Part shown: positions 1-64,000 of the stretch, piece by piece
Layout: each line of letters begins with the position of its first letter
Position numbering within the stretch: the stretch's first letter is position 1
Source of the DNA: Leucosporidium creatinivorum
Lineage: Eukaryota > Basidiomycota > Microbotryomycetes > Leucosporidiales > Leucosporidiaceae
DNA length: 64,000 bases
Direction of reading: 5' to 3'
Assembly (NCBI GenBank): GCA_001600635.1
Contig: BCKL01000040.1
Location: forward strand, 62,001-126,000
Translations under genes and position numbers: made by a program
The notes under the pieces: model-generated
Seen by the model: the letters and a program-made list of their open reading frames with translations, nothing else
Database searches by the model: none
Told to the model about the DNA's origin: nothing

Positions 1-406
1 CTCCAACAAGTTTAATCTCGGGATGCACACTAATGGAGTTCCCAATCCCATTGAGGAGGGAAGCTCCTTTGACTGCATCATTATGTCCATGTTCCGCCTG
101 CTCCCTCACTTTGATCAGCTGTTGCTCGGGCTCGGCGGGGAGGGGGAGGGGAAAGGGGAAAGGGGGACTTACGGCAGCAGAAGGGTCGAATCGCCTTACA
201 AACTGGAACTGTTTCTCCGGCTCCAAGCCCCCTTGACTAGGGATGATGAGCACTTTGTACCGATACAAGGCCTCCTCAAGCACTTTGAACTCGTTATCGC
301 TCAGCTCGGCGTTCAAATCCACTCCCAGGACTTTGGCGCCGAAGTCGACGCCGGACCCGACTTTTGTAGGGGAGAGAGGAGCGATGATGGGAAGAGGGAG
401 GGTCAT
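1..406 (-). CDS. TauD/TfdA-type 2-oxoglutarate dioxygenase, 5' part
   Basis: Start codon ATG at 406-404. Exon 1 is 406-173, an intron fills 172-98 (GTAAGT donor, CTGAT branch), and exon 2 is 97 to beyond the window edge. The protein begins MTLPLPIIAPLSPTKVGSG and continues through GVDLNAELSDNEFKVLEEAL, RYKVLIIPSQ and QFVRRFDP, then AEHGHND across the splice. This is the usual N-terminus of fungal alpha-ketoglutarate-dependent taurine/sulfonate dioxygenases, where a short beta-strand and the RFDP...HGH segment precede the first iron ligands. The HxD and distal His lie outside the window, so activity and substrate cannot be judged. Members release sulfite from sulfonates or hydroxylate related acids; which applies here is unknown. 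Confidence 0.8.
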   Translation of the reverse strand, partial: MTLPLPIIAPLSPTKVGSGVDFGAKVLGVDLNAELSDNEFKVLEEALYRYKVLIIPSQGGLEPEKQFQFVRRFDPSAAVSPPFPFPLPLPAEPEQQLIKVREQAEHGHNDAVKGASLLNGIGNSISVHPEIKLVG

Positions 407-734
407 TGTGGAGTGAAGGAGGGAAGGAGGGAAGGAGAGAGAGAGAGCGCGCAGATCTGCGGAAGGGCTCGAAGGGAAGGAGGGCGCCGGCAGCTCGGCC
501 GAGAAGCGGAGGGGAGGGCGAGATTGTGGGTTAAGCAGCTGGGGACGAGGAGGAGAGGTGTGCGAGCAGGGGAGGTTTATTTAGATATGTAGCATAGCAA
601 GTGAAGGATGAGGTGCAAGAGCGCAGGTTGGGCTGCTGGGGTGCAGGAGTAGCTCACCCTCAAGATGAGCGAGCCGAGCGGAGCAGCCTAGAGCTGTTGT
701 GTTGTCTTCCCCCTCATCTCTCGTCGCCAACACG
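407..734. promoter_or_regulatory. Divergent intergenic region
   Basis: About 330 bp lie between the divergent starts of the dioxygenase (-) and the Ser-rich protein (+). It holds an A/G-rich run near 411-450 (repeated ggaagg/gagaga units). No clear TATA box or other known element was recognised. Confidence 0.4.
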
Positions 735-1358
735 ATGAGCCACTCTCGCTCTTCTTCCGTCTCTGACCTACACCCCTACGACGACCACCCGCTAGCATCC
801 TACTCGTACGGCCCCTCCTCTTACTCGGATACAGCTTCCGAACCACCTAGTCGACGCACTTCTCTCGCCTACGAGCCCGAGTCCGCTCCTGGTCCTAGAG
901 CAGGGGTAGCGGGCGAGGGGAGTGTAGCTTCTACGGGAGGAGCAAGTAGTACAGCAGCAGCAGCAGCACCGGGACCAGGCGGGTCAAGGAGGAGCAGAGC
1001 ACGCGCCTTCTCCTTCCTCCTCGACTCGTCCTCGTCCTCCTCCCCTCTGGCGCCTTCTTCCTCGACGACAAACGGAGACCGGCGCGCCTCCCTAGTAACG
1101 ATGGACGACCCTTTCGCGGGAGAAGCCTACCATTTCGCCCTCCGCGCCGACGACGAGGACGACGACGACGACGAGCGGGGGCAGTTGAGCGACGTCGACA
1201 CCTCTGGAGGAGGAGGAGGACAAGCAGTACAGCAGAGACGAAAATACAGGCAGACGTTCCAACCGATCGTTAAAGAGGAATTATGGTCGATGGGTGTTAG
1301 TGCGCTCGCGGTCGTCGGGTTGACGGCCACGGCGGTGGTGCTTTCTGTTGTGGGTTGA
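735..1358 (+). CDS. Ser-rich, probably tail-anchored membrane protein
   Basis: Single exon, 207 codons, ATG at 735 and TGA at 1356-1358. No intron is needed. The N-terminal two thirds is low complexity: Ser-rich (MSHSRSSSVSDLHPYDD), an Ala run, and an acidic DDEDDDDDE stretch. A conserved-looking segment (RKYRQTFQPIVKEELWSMG) then leads directly into one hydrophobic helix at the extreme C-terminus (SALAVVGLTATAVVLSVVG). With no signal peptide and one C-terminal helix, a tail-anchored endomembrane or mitochondrial outer-membrane protein is likely. I do not recognise the family. The conserved part is short, so function is unassigned. Confidence 0.65.
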   Translation: MSHSRSSSVSDLHPYDDHPLASYSYGPSSYSDTASEPPSRRTSLAYEPESAPGPRAGVAGEGSVASTGGASSTAAAAAPGPGGSRRSRARAFSFLLDSSSSSSPLAPSSSTTNGDRRASLVTMDDPFAGEAYHFALRADDEDDDDDERGQLSDVDTSGGGGGQAVQQRRKYRQTFQPIVKEELWSMGVSALAVVGLTATAVVLSVVG

Positions 1359-2235
1359 GCGTGAGTTGAGGTCATGTGATGTGGTGCAGAGTAGGGTGGG
1401 GTTGGAGCTGATTGTCACTATATACAGGTCGAACGCGGAGGCAATGTAACATCACCGTCTCTCACTCGGCGCTCGCTCGCTCGGCGGGGCGGAGAGCTTC
1501 AACCACATTCCTCCCCCTCAACGCATGGCTCTCGCTCTCCACTCCCATTCGGACCTTTCTCCCAATCCTCAAGTTCCCACTCCTACCCACCTCACTTCCA
1601 CCACCTGCCCGCTCTCCTCCTCTCGCCAATCTCTCGCCGAACCCCCCAGAGACCGCAAGCTCGCCCTCTCCCTCCTACTCCTACCTCCTACCTCCTACAT
1701 CACACGACTCCTCCTCCTCCCCTCGCCATCGCACCTGCTCCACCCTCCCCTCACCCCCTTCGACTAAAACGCAAAGCCCGCCTCGCCTCCAACCCTAACC
1801 CTCCAATCCGGGTTCCTCTCACCTCGGCGGCAGTTGGAGCAGCTCAGCGATGTCTGCTCCTCCGAGCTTGCTGAGCAGGGGCGCAAGGCAGCAGGTCCGA
1901 CCGTCGGGGATGATGGAGTGAAGCCCAGCCTCCTACGCTTCGGCAGGGAGGTGAGGGAGGGAGGGGAGAAGGTGCTCTCCCTCTCTCTCTCTCTGTCGAG
2001 GCTGAGGCGGTACCTACTACCTCATCTTGTCGGGGAGGGGAGGGAAGTGAGGTGGATGATAGTGCAGAGCCCGACCGACTACCTCTTTCCCTCTTCCTCC
2101 CACTTCGGACTCGTTCGCCCTTCGCCAGCACTCTTCCATCCTCACCTCTCCGTCCCTCGCGTTCGCTCCATCCGATTCCTCACTTGCTCCTCCCCTCCTT
2201 ACGACATTCCCTCGCACACCTCCCCGCCCGCCTCC

Positions 2236-2560
2236 CCTTCCTCCTCTCTCCCTCCTTCCCTNNNNNNNNNNNNNNNNNNNNNNNNNNNNNNNNNNNNNNN
2301 NNNNNNNNNNNNNNNNNNNNNNNNNNNNNNNNNNNNNNNNNNNNNNNNNNNNNNNNNNNNNNNNNNNNNNNNNNNNNNNNNNNNNNNNNNNNNNNNNNNN
2401 NNNNNNNNNNNNNNNNNNNNNNNNNNNNNNNNNNNNNNNNNNNNNNNNNNNNNNNNNNNNNTCCCTCCTTCCCTCCTTCCCTCCTTCCCTCCTTCCCTCC
2501 CTCCCTCCCTCCCTCCCTCCCTCCCTCCCTCCCTCCTTCCCTCCCTCCCTCCCTCCCTCC
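2236..2560. repeat. Simple CCCT/CCTT repeat around an assembly gap
   Basis: A pyrimidine tract of repeated tccctcct and ccctccct units brackets a run of Ns. The tract differs from the matching part of the parent gene, so it expanded after duplication. Confidence 0.9.
2262..2461. other. Assembly gap of exactly 200 N
   Basis: Two hundred undetermined bases lie inside the simple repeat. The round number suggests a scaffolding placeholder rather than a measured length, so the true spacing of flanking pieces is unknown. Confidence 0.95.
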
Positions 2561-3542
2561 GCCGAGTTGAAGCGTTGGGTAGTTGTCGTGTAGTAGGGCG
2601 TTCGAGTAGGACGCGCGGCGGAGAAGGTGGTCGAGGGAGGGTTGAGGAGGTGAGGACGGAGGGGAGGGAGGGAGAGGCCATGTTGGGGCGACTGGGGTGT
2701 TGTTTGGAGGGTCACGGAGGTGGAGAAGGCTGCTAGACGGGTAATTCGAGGGCGTGTTGGGCGACTTGAATGTCGATGCGGTGCGCTCGGCTTGTTCTCT
2801 TTCTCGGTTTGCTCGCTTTAGCTGCCTACGAACGACAGAGCTGACCACCTGCATTCCGACAGACCACCGCTTCCCCCCCTCAACCCGTCTATTTCTTTCC
2901 CCTCCCTCCCACCTCCGCCGATTCGCCTTTCGCCAGCACTTTTCCTCCTCACCTCTCGGTCCCTCGCGTTCTCTCTCTCGGCTCTCTCTCCCGCTCTTAC
3001 CCTCCCCACCCTACACCACCCCTCTCACCGGCTCGCTCTCCTCACCTCCCTCGCCTCGCCCAAGTCGAAGAGCAAAGCGCCCTTCTCTCCTCGCCGAAGT
3101 CTTACCCTCGAACAACGACAAGCACAGAGGATCGCTGAATGGGAGAATGAGGTGGATATACTCACGGATAGGGTGGATGACTGGGAGGTGCAGGCGGAGG
3201 AGTTGGTGCAGAGATTGGAGGAGATGGAGAGGGTCGCGAGAGGCGGAATTGAGGGCGTGGTGAGCGAGTTGGGGGCTGATTCGGTGCGCTCGGCTCGGTC
3301 TCTTTCTCGCTTCGCTCGTCTTAGCTGCCCTCGAGCGACATAGCTGACCACCTGCATCCCCACAGCCCGCCACTCTCACTCCTTCCTCGACTCCTTCGTC
3401 TCGCTTCCTCCCACCTCGGCTTTCTCCACCGCGACACTCCCTTCTCACCCCGACGTCTGTCGCGCTTGCTCTTTCCCCTCCGCCCCCGCTCGTCATCTCC
3501 CGACCCCGCCCACTTCGTTAGCGCTTCCTCCTCCCCAGTCTC

Positions 3543-6500
3543 GACGACCCTCCTACCGACCCTCTCGTCCTCGCCGAGGGGCTCTGCGGAGGAGGCAGCG
3601 AGTACCCTAGCCCCGAGGCTGCTCTCAGCGGTGCGTCTCTACCTCTTATTCCCATCTGCGACCAGTTAGCTGATCCTCATCTACAGCACAGCAGCCAAGA
3701 TGACCGCCGTCCACGAGATCTCGCGCGACCCTCAGCTCAAGGGAGAGGCGAGGCGCTTCTTTAGGGATTACGCCGTCGTCTCGGTCATTCCTACCGAGAA
3801 GGGACAGTCCAAGATCGACGAGATGCACTCGTTTTACGTGCGTTGATGTTCTTCCTTCAGCAAGCCCTCGACTCGGCGCTGACTTTCGCCATCCTCCTCT
3901 CCCTGGCTTCACACTCAAACAGGCCTTCAAGTACCTCCGCAACAAGCCCCTCAGCCTCTTCCTTCGCTCGCCCCAGTTCCTCCAGATCCTCACGGCCGAG
4001 AAGGAGGACCTTGTCGAAGCGCGCATCGAGCTGCCGGAACGCGCCGTCGACAAGTTCTACGAGGACTTGCACCAGTACTACACCACCGATCTCAGCTCGT
4101 CGGTCGCCGAGGCGTGGAACGAGGTCAGGCGCGAGATCCTCCACACGGCGGTGCATACCCATGGCGTCCCTTCGGCGCAGACTTGGGCTCGCAACTAGCT
4201 GCAGGAGGAGGAGGAGGAGTTCGTCGGCAACATTTGCAGGATGAAGCTCGGACAGGTGCGTTCGAGCGACTGTACTAATGAGAACGCCGCTGACCTGAAT
4301 CTCTCACTCGCAGAGGATCAACGTCGCTCCCTACCGCCGTCAAGATGGCACGATGGAGAAGGGCGACATCCCTTCCGTCCTCGCTCTCTCGCACGGTCGT
4401 GGAGACCCCCAACGCGACGACGTCACCTACTGCTTCATCGACTCGGACGGCCACTTCCGCGAGAACGGCACCATCTCCAACCTCTTCGCTCCCAGCGAGA
4501 CCGAGCGGGAGCAGTTCGTCGACCTCCTCAAGCGTCGTAGGCCTCAAGTCGTCGTCATTGGAGGATTTTCGCCCGCTACCAAGCGCCTCATGGCCGACTT
4601 CCGCTCGTTCGCCCAAGGAGTGACCGACTCGATCGTCACCGAGGAGGAGGCTGATCCGCCAACAGAGGAGGAGGAGAACCTCTCGCCCGACGACCGTCAT
4701 CGCCGCGCCGTCTTCGACGCTACCTACGTCTACGACGACGTCGCCAAGATCTACATGAACTCGCAGCGCGCCCAGCTCGAGTTCCCAGACCTCACCAAGA
4801 TCGGCAAGTACTGCATTGGCCTCGCTCGCTACGCCCAGTCGCCCATCAACGAGTACGCCGCCCTCGGACCCGACCTCACCGCCCTCGCCTACGATCCCAA
4901 CCAGAAATTCGTGAGTCGCCGTTTCGCTTTTCGACGCCGAGAAGACCAAGCTCAGCTCGCCTCTCCCCGTCCCACAGCTCCCTACTCAAAAGCTCGTTCC
5001 TCATCTCGAGAAGGCCCTCATCGAGGTCGTCAACCGTCTCGGAGTGGACATCAACAAGGCCATTCGCAACGCTTACTACTACAACCTCCTCCCCTACGTC
5101 GCTGGTCTTGGTCCTCGCAAGGCCGAGGGTCTCGTCAAGAAGATCAACTCGATTGACGTGAGTAGCTCTCCACCTCCTGCTCGATTTCTCAAGCTGACTC
5201 CCTTCTCTCGCAGAGCGAGCGGAACCCTCACGACTCGTCAAGCGCTCGTCATGCCCAACCTCTTGACCATCAACGTCTTCATGAACGCCGCCGGATTCCT
5301 TCGCATCCCTCAAGACGACCTACGTGCCGACTTTGGTCGCCGTTCTGACGACGAGGAGCAGCCCGAGGTGCTGGACGACGCGAGGATCCATCCCGAGGAG
5401 TACGAGATCACGCGCAAGACGGCCGCCGATGCCATGGAGATCGACGAGGAGGAGACTTCTCGCTACAAGACCCCCTCGCAGGCCGTCATCGACCTCATGG
5501 ACGTAGACGCCACCAAGCTGGACGACCTTTCGCTCGACGATTTCGCCGTCGAGTTGCAGAAGCTCCTCCACGTTCCCAAGCGTCTCGCCCTCTACGCCAT
5601 TCGCGACGAGCTGCAGAGCCCCTACGCCGAGCCTCGCCCCGTCTTCCACCCACCCTCCGCCGTCGAGGTCATCACCATGCTCTCGGGAGAGACTCAGGCG
5701 ACCCTCGACCGTGGTCTCATCATCCCCGTTCGCTACCTCAAGATGACCCCCGATGGAGTTGTGCGCGTTCGCCTCGACTCGGGACTCGAAGGATCTGTAC
5801 AGGTCGGATACCGCGCCGATGAGGATGGAGAGGGTCGTTACCGCCCTCCACCACAAGGCAGCACGCTCCAAGCCCTCGTCGTCGAGCTTCGCCACGAGAC
5901 GTTCGAGGTCGAGCTCTCGACGCAGGAATCGGCCATCTCGCACGGCGACCGCGACCGCCGTCGAACGATCCCCGACTACGCCTACTGGGATCAGAACCTC
6001 GCCGAGGCCGAGACGGAGGCGCAGACGGCCGTCGAGCAGAAGGCGACGGGCAGGCAGAAGCGTGTACTCAAGCACCCTAGCTTCCAGAACGTCGACATTG
6101 GAAAGGCCGAGGAGTTCCTCTCGCACATGCAGCGCGGCGACTGTGTCATTCGCCCTTCGTCGAAAGAGGATCATCTCGCCGTCACTTGGAAGGTCGGAGA
6201 GGGCATCTACCAGCACGTCGGTGAGTCGCAGAGATAGCCGAGACACTTCCCAGCTCTATACTGATCTATCCTCCTCATTCACAGCCGTCCACGAGCTCAA
6301 CAAGGCCAACCCGTGGTCCCTCGGCTCGACCCTTCGCATCGCCGGCGCTGGAACCAAGGAGTACACCTACAGCGATCTCGACGAGCTCATCGTATCGCAC
6401 ATCAAGCAGATGGCGCTCAAGGTCAACGAAATGACGGCTCACGAGAAGTTCAAGGGCTCCAAGACCGACCTCGGTGCGCTCACTCGATTCTTTCTCCTGC

Positions 6501-7470
6501 GCCGAGCCACTCGACTGACCCGCATTTCTTCGCACAGACACTTGGATCAACAACGCTTCGATGGCCAACCCCGAGCGCTCTTTCTACGGCTTTGCCTTTG
6601 ACCCCGACCGCAGGAAGGCTGGACAGTTCGTGCTCGGCTTCCGCGCCAATCGGGACACCCCCTCGGAACACTGGGTGCGTCGCTCGCTCCCTGGCTTCTC
6701 TGGTCACACTCACTTAATCCTCCCCCCATCTCACAGCCCATCAAGGTCGTTCCCGGCGCCTTCGTCCTCATGAACCAGGAGCATGGCAGCGTCCTCGCTC
6801 TCGTGCGTTGTGCTTCTTCGCTTCAGCCCAAACTCCCCGCTGACTCTTCTTTGCAGTGCAACGCCTTTAAGCACGCCTACACCGCTCGCACGTCGAGCAA
6901 CCCCGCTCGCCTGCCCGGCAAGACGCCCATGCATCTCGGAGGGCGAACGCCGATGCCAGGAGGAGGACGAACGCCGATGCCAGGAGTCCCAGGCAGCGCG
7001 ATGGGAGCTGGAGCTGCTCGTACGCCGAACCCTTATCGCATGGGAGGTGCTACACCAAACCCTCAACGAGGAGGCGCTACACCAAACCCTCGAGGAGGAG
7101 CGACGCCGAATCCGTGAGTCGGTGACGACCATGCGAGCTCGGGGAGCTCGAGCTGACTTTTCTCTCCACCACAGCTACCGACCACAAGGAGGCGCTACTC
7201 CGATGTACCCCGGTGGCGGAGCCGAGTACGTTCTGGCGACTCGCGCGCTCGCCTGCTTCTCGCTAACCTCGACTCCTTCGCAGCCCTCGCGGTCAGCCTC
7301 CCGTCTCTCAGTACGGCCGAGGCGGACCTGGACAGTACGGCGCGCCAAATCAGCACCAGCAGCAGCAATGGCAGCCGCATCAGAATCAGCCGTGAGGCCA
7401 GCAGCAGCAGCAGAATCAGGGAGGGCAGGGCGGCAACTACGGCCAACAGCAATGGGGCAACAATCGTTGA
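3543..7470 (+). pseudogene. SPT6: Truncated second copy of SPT6 (elongation factor), probably non-functional
   Basis: The copy begins abruptly inside what is exon 6 of the intact SPT6 at 62008-62161, so about the first 500 codons are missing. Exons follow the same pattern: 3543-3630, 3692-3837, 3923-4255, 4314-4910, 4978-5157, 5214-6220, 6285-6473, 6538-6674, 6737-6802, 6857-7113, 7175-7225, 7271-7470. It contains the YqgF-like and helix-hairpin-helix parts (IGKYCIGLARYAQSP, GLGPRKAEGLVKKI), S1 (about 5.7 kb), tandem SH2 region (RPSSKEDHLAVTWK; RSFYGFAFD) and a tail of TPMP/TPNP repeats. Breaks: TAG at 4196-4198 where the other copy has Tyr, a 4-nt insertion just after the acceptor at 5213 (AGCGAGCG versus AGCG), and TGA at 7393-7395 in the Gln-rich tail before the natural stop at 7468-7470. 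A C-terminal fragment might still be made, but I think it is a pseudogene. Confidence 0.85.
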
Positions 7471-7645
7471 GCGAAGAAAGAGTAGCTGTGTAGTAGTGTG
7501 TGTGTAGCTCGGATCGATCAAAAAATAGAGTCACCTGTACCTCTTCCCACTCAGTCTCGGTCGACTTTGGCGCGAAGCTTGAGATGAGAGCTCCCGATTG
7601 AGCCGGCGCGTGACTCGGCTCTCTTAGCTTCCTCCCACTCGCTCG

Positions 7646-8988
7646 ATGGCGCTCACTCGTCTTGTACCGCGGTCGGACCATTGGCAGCTCGCTCTACTAC
7701 GCCTCGGCTACCCCTCCATCACCGCCTTTCACGCTTCTCTTCGCCCAAGCCCGCCGAACCTCTCTCGAGCCAACGTCGAACGAGCTGGTTCCCATCTTCT
7801 CCGACAGTACTCGCTACTCCGATGTGGTCTCGAGAGACCTTCGGAGCCGCCTTCCTCGCTCCGCATGCGACAAGACGTGCTTCCCGCCGAGGTCGTCAAG
7901 GTGCAGATGGGGAAGGAAGGGATGGAAAGGTCGTCAACCGAGCTGATTTCGGCGGCGCTGGAGGACAGAGGAAGCTTCGACGGGGACGGAGGACCTCTTT
8001 GGAGGGTCAAGATGCTCAGGGGGGCAGCAGACCAAGCTTCGCCGACGAAACTGATCCTCTCCATCGCCCATCTCATCTCGGACGGCACTGGGGCTCGGAG
8101 GCTCTTTTCCGAGCTCCTCAGCTTACTCAAAGAGAACCATCGGCCACAGTCGAGCATCAACAGCACCTTCCCGCCAACCCGGGAGGACATGGATTGCTTC
8201 ACTCCTCCCTCGGCGTTCGTCGACCTCGGAAACGACCTCACCGCCGACGCAGCCTACCCCTTCCACTCCCTTCCACCAGTGCTACCATACTCAAATCTAC
8301 CTCCTGCCCACCCCTCTCACACCATCATTCAGAAGCTGGCAACTCTCTTTCCCGCCACCGTCGCCGCGCTCAAGGCTCAAGCCCGAGCCAACGGTATCCA
8401 TACTCTCCAACCCCTCCTTCATGGAGCAGTTCTCGCCGCCCTTTCGATCGCTTTCACCTCCCGCTCACCAGACGAAACCTTCACCCTCAAATCCTTCACC
8501 GACGTCAGCTTTCGCGACGAGCGGCTCGGTCATCCGTCGGCGACAGGCTCCTACGGCTACAGCATTCCGACACATCGTTGGAGATACTACACTCGATTCC
8601 CATTCTGGTGCTCTGTCGCTGGTACCAGCAAGAGCTGTCGGATCCGTCGTTGAGGGAGGAGGCGAAGTGGGAGGCGGGCTACGACTGGGGAAAAGGCGAG
8701 GGGAACCGTTTCTTGTACGGCGTTGATCAAATGGTGGAGCGTGCGAGGAGGGATATGGAGCGATGTGGTGGCTGGTGCTGGTGCTGGTGCTGGTCGAATA
8801 CGGCGGTGACCTTGAACCTCAGCGTGATGGATGAGACGGGCTGGGAAGGAGAGCTCGGCCATGTCTCCTGGGCGCAAACGGCGGTTCCCGGTTGCTCAGC
8901 GGTGCTGTTGAACGTGAGTAACCTCTCTTTACCAAACCTACTAGGTCGGTTCTTGCAAAAACTGAGAGAGACGCGACGAGGAAGATGA
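7646..8988 (+). pseudogene. Condensation-domain/alcohol acetyltransferase-like gene, frame change and lost 3' end
   Basis: ATG at 7646. The N-terminal 300 codons read as one frame and resemble fungal alcohol acetyltransferase-like proteins of the condensation-domain superfamily. The best sign is the active-site segment SIAHLISDGTGARRLFSELL (about 8060-8120), an HxxxDG motif where the His is the catalytic base in the family. Near 8590-8640 the frame must change: upstream reads THRWRYYTRFPFW and downstream reads YQQELSDPSLREEAKWEAG. A 47-nt GT-AG intron could explain it, but a small indel looks as likely. The reading frame then continues to 8988, where it stops inside sequence that matches the 5' flank of the F-box family, so the native C-terminus seems to be lost. 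A GGTGCT tandem run near 8771-8797 encodes CWCWCW. Confidence 0.6.
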
Positions 8989-9190
8989 GGGAGGAGGACA
9001 ACAGACGGAGAGGGCTCGAGCGAGAAGGGGGTTCGAGCGGCTGGAAAGAGAGGAGCTGTTGAGTGTCACGAAGTGCTGTAAAGCACCAAAGCGAGTCGAT
9101 CGCTAGGCTAGTACCTGATCACCCCTCCTTCTGCTCCCCAAGTCGCCAACAGCTTGAGCTCGGCACTCAACTGCCCATCGCCGAGCTTCG
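8955..9190 (-). repeat. Orphan copy of the F-box family 5' flank
   Basis: Similar in order and spacing to the upstream regions of the F-box genes on the same strand at 13882-14130 and 58680-58920. Shared blocks are ggaggaggacaacagacgg, ctcgagcgagaaggggttcg, and farther up a GCCTACAG/AGCTCGGCxCTCGG-like block. No F-box reading frame lies downstream; acyltransferase coding sequence does. It therefore looks like the outer end of a duplicated or deleted F-box gene that now ends the acyltransferase. Confidence 0.65.
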
Positions 9191-9375
9191 CCGGTCAGAA
9201 CCTGTATTCGTTTCGGCTTCGGTCGCTTTGTCTGCTGCGTGATATGTTGCTCGATTTATAGCGCCACTCGACCGGGACGGCGCTCTACGGCTTGTCTCGT
9301 ACATCAAGCCCGCGATTTCCCAAGTCGAACTCAGCTCCAGTTCAACGAGCTCGGCCTGTTCCCTTGCCCGCACCT

Positions 9376-10653
9376 CTATCTCTCCGGACCGCCTACTGGA
9401 TCCTTCTCCGCGCCATTCCACCGTTCCCACACCTCGACATGACTCCTCGTAATGCCCCTCCAAGCCGCTCGGCCGAACACAACGTCCTTCAAATCTCCCC
9501 TCTTGACCTCGCTTTTGACCTCCTTCTCCTTCACAGCTTGAGCTTGCAGCTCGGGGTGTAGCTTAAAGATGGGTATCGGGATGAGGGGGGAAGTGAGGAC
9601 TGGGGAGAAGAAGAAGGGGATGGAGATCCGGGAGCGAGGAGCCGAGGAGGGGACGGGGAGCACTCGGTGGGTTGTGGAGGTGTAGAGGTCGGCCGACAGG
9701 TTCTCGCTGTGTGTGAGAGAGCGTGCATGTCAGTTTTCATTCTTGCCTAACATCGCTGGCGCAAAGACAGCGATTTCAGCGGACCTCGGCGCTCTTCGAC
9801 TTCGAACCGAGCGAGAAACTCACATCACCTGCCCAATGTTGACGACCAGGGTCCCTTTAATCGGCGTCACATCGATCCACTCTCCCGTATCCCACTTCTG
9901 CACCTGCAGTCCACCGGTACTGTCCTGCGCCAATAGCGTCAAACCTCCTCCATCGGCGTGAGCGCCAACGCCGAGCGCTCCTTCTTCGGCTGCCTCTCCT
10001 GGCACCGAAGCTGGAGGATACGAGACAACCTTCATACGGCTGTACGGTGGTGTGGTGGGATCATCCGAGTAGAAGGGAGCGGTGAGGAGCTCGGGTGAGG
10101 TGGTGAGGCTTTCGCCGATGAGGCGAAGGAGGACTCGAGCGATAATCTCGAGATGGGAGCGATAGGCCGAGATGGTAGGGGCAAAGTCGGGCTGTGATGG
10201 AGGGTACAGATTCGGGCCGTAGAGCGAGAGGTAGATGGGATCGGGCGAAGGATGAGGAGCGGTCTCCGGCCTGCGAAGGTCGAGCTATCGTCAGCCTCGC
10301 TTTACAGGCGACGCAAGAGCAGCTGCAGCTCACCCAAGGTCAATCTGTTCCCTCAAGTCGACGACACCCTTAGTCCTCTCGCTTCCCACTCCGCTCCATC
10401 CCCGGAAGTGCTTGCTCTCCCTCATCGCCATCCCTTCCTTCTCCTCCAAGCTGACATCTTCGAAGAAACGCCGAGAGACATGAAATGCTGCTTTGAGATC
10501 GGTGACCCATGCCGGGAAGGAGTGCTGGAGGTCGGCGAGGTAGAAGAAGCCGGAGGTCAAGAGCGTCTCGCGCAGGGCCGGGATGAAGGTGGATGGCGAG
10601 TCGATAGCTTCGGCGTAGGACAGCACCGGTAGTTGTGGTGTAGCGGTCGGCAT
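9376..10653 (-). CDS. Isopenicillin-N-synthase-like 2-oxoglutarate/Fe(II) oxygenase
   Basis: Exons 10653-10334, 10270-9824 and 9706-9376, closing to 365 residues. The start MPTATPQLPVLSYAEAIDSP is chosen over an in-frame ATG 31 codons upstream because the usual DIOX_N region begins here. The N-terminal non-haem dioxygenase domain includes LLTSGFFYLADLQHSFP and SRRFFEDVSLEEKEGM. The catalytic jelly roll carries the iron ligands: HxD in GVGAHADGGGLTLLAQD, the distal His in YTSTTHRVLPV, and the RxS 2-oxoglutarate motif in SRISIPFFFSP. All family landmarks are present and the length is typical. Members oxidise many small molecules, and the substrate cannot be told from sequence. The neighbours give no pathway context. 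Confidence 0.88.
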
Positions 10654-11018
10654 GATGTCGAGTAGTAAGAGCGGCGAGAGGCAGGAGGGAGAGCCGCGAC
10701 TCGAAGCGAGCACGCAAGGCGAGGTGGGGATGAGAAGTGAGTACATGCGTGACTGATAAGGTGATGTGGGATCCGCTGCATCATTGCAGGTGATCTAAGA
10801 TGCTACGGGTCTGCTCGCAGGAGATGCTGAGCTATAGTAGCTCGTCTAGCCCGGCCGAACAAGCTGGTGAAAGGCTCTGTAGCGGAAAGGACGAGGTCAG
10901 CGATGCTACGCGGAGACAAAACATGAGGGTAGAAGCCTACCTGGCCAGCAGGCTCCCACTGTACGCCTTGAAATCGCTTGAGAGACGACCGAGGTTCCGT
11001 CGGCGATCGTGACCTCGT
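10654..11018. other. Intergenic, no gene seen
   Basis: About 365 bp between the oxygenase 5' end and the COX16 stop codon, both genes on the minus strand. It should hold the oxygenase promoter and the COX16 3' end. No recognisable element was found. Confidence 0.4.
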
Positions 11019-11439
11019 TCACTTCTTCGCGACGGGCAGCGTCCCCCACTCGTCCTGACCTGGCAGCCGCTCCACGCGCTTGTTCTCCCAGTCGTCTGAC
11101 TCGCCCAACTCGTTGCCCTTGGCTTGCAATCGCTGCGAGGAGAAGCGAAACGGTCAGCTTTCGGCTCGGCGCTCGGTTGGTGCACCTCGCCGCACAAGAG
11201 GAGACAGCTAGGTCCAACATCCACTCACATAATACTCTTCCCTCACATCAAACTTTCGTCGTCCCTTCTTCATCCCCAGCTCCTCCTCCTTGGTCACGGC
11301 ATGCACTTTCTCGTCTCGGAGATCATAGCGAGTCTGAGTGAAGGAGGAAAGACCCCACGAGGCGACGACGATGGTGGCAATGAAGGGGAGGCCGAAGAGA
11401 GCGAACGGGTGCTTTCGAAGGGAGAGGGTGACGGTGGAT
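11019..11439 (-). CDS. COX16: COX16, cytochrome c oxidase assembly factor (first exon not resolved)
   Basis: Two exons are clear: 11439-11229 and 11132-11019 (stop TGA at 11021-11019). The protein has RKHPFALFGLPFIATIVVAS, a single membrane helix, followed by FTQTRYDLRDEKVHAVTKEE, KGRRKFDVREEYY and, across the splice, KGNELGESDDWENKRVERLP. This is the conserved order of COX16, an inner mitochondrial membrane protein needed for complex IV (copper delivery to Cox2 and Cox1-Cox2 assembly). The first coding nucleotides must come from an upstream exon ending in phase 2. One candidate ends at about 11754 with a GTGAGG donor, but the joined N-terminus did not look convincing, so I leave it open. Confidence 0.85.
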
Positions 11440-12656
11440 CTGTGGCAGAGGGGAAGAGAACGTTAGCGAGTGCGAGTGCCAGCGCCGAGCAGGTTGTGAC
11501 GCTCGGGTCTAGCTTTGGCGGTGGCTGTGAGCAGCACTGTATAGCCTAGTAGTCCGAGCTGTACCTTCTACCTCCCGAACACTTGCTCTGTACCCTGCTT
11601 GCCTCCCCCTGCCGTGCGTTCGGCTTCGACAGCAGATGGAAGAGCTGAGGTTCTCCGACGAGGCTCCGAGCTCTCGAGAGCAGCGACGGGCTCGTGCAGT
11701 ACAGACTCGGCGGGAGAATCGCTGCTGACTGTGCTGGCCAAGAATCCTCACCTCCAAATCCTCGCGTGAGCGGATCTGCTTCTGCAGCTGACCAGCTCAG
11801 ACGAAGAGTCCGAGGCGAGCACATCTACATTTCTCTCACTCCTGCAGAGCTGCAGCATCACCATCGAGCTCCACGAACCAGCCCGCCAGCTCTCCCTGAG
11901 CCAGCAGACCGCACTCGCTGAGCTCGAGCCTAGCTCTCCCTCAGCGTTCCGCCACCTGTGCAGAACCACCAGATTCTCACTGAGACTACCAGCCTACACC
12001 TCGTGCTCCACTCACGGTTTGATCGGCCTCGACGAGAAGGACGGCATGTCGTTTGCTCGTCCTGGCTCGAGATGAGCTTCGAGGTGCTTTGCGAATGGGG
12101 TGTGGGGGTGCAGATGATGTGCGAGTTTGTGGAGAGTCTTGTCGTGAGTGAGGTGAGCTCGAGAGAGCTGTAGTCGAGTCGAGATGGAACGAGGAGGAAG
12201 TAGGAGGGTTCGCAGCCGAGCAGCGCACGAGAGGTAGACTGGTAGACTGTCAGAGAGATGTAGGGCAGTCTTCCAGGAGTGGCAGAGCTTCTCAGTAGAG
12301 TTTTAAAGCACTCCGACCCCAATGCAGCGCACAATGCCTTGCACTCTCTCTCTCTCTGCACGGCTCGGCGTTCACTGGCAGCTCGGCGCCGACTGCACGG
12401 CACGACGGGCTCAGAGAAGCTCCCAGCCAGAGATTTGTCGAACAATCGGTCAAGGACTCGGCGTTCCAGTATTCCTGTCTCCCTCGCAGGGAAGCTACTT
12501 GTCTCCTCCTCATCGTCTCGCTGCATCGCAGGCCAGCCGGCTGCCCCTCCTCTCGGCGATACTACTCCTGCCGCTGCAGGCTGCTGCTGTACCCTCAGTG
12601 GTGAGTATCAGAGCTCATGTACTGTAGATTAAAACGGGATGAGCGTTTGTCCCGGC
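11440..12656. other. Long gene-poor stretch upstream of COX16
   Basis: About 1.2 kb. It should include the COX16 first exon and promoter and the 3' region of the F-box gene. Open frames here (for example 11930-12526 minus) have no recognisable domain, poor composition and no splice logic. Nothing else can be supported. Confidence 0.4.
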
Positions 12657-13881
12657 TTATGGCCAGGAGGTGAGCCGGCCTACCCTGGCTCCGTTGGTGC
12701 GGGCAATCCTCTCGAGTAACAGCTCGATCCCTCGCTTCTTGCACTCGATCCTGAGCGGCAACAGAGCATACGGCGGAATCTCAGCGATGCAGAGGAGCTT
12801 GATCTGACTGAGACGCGAGAGTGTTCTACAGTTCTCTTTGAGGAGGTTCGGCACCGTCTGCACCCACTGCTCGTCCACTCCGTGAAGGGAGAGCTGTCGA
12901 AGGATGCTCGGGATCGTTTTGATGAGTTTCGAATTGACGAAGTTGGTGGAGAACACTTCGAGCTGGTGGCATTGGCGGATGAAGGGAAGGAGCGAGTCCT
13001 CGGCGTCGTGTGTGCACTCGCAAGTGTAGCAAAGTTGGAGCTCACGGAGCTGGTTGGCGCTGTTGGGGAATTTGAAGGGGACCTTGAAGTAGTCTTGATC
13101 GCCCGAGAGAAGTATCTTGACGCTTCCAGTCGGGTTCGAGAGCAGTCGACCGATGAGAGCGAGCGGCCGCAGGCTCAGCTTTGCTTCTCCCCAAGCCTCG
13201 ACAACGAGGGTANCGAGACTGAAGGGTAGTTGAAGGGANCGGTNCNAAAGNGCCCGCNTCGTAGTTCCGAGCTTGAAGCCGATAGGACGAGTGAGGACGA
13301 GGTCTTTGAGACCTGCGAAGGATCGCCGAGATCAGATGGCATCTCGCGCTGGATAACGATCCCGACTTGCCTTGGAGAGATGCGCTGTAGAGCGAGAAAG
13401 CGCTCAGACTGTTAATACCTCCAAGTTGAAGGCTGAGCAAGCGGCTCGAAGCGATGATCGCTTCCACGAGCTCCCCGTCGAGCACGCTGCCCTCCTGAGC
13501 GACGATGCGGGCGTGACGGAGGGTTTCGAGCTGAGGGGACAGCAGGAAGCTGTTCAACTCCTGGTCGGTTTTGAGAGAGACGAAGTCCATGAGGACACGC
13601 TGGGAGTGCTCGCGCCAATCCGAGCAAACGAGGGAGGTGGTGCAGAGGAAGAAGCGCACGGCTTGCGCTTGATCACTGTCGGCAGTGATGCCGTCGGGAG
13701 TCTCGGCGCCTAGCTCGATGATGTGGTACACGAGCTCTGCTGGTAGCTTCTGCTGCTTCTCCGAGTCGATTTCGAGTCCCGCGAACTGAGCGTTCAACAT
13801 CGCTTGCTTTTCCTTCTTGAGCTTCCTCCTCGCTGCACCAGAACGCCTGCCGTGAGCTGTAGATTGTTGCTGAGCTTCCAT
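12657..13881 (-). CDS. F-box / LRR-like protein, family copy 1
   Basis: Exons 13881-13371 and 13312-12657, 388 residues. The N-terminus (MEAQQQSTAHGRRSGAARRK) is a basic block shared by four of the copies. An F-box follows: LPAELVYHIIELGAETPDG, then TTSLVCSDWREHSQRVLMD. The C-terminal half has repeated leucine-rich spacing (QLRELQLCYTCECTHDAEDS, IPSILRQLSLHGVDEQWV) as in LRR substrate-binding regions. F-box proteins usually link a substrate to SCF ubiquitin ligase through Skp1; the substrate here is unknown. The intron is GC-AG (GCAAGT donor at 13370), at the same place and phase as the GT-AG intron of the other copies. Several undetermined bases (13213-13258) fall in exon 2 but do not break the frame as far as can be read. 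Confidence 0.8.
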
Positions 13882-14502
13882 CCTGGTAGTGCGAGCTTGT
13901 TGGAGTTGAGAGCGGCGAGACGAGAGCGAGTCGAGCAAGTGGTAGAAGGAGGACAACAGACGGAGGAGGACTCGAGCGAGAAGGGGTTCGAGCGGTCGAG
14001 AGAAGAAGAGGAGGTGTCGAGGGTGATGAGGTCTTGTAGAGTACTAGAGCGAGTTTATTGCTAAGCTGGCTCCTGCTCAGCCCTCTCTTGGCTGTTCAAA
14101 TCGCCTACAGCTCGGGCTCGGCGCTCGAGGAGCCATCGCCGAGCCTCGCCGTCAGGCTGGAGGACGTCTAGTCGGCCCGCCGATTTCACCAGAACCTCAA
14201 GGAGTGCTGTTCAGACAATACAAGACCCCTGCCGAAGTCTCTAAGCCAGTTGAGTCTCCTACACGAGCCAGCTCTAGATTCTGTGCCCGGCGAAGGGGGC
14301 TCGCGCTTCGCAGTGGGCTGCCGGGTCTACAGCTTATAAGGAGGTGTTCGAAGACTATTCTGAGGCTTACATTAAGCACTCTACACTCCTCCGTCAAGCG
14401 CAAAGATGACAGGAGGTCTCTGAGCGCATCGAAAGCGGGGCGGTCAACTCCCGCTTTCGGGTCTGCCTCTGTCGACTTTCGCTGCTTCTGCTTTTGCTCG
14501 CG
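13882..14502. promoter_or_regulatory. Divergent region: F-box family 5' flank and kinase upstream region
   Basis: The part 13882-14130 matches the 5' flanks of the other F-box copies (shared blocks ggaggacaacagacgg and ctcgagcgagaaggggttcg). The rest up to 14502 should serve the kinase gene on the plus strand. No TATA box or known operator was recognised. Confidence 0.5.
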
Positions 14503-16479
14503 ATGGCTGCTGTACCGTGCAAGGTGAGTTCAATCATCGGGCTTTGCTCCCTCTCCCCAGCTCGTCGCTTAAAAGAAGCGAGCGGCGGGAGCGAGACCAG
14601 CAAGCTATACTTGGGTCTGCGAGCTGACTTGCTCCCTCGTCTTGTGGATGCTCGGAACAGTATCGAATCGGACCTGTACGTTCTCTGAGTGATATGACTG
14701 CTGTATCGGAGCTGACGCTGCCCTCCAGACGCTGGGAAGTGGGACTTACGCTGTCGTTCGCGAGTGTGTCTCGATAGAGACGGGAGACTACTTTGCTTGT
14801 AAAGTGAGTGCTCCCTAGCTAGTAGTGACTATCCTACTGCTCCGCTAAACCCTCCCGCTCGCCAGGTCATCTCGAAACGGCTCATGAAGGGGCATGAGAA
14901 GATGGTGAGCCTTCGGAGCTTTTGCTCGGCGTTGTAGTGCTGTCGATTGGCTTGACTCAGCTGGAGTAGACGAACTGACGCTGCGGTGCACCTCCCGCAG
15001 ATCGTCAACGAGATACGAGTGATGGAGCAGCTCTCCAAGGGCCACCCAAATATCGTTACGCTGCAGGGTGAGTTGGTGCATCTGCCTCGGGTCCTGTAGA
15101 TTCAGCTGATGGTGTTCCCTATCCAGACTACTTCGAGGTCCGTCCCCTTCTCTTTATCGCCCGAACTCTAGCTAATCCTCCCTTCTCGGCGCTCGCAGAC
15201 GGCCAACTCTCGTCAGTTCCTTTCCCTCTCACAATGGTTAGCCTCGCTGACTGTTGACGCGCTCGCAGTTTACATCATCACCGACCTTTGCCGCGGCGGC
15301 GAGCTCTTCGATCGGATCTGCAAGAAGAAGTTCTTCCGAGAGCGAGACGCCGCCAAGCTCGTGAGGAGTATCGTCGGCGCTGTGGAGTACCTTCACAGCA
15401 AGGGAGTGGTACATCGAGGTGAGCTTGCTTGCCTCCCATCTCTTCGATTCAGAGCGTCCAGCTGACAGCCGGAGAGAGCAGACATCAAGCCCGAGAACCT
15501 ACTCTTCGCGACCGAGGAGGACGATAGCGAGCTCCTAGTCGCTGACTTTGGGCTGAGCAAGATGGTGGATGAGAATACGTACTCGACGTTGAGCACCACG
15601 TGCGGTACACCAGCGTACATGGCTCCCGAGGTGAGCTCCCTTTTTCTCATCTTCTCGGCGCAGCGCGCACGAGCTGATCCTGGCGAGGGACAGATCTTCC
15701 GGAGACAAGGTTATGGCAAACCGGTGGATATGTGGGCGATTGGTGTGACTGCTTACTTCTTGCTGTGTGGTGAGTCGAGGGGCGGGCGTCCGAAGCGTTG
15801 AAGTTTCGTCCGAACGCCGAGCTGACTTTGCCCGCACCTCAACAGGCTACACACCGTTCGACAAGGACTCGCAAGCAGAGGAGATCGAAGCTGTCTGTGC
15901 TGCAGACTACTCGTTCACGCCCGAGCGGTTCTGGGTTGACGTCGGGCAGGATGGTACGTTCTCTCTCCTTCGCTCATTCTCGCTGCGTCAAGAGCTAACC
16001 CATCCCCCGTCTCATCACAGCACGAGACTTCATCAACTCGATCCTCCTCATCGACCCCACCAAGCGACTCACTGCCTCGCAAGCCCTCCAGCACCCCTGG
16101 CTCGCCTCCGTCACTTCTCCCGCTCCCTCCCCCGCCACCACTCCAACGGGACACCTCAGCCCCCTCCCGACCTCCTCCCCACTTTCAAGCAGCACGCCGA
16201 TCCTCGTATGAAGCTCAAGAGGAGCTTGCTCGCTGTGAAAGCGGTCGGGGATTTCAAGGACGAGGGGGAGAAGAGGAAGAGTCGGAGGGAGATGTGGGGG
16301 ACTGAGGAGAGGAAGGTCGTCGAGGAGGTGGAGAGGGCGCAAAAAGAGGCGGAGGAGGAGTCGGTAAGTGTGTTTGCTGTTGTGGTGAGAGGGGGAGAAG
16401 CTGACCTTCGACGACTCGGCCGACTTTGCAGGAGAAGGTAGAACTTGTTCATGAGAAGCCGACACAGTACGAGGGTTGA
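14503..16479 (+). CDS. Calcium/calmodulin-dependent protein kinase (CaMKI/CMK type)
   Basis: Fourteen exons: 14503-14523, 14661-14675, 14729-14803, 14866-14904, 15001-15067, 15127-15137, 15199-15211, 15269-15418, 15482-15630, 15694-15769, 15846-15953, 16021-16109, 16160-16363, 16432-16479; 354 residues with all phases closing. Landmarks: glycine loop YRIGPTLGSGTYAVVRECV, ATP lysine in YFACK, HRD-type loop VVHRDIKPENLLF, DFG in LLVADFGLSKM, APE in GTPAYMAPE, and subdomain IX DMWAIGVTAYFLLCGYTPFD. After the kinase domain, DLLPTFKQHADPRMKLKRSL and LLAVKAVGDFKD match the autoinhibitory and calmodulin-binding segment of fungal CMKs. That segment is reached only by removing a 50-nt intron at 16110-16159. 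The kinase would act in cytosolic calcium signalling. Five exons are shorter than 40 nt. Confidence 0.92.
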
Positions 16480-17283
16480 TAATGTGAAGGGTGTGTAGTA
16501 TATGCTGAGCTTAGTGGATGTATCGTATCTGTTGCACTTCGCCGAGAGTGGCTGAGAGTCGTCGGCGAGCTGAACAGCGCCGAAAAGACCCTCAGCGGGA
16601 GCTGTAAAGGGCCATTGTTCGAGGTGTAAAGCTATGAAGCTCTTTCAAAGCCGTCTGAACCGCCCTCGAGCTGTATAGTGGTACATATCAGAGCGCCGAC
16701 CCGACTCGCGGTCGTCTGAGACTTTCGCCCAAAGTCCGCCCCGCTTGCTTGAGAGGTTGAAGTTGCACCACACTCTGCTCGCCCGCTTCGTCACCTACTA
16801 GGGCACAACAGCTACTCACCTACAGCTCGCTTGCCTATCGTCCAGCAGCGCTCTCCTCTCCCTCTTCACGACTCCCTTCGACTGGCTCGAGCCCGCTCTC
16901 CAGCTCCAGCTCCCTCTCCCTCAACCTCTCGTCCAGGCGCCTCTTTTTCGGTGAGTTGAGCTCTACAGCAGCGGCAAGCGTTAGCGGTGGCTGCTAGTGG
17001 ACTGGGAGAAGGACCTGCAGAGCTCTGTAGCGCTACAGGTCGGCCAGCATGGTCGAAACAAGCGAGGATTCCACGACGCAGGAGGGGCGAGCTCATCTCT
17101 TTCGCCAGGGCGCCTCGGTGGGCGGTGAAGGCAGCTCCCAGGGTGCTGCAGAGGGTGTACAAGGCTACAGAGCTGCTTTGCACTCGTCTCTAGCCCTTCT
17201 TCGGCAATCGCACCGCCAGACGACCCGCGTCACGCCCTCAGAGAGCGCTAACCCCCTTCCCCTCTCTTGCTGCCCTACAGAAG
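16480..17283. other. Intergenic between kinase and striatin
   Basis: About 800 bp. No coding feature was recognised. The part just before 17284 is pyrimidine-rich, as is common upstream of fungal start codons, and probably serves as promoter and 5' UTR of the striatin gene. Confidence 0.4.
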
Positions 17284-20200
17284 ATGCTTCCCTGGAATCC
17301 GCCGAGCTCCTTCTCAGCGGGCAACGATCCCAATACCCAACAGCAGCAATATCGACCAAACTACTCTCAAGAGCAGCCTCAACAACAGCAACCTCAGCAG
17401 CAGCAGCAGCAGCAAGGCGGACAGTCTCAACAGCAGCCGAATCAGCCCCAGCAGCAGCAGCAGGCGGCTGGCGGACCACCAGCATACCCTCCCATGACTC
17501 TCGCCTCGACTCTGCATTTCCTCCAGTCCGAGCACCGGCGGTATGCCCGGGATCGCAACGAGTGGGAGATTGAGCGCGCTGAGATGAGGGCTCGCATCGC
17601 TTTGCTCGAGGGGGAGAAGCGCGGTAACGAGGGCGCTTTGAGGGATCTGGGACGGCGGTGTAAGATGCTAGAGAACGCGCTTAGGGGAGAACGGTGAGCA
17701 TCTTGTCGTCCGCCTGCGCCTCGAGGACCAGCTCGCTAACGCTTTACTCGCCCGTCTACCTAGATCCAAGTTCCTCTCGACCACCAACGCACTCGCTGCA
17801 GGACACACTCCTTCCGCTTCTGGCACCTCTTCGCCCGTTCACATCCCTCCAACCGCTGCCTCGGGCATCCCTCCCGCCAAGGCAGCTCAGCTCCTCTCGA
17901 ACCTCAACCCAGCCAAGGACGCCTCCTCCAAGGACTCGGGCACCGCTTCCCCTGCACCAGAATCTACCGCTATGGCTCCTTCTACTTCTTCGCCTGGGGT
18001 CGCTGCTCCTGCTCCAGCCGTGACGATCCAGGGCCCCGGGCATCAGAGTCGAGCGAGCAGTAGCTTGGGCTTGAATGGTGGAACGCTTAACGGTACATGG
18101 AACTCAAGTGCTGGAACGTTCGGAGGCGCTGGCGGCACTCTTGGAGCTGCGCGTGATCCTCGAGGTAAGGCTCGGAGTCGAGACTACCTCAAGCAGTGAG
18201 TTGTCCCTTCTCGCTTCCTTCGCTAGACGCTTGCTGACCGCTACTCCCTCACAAGATGCCTGCAAGAGATCACCTACCTCACCTCGGCCACGACGCTCAA
18301 CCCCCTCTCCGCGACCTCCTACTCGGCTCCCAACGTCCCCCGCCCTCGCAAAGTCCTCCCCGACCACGTTCCCGCACCAGGCGCTCCCGGCGTTTTCAAC
18401 GTCTCCTTCCCTCCTCGCGGCGACGCTCCTTCATCGACTTCCGCCGGCGCACCCCCCGCTCCAGCTCCAGCACCGCCATTGCCCTCCAGCTCGGCGAGCT
18501 TCGAGCTCCCACCTCAGCAGCAGGCGCCCATCGCTCAACCTCAATTCACTGCCGCCGCTCCTACGCCCCAGCAGCCCGCCCACCCCATCACCAAATTCCC
18601 CTCCGACCCCGCTTCGGCGTACGTGCCCCTCAAGCGCACCATCTCCCAACCGGGCGTCCCTGGAGGTCCTGGGACTGTGAGGGGTAGCGCTTCGGCGCTC
18701 GATGCTTTTACGCCGCAGCTGGCCGATAAGGCGGCTGCTATCGATGCGCAATTGGAGGAGATGGAGCGGAAGAAGAAGAGCAAGGAGGAGCCCGCCGTCG
18801 TAGAGGACAAGAAGGTCGAGGAAGCAGAGTCCAGCAGCGTCAAGGTCGATGAGGAGCAGCAACTGAAGGGCAAGAAGGACGAGAGCGACGTCCCCGCGTC
18901 GTCGTCTTCGTCGGAGGTGCGCCAACTTTCCAGCTCCCCCTCCCCTTCTGCCGCTTCCGCCCCTACTTCCTCTTCCCCTTCTTCGAACGATCTCGGTCCT
19001 AATCCCCCTTCCTCCTCGTCTCTTTCCTCCACATCAGACGACCGTTCCCACAGCACCGACTCCCACCCCCAATCCACCACCACCACCTCCCACTCGCTCA
19101 GACTCGGAGTCTCCACCGCAAACGGCTTCACCCTCGGAGACGACCGAGGAAGCGCCCCTCCACTCGACGTCGACGGAGGGACCGACGACGAAGGCTTCTC
19201 TGCCCTCGCTCGAGTTGGCCGACGAGAAGCTGGAGAAGGTCAAGCAGGACGAGTCGAGGGAGAGCGAGGAGGAGGAAAGCATGGAGGAGACGACGAGTAC
19301 ACCGCCACCATCCGACGACATGGAGGAGGAGGAGGGCGAGAGCTTGAAGGAGTCGATCTCGACGCCGGCAGCACCGAGCGAGGAGAAGGAGGAGCAGTAG
19401 GGCATGACGATCAGGATGGAACGGATGGGGATGCGGGAGGATCGAGGTTGACGGCCATCTTTCAACCCGAGTCCGATGAGCAGTGGCAGGAGCAGTTGAG
19501 GAGGGCGGGGGAGAGGGCGTATGGGAGTGGGGGAGGGACCGTCTCGAGAGCGAAGGGGAGGGGGAGGGGATCCGGGAAGGATGGAGAGGAGGACAACTTG
19601 GCGAGCTTGGATTGGGAGGATGAGGATGTGGGAAATGGGAGCGAGGAGAGGAAGGGCGAGCCGGCGTGGGGCGCTAAGAAGACGTTGAGGAGGTGAGCTT
19701 GCGATGACCATCACTTCCCCCTCCTCTCTTTAGCACCCCCCTTCGCTCGCCTTCATTTCATTATCTTGACCTGTCTTGTCGATTAGTCGATGAATAGCAT
19801 TCCTTTGACTTACGCCCGCCCGTTCCTCCTCTCGCAGTCATCTCGATGCTGTACGAGCACTCGCGTTCGTCTACGAGGTCAACGACAAGATGGTGCACTC
19901 GCTCGTGAGCGGAGGAGACGACATGGCGGTCAAGCTGTGGCGCAACTTGGACATTTCGGCTCCGTGAGTGGATTTTATCCTCCTTCTCTCGGTCGACGCT
20001 TCGCTGACCTCTCTATCTGCACCAGCGCACGCACCTCCACCGACACCGAACCCGTCATCACCTACCGCGGCCACACTGCTCCCATCACCTCCCTCGCCGT
20101 CTCGACCCGCAGCAACCACGTCTACTCTGGCTCGCTCGACTCGGACATCCGCATCTGGCGCCTCCCCGACCCCTCGTTCGACACCTACGACTCCTTCGAC

Positions 20201-21038
20201 CCTACCACTCGCGTCGGCTCGATGAGCGCCAGCGGCGATGCTGTCTGGGGATTGCAGCTGTTTGAGAATGAGGAGGGTGAGGAGAGGTTGGCGGCAATTT
20301 CGGCGGATGGGTATGTGAGGGTGTGGGATACGGAGAAGAGGGAGTGCGTCAAGTCTTGGGATTATGAGGGCGTTGAGGCGAAGGAGGGGTCGCTTAAGCG
20401 CAAGAGGATCGTCCCGACCGCTATTACCCTCGTCAAGTCGTCGCCGAAGGGCAAGGCGCTGCTCGCTGTCGCCTACTTTGATTCGGTCGTCAAGCTATTC
20501 GACGCTGAGACGGGCGAGGAGAAGCTCAAACTCAAGAGCGACGAGTCGTATGGTCAGTCCTCTCGTCCTCATTTGGGTTCGTCGAGCGGGAGCTGATCGT
20601 TTCTCTCTCATGCAGACGGCACGCCTCAGACGCAGATCAACCAGATCACGGCTCATCCCTCGAAGCCTCTTCTCGCCACCGCCCACGAGGATAAGTACAT
20701 TCGCCTCTTTGACCTCGAGACTGGTGAGCTTTCCCGCTTCTCACTGGGTCGAACCTCGCTGACCTTCAACTACCGCAGGCAACTGTCTTCACTCCATCCA
20801 CGCCCACCTTGACGGCGTCACCTCCATCTCTTTCCTCTCGTCCGGCGACGCCCTCGCCTCAGTCGCTCACGACACCTCCCTTCGATTCTGGAACCTCGAC
20901 CTCGTCTGCACGCAAGAAATCCCCTCGCATCGTTCCAAGGCGACCGAGGGCATCTTGGACGTCATGGCGCATCAGGACGAGGCGGTAGTGGTGAGCGCCG
21001 GAGCGGATGGTACGGTCAGGCTGTGGGCGAGGGAGTGA
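17284..21038 (+). CDS. Striatin, STRIPAK scaffold (PRO11/Far8 type)
   Basis: Exons 17284-17693, 17764-18195, 18256-18916, 19038-19396, 19447-19692, 19838-19963, 20026-20552, 20616-20723, 20779-21038; 1042 residues. A poly-Gln N-terminus is followed by the striatin signature: caveolin-binding/coiled-coil segment LASTLHFLQSEHRRYARDRN, then EWEIERAEMRARIALLEGEK and CKMLENALRGER. A second conserved block is CLQEITYLTSATTLNPLS. A long Ser/Pro and acidic linker leads to C-terminal WD40 repeats (SHLDAVRALAFVYE, GSLDSDIRIWRLP, ISADGYVRVWDTE, AHEDKYIRLFDLE, AHDTSLRFWNLDL, AGADGTVRLWARE). Striatin holds PP2A and kinases in the STRIPAK complex, controlling cell fusion, septation and development in fungi. 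A 50-nt intron (19397-19446, GTAGGG donor, GAG acceptor) is needed to keep the frame. Confidence 0.93.
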
Positions 21039-21177
21039 GACGAGCGTCGAGCAGTAGAAGCGGACGTTGCATGACGACGACGACGATATAAACTCCTCAA
21101 ACACCTAGCAAAAGTAGTACTCTTCGTCTTTAGATATACCCCTCTCTCTCCTCGCAGCAGAGCAATTGAAACGCATT

Positions 21178-21219
21178 GAATATGGAACGAGGCGAGTCTG
21201 AATATGGAACGAGGCGAGT
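21178..21219. repeat. Two direct copies of a 20-bp unit
   Basis: The 20-bp unit beginning gaatatggaacg occurs at 21178-21197 and again, identical, at 21200-21219 with a 2-bp spacer. It lies between the convergent 3' ends of striatin and the arrestin-like gene. No function is known. Confidence 0.85.
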
Positions 21220-21306
21220 GGATTGCGATTACGAGAGAGAGAGAAGGGGGACTAGGGCAGAATAGGTGGCTTGAGGAATAGGAGAACTATAGAAGGGAAC
21301 ACTGCT

Positions 21307-24300
21307 CTACTGCGAAGGATACTCGGTTCCGTCGTATACGTCGGAAGGAGGCGCCGAAGCCTGCTCGGCGTAGTGGTGATAAGCCTGAGGGGGAAGGGGA
21401 GGAGGTGCCGAGGGGTACTGCTGCATCCCATCAGGCATCGTATTGCCCGAGACCGATCGTTGAACGGGCACGGGTCGCTTGCCAGCAGCGATGGCAGGGT
21501 CTCGGTGCAGGTCGCTGGAACTTTCGGACATGGTGTCGTCTCGGTGAGGGCGGAAGGCGGAGGCGGGACGGAAAGTGGATGCGGGAGGCGAGGAAGGTCG
21601 GCCGACATTGCTGTAGGGAGCTGAGGCGAACTGCCGACCCTCGTGGATGGACTGGAGAGGCTGTTGCTGCGCCGAGGGGGGAGGAGCATCACCGTTGCGA
21701 GGGGGAGGAGGGGGCGGTGCGCGAGCGGCTTCCTGTTGAGCTTCGACGGCAGCTTTCGCGGAGTAGTCTGGAGGGGCGTAAGGGATGTCAACGTCTGTAG
21801 TCAAGCTCGCTGAGTCAGTGGGAGGCGACGAACAGGCGTTGAGGGCACCCTGCGAACGCCGAGCAGCAAAGGTCAGCGCCAATTGTCGGGCTCAGTCGGA
21901 TAAGTCGAGCTCACCTTCTCCTCGGCAGCGGTTTGGGTCGGTGCAGAAGACGATGGCTGAGGGTACGAAGGGAGCGAGTCCTCCTCCGGTGCCGAGGCGG
22001 CGACGACAGCGACTGGCGGCGCCGCCAGCCTCGCTCGGTCGTGCTCCTTCCTTCTGGCTTCCGCTTCCTCCTTCTCTTCCCTTGCAGACTTGTACGGCGT
22101 GGAAGCGCTAACATCAGGGAGAGCCGACATCGTGGGCGCCGACGAGGAGGAGGGAAGCGCAACGGGAGGAGTTGGCGTGGCTTGCGCCGAGCTGACTTCG
22201 GTGGGAGGTTGAGGGCTCCAGGGCTGCTGGTAGTCCCTCGCCGCGGTTACTCCGAGCACCGTGGGGTTCCATTGTTGACCGACCGCCGACTCTACGGGCG
22301 AGGGAGCCGCTGGCTGAGGGTAAGCGTGCGAAGGAGCGACTCGGAGGTGCTCCTGAGCGTCCGAGCCATGGCCGTAGTCGCTTTGGGGGTAGCCACCGTA
22401 AAGCGAGCTCTGCTCGTAGCCGTGTTGGGCGGTAGGAGGCGACGAGAGAGGCGAAGGCTGGTGCTGCTGGTGGCGGAAGGAGTGAGGCGAGGCCGAAGGA
22501 TGAAGTCCAGCTCGGCGCGTTTGGTCTGCTTCACGAAGGCGCCGGATGTAGGCTGCTTTCTCTTCCGAGAGGGTCGAGTTGCGCGCGAGGGGAGCGGCGC
22601 TGTTGGCGATGGCATTGGCGCTGCGAGCGTCGAAAGCCGAAGTCAGCGCTGCTCGGCGATCGACTCGAACGAAGTTCCGGCTCACTAGAAGTTGACGTCG
22701 GCTTCGTTCATGTTGGTCGTCGGAGCAAACGAGTTGACGGAGGGAGAGCGAGCGAGCGAAGAAGAGCCTTGAGGACGACCGTATTGAGCCTCATGGCCAA
22801 GATTGCTCGGGACCGGAGGTCGTCCAGGGTAGTGCTGAGCCGTTTGGTACTGACCGTCTGTGGAAGAGCAAATGTCAGAAACGGATCGCCTAGAGACAAA
22901 GCGAAACAGGTCGTACACCCTTGAGGCGACGGATAGCGTTTGGGATCGAAGCCCTGCGCCGACTCCGGCTGAGCATGGAGCAGACTGGCTCCGTCGCTGT
23001 GGACGGGAGCGTCGTAGAGCTGGCGAGGCTGGTGTTGCTCTTGCTGCTGCTGCTGCTGTTGTTGGAGATGGGCAGCAGCTCGACGAGATTCCTCCTCCTG
23101 CACTCGGCGACGATGCTCCTCCTCGGCGCGACGTTCCGCTTCGGCAGCTCGGTGCTCAGCCTCTTCCTCGGCAGCACGCCTCGCCTGCTCCTCCTCCCAT
23201 CGACGACGAGACTCTTCCTCTGCGAGTCGTTCCTCGTAAGCTCGGCGTTCGTTGTCCTCGAGCTGGCGACGATGAGCTTCCTCTCTCGCCTGCTCCTCCC
23301 TAGCATGCTCCTCCTCCGCCGCGCGACGAGCGACCACTTCCTGCTCCTCTCGCTCAATCCTCGCTCGCTCAGCAGCATCCCTCCTCGCCTGCTCCTCCCG
23401 ATCCCTCTCCTGCCGCTTCCTCAACATCTCGGCCTTACTCTCCTCCTCAACCTCCCTATGCTGCTCCGCGAGCCTCCTCAACTCCTCCACCCTCCTCATC
23501 TCTTCGACCCTCATCCTCTCCTCAAACTCCTCCCTCGCCCTCCTCTGCCTCTCCTGCTCCTCCCTCCTCCACTCCTCCTCAACAGCCGCCGCCCTCTCCC
23601 TCTCCCTCCTCTCAAACTCATCCCTTTCCACCAAAGCTCTCGCCCGCCTAATCTCCTCCTCCTCCTGCATCTTCATCTCAATCTCATACTCTTGTTGCGC
23701 GCGAACCATCTCCTCCGCCTCGAGATTAGCGAGCAAGGCGCTCTGCTTCTCCAACTCGATCCGCGCTTCCTCCTGCCTCTGCCGAGCGCGCTCCTTGGCC
23801 TCCTCGAAAAGTCGGCGCTTCTCAGCTTCGGCGCCAGAGAGGATCGTCTGCGAGCGAACGAGGGGGTGGAGCTCGCGCTGAGGGTGGGGAGCGAGGAGGT
23901 TGGGCTGAGGAGAGGGAGAGGGCGAGTGGCCCGAGATCTCGGAGTCGGCGGCGCCTCCGACGCTGGAGCCGTTGTAGGCGACTGTGGTGTTACTCCTGTG
24001 GATCGGAGCGGGAGCGAGGCGAGCCTGAACGACGGCGGGAGCGTCGTCGTGCATGGCGAAGGAGTTGCGAGCGCCATTCTCGTCGACCGAGCGGAGGTGA
24101 GGAGGGGTGTTGGTGAGTCCATCCTGCACGAGTTGACGGCGAACGATAGCAGCCGAGTGGAGAGAAGCCTTCTCTCCGTAGCCGAACACTGCCGAAGAGG
24201 TGGAGGAATCGTAGGTATCTCGGCGATTGTGGCTGATGAGCGATTGCCCCTCGGTCTCTGCGCGACGGCGAAGGGCTTCCTCGTGCTTGGCGCGCTCCTC

Positions 24301-26504
24301 CTCGTTGGCTACACGACGAGCTTGTTGCTGTTCCCGCATCTGGACGGCCGCTTGGTGGAGGTAGAGCTTCTCCTCGGCGGCGGTGGGGGAGGGAATGAAG
24401 TTGGCGCGAGGAGCGGGCGAGGGAGTGGAAGGCGGATGACCGTTCGAGGACGGGTTGGTAGGGCGGTAGGAGGCGGTGTAGGTGTCCGAGGGAGGAGGCA
24501 CCTCATGCGAGCGAGCGCCGTCGCTGAAAGAGGCGTAGGGATCAGCTCCTCCGGCGGGCAGGCGCTGCGAAGGGTACTGTTGGTCGAGATGGCTGAACGA
24601 GTCAGCTCGAGGAGGAGGGTCCGAGTGCGCAACAGCTCGAGTAGTATCGAGGTTGGCGAAGCGAGGAGAGAAGGCGCTACCGGCGGTAGGAGGAGGCGAA
24701 GGAATGAGCGGCGCCGACGGAGGAAGATCAGGCGAAGTGGCGCGCTGGGCGGCGAACGAGATCCTCTTCTGTCCAGTGTTTGGTGAGGCGACTTCGCTGA
24801 CGCTGCCTCCGGAGCGGTTGCAGAGGTCGGTGACCCATCCGATGTCGCCCATGAGACCGTTCGACTCGCGACGGCCTACGTTGCCGAGCAATACGTGCCA
24901 GTCGTCCACAGCGATCTCGTCGCCTCCTTCGATCATGCCGCGCACTTTGAGGTGGTAGACGACCTCGACATACTGTTGGAATGGGGAGTCAGCTCGGTAT
25001 TGGCTCGGCGATGTTCGAGGGCGAAGACTGACCTTGGCGGTGCGGACGGTGACTCGCGAGTGCGAGCTCGGGACGATACCGGTGAGGTCGAAAGAGACGG
25101 GCTCGTGAGGGTAGAGAACGGCGAAAGCGGTAGGGTTATCCTGCGCGCGAAAAGAAAGATCAGCGAGCTGCTCGGCGAACCGTTGAAACGACAAGAGAAC
25201 GTACCGGATCGCTTGAGACCGAGGCGTTGGCGGTGAAGATGGAGGTGACTCTCGGAGTGCTCCTCTGTGTCCTGTTTGGCTGACCAGGGATCGGATGGCG
25301 GAAGGTGAGGGTCTCGCGGAGGACAAAGTCGATCCGAGTGAGCTGCACGAACGGGTGATGGAGGTCAGTTTTAAGGGTTCTCGCAAAGTAGTGAGAATGA
25401 GTACATACTTTGATGGACCGCTCGCCGCCCCATCCGACCTGTACACGAACCTGCACTGCATCTCCCGGCCCATGAGCTCCACTCTCCCTAATCGCCTTCA
25501 TCCACACCTCTCCCTCCACCCCCTCATTGTTCCTCACACTAGTCCTCGCCTCTTTGATCTCTCCAATCGTCGGTCCCGAGTCGTTCTCCCACGGAAGCCG
25601 GAGCGGGAGAGGCAGGGGAAGGAGCGGAGAGTAGATGGGCCAGGTGGGGAGGATGTCGGCTTTGAGGAGGAGGACGGGGGATTGGGAGGTGTAGAGAGCG
25701 GGTTTGGAGATGGATTTGAGGAGGCCTCTGTGGGTCAGGAGGGCGAGCATGTGAGCTGAGAGCCTCAGAGACGAGCGCCGAACGGAGATCGTACTTCTTG
25801 CCTCGGCCGCAGAGGGTCGCTACGAGTTGGTAGGAGACTCCGTTGGACTTCGAGTCGACCTCGGTAGTAGGAGGAAGTCCCTCGGGGAGAGGGATGCTGA
25901 AAACGTAGTTGCCCTGCTCATCTCAAGGTCAGCTCGGCGTTCGCACTTCCTGCTCGCCCTGCCGACTCACCTCGGGAATACTCTCCCAGCCATCCTCCTC
26001 CTCCTCTTCAGCCGCGTTACTTCCCTTCTTCCCAACAATGCTCTTGAACCTGCCGGCTGCGCCCTTTCTCGGGCTATCCTTGATCATCTCCTCCTGCGCC
26101 TCCCCATCGCCGTCGCCCGTCTTGACCATCATCCCCTTCCCTTTGCCCGCCTCCCAAAGTGTTCCCGGCCCACTCCCGATCAACTCAACATATTTCGCTT
26201 CCTTTTTCTTTCCTCCCTCCCCTTCCTGCCCACCACTGCTCGAAAGAGGGACGCTCTCAATCTTCTCCAACTCGACCCTCAACCACCGAGCCTTGGTGCC
26301 GGCTTTAGTGGGAGGCAGTCGGACTTCCACTATACCAGAGAGGCATGCTGCTGGTCGATGGACGATGGGGAGGCTGAGGAGCGGGTCGCTTTGAGAGGAC
26401 GCTGATGGAGAGGAAGGGGAAGAGGCGCCGATGCCGGGGTAGCCGCTCAGGAAGGAGCGGTGCGGTGGAGGTCGGAGCGTGATTCGAGGGATGTTGGTTG
26501 ACAT
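21307..26504 (-). CDS. Very large arrestin-like protein with coiled-coil extension
   Basis: Exons 26504-25971, 25913-25795, 25727-25409, 25342-25205, 25140-25033, 24972-22917, 22857-22686, 22620-21915, 21849-21307; 1564 residues, phases consistent. The first ~430 residues look like an arrestin fold: CLSGIVEVRLPPTKAGTKAR, a strand pattern around GNYVFSIPLPEGLPPTTEVD and NGVSYQLVATLCGRG, and later PVSFDLTGIVPSSHSRVTVR and EVVYHLKVRGM. Proline/serine-rich linkers follow, then about 330 residues of charged helix rich in E, R, A and Q (EEEEIRRARALVERDEFERR and similar), predicted coiled coil. A Pro/Gln-rich tail closes it. Arrestin-related proteins recruit Rsp5-type ubiquitin ligase to cargo. I saw no clear PPxY, and the coiled coil is unlike yeast ARTs, so the role is inferred only from the fold. 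Confidence 0.78.
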
Positions 26505-26830
26505 GCTGCTGGCTCGTGGAGGGGAGTGTCGTGGCGAGAAGCAGGGATTAATCGACGCCCGAATTGAGGCGGAAGGCGAACGCGGCCCGAGCTCGGTCAG
26601 GAGTCCGCGGAGGCGTGTGCTTTGCCACGTTTCTGTAGTTCGTTACAGCGTGAGAGAGAGTCGGAACAGCGCGAGTCGGAAAGCGAGAGACGAAGAAGCG
26701 AAGTGAGAGAGGCAGATGAGAGAACCTACGCCGAGCATCGACTGTAAAGCCGCTCGAGCCCGAGTGCACTCATGTCACTGCATTTCGTTGTCTCTGAAAC
26801 CCTTCTGTACGCCGAACAGTTCCCATCACT

Positions 26831-28667
26831 TCACTCCTCCCCACCAGTAGCCGACACGAGGATCTTGACGTCTGTTCGGCCCGTCTCATCAGCTCGACGC
26901 CGACCTTCCCTCGGCACAGAGAAAAAAGACGACTCACGCTGCTCATTATTGTTGATCAACTCGTGGAAGCCCTTCTCAACGACATCAACGAGCGCCGTAG
27001 TGCCGGTGACGAAGCCTATGCAACCAGACGGGCGGGAGGAGAGCGAAGGAAGGTCAGCGCCGAGCAGCGAAGAGGAGGGAGAGAGAGAGGGCGAACCATC
27101 GAGATTGATCTCCCCGCTAGCGAGGTAGGAGAGGGCGGCCTCGTGGTTGTTCTTGTAGCAGATGACGCCTTTTGCGAAGTGGGAGAGTAAGAGAGGGAGG
27201 TTCGGCGCCGAGTCGGGGAGACAGAGGAGGTGAGGGGAGCAAGAGGGGACATACCCTTGAGAGTTTTCTCCTGTAGCACGAGAGCGTTCATGTCGATCTG
27301 TTCACCACGCGCCTCGTCAGCTACCTCTACTCATGCTCGGCGCCTCAAAGCTCACCTTGGGCTGGATACTCCAAATCGCGACATTCACACAAGTTCCCTT
27401 CGGCCTCAACGCCTGAATTCCCGTATTAATCGTCGCCTGTACTCCCGCACACTCAAAGCTGACATCCACCCCATTGCCGTTGGTCAAGGATTTGACTTCG
27501 GCGATGATGGTGCCGTCCCCAGGAGGAGGGGTCAGGACGTGCGTCGCTCCTGCGTGGAGAGCCATTGCTCGACGAGAGGAGGAGGGCTCGGAACAGATTA
27601 CGGTGCTGCTTGCGGAGGAGGTTAGGGAGGCAGAAGACGAAGGGGAGGAGAGGGAGAGGACCGACGAAGCGCCTTTGGCGATGAGGGTCTTGATGACGAA
27701 GCAGCCGATGGGGCCGGCGCCTGTGTAAACCAGAGTTGAAAAAGTCAGCCTCGAGCTCTAGGAGACAGACGGGAAGAGCTCGTAAAAGGCAGGAAGAGGC
27801 TCACCGAGAACCAAAGCCGTATCCCCCTTCTTCATCCCGCTCTGCTCGACCGCATGCATAGCCACAGCCAGGGGCTCGACCATCGCTCCATCTTGCACTG
27901 TGTACTCTCAATCAAGGTCAGCTCTTCCCTCACTCTCCCTCAGCCGTCGACCAAACTCACGCGAAACCCCCTCCGGCAACTTATGCAAGTACTGCTCATC
28001 CGTCGCGATGAACTCTGCTAATCCACCACCATACCCACTCAGACCGATAAAGCCGAGAGACGTGCAAGCGTTATTATACCCATGCTCGCAGGCATAGCAG
28101 GAGTGACAAGAGATGACGGGCTCGACTACGACTCGGTCGCCGATTGCCCAGGAGCCTTTGAGGGAGGGGCCGAGCTCGGTGATGGTGCCGGAGAATTCTG
28201 GAGGGGATAAAGTGAGTAGGGAGCAGAAGGAGAGGAGGGAAGGCGAGAAATGTACCGTGACCGAGGCAGATGGGCAGCTTTTCCCCCGTGATGGAGTGGG
28301 CTACGGAGGCTGAGGGGCAGAGGATGGGACCGGCTGTGTCGAACTCGGGTTAGCTGAATGTAGGAGAGCAGTGAGAGGAACGAGCGGACCTTCGTACTCG
28401 TGCAGATCGGTTCTGGGGACAACAGGCGACGGTCAGCGAACTCGCCTTTCGTTTGAAGCGGCGGGGAGGCTCACCCACAGATGCCGCACCTGTAGCGAAG
28501 CAGGCGTAGGTGATCAGCTGTAGTTCACACCCCTCCGAACAGCGCAAAACGCACCAAGCGACCTTAATCTTGCACTGCCCCGCCAGAGGCTTCGGAATCG
28601 GAACGTCTTCGATCCTAATGTCGTGTACGCCGTAGTAGCGAGCTGCTTTCATTGTCGTAGCGGTCAT
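26831..28667 (-). CDS. Zinc-dependent 2,3-butanediol dehydrogenase-like (BDH1 family)
   Basis: Eleven exons: 28667-28555, 28489-28475, 28412-28390, 28333-28256, 28197-27961, 27897-27805, 27720-27356, 27297-27255, 27168-27097, 27015-26938, 26871-26831; 385 residues, as expected for BDH. The catalytic zinc site is CGICGTDLHEYE, GHEFSG and the later Glu of VEPL. The structural zinc cysteines are in CHSCYACEHGYNNAC. The nucleotide-binding loop is GAGPIGCFVIKTLIAKGA. Family enzymes interconvert acetoin and (R,R)-2,3-butanediol using NAD(H) in the cytosol; exact substrate is not proven by sequence. Exons of 15 and 23 nt encode part of the catalytic zinc region. The gene is divergent from the PIN4-like gene. 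Confidence 0.88.
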
Positions 28668-29337
28668 GTTGAGCTGTAGCAAGGTAAGAGGTGAGAGCAG
28701 TGAGAAGTAGGAGCGAAAGAGCCGGAGAGGCGAAATGTGGGGCTCTTGAAGTGCGAAGTGCTAAGGTTCGGCGGCGGGGAAGGCTTGGGAGGCTGCCGGC
28801 GGGGCTGATTGAAGGCTGTAGGGCAGTATAAAGAGAGAGCGCGTCAGAGGGACACCCTGCTTGCGCCTGAGGCAAGTACTAAGTCCGAAGGAGGTGGGCT
28901 GCGCATGCGAGGCGAGTTGCTCTAGGTCTGTAGCGAGCTCGGCGATTCGCTGAAAGGGCGGCGGCATTTTTACTGACGATTTGAGAGCTATAGAGCTACA
29001 TATCAGAACTGCGAAGGATAGGAGGCACACGACTTAGGCCTCTCGCTCGCCTGTGGACTGTGGCTCTCTCCCTCAGGCCTCTCTCGCTGTCTCCTTCGTC
29101 TCTTGCTTTACGCCCGCGTTAACGACCTGGTATCTCGGATTAACGAACGACGATAATCACGCCTACATAACGACCTCATACTCTGCACCTCATCAGCATA
29201 CCTCTCACCTTCGTTCTTTCCCTCAACTTGGACCTCGTCTCCTCCCTTTCTCTTCTTTTTCACCCTTTCTTACGCCTTCTTTAGACGCCCTAGACTTTCT
29301 CACGACACACGCCTAACACCCCTCTTAAGCCATCACC
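28668..29337. promoter_or_regulatory. Divergent promoter region, BDH-like and PIN4-like genes
   Basis: About 670 bp between two divergent start codons. A long pyrimidine-rich tract (about 29190-29300) precedes the plus-strand ATG, as is common in fungal 5' UTRs. No specific binding site can be named. Confidence 0.45.
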
Positions 29338-32300
29338 ATGTCGCTCGACCTACAGCAGCAATTGGACCACCTTCAACTGAGCGGCAGCGACGCGTCAGGT
29401 GGCAGCCTCGGAGGAGGGCTGGAAGTACCTCAAGTTCGCAAGGTGAGTAATAGCAGAGGGGACTGCGGTACAGAGGGATCTACTGTGCTACAGCTGGGAG
29501 GGGAAGCGCGTCGGGGAGAGCCGCAGCCAGCGAGGGTAGACGAGTGTTTGGCTCAGAACGGTTTGCGCGTTTGGGTAGAGGCTGATGGGCTACAGCGGGA
29601 GGGAGCGAGGCGTTGAGGTGTTAGGTGCTGCTGTCAAGTGATGGCGGCGCCGAGCCTCTGTATCAATCGCTTGATCTCGCCGTCGCCGTCGAGCCTTTGC
29701 GGAGGGTTGAGCGCGGAGGAGAGCGCGTAGGATACTCGATCCTGCTGCAGGCATCTCCTGGAGCACAGAAGGAGTCTGTACAGGTAGAAACAGCCGACAG
29801 CCCTCGCACGCTCTCATCACCAGGAATGGGCCTGTTCCCTCAACGCGTCCGAGCTCTCAGCCCAACACGTCTCTCGGAGCACCTCACTAACGCCCTACAA
29901 CACTCCAACAGCAACGCTCCCAACGCTTCACCATCCCCACCTCCCCTCCTCAACATTCCAAACCCCGTTCTCCAGCCCCTCCCATCCCCTCCCTCCCTTA
30001 TCAACCTCCTCCCCCTCCCGTCCAATCCCAATCCATCGGCTCGGAGCCTTACTACTCCTTCAACCGAAACCCTCCCATCGAACGATCAGCTTCTACCGAG
30101 ATTCCTACCCCCGTCAGCGGCCCGCCCTACTTGGCGCCCGGTCAGGCGGAGGAGCAATACGGCTCGCATCTCACCGCTTTCAACCTCCCGCCGAACCAAC
30201 AGCAGCAGCAACATTACCAGCCTTATCACCCCCAGCCCATCTCTCAGCACTCTTACGCCCCTCAGCAGCAGAGTCCTAGCTCGTACGGACAGAATTACGT
30301 TCCTGCGCCGAGCTACGGCGGAGGAGGGGGAGGGGGAGGCGGGTATCAGAGAGGAGGAGGGAGGCAGGAGCAGAGTAACGGTGGCGGTGGAGGGGGAGGA
30401 GCGAGGTCGGGACTACCTACCGAGTGGATGAGGCCTCAGCAGCAGGGACAGGCACAGCAGTACGAGCAGCCAGCTCCGAGCTACCAGACGGGTTATGCCG
30501 CGTTGATGGGCAGGCCGTTGCCTGAGGATGAGGTGTGAGTTCGCGATTCTCGCTTCTTGTCGTCGAGCTGGAGCTGACTGCCCCTTGCATCACTCACAGC
30601 ATCCCCACCGCCATCGTCATCAAGGTTCTCTTCTCTCCCTCCCCTCCTACCTTCTCTCGCTAACCCCGCTCGTATGCAACAGAACATCCCCTTCCAAGTG
30701 CCCAAAGAGCACCTCCTCGGCGTGATGGAGGACCTGCGCCTCCCCCCTCCCTTCGCCTTCAACTACCACTTTGATAACGGCCAATTCCGAGGCCTCGCTT
30801 TCGCCAACTTTCGCGCTGCGGGGGACGCGGCATTGACGGTGTCGGCGTTGAATGGGTTTGATCTTCAGGTATGCCGGTTCTTCCCCCCTTCGAGCTATCG
30901 CGGATGGGAGCTGATGAGAGGGTTTAACGATGGACAGGGCCGCAAGCTGCGCACCGAGTTCAAGAAGGTCCTCAAGGAAGGCGAGAAGGAGCGGATCGAA
31001 AGGGACAAGGCGATCAAGCGGATGCGCTCTACGAGGGAGCTCTCGAGCCTCGACCCAGTGGGCCCTCCGCCGGGATGGAATCGCAGGGAGGCGTCCGCGC
31101 CGGGGGGTTATCCGATGAGCCATTCGAGCTCGGCGCCCGTCGGCGGTGGCGGAGGAGGAGGAGGGCAGGCGGACGATGAGGATTATGGGAGGTTGGTGCA
31201 GGGGCAGTTCTCCACATTCGGCTCGGCGAGCGCAGGAGGAGGAGCAGGAGCAGTGGGGAGCGCGAAGAGTTTCGGCGCGAGGGAGTATGTGCCCGCGCCG
31301 GTGCAGGATGTGTATGCGCAGGGAGGGAATGGATATAGCGCGAGTCCGCCGAGTGATGTGGGGACTAGTATTAGTGCTAGGATGGCGAATAGCGCGAGTG
31401 GGAGCGGGAGCGAGGCGAGTGGGAGTGGCAAGTCGGGTTCGTCTTTTTTCTCCTTCTCCTGCTCTCTTCCTCTCGATGGGAGCTGACCCTCGATGACGTT
31501 GGACCAGATCTCGACCTGAATGACCCCCAATCCCTCACCATCTACACCTCGATCGCCCAGTTCAAGTCGGACCCCCTCCGAGACGAATTCGCCTTCTCCA
31601 AGTCCCTTTCGGCGGCCTTGAGGAGGACCGTGCATCAAAGTGCTAAGATGTTGGAGTTGGGACATCGCTCGGTCGGGAGTGAGGAGGAGAGGCATGTGGT
31701 CGTGTTCAAGAAGGGCACGACGAGCGCGGAGCCGGCTCAGAAGGTGTGTCGCTCGAGTCGTTTCGTCGAGGTGAGGAGCTGTAGCTGACCTTTTCCCCTC
31801 TCCATGACTACCCAACAGCCCCTCCGCCACTCGGCCTCGACAGTCGGCCGTTCCTCATCCCGCGACCTTCTCTCCTCCTACCTCTCCCCTCCCGACTCCT
31901 ACTCCTCTCCCTCCTCGAACGCCGGCCTCCGAGGCAAGAAATCCATGCCAGACATCCGCTACCACTCCTCCTCCTCTCCTCACTCCCACTCCCACTCCAA
32001 CGGTCTCTCCCCCTCCTACGCCTCCTACCCCTCTCACCACCACCAACCTCCGCCTCCTCCTCCTCACCACGCCGCCAACCAACGGAGGAGCAACATGAAC
32101 CTCCGCGAGGGGTACGCTACCGTCGGGACGGCCGCTCGTTCTCGCCCTTCAGTACAAGGAATCTTCCAAGCCTCCAACTTCTTCGAATCGTCCACCTCGG
32201 CCGCCCAGCAACCCCCAGCTTCAGCAACGCAGTACTACTCCTCCGACGCGTCTTCCTCGCCTTCCCTCTCCCTCAGTCTCAGCGGCGGAGCAGCAGCAGA

Positions 32301-32463
32301 GTCAAGCAGTACGAGCGAGGAGGGGTCTCTCGGCGCCGGCGCGGGAGGACAGACGTTCGCGGTCAGACAGCCGAGGGGGCCGAGTGAGGAGCAGCAGAGG
32401 GGGTTTGTGGCTAGTGGTGGAGCGGGGAGTTGGAGGGGTGGGAGTCCTGCTGAGGGGAGGTAG
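29338..32463 (+). CDS. PIN4/Cip2-like RNA-binding protein (RRM plus R3H)
   Basis: Exons 29338-29442, 29912-30534, 30601-30625, 30683-30868, 30938-31436, 31508-31743, 31819-32463; 772 residues. A Pro/Gln/Gly-rich N-terminus precedes one RRM: IPTAIVIKNIPFQVPKEHLL, then NYHFDNGQFRGLAFANFRAA and SALNGFDLQGRKLRTEFKKV, directly followed by the basic helix KEGEKERIERDKAIKRMRST typical of PIN4. A second domain, DPQSLTIYTSIAQFKSDPLR through RRTVHQSAKMLELGHRS, fits R3H (R...H spacing). The C-terminus is Ser/His/Pro-rich and disordered. In yeasts these proteins bind mRNA and act in the G2/M and DNA-damage response. The first intron is 469 nt, long for this genome, and exon 3 is only 25 nt. Confidence 0.88.
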
Positions 32464-32866
32464 AGCGATAGAGTGATGGGAGCTTAGGGAGGAGCCAGGA
32501 GGTTGATGACATATGCACGCATTTCTTGTTCCATCTCAGATCGCCCTGCTCCTGCTGGTAGACCGCGAGAGGGTGAGAGCGAGAACAAGTCGAGCTCGGC
32601 GATGGCTTGTCGAGCGCCAAGGTAGAGCTGTAGGCGAGCTGGGCAGCCTACAGCAGCTCGTGAAGGTTCTTGTATCACTTCACTTTACTCTCGAGCTCTG
32701 CAGCACTCCATCACCCTCAACAAACCCCTCTCTTCTCTCAGCCGCTCGAACCCCTTCTCGCTCACGGCCTCCTCCGTCTGTTGTCCTCTTCCCTCATCTT
32801 GCTCGTCTCGTCTCGTCTCGCTCTCGCTCTCGTTGCTCTCAGCTCCAACAAACATACTCGTACAGG
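32464..32866 (+). promoter_or_regulatory. F-box family 5' flank (copy 2)
   Basis: The last 250 bp or so match the 5' flank of the other F-box copies, including gccgctcgaaccccttctcg and the tgttgtcctctt block, in the same order. The upstream part just follows the PIN4-like stop codon. Confidence 0.55.
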
Positions 32867-34039
32867 ATGGAAGCTCAGCAACAACCTACAGCTCACTGCA
32901 AGCGCTCTGGTGCAGCGAGGAGGAAGCTCAAGAAGGAGAAGCAAGCGCTGCTCGACGCTCAATTCGAGGGACTCGAGATCGACCCGACCAAAGGATAGAA
33001 GCTGCCGCCAGAGCTCGTGTACCACATCATTCGCATCTCTGCTCCGGCCCCCGAGGTCCTCTACGCAAGCGATGCCGCTCGCGAGCATCGCCGCTTTCTC
33101 TCACGCCTTTCCCTCGTCTGCTCGCTCTGGAGGAGGGAAGCACAGTGCTTACTCTGGACAAGGATTACTTTACGTACAACCCACGCCATCCAAAGCTTCC
33201 TTTCAGGTGGACACAGGGCTCAGTCAACGCAAAAGCTGGACCTGGTCAGCGCCGAAACCCCGCCCATCGACGGCCAGCTCGTTCGTCAAGTCCTGGGAGC
33301 TACGCACTCACTCAAGTGTCTCAGTATCAGCGGCGTAGTCGGCCTAGATCCTGCGGCTCTCACTGGTCCTAGTTTGGCGGGTAGGTCTTTCGCCGTCGTC
33401 CTGCTCCTCGCCGAGCATGCTCACCTAACTTGCCATGGCAGACCTCCGCCAGCTTCTGCTTTACTCCAGCATCACCTACACTCGCCCTTCCTCCGTCAAC
33501 TGGCTCCGCCCCCACTTCCGCCTCGAGGACCTGGATTGTCGGTCGCTCGCCTGGACCCAAGCCGAGTTCCCCAGCCGACTCTTGGTCGCCCTTCTTCAAG
33601 CTACGACAAGATCGGTGAACTTGGCGCTTGCGACATCTCTAAGCCTACGGCTATCCAACAAATCACCCGCTCTCCATTTCGACGCCTCGCCCCACTCACT
33701 CCAAAGGCTCACTCTCCTTCACCTCCGACCCGATTTCTACTCCTACTTCCTTCCCTTCATCGACACGCTGCATTCTCTTACATCCCTCACGCTTGACCAC
33801 ACCAATCCCTTGCTCTTGCAGACCCTCCTTCTCCACTCGCCGAGCTCAACATCGCAATCTCACCGAGGGAGGATTTCGCACTCGAGAACTTCGCCATTGG
33901 AGCTGGCTTTACCAGCCTCTCCAAATTGAAAAGGTGGTGGATTATCGGTGCAGAGGTCAGGTCTGGGGGTGCTACAAAGTTCGGCGATGAGTGCCAGAAG
34001 CGGGGAGTTAAGCTTGTGTGGGGGCAGAAGAGCGACTGA
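32867..34039 (+). pseudogene. Broken F-box / LRR-like gene, family copy 2
   Basis: Two exons by homology: 32867-33380 and 33442-34039. It keeps the family N-terminus (RSGAARRKLKKEKQALLDAQ), the F-box (LPPELVYHIIRISAPAPEV, then SRLSLVCSLWRREAQCLLW) and LRR-like spacing in exon 2. An in-frame TAG at 32996-32998 replaces the Trp codon seen in the 45.7-kb copy, 43 codons after the start. A second break is an apparent 1-nt insertion near 33836, after which the matching frame is LAELNIAISPREDFALENFA up to the TGA at 34037-34039. With two independent breaks it is most likely a pseudogene, though the intron is still spliceable. Confidence 0.82.
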
Positions 34040-34399
34040 GCAAGCAGAGGCAGCGTCCTGGAAGGAGAAGTCACCTTTGACAAGTGTGTGCAGTCTGAAG
34101 GCCGAATGAAAGACGCTCACTCGACAGCACGCCCTCCCTCCTGCGAGGTTCGGCGATGGCATCTCGAGCGCTGAGCTCGAGCTTTAGGCGACCTGGAGCG
34201 CCGAGAACACCCTGAGAAGACATTTACATTATGATCGGCTTGGCTCGATGCTCCATAAGCAACCTTGATACCCTCTCTTCCCGCCTCAGGCTGACGCTCG
34301 ACCGCTTGCGCTCTCAACTTCCAGGTTTTCCTATCAGCGTTGCCCAACCTCTTCGAGCTTTCGACAAATTCGGTGGAAGACTGCTCGTCAACTACAGCT
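34040..34399. other. Intergenic between two F-box family members
   Basis: About 360 bp, with no coding feature recognised. A possible 5' UTR intron with a CTGAC branch lies near 34290. The region must carry the promoter of the gene at 34400. Confidence 0.35.
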
Positions 34400-35679
34400 A
34401 TGCCCGACATTCAGCCGCCATCGTCCTTTACCCACCAGCTCGACCACCTATCCCTCCAACCCGGCTCCGAGAGCCCACGTCTCTGCGTCGACGTCGTGCA
34501 TCTGGTCCTGCAAGCTGCCTGCCCTGCTGTCAAGAAGCAGGAAAAGTACATCATTGCCGCCCAGGAGGCTTATCGACTGCTCTGCTCCACCGCCCTCGTC
34601 TGCTCGGCGTGGAGACGACCAGCGCAATCGCTTCTCTGGCGTCACGCATACTTGCAGTCGGCCGGTCGAGCCGCCGCCTTCAAGCGAGTTGTTCATCTGT
34701 ATCCGACCGTCTCTATGCGCTCTGAGGACTGGCCGGAGCGGCCGGGACCGGTGATCGGGGGCTTCGAAGGGAGGCTGGTGCAGGAAGTGCTGGACTCCAG
34801 CTTAGATGGATGTTTGAGGTCGCTAGCGCTGGTGGGAGTGAGCGGCTTGGATCTCCAAGCCTTGATCGACTCGCCAAAGCTACATGGTGCGTTGGTTAAT
34901 GCCCGTAACGGCCAGACGGAAGCTGACCACTTCGCCGAGCAGGGTTCAAGAGGCTGTCGCTGGATTACGAGATCGGCTACAAACCTGCGTCACCTCTGGC
35001 AGCTAGCTATACCACACCGACATTCACCCTCGACTATCTATACCTTCGCCACCCAATGAGCCGCGCTCGATTTTCGGCGCCGATTCCTGGCCCCCAACTC
35101 GCCGCCCTTCTCTCCGCCGTCACCAATCGACTGGTGCTCTCCAGGTCGGTGTTCAGTCATCTTGACACTACAGCCTCACATGAGCTCCCCATCTGCCCAC
35201 TCCCACCCCTCCGCTCCCTGCGAGTGATTAAGGTAAAGTGGCCCTCGGCACTCGATCCTCTTGTGCCCCTCCTCGCCCGAGGCGCTTCTCTCCCCCGTCT
35301 CGAGATCCCATACCTTCCGTCAAAGCTTCTAGAGCGATATCCACTCCCTATAACGCACCTCAAGGTGTTTAACGGATACTCATCGGCGGTCTTCGACGTT
35401 GAGATCTTCATCGAGCTGCGCCGAGGCGGCGTGAAGGCTATGGACGGGCTTGAGACGGTTGAGATAACGATGAATGAAGGAGAAGACGAGAGGCGGGACT
35501 TCTTGTTGTGTGAGTTGGAGAGAGTAGGGATCGCCATGCAGGTCACTTGGCAAAAGGTAAGCCTTCGCCGAGCCCCTCCGAACATGCGCCTCGAGCTGAT
35601 CGCTGGCTCTCCTTGCCAGCCTCGTCAGCTACCAAAAGGGTTAGTGCTGTATAGCTCAGATGAAGATGATGATTACTAG
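34400..35679 (+). CDS. Divergent F-box family member, copy 3
   Basis: Exons 34400-34886 and 34943-35679, 407 residues. The N-terminal block of the other copies is missing; instead the protein starts MPDIQPPSSFTHQLDHLSLQ. An F-box-like region is visible: CVDVVHLVLQAACPAVKKQE and then LCSTALVCSAWRRPAQSLLW, matching the LVCSxWRxxAQxxLW pattern of the family. The phase-1 intron lies at the equivalent place. The C-terminal half has LRR-like segments (PPLRSLRVIKVKWPSALDPL, LPITHLKVFNGYSSAV, GLETVEITMNEGED). It ends in an acidic SSDEDDDY. No breaks were seen, so it may well be functional as a substrate receptor, but the partner is unknown. Confidence 0.7.
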
Positions 35680-35752
35680 TGCCTTGAAAATGCCACGCCT
35701 GCTTATTACGTTCAGCTTCCTATCGCCGAACCGCCTCGTTCCGGCATCTAGC

Positions 35753-38392
35753 TCACTCCCTCATGACCCCCTCCAACACCTCCTTGACTACCCGCCAATC
35801 CCTGTCCCCGTACCCCTCTCCGCCCTCACCCGGCACCTCAGTCCTCCAATTACTCACCGCCAACCTCACCGCTCCTCTCCCCCTCCAAACCGTACCCGTG
35901 ACGAACATCTTCCTACTGCCATTGATCTCTTTGACCAGCTGCTTTGATCCATCGGCGCCTTGGAACCGAGAAGGAGAGGAGGAGGAAGGAGCGAAGAGGA
36001 CAATGTTCATTTGGCGGTAGGAAGGGGCTTCGGCGGCCGAGGGGAGGAGGACGTCGTAGGAGGGGTGGGAGCGGAGGAAGGAGGAGATATGCGAGGCGAA
36101 AGCAACGTTGCGGGAGAAGAGGTCGATGTAGCCTGCTCGTCCGAGTTGTAGGAGAGAAGCGAGAAGTGGAAGGGCTCGGCTGTGGTTTGATGGCGGGCGG
36201 TCAGCTCGGCGCGAGGAGGCGAGGAAGAGGGCAGCAAGTAACGTACAAGCGAGAGGAGTTTTCAATTCCCATGAATAGAGGGCTTGGGATGTTGCGATAC
36301 TCCTCCAGCGCAGGGAACTGTGCGGTGCCCTCACTCGCCGAAGCGGTGAGGTAGGCGGGCGCCTGACCACCGGGACCGCAGAGCGAGTAGAGACCGCTAC
36401 CGCGCGAGAAGAAGAGACCACAGTCGTAGGGAACATTTCTGTTGGAGCGTTGAAGGCGTCAGTCGGAGCTCCAGTGCGCGGCGCGGTGGAGAGGGGGAAA
36501 GATAAGACCCACAGCCCTGCGGAGCCAAGAGGAAGGTCAGCTACAGCTCGGACACTTGTGAGCAATATTCGAGAGCAAGGACGAACACTTGTGAGCATCC
36601 GACGTGATGCTATCACCGAGCGCAAGATCGCCGGCGAGGTGCGCGAACTCGGGAAGGAGGGTAGCGAAGGCGCCGAAGGCTGTCAGTCGTGGTAGATTGA
36701 TCGTGCGTAGTAGGCGAGAAAGGTGCAAGGCGTATGCAGAGTCGTGGAGAGCGAGAGGGGGACATGGTCAGCTTCCTCTCGCTGGAGACGGCGAGTTAGA
36801 GAGCGAGAGGACCAACCGCCGTCAATGTGCAGCCAGGCTCCGTATTGGTCACAGAGCTCGCGGATACGAGAGTGGTTGGAGGTCCAGCCGCTGTTGAGGT
36901 TGGGGTAGTCGGCGAAGAAGGAGGGAAGGGAACGGATCAGCTCGGCGCGGCGATGATGTACGGCTCCCTCGGCTGAGAAATGTAGCAGAATCGAGCACAG
37001 CGCGTCGATGAGAGCACCATAACGTACCCAGTATTAACTTCCCCCGCACTAGTAACCACGGCACTCCCCCTCCCCTCCCCCCAATTCGTCTTCAACCTGC
37101 TCTCCAACTCCTGCATCCTGAAATCGCACGGCATGGCACTCTCCACATCCCCCAAATCAACCACACCCTTCCTCCCAATCCCCACTATAGCAGCCGCTTT
37201 CTTCACACTAGCATGGGGGACAGCACACAGTACTTGCACCTCTACGCCGCCGAGCCCATCTTCGGGGACGGACCAGCCTTCGTGCCCCTGGGTGGACTTG
37301 ATCCGGGAGACGACAAAATCGCGACCGAGGGATAGACCGAGGATGTTGGAGGCTGTGGCGCCTGTTGTTAGGGTGTTTTGGGTGAAGATGGTGGGCGGGA
37401 GGGAGAGGAGGGAGAGCAGGTGGGTGAGGACGAGGGGCGTGAGCGAGGAGGTGAGGGTGTCTTCCTGTTGTCGTGAGGAAGCGAGAGGATGATTGTCAGC
37501 GCTCGGATCTCTGTCGAGTGAGAGAACGAAGGAGTGACTAGCGAGCAGACCTCGGCGCTCTTCCTTCCTTCCACCTCGAGCTCTGAGAGAGACGACCGAA
37601 GCTCACCAAATTATGCACTTGAACGTTCGGGTCGTAGCTCGTGACTAGCTGATCCGCCAGCTGAGCGGCGGGAAGCACTCCGCCTGTGACGAGACCGTAC
37701 CAGCGAGGACCTGCGCCGAGCAGATGGCAGCGCCGAGCGGGAGTTCGGGCGAAAGTTGAAGGTGGGAGAGGCGCGGGGATGAGGACAGGGTTTGACGGTC
37801 AAAAAAGTAAAACAGGTCAGCTTGTTTTCAGCGCGAGAAGGGCACGACTGAAGCCCAGGAAGCGGAGAGGAAGCAGCGCCGCAAGGGGCGCCGAGCAGAC
37901 TCACCTGCTTGTCCACCAGCTAGAGCAGGCGCGATGGTGTTGAGTAGTAGGTCGGTGACGGCTGCGATGTATCAGATCATGGTGGGAATGGTGGAGAGGG
38001 AAGGAGAGATCAAGTTAGCCCGCCGGCTCGGAGCGATTTGGCCGCCGAGTCGAGGGCCGAGCTGGCGCCCGACCTGCTGGACGATAGCTTCTCGTACAGC
38101 AGGAGCTGAGAGAGGTATAATGTACGCACCTTCCACGCCCATTCCCTCCTCCAGCAACTCCTTGGGAATAGTCTCAAACGCGCGATTAACCAACTCGGCC
38201 GTCGAAGTCGTCTCGAGCTCCGTCGGGTCGGCTACATGGAGAGCTGTAGCGCGAGCAGAGATGTGCTCGTTGATTTTGGTGAGCGATGCCAGGAAGGCGG
38301 CGTGAGAAGCTGTTGTAGAGCAGCAGAGATTAGCGAGCGGGACGAGAAGCGGAGCGCGGGCACGTACCTTCTGAGCTGCGGGAGGGCGGCAT
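35753..38392 (-). CDS. Group II PLP-dependent decarboxylase
   Basis: Nine exons: 38392-38368, 38309-38130, 37961-37905, 37710-37607, 37464-37028, 36890-36817, 36679-36589, 36438-36247, 36179-35753; 528 residues. The family order is complete: PRWYGLVTGGVLPAAQLADQ, TTGATASNILGLSLGRDFVV, CAVPHASVKKAAAIVGIGRK (PLP-stacking His), SAGEVNTGGW, HIDGAFGAFA (PLP-pyridine Asp) and the Schiff-base lysine in DSITSDAHK, followed by NVPYDCGLFFSR. Relatives usually have two more residues (WL) between that Lys and NVPYD; here they appear absent or on an exon too small for me to place. The family decarboxylates aromatic or acidic amino acids; the substrate is not clear. Exon 1 codes for only eight residues plus one base. 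Confidence 0.88.
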
Positions 38393-38609
38393 GTAGGGCG
38401 GTAGGGCGGTAGCTTGAAGCGCTGTAGCCGATTCGATTATCGAGGCAAGTCCAGGCAGGAAGGCAACCCTTCAAATTCGACTTCTCGGCCTTTACAGCTC
38501 CAAAGCGGCCCGCTGCTCTCTCGCTCCTTCGCTCATCTCGCTGTTGCCTACGGACCTACATCGCCTCGCTCGGAAACTGTAGCCGATCAGATCCGGCTAT
38601 TGTCTAGCC

Positions 38610-41600
38610 ATGTACGTGTCGCTCCCAGCTCGGATCTGTACCTTAAACTCACTCTTAACTGCTCGCTCAACAGGGAGTATCTAAGCAGCGCCCTCTCTAC
38701 CGCCGCTTCCCTCGCTTCTCGTTCCGCTTTATCATCGTCCTACACAGCAGCACCTAGCTCTCAACATGCTCCCCTACAGATTGGGGTCTGGCGCGTAGAG
38801 CGAGCGACGCACAACTCGAATGGCAAGCAGGTGTCGATTTGGTCCGCCGAGAAGGCTGGTTTGGTACAGAATTCGAGCAGTGGGAGTAGAGGGAGGGATA
38901 ATGGTGCTAGTAAGAGGTTGGACAAGGCGGTAGAAGTGCTCAAGAAGGAGGTGAGTTCAAGCGCTTCAAGCTGGGGCTGGGATCGGATGAGCTGGCTGTT
39001 GATGGAGCAGCGGCGGTGGTGAAGGGCTACAGATGAGCTACGGAGCAGGTGGAGCTTGCGCTGTAGCTGCCTGTGCTGCTCGCTCTTCCGAGTGCTGCTA
39101 GCTCGCAGGCGAACCCGGCGCGACACGCGACCGAGCAGGGGGCTTCGCCTGGCTCTCTACGGGGTGGTCTGTACTCGAGCAGAGGACCGGCTACACTCAG
39201 TTGATAAGCGTGTCGCAACGCTGCTGCTCTGTACCTTCTAGCGCTCCTCTCGCAACCCTGGCCGCCCCGCCCGACCGCCGACCGCCGACCCCTCACTCAA
39301 CTCACCCGCTTCATGTCACTACAGGCCTCCTCCCTCTCCCGACTACGGCATCCCTGCATCCTCGAAATGGCAGAACCAATGGAGGAGACTCGGTATCTCC
39401 CCCTCGCTTCTCTCCCGCCTCACCCGTCTTCGCCGAGCCTCGCTAATCACTTTGCCACCCCAGATCCACCATCACATTCGCCACCGAACCCATCACCTCC
39501 TCCCTCCGCTCCGCCATCAACGCTTCGGCTTCTTCATCCCGCAACGGACGACGACCAAGTGGAGTGGAGGCGGAGAATGACCTCGAGCTGGACGAGGTGG
39601 AGATTCAGAAGGGGTTGAGTCAGTTGGCCAAGGGATTGCAGTTCTTGCACGAGAGCGCCAAGCTTGTGCATGGGAATTTGACGCCCGAGGCGGTGGTCAT
39701 CAACGCCAAGGTAAGTCTCTCGCTCTCACCTCCTCGCCCTCCCTCCTCTCTCCTTCTCTCGCTCGGACTCGCCTTCGTCTCGGAGCTCCCTTCCAACTCG
39801 TCGAGCCTTGACTGACACGCAACTGCAAACAGGGCGACTGGAAGCTCTCCGCTTTCGGCCTCTCGACCTACCTCTTTGACCCCGTCACCGGCGTGCCCGC
39901 CAAATGGCACTTCTTAGAGTACGATCATAGCTTACCGAGTAGCCTGCAGAGGGATTTGGATTATGTCGGTGAGTTCTCCTTCTCGCTTTGACTGCCATCC
40001 TCAATTCTCGGCTGAGGAGCCTTGTGCGAGCGATAGTGCAGCAGCTAACGTGTCTCTCCCACCGCAATAGCCCCCGAATACCTCCTCGACGAATCCGCCC
40101 CCTCCCCCTCAAACGACATGTACTCCCTAGGCCTCCTGCTCCACTCCCTTCACCTCCCTCCCTCCCCTCCATTCACGCACCACAACTCGCTCTCCTCCGC
40201 TCGGCAGACACTCGAATCCTCCCTCGGCCGGCCGCTGCCCCAATGGCGAAAACTACCTACAGAAACGCAGGAGGTGCTCAGTGGCTTGGTGAATAGGTTC
40301 CCGAGTCGGAGGTTGAGCGCGAGGGAGTTTGAAGGGCATGCGTACTTTCAGAGTGTGCTGGTGGGGACGTTGAATTTTCTGAGTAGGGAGAGCTTTAATG
40401 CGCAGACGGTGGAGGCGCAGACGGGGTTTTTGAAGGGGCTGCTGCAGGTGAGTCGGTTCTCCGCCCTCTTCCCTCGGCGCTGAGCTGACCATCGTCTCTT
40501 CTCCTTTCCCCCTCTTCGCGCATCCCTTGCTTTCGCCTCAATCTCGCTGTCTTCACCGCATCGCCGATCTCTCTTGCCTCTCTCATCACCACGCTTGCAC
40601 AGGTCCTCCCTCGCTTCTCGACGAAAGTCAACCGCCGAAAAGTCCTTCCCTCCCTACTCGAAGAGACGCGGAAGCCCGGCTTGGTCCCCTTCCTACTACC
40701 CAATATCCTCTACATCGCCGGCGGAATGGACGCTGTCAGTTGTCCATGCTTTTCCTGCGCCAGCATAGCAGCTAATTCTCAACGCCCTCGCGCCGAGCAG
40801 GACTCGTTCCGCACCCAAGTCTTGCCGTCTCTCAAGCCTCTGTTCACGATCAAGGAGCCGCCACAAGCCGTCATCTCGCTGCTGGACAATTTGAAGCTCT
40901 TTGTCGAGAAGTGCGAGCCGGGCGTGTTTAGGGAAGGTGAGTTTCGGCGTTCGCTTGCTCCTTGAGAAGGCGAGGGTCTAGGGATGAGCGATGGATGACG
41001 AAGGGCAAGCGAAAGCTGACTCCCTGCTCGACTGTTCAAACAGAGGTCATGCCCCTCATCTACGCCGCTCTTGAATCTGACAATCCAGTCGTCCTGGAAC
41101 GGGCGTTGAAGGTCGTTCCGGGCCTCAGCGAGACGCTGGACTACACGGTACGTCTATTATGCTCGCATTCAGATAGCTGAAGACGATGAGGTGGCACGAG
41201 AGGAACCAGGGCAATAATTGATCTCCTCCGTCCTCGGCGCCGAGCAGACTGTCAAGCAGACCCTCTTCCCCAAAATCACCACCGTTTTCACCAAGACGAC
41301 GATGCTGAGCGTAAAGGTCAAGTGAGTGGCTCACTGCACTCCTCGCTTTGTCTGGCCGCTGATCCTCCCTCCCTTTCCCTCTTCGCATCTTCGCCCCTTC
41401 GCCCCATACCCCTTGCAGCACCCTCATCTGCTTCCACTCGATGATCACCACCCTCGACAAGTTCACCCTCACCGAGAAGCTGGTCCCGCTGCTTGCTAAG
41501 ATCAAGACCAAGGAGCCTTCGGTCATGATTGCTACTTTGGCGTGAGTCGTGTGGCTTCGAATCGGCGCCGAGTCGCGAATCGTCGTTCACGTTCAGAGAG

Positions 41601-42867
41601 CACGCGCTGACGATTAGTGGATCTTGTGCAGTGTGCACGAGGCGATGGGAGGTAAGGTCGAGATTGAGGCTAGTGAGTTCATCATCTCTTCGCCGTCTTT
41701 CGCTCTCGTCGAGCAGCTCGCTAATATCTCCTCTCCGCTTATAACAGTCGCCACGCTCATCCTCCCGCAACTGTGGGCCATGTCGATGGGTCCTCTTCTG
41801 AACGCCGGTCAATTCGCCAAGGTCCGCCATTCCCTCGTCTCACCCCGTCCCTCTCCCTCGCTGACCTCGCCTTCAAACAGTTCATGTCCGTCATCAAGCG
41901 CCTCGGCACTCGCGTCGAAGAGGAGCACTCTCGCCAACTCGGCGAGCTGCGACGGCTGGAGGAGAGCTCGGCGGGTAATGGAGCGAACGGAGGAGAGGTG
42001 ATGGACTTTGAGAGTCTGGTTCGAGGAGGCGGGTTGGGGTTGAATGGTGCGGGTGCTAAGAAGGTGCCGAATGATATGTGGGGGGATGAAAGTCCGAGGG
42101 TGAGTCTCGAGCATCTTTCCGCGCGAGGAGAAACCGAGGGGCTGACCTTCCTCGCCGAGTAGTCCCTCACGCCCAACGCGGCCTTCTCACCGCCCATCAC
42201 TCCTTCACTCTCGCCGAACCCTCCTTCCACCTTCTCCCCTTCTCCAGCTTTCCACAACCCACCACTACAGCGACCCAACCCTTCATCTCGCCTCTCTACT
42301 TCCACCTCCTCCGCACGCCAGCTCGGTGCTCGAACAGTCCCCTCGACCGCCTTCAACTCGACCGCCTTTTCCCTACCGACGCCGGTATCACCACCACTAC
42401 CAGCTCTCCCACCACCAGGCCAACAATCGCCTTCCTTCCCCTCCTCATTCCCCGTCGCGGTCGCCTCACCTCCTCCACCACCAGCATCAACAGCAGGCCT
42501 GCGGAACTTCGCTGCGCTCCAGCCTTCGCGACCAGCGCTTGGCTCGCCGGTGCAGAGCTCGGCGTCGGTGGCGAGCGCCCCTGCAAGCAGCAGCAGCTAC
42601 AACACCGGCCGACCGAACTACGATCTAGGCTCTTCCTCCGCCGCTCCTTCATCCATCTTCACCTCCCCTCCCCCATCCCAAGCGCAAGCAGCACGGCCAG
42701 CACAGCCGAGCTGGAACGTCCTCCCTCCCGTGTCGTCGCCCGCTCCCTCGCCCTCAATGCCACCGGGCTTCGCGGCGGGAGGAGTGCTGCAGCCGAAGGT
42801 CTTGGCGCCGAAAAAGGTCGAGGGACAGAATTTTGGGGCGTGGAAGGATTTTGATCCGCTCGGCTGA
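38610..42867 (+). CDS. SCY1: SCY1-like pseudokinase (SCYL2/Scy1 family)
   Basis: Exons 38610-38611, 38674-38950, 39325-39392, 39464-39710, 39833-39968, 40071-40447, 40603-40734, 40801-40936, 41044-41147, 41248-41321, 41419-41541, 41632-41672, 41748-41821, 41881-42099, 42163-42867; 904 residues. Kinase-like landmarks are degenerate: LRHPCILEMAEPMEETR, HGN (LVHGNLTPEAVVINAK) instead of HRD, and SAF (WKLSAFGLSTY) instead of DFG, as in all SCY1 proteins. HEAT-like repeats follow (LPSLLEETRKPGLVPFLLPN, VLERALKVVPGLSETLDYT, LILPQLWAMSMGPLLNAGQF), then a Ser/Pro-rich tail ending AWKDFDPLG. These proteins act in clathrin and Golgi-endosome traffic. The only good start puts AT in exon 1 and G in exon 2, so the initiator codon is split by intron 1. 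Confidence 0.9.
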
Positions 42868-43171
42868 GGAGGCGGGGCCGAAAGAGATGGAGAGGTCGGC
42901 AAGGCAGAGAAGCGGATGGGTGTCGGGCAAGTCTTGAGTATAGAATTGAAAGGAGATGTTCGACCTTTCTACCTACTCGCTAAGAGACCAGTGCGAGAGC
43001 TTCGCAAAGCGAGCAAACGCCGAGTCCGAGCCAGGCCAGCTTGCCGCTCGCTGCTGGCGCCGCTCGCTTCTCGCTTCTGAGACAAGACAGCGGCCAGCCG
43101 TGGAAGATAGCTATGAGTCTGGTATAACATGCGAACGGTATCTAAAGACTTCGTGCCCTCTAATGTCAAGC
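42868..43171. other. Convergent intergenic region
   Basis: About 300 bp between the SCY1 stop and the P450 stop. Should hold both transcript ends. No hairpin or other element was recognised. Confidence 0.4.
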
Positions 43172-45094
43172 TCACGCGCTGCCGGTCCTCCTCGCAACCG
43201 TGTAGGGCGCCTTCATCGCCACCTGTCGGACTCCCATACCGGCTGTGGACAGCGATCATACGTTAACAAGTCCTTAGAGCATCTAGAAGATCGTTAAGAC
43301 TCACCTCGGCCCAACAGCGTCTTCGGCGACACTCCCTTCTTGCCGCCTTTGAAGCGCAGCTCCCGAGTCTCCTTCGGGTTGTAGCGAGTTAAGATCGGCG
43401 AAAATGAGAAGCTGGTGAGAAGCATGATGCTGACGGCCTTGAGCTTGGCCATTGCGAGTTGTCGGCCTTCGCACTGAGCAAAGAGGGAAGAATCGAAGGC
43501 GAGAAGTCAGCGAGTTGTAAGCGAGCAGATCAGCTTTCGAAAGTCAGAGACACACCACCGAGATCCCTCCTCCGAATGCGCGAACCTCTTTCAGCGCCTT
43601 TCTCCTTCCCTCCTCGCCGTCGAACCTCTCTCCATCCCACTCGGCGCTGTCCTCATCCTCCTCGACATCCAGCAGCCTAGTCGCACAGCAGATGATCCTC
43701 GAGTGGTATGGGATAGGAGGGATGGCGTGAGGAGTGTTGTTGAAGACGTAGCCTTCTCGGTCTTTGACCAGGCGGATGGAGAAGGAGGAAGCCGAAAGGC
43801 GAAGAGTTTCGTAGAGGGTGGAGGTGAGGAGGGGGAGAGCGGTCGAAGAGGAGAGGGTGGCGAAGGAGTAGGGCTCGGAAGTGGTGGAGAGGTGGTCGTC
43901 CATCTCTTTGAGGATGGAGGGGAGACGGGGAGTCTGAGTGAGGTAGAGGAGGTGGTGGACGGCGGCGAAGGGAGCGTTCGCTTGCAGTGCCCTGTGGGGG
44001 AAACAAGAGAGTGTTGCAAAGTCAGCTCGGAGCGAGAAGAGGGTCGTCAGCTGCCTGGGGAGGCATATCCGACTCACCAGAACGAGCCGAGCAAAATCTT
44101 GCCCATCTCCTCATCTCCAACCTGAGCGTTCATGCCGATCTCCACGATATCCTTCGTCACTCCCTCTTCGAGTCCCGGAAGTCCAGCTTTGGCCCACTTG
44201 GCGAAATGCTTGATGAGCACGCCCCGAGCCTTTACTCCCTTGTCGAGCTTCGGCCAGAACCTGTGCAGCGAGGCAGGGAGGAGACCGGCGGCGAGTCCAG
44301 AGGCGAGGAGTGGGAAGGAAGCGTCAAAGTCGATGAAGGCCTCCCGAAGCTGAGCGCGAGTGAGGTCCGAGTGGGAGGGAGAGCAGAGCTCGGTGCCGAA
44401 CAGGGCGTCCGAGGCGCCTTCGAAGACCATCTCGTTGACGACGTCTACGAGCTCAATCTCGGCTGAGATTCCCGCCTTGTCCACTCTTTCGGCGAGAGAT
44501 GCTACGCGACCCTCTACGCTGGTAACGAAGCGCTCGAGGGGAGTCGCAAGCTGACCTCGGGCGAGTCCTTTGGCGTGGGCGGGGAAGATCCGCTCTTCGA
44601 CGAAACGAGATGAAAAGATGGCGGGAGAGGTGTTGAAGACGGTGTAGTTCATGTCGTTGCGGATGGGGGACTGTTGTGTCAGAAGCCGGTCAGCGAGTGC
44701 AAACGCCGAGAAGCAACCGAGCGTACAAAAACGAGCGATTTGCTCGGCGTGTTGTAGATGCTCTGGATGGCGGCGCTGTCGGTGACGAGATATTGGCACA
44801 GTGGCCATGGGAGGTAAGTGATGGGGCCATAGCGAGTATGGCAGTCAAGCAGGAAGTTCTCCTCGTCCGTTCCGAGCCTGAGGAGGTACAGTGAGTGGCG
44901 TTCGAGGTGTGATGGGTAGGAGCGACATACCTGTAAGCTGCCAGCATGCTTCCAACGAATGAGGGAAGATATCGAGGGCCGTATGAAGGAACAGCGCTGC
45001 TCGGCGCGCTCGACTTTGAGCGAAGGCTGAGCCAGACTGCAAAAGCCAGGAGAGCCGATCCGATGTACAGAAGTTCTTGCTGAGACCAAGCCAT
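43172..45094 (-). CDS. Cytochrome P450 monooxygenase
   Basis: Exons 45094-44931, 44877-44727, 44670-44078, 43991-43556, 43473-43305, 43242-43172; 527 residues. The N-terminus has a membrane anchor (ELLYIGSALLAFAVWLSL) followed by a Pro/Ser-rich hinge and GPRYLPSFVGSMLAAYR. The haem motif is FGGGISVCEGRQLAMAKLKA with the axial Cys. The K-helix ExxR is in YETLRLSASSFSIRLV. The I-helix region reads GKILLGSFWALQANAPFAAV, lacking the usual A-G-x-D/E-T; a WAxQAN-type helix is known from the CYP7/CYP8 group and its fungal relatives. It would sit in the ER membrane and need a P450 reductase. Substrate unknown. Confidence 0.88.
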
Positions 45095-45718
45095 AGTTTT
45101 GAAGAGAGTGAGCAGACGAGAGAAGGAAAGAGGAAGAGAGGAGGAGGAGGGAAAGGGAGGGAAAGGAGAACAAAGGCAAGGGAGCGAGACAAAGAGCGAG
45201 ACATGCGAGTGTCTTCGAGCTCGGCGAGAAGCTGCTGAAAAGGTGCAGGAAGTTGAAGTGAGTAGGGGTGATACTCTGTCGGGGTCGATTCGCTACAGAA
45301 ACCGCTTTGCAAAGGCAATCCGGCTCTGATGAGATGATGAGGTGCATATCGAGCACTGAAAGTGGCAGGGCGCATCGACTATATCTCATCTTGACGGGCA
45401 GAGCTTCAGCTGATGGCGAACGTCCTCTGCTCGGCTGCGAACTCGAGTGCCGATGCTCGGCGACGGCAAGTTGGGCGCCGAGTTCGAGCTGTAGGCGAGT
45501 CGAAGGGCCAAAGGGACCGTGAAACGATCCTGTATGGGAGTCGATCAATGTAAAGCTTTACCACACTTCATCACCTTCAACACCTCCTCTCCTCCCTCGT
45601 CGCTCGAACCTCTTCCCGCTCGAGCCCTCTCTCGTCTGTTGTCCTCCTCCCACATCTTGCTCGTCTCGCTCTCGCTTACGCCGCTCTCAGCTACAACAAG
45701 CTCACTCGCACTACTAGG
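45095..45718 (+). promoter_or_regulatory. Divergent region: P450 upstream and F-box family 5' flank
   Basis: The last 240 bp match the family 5' flank (tgttgtcctcctcccacatc and the following tcttgctcgtctcgctctcg). The flank is clearly more diverged from its partner at 58662-58920 than the coding parts are. The outer part belongs to the P450 gene. Confidence 0.5.
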
Positions 45719-46949
45719 ATGGAAGCTCAACAACAACCTACAGCTCACGGCAAGCGCTCCGGCGCAGCGAGGAGGATGCTCAAGAAGGAAAAGCAGGCGT
45801 TGCTCGACGCTCAATTCGAGGGACTCGAGATCGACCCGACCAAAGGATGGAAGCTTCCGCCGGAGCTCGTGTACCACATCATGGACCTTGTGGCCCCCAC
45901 TCCTGAGATTAGCCTCTACAGCAACGCCGCTGGAGAGTACCGGCTCCTCCTTTGCCGATTGTCGCTAGTTTGCTCGCTCTGGAGGGAAGCCGCCCAAGGA
46001 CGCCTATGGCGCAACAGTGTGCTGAAGACGGAACATGCCGCCCGGTGCTTACTCCTCGGAGGTACCAAGCTTTGCCGTCAAACGCAGGTCCTCACCGTCG
46101 AAGGCGGCAGCCTCGGCGAAGGCAGGCCTATCGCTGGCTCCATCGTCCACCAGATCATCGCGGAAACACAGGATTTGAGCTTCCTCGGTCTCAGAGGCGT
46201 TGTCGATCTCGACATGGACGCTCTCACCGGGCCAAATTTGGAGCGTGAGTATCGGCTCAATCTCGGCGAGCCTGAGCTGACTCGCTTCTCTAGACATCAA
46301 GGATCTGTACATCAGCGAGACGGTCGAGTTCAGTCTTACAAAAACGTACGAACCGCTGAAAGCGCCGTTCACCCTGCAAAGGCTCGAGTTCACCTCCTTC
46401 TGCTGGACCGAGCCTAACTTCCCGAGCGCTCTCTTGGTCGCCCTCCTCGAAGTCACCATCTACCGCGCCTCAGTCCAGGTTATCTCGCCAGTCCTATCGG
46501 CACAGCAAACCACTGGACCGGAGTCGAATACGTTTGCGACGATCGCCNGAGCCGCCAGCCTTCCCAACCGAAGTGCACTCCCTCGTTTCTCCCCGATACC
46601 CCTTCCCATGGAATGGCTCTACTTCAACGGTGTCGAGCCTTCAACAATAAGCGCTTTCCGTCCTTTCTTTGCCCAAACCACCTCCCTCGTTCGACTCGAT
46701 TTGGACATCACGCTCCCCTTCCTTCTCCAGACGCTCCCCCACCCGCTGCAGGAGCTCCGCATCTGTGAGATCACCTTTGGCACCTTTGAAGTCGAGCTCC
46801 GCGTGCTTTGCGCCGGTCCAGTCAGCCTCTCACAGCTGCAGACCTGGTACTTTTGCTTTCCGGACCCGAAGTCGGAGGGCTCCCTCAAATTCGGGGAGGA
46901 AGCCGGGAAGAGAAGGGTCGAGGTGGTATGGGACGGAGACCTGGAGTAG
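45719..46949 (+). CDS. F-box / LRR-like protein, family copy 4
   Basis: Exons 45719-46244 and 46294-46949, 393 residues. The family N-terminus (MEAQQQPTAHGKRSGAARRM) is followed by the F-box: LPPELVYHIMDLVAPTPEIS and CRLSLVCSLWREAAQGRLWR. Exon 2 carries LRR-like segments (HIKDLYISETVEFSLTKTYE, QTTSLVRLDLDITLPFLLQT, HPLQELRICEITFGTFEVEL). The frame is open throughout apart from one undetermined base at 46548. It is a close paralogue of the gene at 57431-58661 in the opposite arm; amino-acid differences cluster in exon 1, and exon 2 has only a few. Probably an SCF substrate adaptor, with unknown target. Confidence 0.8.
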
Positions 46950-47144
46950 AGACCTCCCTTTACGATTGTAACACCGCTCAGACCAACTGAAGACCCACGA
47001 GAGCCTTGCTCTCTCCCGTCTTTGACCGCGCACTTTCGGCGGTCGAGTTCGCGCCACTTTCTCTTCTCAACCGAGTGCATGGATTTCGGCGTGACTCTTA
47101 TACATGCTCAACATCAAGTCCATATGCGCCGCTCACCCGCCAAC

Positions 47145-47312
47145 CCACTACTCGGCCCATCCTCGCCCTTGCGCTCCTCCCCCTACTATCCTCACCCTTG
47201 GCGCTCTCCTCACCAATCCCCTCCCTCGCCAAAGCTACAAACCTCGTCAACCTGGGCAAGCAAGTCCAATGCTCTCTCAACCAGTAGCTACCTCGTTGCT
47301 GAGAAGGGACGG
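47145..47312 (-). pseudogene. Decayed copy of the last exon of the unknown gene
   Basis: Read on the minus strand, this stretch matches 57060-57228, the C-terminal coding end of the intact gene at 55352-57228 (segment encoding YWLREHWICLPRLTRL). The parent stop codon TGA is CGA here, and the sequence before the matching part is unrelated. It is a duplication remnant without the rest of the gene. Confidence 0.75.
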
Positions 47313-47491
47313 CGCGGTCGGCCTCGAGTGAGGGAAAGAGGCAGATTCGGCGCCGAGGGAGCGCCGAGGGATCGCCTTCGCTACTTTGCTCCCTTTCTCA
47401 GTCCTCGCTTGGCTCGCCAAGTGCTTGAAGTCCCTCATATAGCTTCCTTTTCCGTGTCTATTGCGCTGTCAACAAGCTCTACTATCGCCTT

Positions 47492-50400
47492 CTAGCCGAC
47501 TGCTCCACCGCCGCTGTCTCCGCCGAGCCAATGCAGCGCGAGCTCGAAGGTGGCTAAATGTAGAGGGAGAGAGAATGCAAAGGCGAAGGAGGGCGAATGA
47601 GGGTGAGATGGTCGAAAGAGCGGAGGGAGAAGAAGAGAGCAGAGTGAGAGGTCAGCGAGCCGTTCGGCGACGGAGAGTAAGAGCCGAAAGGCGAGCGAGC
47701 GCGACAGAGAACTCACTAATCGTCACCGCACTGCCCACAAAGCTACTAATCACCGTCGGCCTGATCCCCCTCGTAAAGCCCTTCAATCCCAACACCCTCA
47801 ACGCCCACTTCTCAGCCCTCGGATTCGGCACCGGCAGCCCATCGACGATCTTGCTTCCCGCTCCTCGCTTCGGCTTGAAGATGTTGTTCGACAGGAACGA
47901 GTAGACGAGAGTCGAACGGTAGCGATAGCGGTAGGAGGTGGCGCCGTCGGTGTGGATGCCGAGGGCGACGGCGCGGATGGAGAGAGGGTTCGAGGAGGCA
48001 ACAGCGGAGGGTGGGAGAGTGATGGACGGCTTGGGAGGTATTGGCGGTGGTTTGGTGGGCTGGGTGGAGGTAGAGGAGGAAGTGGGAGGTGGCGGTGCGT
48101 GGGCTTTGGCCTCAAAGTTGGAGGTTTGGAGCCGAGTCTTGATGATGTCGAAGCTGCGAACGATGCAGCGAGGTCAGCTATGATTCGAGGTCGACAGGAG
48201 AAAGAGAGCGAGCTCACGGATAAGGCACGATTGCGCTCAGCGCTCCCGCCAGGCCGCCAGCGAGCAGAATCCGACCCACCTCGCCCTTGTTCATCTTGCC
48301 GTCCACGAACGTCTTGCCCGCCGGCGAGGGTGGTGGTGCGTCCGGCATGGCTTTTGATGTTGATGTTGGTGCTACTTGAGAGCTAGTAGCGACGAAGGGC
48401 TGCTCTCCTCGAAGTAGTCGGCGGAAGACGAAGTCTGCGAGTCGGTCGCGGTCAGGGTCAGCTCCAACTCGTCGACAGCTGAAGGAAAAAGATAGCACTC
48501 ACAACCCCAGAAGAAGATGCCCGAACTGATGCTATCGTGTATCGCCGTCATCAGTCCTCCGACATAGAAGCCTCGCAGTCCTTCCTTCTTGGCGATCATC
48601 TGCGCAATCTTGAACGAGCCGAGCTTGGCGCCTGTACCCGACTCGACTTGCGCTCGACATTTGACGACCTCAATCTGTGCTTGCGAAGAGTGAGCGATGG
48701 TGCGGGAGATGAGAGGTCGAAGGACGAACCGGCGTTTCGAGCATCGCGCAGAGACCTCCAGCTGTTGCGCCGGCGAGGAAGACTCGTGAAAGGCCTGAAG
48801 GGTCTTGTCGATCTTGGTCCAGCTGTTGCCTGTTGCAGCGAAGCGAGTGAGGGTCAGATCAGGGACGTGTCTCTCTGAGGCGCGAGGACTGCTTGACGAG
48901 CACCGAGCTCCTTTGAGTGCGAAGGGGCGAGCGCGCGCTTGTCTCCAAGCGCTTGAGGGCAGCCAGCGAGCCCGTAAACATAATCAGCAGGGACTAAAGT
49001 CAGAGCGAGAGACTCTGGATACCCCTCGTACACAGCCCCGCCGCTCAGCACCCTGTGCGAAGCAACCGCGACTGTAGGGCGAGGTCTCGCTCCCGAGCTT
49101 CAGCGCCGACCTGCCCAGCTCGGCTGCGAAAAGACGCAGAGGAAGCTACTTCGGCAGCAGGAATCGAGTGAGCCGCGAGCGCTTTGGGGCGCGCAGAGTC
49201 GCCTCGAACTCGGTCGAAAGCCGCTCCTTCCGAGTCACTCGCCGGGCTGCTAGCGCTCGTCTGCACGCAACAGCGCCGATTTAGTGCTGTCGATCCGCTT
49301 CAAAGAAAATGTGTCATTTGCTCTGCACGTAACCGCCCGACCGGCGTCGCTCAGCAACGCCGCTCGGCTGGCTCGGCGGCGCCTGTCGCCCGTCTTCGTA
49401 CAGGAAGGAACAGCAGACCGCTGCCACTCGTGTCCGAGCTAGACAGCGTATTCTGGCAGGCGTCAGGACGCTGAGCCTATCGCAGCCCGCCTCTCATAGC
49501 GCGTGCGAAGGGATGAACAGCGAAGTGGCCAAGCTGAGCCACTGCTGAGCCTTGTGGCTCGGGCAGCTAGCGAAACGACTCCGCTGGCGCGAGGGAAGGG
49601 ACCTTCTCGAACCGACCACATGAGGAGGCGACCGAAGGCCAAGGAGGCCTTCAGCAATTTGCTCAAGGAGCGCGCAGTCCCCTCGCCAACTCGTGCGCCT
49701 CGACAGCGACACCCGTGCACGATCTGAGCACCAGCCTGAGGTGGGAGTACACCATGTTCTATATAGCTCTACCATTCAGCCGATGAGGCAAAGTAGCGGC
49801 AGCTGAACGAGTGGCCGCGCCGCCCTGCTCGGCGGCGCCGAGCTCCTGAAGCTCTCCAGAGGGAGCAGGCAGGATGAGCGACAATGACTAGGGACAGCCC
49901 AGCCAGCTCTTCTGAGACGCCGGACTCATCTCAAGCCTCGATCGGCCCTGCCGCGCCCAGCGCGAGGCTCCCTCGCTACTTTGTCCGCGCCAAGAGCGTC
50001 AACATTGACAGCAGAAGCGAAGTCACGGTCGTCAGAAGATAGAGAATGTATCACCGATGCTCGAGCACCAGTGAGACCGTCCTCAGCTCGGAAACATGCC
50101 CGCTCCTCCCTCGAGCGGTCACCATTGGCGCTTTCTCGCCGAGACGCGACTCGCACGCATGGAACCCTGGGCGAAGTATAAGCAGCATAGAAGCTAGTCC
50201 ACCAACGCTCGCGCGCTGGTAAGGTCGTCTCAGCTCCTGTCACCTCAGCCTAGCAACCTCGAGACGCTTGCTCGCGTTCTCGCCGCCGAGCGTCTCAGAT
50301 GCTCAGCCTCGCAAGACGAGAAGCGACGACAAGCTGGAAGGCCAGTAGAGGCAGTCTCACCAGCTCCACAGAGCCAGCGACCCCACCTCGAGCCCTGCAT

Positions 50401-52021
50401 GGCTGCTCCACTCGGCTCGGCGTCCTTGACGGCTCGTTTCGGCGCTAGAACACCATAGGGAGGAAGAAGAGCGACGAGATTCGCTAGAGAAGGCTCACGA
50501 GCACCTCGGTGCTAGCAAGACCCCTTCAAGCTCGATCAGCCTGCTCCTCCTCAATGCTCGGCGCCGGACTCTTGCGCTCATGCACAGCCCGAGCGCAGAT
50601 GGAGCCGCCTTCGCACAGCTACAGCGAATCGCTTGACTGACGCTGCAACGCCAGCACAGCGAAGTCGGTAGCGTCCCCAGCTAGCTCCGTCCTGCTCCTC
50701 CTCGCTGCTCGGCCGACTCTGCACCGAGCAGTCAGCTTGCGAGAGAGCACGCCGTGATCGAGACGGAGAGGCAACATCGCCAGTGCTCTCGCGCCAGCCA
50801 TCTGGCCTCAGTCTCGTCCGGCGATGCTCCTCGCCGTCTTCGCCTCGTGATGCTCTACGCCGAGGGCGAGCTCAACCGAGAAGGAAGCAAGCAAGATTCG
50901 CTACGACAGAGATGCCTACAGCAGCACCTTAGCGCTCATGAAAGACTCTCAAGCCCTGCGCGTCGCCAGCTCCTTCCTCTGGCGCGCCCAACAGTGTTTG
51001 AGCTTTGCGCAGAGCCTGCGCCACTCCGAGCAGAGTAGCAGGTCCAGAAGATGAGGGAACAGAGCGGAGCCTTTCAGCGCACTGGCGCCGAAGAACACCG
51101 CTCGACAACCCAGTCTAGCCTGCTCGAATGCCTCGGTCTGCTCATCGCCGAGCGGCAAGCTGGTCCGGAAGCGAAGTAGACCGGCTACGATGGTGACGAG
51201 AGACGGAATCGCTAGCACTACAACGCGAAGCGCCAGCGAATCCGTCTCAAGTCCTGTAGCTTGCCCGCTCCTCTCCGGCTGCCTGCAGCACCAGCTCGGC
51301 GCTCTCCCTTGTCCTCCTTCTCCTCTCCCTCCCAGCCCTGTCATGAGCCCACACCCTGACAGCGCACTCGCAACAGCAAACATCCCATCCAGAAGCACTC
51401 TCAACTCACATGACCCTCCCATACAACCCAAAAAACGCCGAATCAATGAAGGCCAATCCGAGGATCGGGCCGGCGGCACCAGCAAACAGGAAGCGGATGC
51501 CCTCTGCTCGCCAGAGAGCGGCGAGATTTGCTGGTGGTGGCTGTTTCGAGGTGCTGGAGGAAGAGGAAGGAGAAGAGGTGGAAGCGGGAGGGGAGGACCG
51601 GCCGACGCGGTTGGAAGGGACTCGGGCGGGTTGGGTTTGGAGGCGGACTTTGAGTACTTCGAGGCTGTTGCCGAGCGTTAGCGAGGTGAGCTTGGGTGCA
51701 GCAGGAGAGAGTAGGAAGGGGAAGTAGCGAGGAGAGAGCAGGAGCAAGGGGACGAACGGGTTGGAGACGAGGATACCGACTGTAGGGGAGCAGCAGGAAA
51801 TTAGTGAGCTGTTACAGACTGAAGAGAAGGCCCCTGCGCTATGGCCCCGAGCTGTAGGGCATTGCTTGACCGGCTTCTCCCTAAGAAAAGACGCGGCTGC
51901 TCGGCTTCTCTGTTGAAGACTCACCTGCTCCTCCCAACCAGCCTGCAATCAAGTCCGAAGTGGTATCCGCTTCATGCTGCTGTTGCTGCTGTACAGCTAC
52001 AGATGACTGCCGGTCCTCCAT
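47492..52021 (-). CDS. Mitochondrial carrier family (SLC25) protein with a 2.6-kb intron
   Basis: Exons 52021-51925, 51779-51758, 51664-51410, 48829-48730, 48674-48503, 48434-48218, 48153-47717, 47553-47492; 453 residues. All three repeats show the carrier signature: NPLEVLKVRLQTQ, ETPIEVVKCRAQVESG and YPFDIIKTRLQTS, each preceded by a glycine-rich helix (DLIAGWLGGAVGILVSN, RVFLAGATAGGLCAMLE, RILLAGGLAGALSAIVP). Long Ser/Pro-rich insertions after the first and third motifs make it larger than the usual 300 residues. It would sit in the inner mitochondrial membrane; substrate not assigned. Exons 3 and 4 join in phase (GRVMQQLDQDR) across 2,580 nt. The last 20 codons are the least certain part. 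Confidence 0.85.
48830..51409 (-). other. Giant intron of the mitochondrial carrier gene
   Basis: GTGAGT donor at 51409 and CAG acceptor at 48830-48832, 2,580 nt. Other introns in the window are mostly 50-120 nt. Within it I see no open frame with a recognisable domain, no transposase and no inverted ends. It is rich in GAGC/GCTC words, CAGC and CGGCG clusters but without a clear repeat unit. It could be an old insertion decayed beyond recognition. Confidence 0.7.
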
Positions 52022-52305
52022 GGCCCGCTAAAGGGCGGGAAAGCGAGCAGAGTCGCGTGGAGAGGTGAGAGAGCTTGGAGAGAGGGAGGGCTGCTGTAGG
52101 ATGGTAGAGTAGCCGAGTAGTGAAGAGGTACAGCTGCTCCCTTTGAAAGCTGAGAGATACAAGATACGAGCAGGACGAGGTCAGAAGCCAAGAGGGGTCG
52201 GCTGCTTTCGCTTTGATTTCTTCTAAGTCCTCAGACTGTCCTCAGCCAGCGAAGGGCCGACTCACTCTGCTCTCTCCCTTTTACCTCTTCCCGACTTTGA
52301 CAACT

Positions 52306-55061
52306 ATGCCTCGTAAAGGATCTAAACGCAGAAAGACTCGCACTCATGTACGCTCCAGTCTGTAGCTCTTTAGCCCCGCCTTCTGAGCCGCTCAAAATCT
52401 CTAAACTTGCGTCCTCTCTTCGAAACAGGTCAAACCGGCGGAATCAGTCGATCCCAACTTGCCCAAGACGCCCAAATCCTTTGTAGTCAAATCGGGCACT
52501 GTAGGAACCTCAGTAGCAGCTTTAACCAAGGATGTACGAAAGGTGTTGGAGCCCAACACGGGTTCAAGGTTGAGGGTAAGAAGCCGCTTTTTGCCTTTCA
52601 AGCTGTCTTTGGCGCTGTAGCCTTCTAATCGGAGTGTAAGACCTAACCCACCACACGACGTTACACAGGAACGGAAAGCCAACCGCCTGCGCGACTACGT
52701 CTCCATGTCTGGCCCTCTCGGCGTCACCCACCTGCTCGTCTTCTCCCAGCCCCCAAACGCCGACATCACCGCCCTACCCAAGCTACACAAATCGGGTCGA
52801 CAGGAGAATGAGGAGGAGCGTGCGGATCGCTCGCTCGTAGAGGGCACCACGACGTTGAACCTCAGGCTCATTAGGCTGCCCAGGGGACCGACCCTCAGCT
52901 TCAAGGTGTTGAGGTACTCGTTGGCGGCCGATGTGTTGAGGATGGCTAGGAGGCCGAGGAGTATTGGGAGGGAGTTTGCCGAGGGTCCTTTGGTGAGTAG
53001 TCTTCGCTTTATCTCAGCTGGCCGTGTCTTCTCTCAAGTCTCAGCGCCGAGCAGAAGAGCTGACCCTTCTCTCACTTCCCCGCTCCAACAGCTCATCCTC
53101 TCGGGATTCGGAGGCGAGGACAAGCAACTCAAGCTTATGACTACCGTCTTCCAGAACCTTTTCCCCCCCATTCACGTCCAGTCGGTTCGTCGCGCTCCTT
53201 CCTTTCTCTCGGCGCTGGTCGTTCCAGCTCGGCCGCTAATGCGCTCCCTTTTCTTCTGTTCTCTTCTCCCCTCCTTCTTCTTCTTTCCTCTCCTCTCTAT
53301 CTCTCCTCTTCGTCCCGCTCTTCCTCGCCCTCCTCCACTCGCCTCCCGCTACTCCTCCAACAGATGCCCCTCTCCTCGGCCCGCCGCGTCGTCCTCCTCT
53401 CCTACAACCCCGTCACCCGCACCATCGACTTCCGTCACTACGTCATCTCTGTCCGCCCCGTCGGCGTCTCGCGCCCCATCCGGAAAATCATCGGCGGCTC
53501 GACCAACAACAAGGCGCCTGCTGTCCCTCTTTCCCGGAAGCGCCTTGCTGCGCAGAGTGGAAGCGAGGAGGAGAGTGAGGAGGAGGAGGGATACAGTGTG
53601 AAGAGTGTGGGAGGGGGGAGGGCCAAGGGCATTTTGGATTTGAGCCGAGCGGACGATATCTCGGATTACATCCTCCGGCATGAGGGCATGGGGTTCATCA
53701 CTTCTGATTCGGAGATGTCGGATCAGTCGGACGTCGGATCGCAATCCGGCGCGTCGAGCGGGAGTGAGGAGGATGAGAAGAGGGGGAAGGTTAGGTTGGC
53801 GGGGGATTATGTGGGGAGGGGGAATAGGGGAAGGGGGGTGAAGGGGGAGAAGAGGGCGGTTAGGCTCGTGGAGTTGGGCCCGAGGTTGGAGTTGGGTCTC
53901 GTCAAGGTCGAGGAGGGGGTGGGAGAGGGAGAGGTCATGTTCCACGAGATGGGTGAGTTCGGTCGGGTGGAAAAGCTCAGTGGAGAGGAGGGGTCGCTGA
54001 TCTTCTCTCTTGTTCTCTCTTGTTCTCTCCCTCACTACTTGCCGCCCTTCTCACCTTCTCGCTTCAACTTCGCCACTCGCCTCGCTGCTGTCCTTCCCAC
54101 TCCCTCCTCGCCCTCCCCTACTCTCCGCCCGCCCCATCTCACCACCCCTCCCCTACGACACACCACAGTCCACAAATCCGTCACCGAAGCCGCCCAACTG
54201 GCCAAAGCGCACGCCGCCAAGCGCAAGCTCGCAGCCGAACGTCGCGCCGAGCAAGCCGCCAACGTCGCCGCCAAGAAGGCCGCCAAGAAGGCTGCGAAGA
54301 AGGCTGCTGGGGAGGAGGTTTCCGGCGATGAGGATGAGGATGAGGATGATGTGGCGGAGGAGGACAAGATCGACTCGGATATTGAGTTTGATTATGAGGA
54401 GGAGCATGGGCTTAACGTGCCCGGCGCGGCGAGTGATGAGGAGTTGGATGGGGGAGGATCGAGCGACGAGGATGAGGAGGAGGAGGATCAGATGGCCGTG
54501 GATTCCTCGGCCGACGACGACGAGTTCGACGAGGAGGAGGAGGCCATCATCGACCCCGACGAGGCCTACTCCGACTCCGAGGGATCCGACATGTCTCCCA
54601 TTCCCTACCACTCTGGCGACGAGTCGGCCGATGAGGAGCCCGAGGACGAGGAGAAGTATGGCGGTCAAGAGGACTACATCGACTCTGCGCCTCCCCTCAA
54701 GAAGATTGCTCGGTCCAACTCGCACTCGTCCCGGCCCGGAGGAGGAGCCACCTCGTTCAAGCACAAGCCTTTCACCAAGCAGGAGCGCGCGCCGGCCAAG
54801 AGGGCGATTGGAATCGCCCTTCCTAAGGGACCTAGTAAGAAGGAGGTCAAGAGGCAGCAGGAGACGGAGAGGAAGGAGGGCAAGCCCAAGGGGAATGCGG
54901 AGGATCGGAAGGAGGAACAGAAGGAGAAGGAGGGCAAGTATGGAAGGGGTGGAGGAAGGGGGGGAAGTAGGGGCGGAAGGGGAGGCGATCGCGGCAGCTC
55001 GAGGGGTGGTGGAAGGGGTGCTAGTAGGGGTGCTAGTAGGGGTGGTAGGGGTAGGAAGTAG
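52306..55061 (+). CDS. SSF1: SSF1/PPAN, Brix-domain ribosome assembly factor
   Basis: Exons 52306-52347, 52429-52575, 52669-52992, 53092-53184, 53364-53952, 54169-55061; 695 residues. Starts MPRKGSKRRKTRTHVKPAE as in Ssf1/Peter Pan proteins. Brix domain landmarks: RLRDYVSMSGPLGVTHLLVF, TTLNLRLIRLPRGPTLSFKV, LILSGFGGEDKQLKLMTTVF, FPPIHVQSV and RRVVLLSYNPVTRTIDFRHY. The C-terminal half is lineage-extended: acidic (EEDEDDD-type runs), a KKAAKKAAKKAA block, then RGG-like GGRGGSRGGRGGDR repeats. The protein acts in the nucleolus in 27S pre-rRNA processing for the 60S subunit. The RGG tail is encoded by short tandem repeats (about 54945-55055). Confidence 0.93.
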
Positions 55062-55351
55062 GGGCATGGTGAATAACAGCGCTTGTATCATCTTACTCTC
55101 GGCGCGAGAGAGCAGCGATTGGGTTCGGCTGAGCTTCGGTGAAGAGCTGCAGGCGTACAAGAGCGGCGCGATCTTCGGCACAGGCTCTTTACTAGCTCTA
55201 ACAAGCTCTCCGACCACCCTGCAGTCTTTCTCGACCGACTCGCGAACCCCGAGCGAGACGGAAGACCGCCGCGAGTGTGTTTGAGCTTCACTCGCTCCTG
55301 CCACAGCTCTTGGTCTCGCTCCCATCTTCTATAGAGTACCAAAAGGCGCCC
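55062..55351. other. Intergenic between SSF1 and the unknown gene
   Basis: About 290 bp between two plus-strand genes. It should contain SSF1 3' end and the next promoter. Nothing specific recognised. Confidence 0.4.
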
Positions 55352-57228
55352 ATGTCGACCTCGCCGACTCAAGGTAAGCCCCTCCCCACTATGCTGCACC
55401 TCATCATCGCCCCTTGTTCTCACGCCGAGCGCTTCTTGAGCAAAAGCTGACTCGCTTTCTCTCGCTCTCATGCAGACGCCGCCGCTCGAGCAGCCCGTCG
55501 AATTACATTACCTCCTAGCGCTCAAGGGTTGAGGCAGTACACCCCCTTCGAGGAGGATAGGACTTCGGCACCGAGCACGCCTGTCGATCCGAGGTGGAGG
55601 GAGGGGGCTACGAGGGTGGCTGTTGAAGGAGCGGGATTGGAGAGCAGGAGGGGTAGTAGGGAGTTGAAGAGGGAAGGTATGTGCTCTGTACTGCGATCTT
55701 TAGGAGAGGGAAGGTGAGCTGACCTACAGAACCCACGACCGAGCAGGTTCAGCTCCGGGCCTTCGCATGGGTCGGCCCTCGCCTCTCCTCGGTCCAGCGC
55801 CTCAGCACCTCCCCATCCGATTCCTCACCGGTAACTCGAACTACAGCTCCGTCACTCCCTCGCCCATGAGCACACCTTTCCGCTCCCGCTCGGCTTCCCC
55901 CGAGTTCGAGCGCCGTCAAGCTTCGGCCACTTCCACCCTCAGCGACGGAAGGGAGTTGCTCGCTCATGCGGATTCCTTCCCTTCCTTCCATCTCTCCCAC
56001 ATCGAACGGCAAGAAGGAGGAGCAATCAATAGCGCCGAGCCTTTCCCGCTTCATTCGCCTCCCCTCAACTCGCCGAACGGTCAAGGCTCGTCTTCTCGCT
56101 CGCCCTCGCCCCTCCCTTCGCCGGACTACACCTTTCCCGCTCGTCCTCCTCCCATCTCCATCGCACCTGCTCCACCCTCCCCCCCTCAACTGAAGCGCAA
56201 GCCGAGCCTGCAACCCACCGATCCGGATCCTCTCATCTCCGTCTCGCCTCTCGCGGGAATGGCGCCCCTCGACAAGGATCAGTGGAGCAGGTTGACGGTA
56301 TCTGCTCCTCCGAGCTTGGTGAGGGAGGGTGGAAGCAGCGAGAGTAGCGGTCAGAAGTCGGACGTCGAGGATAATGGAGGCGATAGCTCGGCGTCGAGGC
56401 AGCCTCCCATGCTGAAGGAGGCGAGAGAGAAGGTCCTCTCTGTCTCTGCGGAAGCGGTCCCTACGACCTCGTCGAGGAGGGGTAGCTTTGTAGAAGATAG
56501 TACAGAGACCAAGAGCGTCAGCCCGACGGACTATTTCTTCCCTCTTCCTCCCACTTCGGACTCGTCGCCCTTCGCCGGCACTCTTCCTCTTCACCTTTCC
56601 GTCCCTCGTGTGCGGTCTCTGGGCTCCCTCCCCCGCTCCTCCCCTCCCTACAACCTCCCTCTCACCGGCTCGCCCTCCTCCCCTCCCTCGCCCAAGCCGA
56701 AGATCAAAACTCCCCTCTCTCCTCGCCGAGCGCTCTCCCTCGAGCAACGACAAGCGCAGAGGATCGCTGAATTGGAGAGTGAGGTGGATATGCTGAGGGA
56801 TAGGGAGGATGACTGGGAGGTGCAGGCGGAGGAGTTGGTGCAGAGGGTGGAGGAGATGGAGAGGGTCGCGAGAGGAGGGATTGAGGGCGTGTTAAGCGAG
56901 TTGGGGGTCGATTTGGTGCGTTGTGGTTGCTCTTCCTCTCTGCGGTTGTTCTCTTACTGATGGAGAACGACAGACCTGACCTCCTGCATCTCAACAGGCG
57001 ACCACCACCCCTATCATCCTCTCGCCCTCCTTCGCCTGCCTCGCTTCCTGCCCCGTCTGCTCGCGCGAGGTCCCTTCCCAGCACCGAGGTAGGTACTGGT
57101 TGAGGGAGCATTGGATCTGCTTGCCTAGGTTGACGAGGCTCGTAGCTGTGGCGATGGAGGAGATTGGGGAGGAGAGCGCCGAGGGTGAGGACAGTAGGGA
57201 AAGGAGCGCGAGGGCGAGGATGGGCTGA
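55352..57228 (+). CDS. Unknown Ser/Pro-rich protein with coiled coil and Cys-containing C-terminus
   Basis: Exons 55352-55373, 55476-55676, 55747-56915, 56998-57228; 540 residues, phases closing, TGA at 57226-57228. Residues 1-330 are Ser/Pro-rich and low complexity, with repeated SP and RSxS sites that could be phosphorylated. A short coiled coil follows (ALSLEQRQAQRIAELESEVD, then DDWEVQAEELVQRVEEMERV). The C-terminus is a compact segment, ILSPSFACLASCPVCSREVP then YWLREHWICLPRLTRL, with a CxxC pair and later Cys and His residues that might bind a metal. I do not recognise the family. It is the parent of the decayed fragments at 1640-3540 and 47145-47312, and its 3' end is in the inverted repeat. 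Confidence 0.75.
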
Positions 57229-58770
57229 GTAGTGGGTTGGCGGGTGAGCGGCGGATATGGACTTGATGTTGATAATGTTTAAGAGTCACGCCGAAATCCT
57301 TGCACTCGGTTGAGAAGAGAAAGTGGCGCGAACTCGACCGCCGAAAGTGCGCGGTCAAAAACGGGAGAGAGCGAGGCTCTCGTGGGTCTTCAGTTGGTCT
57401 GAGCGGTGTTACAATCGTAAAGAGAGGTCTCTACTCCAGGTCTCCGTCCCATACCACCTCGACCCTTCTCTTCCTGGCTTCCTCGCCGAATTTGAGGGAG
57501 CCCTCCGACTTCGGGTTCGGAAAGCAAAAGTACCAGGTCTGCAGCTGTGAGAGGCTGACTGAACCGGCGCAAAGCACGCGGAGCTCGACTTCAAAGGTGC
57601 CAAAGGTGATCTCACAGATGCGGAGCTCCTGCAGCGGGTGGGGGAGCGTCTGGAGAAGGTAGGGAAGTGTGGTGTCCAAATCGAGTCGAACGAGGGAGGT
57701 GGTTTGGGCAAAGAAAGGACGNAAAGCGCTTATTGTTGAAGGCTCGACACCGTTGAAGTAGAGCCATTCCATGGGAAGGGGTATCGGGGAGAAACGAGGG
57801 AGTGCACTTCGGTTGGGAAGGCTGGCGGCTCNGGCGATCGTCGCAAACGTATTCGACTCCGGTCCAGTGGTTTGCTGTGCCGATAGGACTGGCGAGATAA
57901 CCTGGACTGAGGCGCGGTAGATGGTGACTTCGAGGAGGGCGACCAAGAGAGCGCTCGGGAAGTTAGGCTCGGTCCAGCAGAAGGAGGTGAACTCGAGCCT
58001 TTGCAGGGTGAACGGCGCTTTCAGCGGTTCGTACGTTTTTGTAAGACTGAACTCGACCGTCTCGCTGATGTACAGATCCTTGATGTCTAGAGAAGCGAGT
58101 CAGCTCAGGCTCGCCGAGATTGAGCCGATACTCACGCTCCAAATTTGGCCCGGTGAGAGCGTCCATGTCGAGATCGACAACGCCTCTGAGACCGAGGAAG
58201 CTCAAATCCTGTGTTTCCGCGATGATCTGGTGGACGATGGAGCCAGCGATAGGCTTGCCTTCACCGAGGCTGCCGCCTTCGACGATGAGGACCTGCGTTC
58301 GACGGCAAAGCTTAGAACCTCCGAGGAGGAAGCACCGGGCGGCGTGTTCCGTCTTCAACACACTCTTGCGCCATAGGCGTCCCTGAGCGGCCTCCCTCCA
58401 GAGCGAGCAAACGAGCGACAGTCGGCAAAGGAGGAGCCGGTACTCTCTAGCGGCGTTGCTGTAGAGGCTAATCTCAGAAGTGGGGGCCACAAGGTCCATG
58501 ATGTGGCACAGGAGCTCCGGCGGCAGCTCCCATGCTTTGGTCGGGTCGATCTCGAGTCCCTCGAACTGAGCGTCGAGCAACGCCTGCTTTTCCTTCTTGA
58601 GCTTCCTCCTCGCTGCGCCGGAGCGCTTGCCGTGAGCTGTAGGTTGTTGTTGAGCTTCCATCCTAGTAGTGCGAGTGTGCTTGTTGGGGCTGAGAGCTGC
58701 GAGAGCGAGACGAGCAAGATGTGGGAGGAGGACAACGGACGGGAGAGGGCTCGAGCGAGAAGGGGTTCGA
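57060..58770 (-). repeat. Inverted repeat, right arm
   Basis: Matches the reverse complement of about 45600-47312. It starts inside the last exon of the unknown gene, so that gene end and the convergent F-box gene were duplicated together. Undetermined bases occur at 57722 and 57832; the latter is at the same place as the one at 46548 in the other arm. Confidence 0.85.
57431..58661 (-). CDS. F-box / LRR-like protein, family copy 5
   Basis: Exons 58661-58136 and 58086-57431, 393 residues, identical in structure to the gene at 45719-46949. The F-box reads LPPELLCHIMDLVAPTSEIS and CRLSLVCSLWREAAQGRLWR. Exon 2 has the same LRR-like segments (HIKDLYISETVEFSLTKTYE, HPLQELRICEITFGTFEVEL). Open frame throughout apart from two undetermined bases. 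It is convergent with the unknown gene, whose stop codon is about 200 bp away. Likely an SCF adaptor; target unknown. Confidence 0.8.
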
Positions 58771-59744
58771 GCGGCTGGAGAGGGAGAGGAGATGTCGAGG
58801 CCGCTGAGGTGCTACAGAGCTCGAGAGCGAGCTGATTATGATATAAGAGCTTTCTCGAGCTGCTGTCGGCTGCCCAGTCCGCCTACAGTTCGAGCTCGGT
58901 GCTCGCCCTAGCCATCGCCGAAGCCTGCACGGCCCGAAAGCACCAGCTGTGGCCATTATTCTGAGCACAGAGCCGTACACGCTTCCGATCGGATATCTAG
59001 TGCTTCTGTTCACCCGTCAGAGCTCGCTGTACTCGCCTACAGCGCGCCTCTGATACTCGACTGCTCTTCGCCGAAGGAGATTCGATGTTCGGCTGACTCG
59101 CTCGCCGTGAGGTGTTGTGCGAGACATTTCTTGAAGCTCCCGCGTTATACCAAAAACCTTTGCTAAGCACGTAGTCCAGCTCCAAGCGGCGGTTTGCAGC
59201 TTCTCGAGAGAGGGAGTCGAATCTGAAGGGCTCCTCAGCGCCGAAGCAAGCTCTCGGGGTCAGCAAGGACTTTGTGAGGCCGGGTTGAGGGCTGATAGCA
59301 GACAAGATATACGCTCAGATCGCTGCGCATACCCAGCGTACCATCCTTCTGAGCAAAACAGCCGCTGAGCGAGGATGAAAGAGGTCGGAGCAGCCGCTGC
59401 TCGCAAGGGGCGATGAGTCTGCTGGAGAGCAGTCGGAAAGCGTCAAAGACCTTTATTCATCATTTGAAGCCCGTCTGCTCTACCCCAGCACCTCCCGCCG
59501 ACTTCAACTACACGTTGGCGAGACCAACCCGCGCCGGCTCGCCCAAGTTCAGCTCTCCCTCCTCCACATTCGCTTCGCCCGTCGTCAACTTGGGCCAGCA
59601 CATTTACTACAGCTTTCAAGCTTTACCGTCCTATAGCTGCTTTAGCTCAGCTCTGCCCCCTTCTATCAGCCCTCCGTTTCCTCCAACTCGCGACTCATCT
59701 CTCCTCAGCCTCGACTCGCCCACTTCCAGACGCTGTAGTGGACC
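58662..59744. promoter_or_regulatory. Divergent region: F-box family 5' flank and SPT6 upstream
   Basis: About 1.1 kb. The first 260 bp are the F-box family 5' flank. From 59440 to 59744 the sequence becomes pyrimidine-rich and likely serves as SPT6 promoter and 5' UTR. Nothing recognisable was found between 58930 and 59440. Confidence 0.45.
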
Positions 59745-62700
59745 ATGTCGCTCGCCGACTTGATCTCTGGTGCTCCCATCGCCGACGACTCGGATGACGG
59801 GGATGCTCCCATGGGGTCTGTATCAGGTCGAGGCGCTTCAGACGACGAGGAGAGCAACAAGGGCGTCGACTTGATGGGAGATGGTACTGGGGATGAGGAC
59901 TCTAGTGAGGAGGGAGAGGATGATAGTGAGGAAGAGAGGGAGGTCAGGAAAGGTGCGTCATAGTCTCGGGAAGCTGTAGGACATTAGAGCGGGAGCAGAG
60001 GCAGCGCAGGCAAGGTGGCAGCTGGCTGGGCGTGCCTCGGGCCGAAGGAGAGCTACAGAACGGAGGCAGGTCGGCCGCACTGGCTAGCGACCGGCTGTAG
60101 GGCGCTACAGCTGGCAGCTAACCTGTCTTGGGCAGCCGTGTTCGCCGCTCGAGGAGCAGCTCACCTTGTTTGAGCATAACAACGGCGGCGACGGCGGCGA
60201 GGCTTGTCTTGTGGTGCAGCGCATCGTGTGGTACATTGCTTACTCGACTAAAGTCGACACCGAGACCGCTTCACGTCTTGCAGCTCTTTCATCCGTTTGG
60301 AATCTGTCGCTAACCCTCATCTCGCCCGCCCTCTCCAGGCTTCATCGTCGACGAGGAGGAATCGTCTGCGCGCAAGAAGAAGAAGAAACGAAGAAAGCAG
60401 CGCGGCCCCGACGATGGCGAGTCCTCTAGGAAGCGCCGCAAGGATAGCGACGATGGTGCGTTGCGGCCCTCCGGCCCTCGGTCGATTTATCGCTCGAGCA
60501 CAGCTAACGAGCTCCATGCCATGCTACAGACGCTGGAGACCTCGATGAGGACGATCTCGCTCTGCTCGAGGAGAACACTGGAGTCAAGCTCACTGGTCGT
60601 AGCAAGGCGCGTCTTGCTCATCCCTCGAGCTCGCTCACTAGCTGACCTCACCCTTGCATCTCAGGGCCACAAGCTCAAGCGCCTCCGACGTCGCCGTTCC
60701 GCTTCCAACGCTTCCGACGCCTCGGGCCCCATCGGTAACCTCAACAACATCTTCGACGACGACGACGAGCGAGGAGGCAACGAGGACCGCTACGGAGGCC
60801 AAGAGCTCTTTGACGCCGACGAGATGGCTGGGTTCATCGAGGATGATACCCAGTCGGAGAGCTCGGGTCGCCATGGGAGTGGTTCGGAGGATGACGATGA
60901 TCGTGCGGCGAGGAAGGCGCTCAAGAAGAAGCAGCGGCAGAAGGACAAGACCAAGGGCAGGGGAAGGAGGGCCGGCTTCGGAGCGGGATTTGTCGAGGGC
61001 ATTACCGCCGAGGCCTGGCAGGAGGTTACCGACGTCTTTGGCAACGGCGCGGACTACGCCTACGCCCTCGAGGACGACGCCGAGAACCAAGGGGAGAAGG
61101 AGCTCAAGGATGTGCGTTGGACCCTTCTTCCTCTTCTGCTCGACTCTGAACTTACCCACCAACCCCCACCACAGATCTTCGAACCCTCTGAGATCGCCTC
61201 GCGCATGCTCACCGTCGAGGACGACCGCATTCGCACCCTCGACATCCCCGAGCGCATGCAACTCACCTCGGTCGGCCTCGCGGCTCCCATCAACTCGGTC
61301 GACGATATCGACGATGCCACTCGCCCTTTCATCCCCGAGGACGAGCTCACCGACGCAGCCAACTGGATGGCCAACCAGATCTCGGCGACAGCGACCGAGC
61401 ACTTCGCCCTTCAGGACGTCAATGGCAACCTTCCCGAGTTGCACGAGCAGTTCCTCAAGGCCGTCGCGGACGTCATACGCTTCATCAACATCGAGTTCCT
61501 CGAGGTGCCATTCATTTGGGCGCACCGAGGCGACTTCCTCGTCCATCGCGCGGCGGCGGAGAGCGGGCAGCAGGACACGGCCTTCCTCGACCAGGACGAC
61601 TGCTGGAGGATCGCCCATCTCTCGATCAAGTACCGCGCGCTCGCTCAGCGCAAGGCCGAGCTCAGGAAGACGTTCAACAGCCTCGAGGCGGAGGATGAGT
61701 ACTTTGAGGATGTTTTCGATCGGGTCAAGAGCGTCGAGGATGTGTCGGATTTGAGCGAGTGGGTCGGGATGAAGTACTCGAGGAAGTTGGCCGAGATCAA
61801 GGAGGAGAAGATGAGGGAGGAGGCGCAGGGGGAGGATGGGGACCAGCCGAAGAGGCAGAAGAGGGCGACGAGGGAGAGCGCTTACGACAACGCTAAGAGG
61901 AACGTCGTCTCCGAGCTGGCAGAGGTGAGTCCTGTTTCCTCCTTCTCCACCTCCCCCCCCCCCTTCGCTCCTCGCTGATCTCCCCTTCCCTCTCCCGCAC
62001 TCCACAGGCCATCGGACTTTCCGCCACCGAGCTCTCCAAGGCCTACTTCTCGACTATCAAGGGCGAGACCATCGACGACCCTCCTACCGAGCCTCTCGTC
62101 CTCGCCGAGGGCTACTGCGGAGGAGGCAGCGAGTACCCCGGCCCCGAAGCTGCTCTCAGCGGTGCGTCTCTACTTCCTCGCTGGCCTACGCCGTGGTAGC
62201 TGATCCCTCTTCACTACACAGCCGCCAAGATGATCGCCGTCCACGAGATCTCGCGCGACCCTCAGCTCAAGGGAGAGGCGAGGCGCTTCTTTAGGGATTA
62301 CGCCGTCGTCTCGGTCACTCCTACCGAGAAAGGACAGTCCAAAATCGACGAGATGCACTCGTTCTACGTACGTCGATGTCCATCTCTCGCTCGCGACCTC
62401 GACTCGGCGCTGACTTTCGCCCTCCTCCCCTCCCTGGCTCTGGCTTCACACTCGAATAGGCCTTCAAGTACCTCCGCAACAAGCCCCTCAGCCTCTTCCT
62501 TCGCTCGCCCCAGTTCCTCCAAATCCTCACCGCCGAGAAGGAGGACCTCGTCGAAGCGCGCATCGAGCTCCCCGAGGCCGCGATCGACAAGTTTTACGAG
62601 GACCTGCACCAGTACTACACCACCGACTTGAGCTCGTCGGTCGCCGAGGCGTGGAACGAGGTCAGGCGCGAGATCCTCCATACGGCGGTGCATAGCCATC

Positions 62701-64000
62701 TCGTCCCTTCCGCGCAGACTTGGGCGCGCAACTACCTGCAGGAGGAGGAGGAGGAGTTCGTCGGCAACATTTGCAGGATGAAGCTCGGACAGGTGCGTTC
62801 GAGCGACTGTACTAATGAGAACGCCGCTGACCTTACCTCCCGCTCGCAGAGGATCAACGTTGCTCCTTACCGCCGTCAAGATGGCACGATGGAGAAGGGC
62901 GACATCCCTTCCGTCCTCGCCCTCTCGCACGGTCGTGGAGACCCTCAGCGCGACGACGTCACCTACTGCTTCATCGACTCGGACGGCCACTTCCGCGAGA
63001 ACGGCACCATCTCCAACCTCTTCGCTCCCAGCGAGACCGAGCGGGAGCAGTTCGTCGACCTCCTCAAGCGTCGTAGGCCTCAAGTCGTCGTCATTGGAGG
63101 ATTTTCGCCCGCTACCAAGCGCCTCATGGCCGACTTCCGCTCGTTCGCCCAAGGAGTGACCGACTCGATCGTCACCGAGGAGGAGGCTGATCCGCCAACA
63201 GAGGAGGAGGAGAACCTCTCGCCCGACGACCGTCATCGCCGCGCCGTCTTCGACGCTACCTACGTCTACGACGACGTCGCCAAGATCTACATGAACTCGC
63301 AGCGCGCCCAGCTCGAGTTCCCCGACCTCACCAAGATCGGCAAGTACTGCATTGGCCTCGCTCGCTACGCCCAGTCGCCCATCAACGAGTACGCCGCCCT
63401 CGGACCCGACCTCACCGCCCTCGCCTACGATCCCAACCAGAAGTTCGTGAGTCGGTTAGGCTCTGCTTGAACGCCGCCGAGCATCCAGCTGACCTGGCTC
63501 TTCGCCGCCCAACAGCTCCCCACCCAAAAGCTCGTTCCCCATCTCGAGAAGGCTCTCATCGAGGTCGTCAACCGCCTCGGCGTCGACATCAACAAAGCCA
63601 TTCGCAACGCCTACTACTACAACCTCCTTCCCTACGTCGCTGGTCTCGGTCCTCGCAAGGCCGACGGCCTCGTCAAGAAGATCAACTCTGTCGTCGTGAG
63701 TAGATCTCCGCCTCCTGCTCGATATCTCAAGCTGACTCCCCCCTCTCGCAGAGCGGAACCCTCACGACTCGTCACGGTCTCGTCACCCACGACATCATGA
63801 CCAAGAACGTCTTCATGAACGCCGCCGGATTCCTTCGCATCCCTCAAGACGACCTACGTGCCGACTTCGGTCGCCGTTCTGACGACGAGGAGCAGCCCGA
63901 GGTACTGGACGACACGAGGATCCATCCCGAGGAGTACGAAATCACGCGCAAGATGGCCGCCGATGCCATGGAGATCGACGAGGAGGAGACTTCTCGCTAC
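59745..64000 (+). CDS. SPT6: SPT6, histone chaperone and transcription elongation factor (runs off window)
   Basis: Exons 59745-59952, 60339-60455, 60530-60606, 60665-61111, 61175-61924, 62008-62161, 62222-62367, 62460-62792, 62850-63446, 63516-63695, 63752 to the window end. The acidic N-terminus (MSLADLISGAPIADDSDDGD, then DEDDLALLEENTGVKL) is the Spn1/nucleosome-binding region. The core follows: IFEPSEIASRMLTVEDDRI, FINIEFLEVPFIWAHRGDFL, then the YqgF-like part (ATYVYDDVAKIYMNSQRAQL) and the helix-hairpin-helix VAGLGPRKADGLVKKI. S1 and SH2 domains must lie beyond the edge. It travels with RNA polymerase II and restores nucleosomes. Intron 3 (60607-60664) uses a GC donor. No break was seen in the visible part, unlike the copy at 3543-7470. 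Confidence 0.93.

Follow-up and report, generated by a model that had tools for sequence, protein, structure and literature searches.

Why do the genes of one dispersed F-box family share so much of their front and so little of their remaining body? F-box expansions are known, and both arms races and neutral drift have been put forward to explain them. We addressed this question in a stretch of 64,000 nucleotides from Leucosporidium creatinivorum (C40:62001-126000, hereafter the window), for which a first-pass annotation had proposed five F-box/LRR genes and an orphan 5' flank. Rereading the window and splicing the genes by script, we identified all five where they had been placed, on both strands, with the following features.

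8955-9190 (-), orphan front flank with no gene body attached, adjoining the end (8918) of a duplicated SPT6 segment
12657-13881 (-), copy 1: exons 13881-13371 and 13312-12657, GC-AG intron 13370-13313, open frame of 388 aa
13741-14006 (-), constant front cassette of copy 1, -125 to +141 relative to the ATG
32742-33007 (+), constant front cassette of copy 2
32867-34039 (+), copy 2, broken: exons 32867-33380 and 33442-34039
34400-35679 (+), copy 3, divergent: exons 34400-34886 and 34943-35679, open frame of 407 aa
45564-47316 (+), arm of an inverted 1.75-kb duplication, with copy 4
45594-45859 (+), constant front cassette of copy 4
45719-46949 (+), copy 4: exons 45719-46244 and 46294-46949, open frame of 393 aa
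57064-58811 (-), arm of the inverted 1.75-kb duplication, with copy 5
57431-58661 (-), copy 5, twin of copy 4: exons 58661-58136 and 58086-57431, open frame of 393 aa
58521-58786 (-), constant front cassette of copy 5

All five genes contain a single phase-1 intron at a matching place (after codon 162-175, by scripted splicing), with a GT donor in four and a GC donor in copy 1, whose frame is open once that donor is used and whose body contains six single Ns. The motif LVCSxWR is likewise present in all five (LVCSDWR, LVCSLWR, LVCSAWR, LVCSLWR and LVCSLWR). A basic N-terminal block (N-block) had also been attributed to every copy, and was found in four of them; copy 3 starts MPDIQPPSS and is without it. 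Copy 2 is damaged twice: codon 44 (32996-32998) is a stop, and the frame changes in exon 2. The copies are indeed scattered among ordinary genes, namely SPT6, 2OG-Fe oxygenase, alcohol dehydrogenase and Brix-domain genes. We additionally identified an inverted 1.75-kb duplication, absent from the first-pass annotation, the two arms of which are 95% identical, indicating that copies 4 and 5 are recent twins.

The orphan flank is real, and its alignments to the 5' flanks of the four N-block copies, 138-237 columns long, show 74-83% identity. Its nearest cassette (82%) is that of a broken copy, C40:40265-40479; the cassette of the gene beside the other SPT6 copy reaches only 72%, and we thus rejected the idea that the flank is the body-deleted remnant of that gene. 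The SPT6 segment itself, likewise absent from the first-pass annotation, spans 5.4 kb, carries an acyltransferase-like gene besides SPT6, and is present in two copies that are 92.5% identical, one at window 3541-8918 and the other at 62072-64000 and onwards to C40:129446; its ends are adjoined by F-box genes or by the orphan flank. Since homology to the first copy begins within SPT6, that copy is without the SPT6 start. A further, diverged duplicated stretch (67-79%) lies at window 1708-3421 and 56140-57061, with a 200-base N gap at 2262-2461.

The family had gone unrecognised in the first pass, and can be placed as FBXL-like by predicted fold. The Pfam profile PF12937 (F-box-like, cut-off 24.3 bits) matched copies 4 and 5 above the cut-off (31.5 and 35.4 bits) and copies 2 and 3 below it (20.2 and 19.6 bits); in the same profile search no Pfam match was reported for copy 1, and none of the Pfam LRR models matched any copy. 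Among the members of set A2, PF12937 was found at E<=0.1 in 15/17. A sequence search of the PDB returned two matches only (E 0.27 and 1.4), both unrelated. The LRR body was read from the predicted fold of one member from outside the window, whose best structural matches were the F-box/LRR proteins FBXL2, SKP2 and FBXL17, tied with CD14; these model matches make substrate receptors of SCF ubiquitin ligases the likeliest identity of the proteins. FBXL proteins such as SKP2, FBXL2 and FBXL17 are the F-box/LRR receptors of SCF ligases, the class predicted for this family, which differs from them in its basic N-block of ~43-47 residues before the F-box, its hypervariable body, its dozens of copies and its shared 5' flank.

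The local expansion proposed for 50 kb stands as an expansion, the scale of which is chromosomal. Within the genome (27.7 Mb, 63 contigs), the 314-bp front of copy 5 (57431) gave 40 matches and the 49-residue N-block gave 43. The ends of contigs C35 and C40 overlap, unmerged, by 19,034 bp (calculated from the offset; the 3,034 bp compared directly were 100% identical), so that two of the N-block matches are duplicates and 41 loci are distinguished: 10 on C40, 9 on C35, 17 on C14, 2 each on C1 and C3, and 1 on C16. Thus, 36/41 loci are found on three contigs that represent 1.10 Mb, or 4.0% of the genome, with 19 on C35 and C40 joined (374,649 bp). On C14, 14 of the 17 loci are arranged as seven divergent pairs, the two N-block matches of a pair lying 818-828 bp apart; in the four pairs read, 764-769 bp separate the start codons. 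In these four head-to-head pairs one gene begins MEAQ and its partner MAD or MTE, with a conserved promoter of ~770 bp between them.

Both the confinement to three contigs and the divergent pairs would suit a one-chromosome system of selfish behaviour or non-self recognition (drive, allorecognition); toxin-antidote behaviour, however, is not readable from sequence, and STE3 and homeodomain genes lie on different contigs, and we consider such a system very unlikely. Linkage to mating type was accordingly rejected, with STE3 matches placed only on C25 and Homeobox_KN matches only on C24, at contig level. A search for relatives in viral contigs gave two pattern matches, neither of which was upheld by tblastn. 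In a six-frame search of the genome, PF12937 gave at least 128 matches, from the scoring of 150 out of 330 candidates, and PF00646 gave 32. F-box averages of 34.6 and 22.2 are given for Rhodotorula genomes in a table of PMC10662464, these being annotated counts and not six-frame matches. PMC4469406 describes F-box domains as depleted in Microbotryum (7), with 3-18 in eight other species and 43 in Agaricomycetes.

We extracted 36 copies, and compared divergence across the 17 with full models (136 pairs), setting aside three broken N-block copies, copy 1 (for its GC-AG intron), four copies without the N-block, eight members of the C14 pairs (cut at the locus ends or broken), C1_449710, and the C16 and C3 copies. 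A cassette of ~270 bp, comprising the 5'UTR and 47 codons, is similar among copies, and the bodies are near saturation. Mean divergence over ~130 bp before the ATG is 0.298; pS is 0.285 in the N-block versus ~0.65 in the body, where pN is 0.46-0.54. At four-fold sites divergence is 0.19 in the N-block versus 0.62 in the body, and is lower in the N-block in 135/136 pairs, GC3 being similar in the two (0.67, 0.70). In many pairs identity in stepwise comparison is 85-98% near the start codon and drops to ~45%, with the exceptions of C35_130495 and C40_6068, which carry dissimilar 5' flanks. A short exact palindromic element upstream was rejected as a mark of the family, as it has just four exact matches genome-wide.

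A constant front could be maintained by selection at the nucleotide level on the promoter, the 5'UTR and an N-terminal targeting sequence, the bodies having merely diverged and the recombinant twins being incidental duplications with breakpoints there. Consistent with this, four-fold divergence in the N-block is equally low whether copies lie on different contigs (0.139 and 0.202) or on the same one (0.120 for C40, 0.273 for C35), and 5'UTR distances correlate with distances further upstream (rho 0.30, P 0.001, 20 copies). Such constraint cannot, however, yield two recent duplicate pairs in which the bodies are 98-99% alike and the 5' flanks 10-12% different, nor the abrupt switch within a shared promoter that we identified on C14, and as a full account we regard it as somewhat unlikely.

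In the first of these pairs, copies 4 and 5, 13/124 sites differ in the 130 bp before the ATG versus 8/778 in the bodies; in the second, copies 75881 and 40572, 15/122 flank sites differ versus 18/774 body sites, although copy 40572 is broken and decay of its front is possible. A third pair, 6068 and 138263, has 49/130 flank differences and 97/762 body differences. Copies 4477 and 139851 are 87-97% identical in the far flank and differ at 13/125 sites of the near flank, with bodies that are unlike (416/769). On C14, units 140 and 148 agree across one gene and half of the shared promoter (3/889 and 0/428 differences), and then diverge at 60/338 promoter sites and 189/413 sites of the other body. 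The far flank of copy 5 is closest to that of copy 130971 rather than to that of its twin, copy 4. A tree of 26 bodies groups them by contig (7 label changes versus a mean of 14.0 after shuffling, with 0/200 shuffles reaching so low a value), with most deep branches weak. Among duplications of at least 1 kb in C40 (n=10), 14/40 ends fall no more than 500 bp from a cassette start, against a mean of 3.0 under rotation (P 0.0035); because several of these ten pairs are merely homology between family genes, we place weight on the individual junctions and not on this enrichment. The similar fronts on saturated bodies, together with the reverse in recent twins, indicate that fronts and bodies have separate histories, the junctions lying within the constant cassette or next to it. 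A mobile element with two fixed ends was tried and rejected as an explanation, since twin homology stops 1,597 and ~2,870 bp past the start codon, so that the 3' ends differ.

The recent twins and junctions might alternatively be assembly artefacts of near-identical repeats or haplotypes. In the 146 kb of C40 that we read, all 14 single-base Ns lie in family bodies of recent twins, at the following positions, suggesting that near-identical copies are perhaps imperfectly resolved.

Window 13213-13258, 46548, 57722 and 57832, and C40:41141-41160, single Ns on C40

The unmerged overlap between C35 and C40 is a second point of this kind. Yet the twins differ at scattered sites and lie in different surroundings, and most copies, among which the constant front is also seen, are far more diverged than artefacts would be (in the body tree the median end branch is 1.02 changes per site). 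Furthermore, the C35 stretch read contains eight single Ns, none in N-block copies, indicating that Ns are not peculiar to the family, and we judge an artefact to be highly improbable.

As recent twins are less alike in front than in body, constraint alone is insufficient; setting the twin flanks against the low N-block divergence between contigs, we think that both exchange and constraint act on the cassette. As part of the reading favoured below, the dispersed cassettes would be homology patches for ectopic recombination, by gene conversion or one-sided copying, joining bodies to other fronts, while copy number would be altered by duplication and decay. In a more far-reaching proposal, which we hold to be rather unlikely, the front cassettes, single or in bidirectional pairs, may serve as recombination anchors that repeatedly renew LRR bodies behind a common promoter and N-terminus.

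We estimated omega in seven of the 136 pairs, most pairs being saturated. The N-block gives 0.06-0.40, the F-box together with the middle part 0.22-0.36, the C-terminal part 0.26-0.56 and the body as a whole 0.29-0.41. The values for the C-terminal, putatively substrate-binding part are pair averages only, for which dN/dS >1 would be the C. elegans-type criterion. With omega below 1 in all seven pairs, no average positive selection is seen, and selection is purifying on average. Among the 20 single N-block copies read (10 on C40, 9 on C35 and C14:715691, which leaves aside C1, C3, C16 and the paired C14 loci), 17 are open, copy 1 being counted as open by its scripted splicing, and three are broken. 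The birth-and-death suggested for the family is visible both in births (the 95% twins over 1.75 kb) and in deaths (the three broken copies), but is not the whole explanation: plain birth-and-death fails to account for fronts that are similar on saturated bodies and for twin flanks that diverge beyond their bodies, and exchange of fronts, or constraint with exchange, is needed.

Neutral genomic drift, as for many plant F-box genes, would have functionless copies gained and lost; this model is described in PMC3030570, and the broken copies and the orphan front agree with it. The body omega of the seven pairs and the preponderance of open frames argue against it, and we find it doubtful. Given the F-box motif and Pfam matches in several members, the predicted LRR fold, the fixed intron, purifying selection on average, the constant cassette and the mismatch between front and body, we favour, at a probability of roughly 0.55, a chromosomally clustered family of FBXL-type SCF receptors whose hypervariable bodies sit behind a near-constant front cassette. 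The cassette would consist of the 5'UTR, a basic N-terminal helix and the start of the F-box, and bodies would gain common expression and localisation from this shared front. In this reading, the proteins may bind SKP1 and present a variable LRR face to changing targets, and the likeliest selective reason would be the recognition of varied, changing proteins, the putative targets being parasitic elements, or non-self or stress proteins.

Several known systems share parts of this architecture. Plasmodium var genes combine a conserved 5' flank and regulatory front with a variable body and ectopic exchange, and encode surface antigens. The constant front and variable body of our family resemble those of var genes, whereas its proteins are predicted to be intracellular. 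The C. elegans ubiquitin-ligase adaptors similarly comprise many lineage-specific members with birth and death, and are reported to be under strong positive selection in their substrate-binding domains, unlike the average omega below 1 found here; the passage describing them (PMC4334554) does not mention a constant 5' cassette. The plant F-box superfamily likewise has a large, unstable copy number with pseudogenes and duplications, although PMC3030570 stresses tandem arrays, whereas here copies are dispersed among other genes, with front-body junctions. We found no description of a constant-front, variable-body F-box architecture in the open-licence literature searched, most subscription papers being outside that scope. 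Constant fronts, recombinant junctions and hypervariable bodies within one chromosomal region offer a direct test case for the causes of F-box expansion. If the proposed mechanism is true, cassette-anchored exchange would join the known eukaryotic routes to diverse intracellular recognition, and the fungus would gain a changeable ubiquitin-ligase repertoire.

In the middle of the F-box region, inverted repeats (67-83%) are nested over ~20 kb at C40:17316-37651, where long open frames are few and GC is normal; a centromere reading of these repeats (C40:17-38 kb) is not matched by any drop in GC there. F-box-like matches also cluster on further contigs (e.g. C26, C8 and C22), apparently as local subfamilies. 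A 5' block of 68-92% on bodies of ~50% was identified in 3/3 pairs on C26, and one of 68-97% in 1/3 pairs on C22, indicating that the constant-front pattern is not unique to the N-block family.
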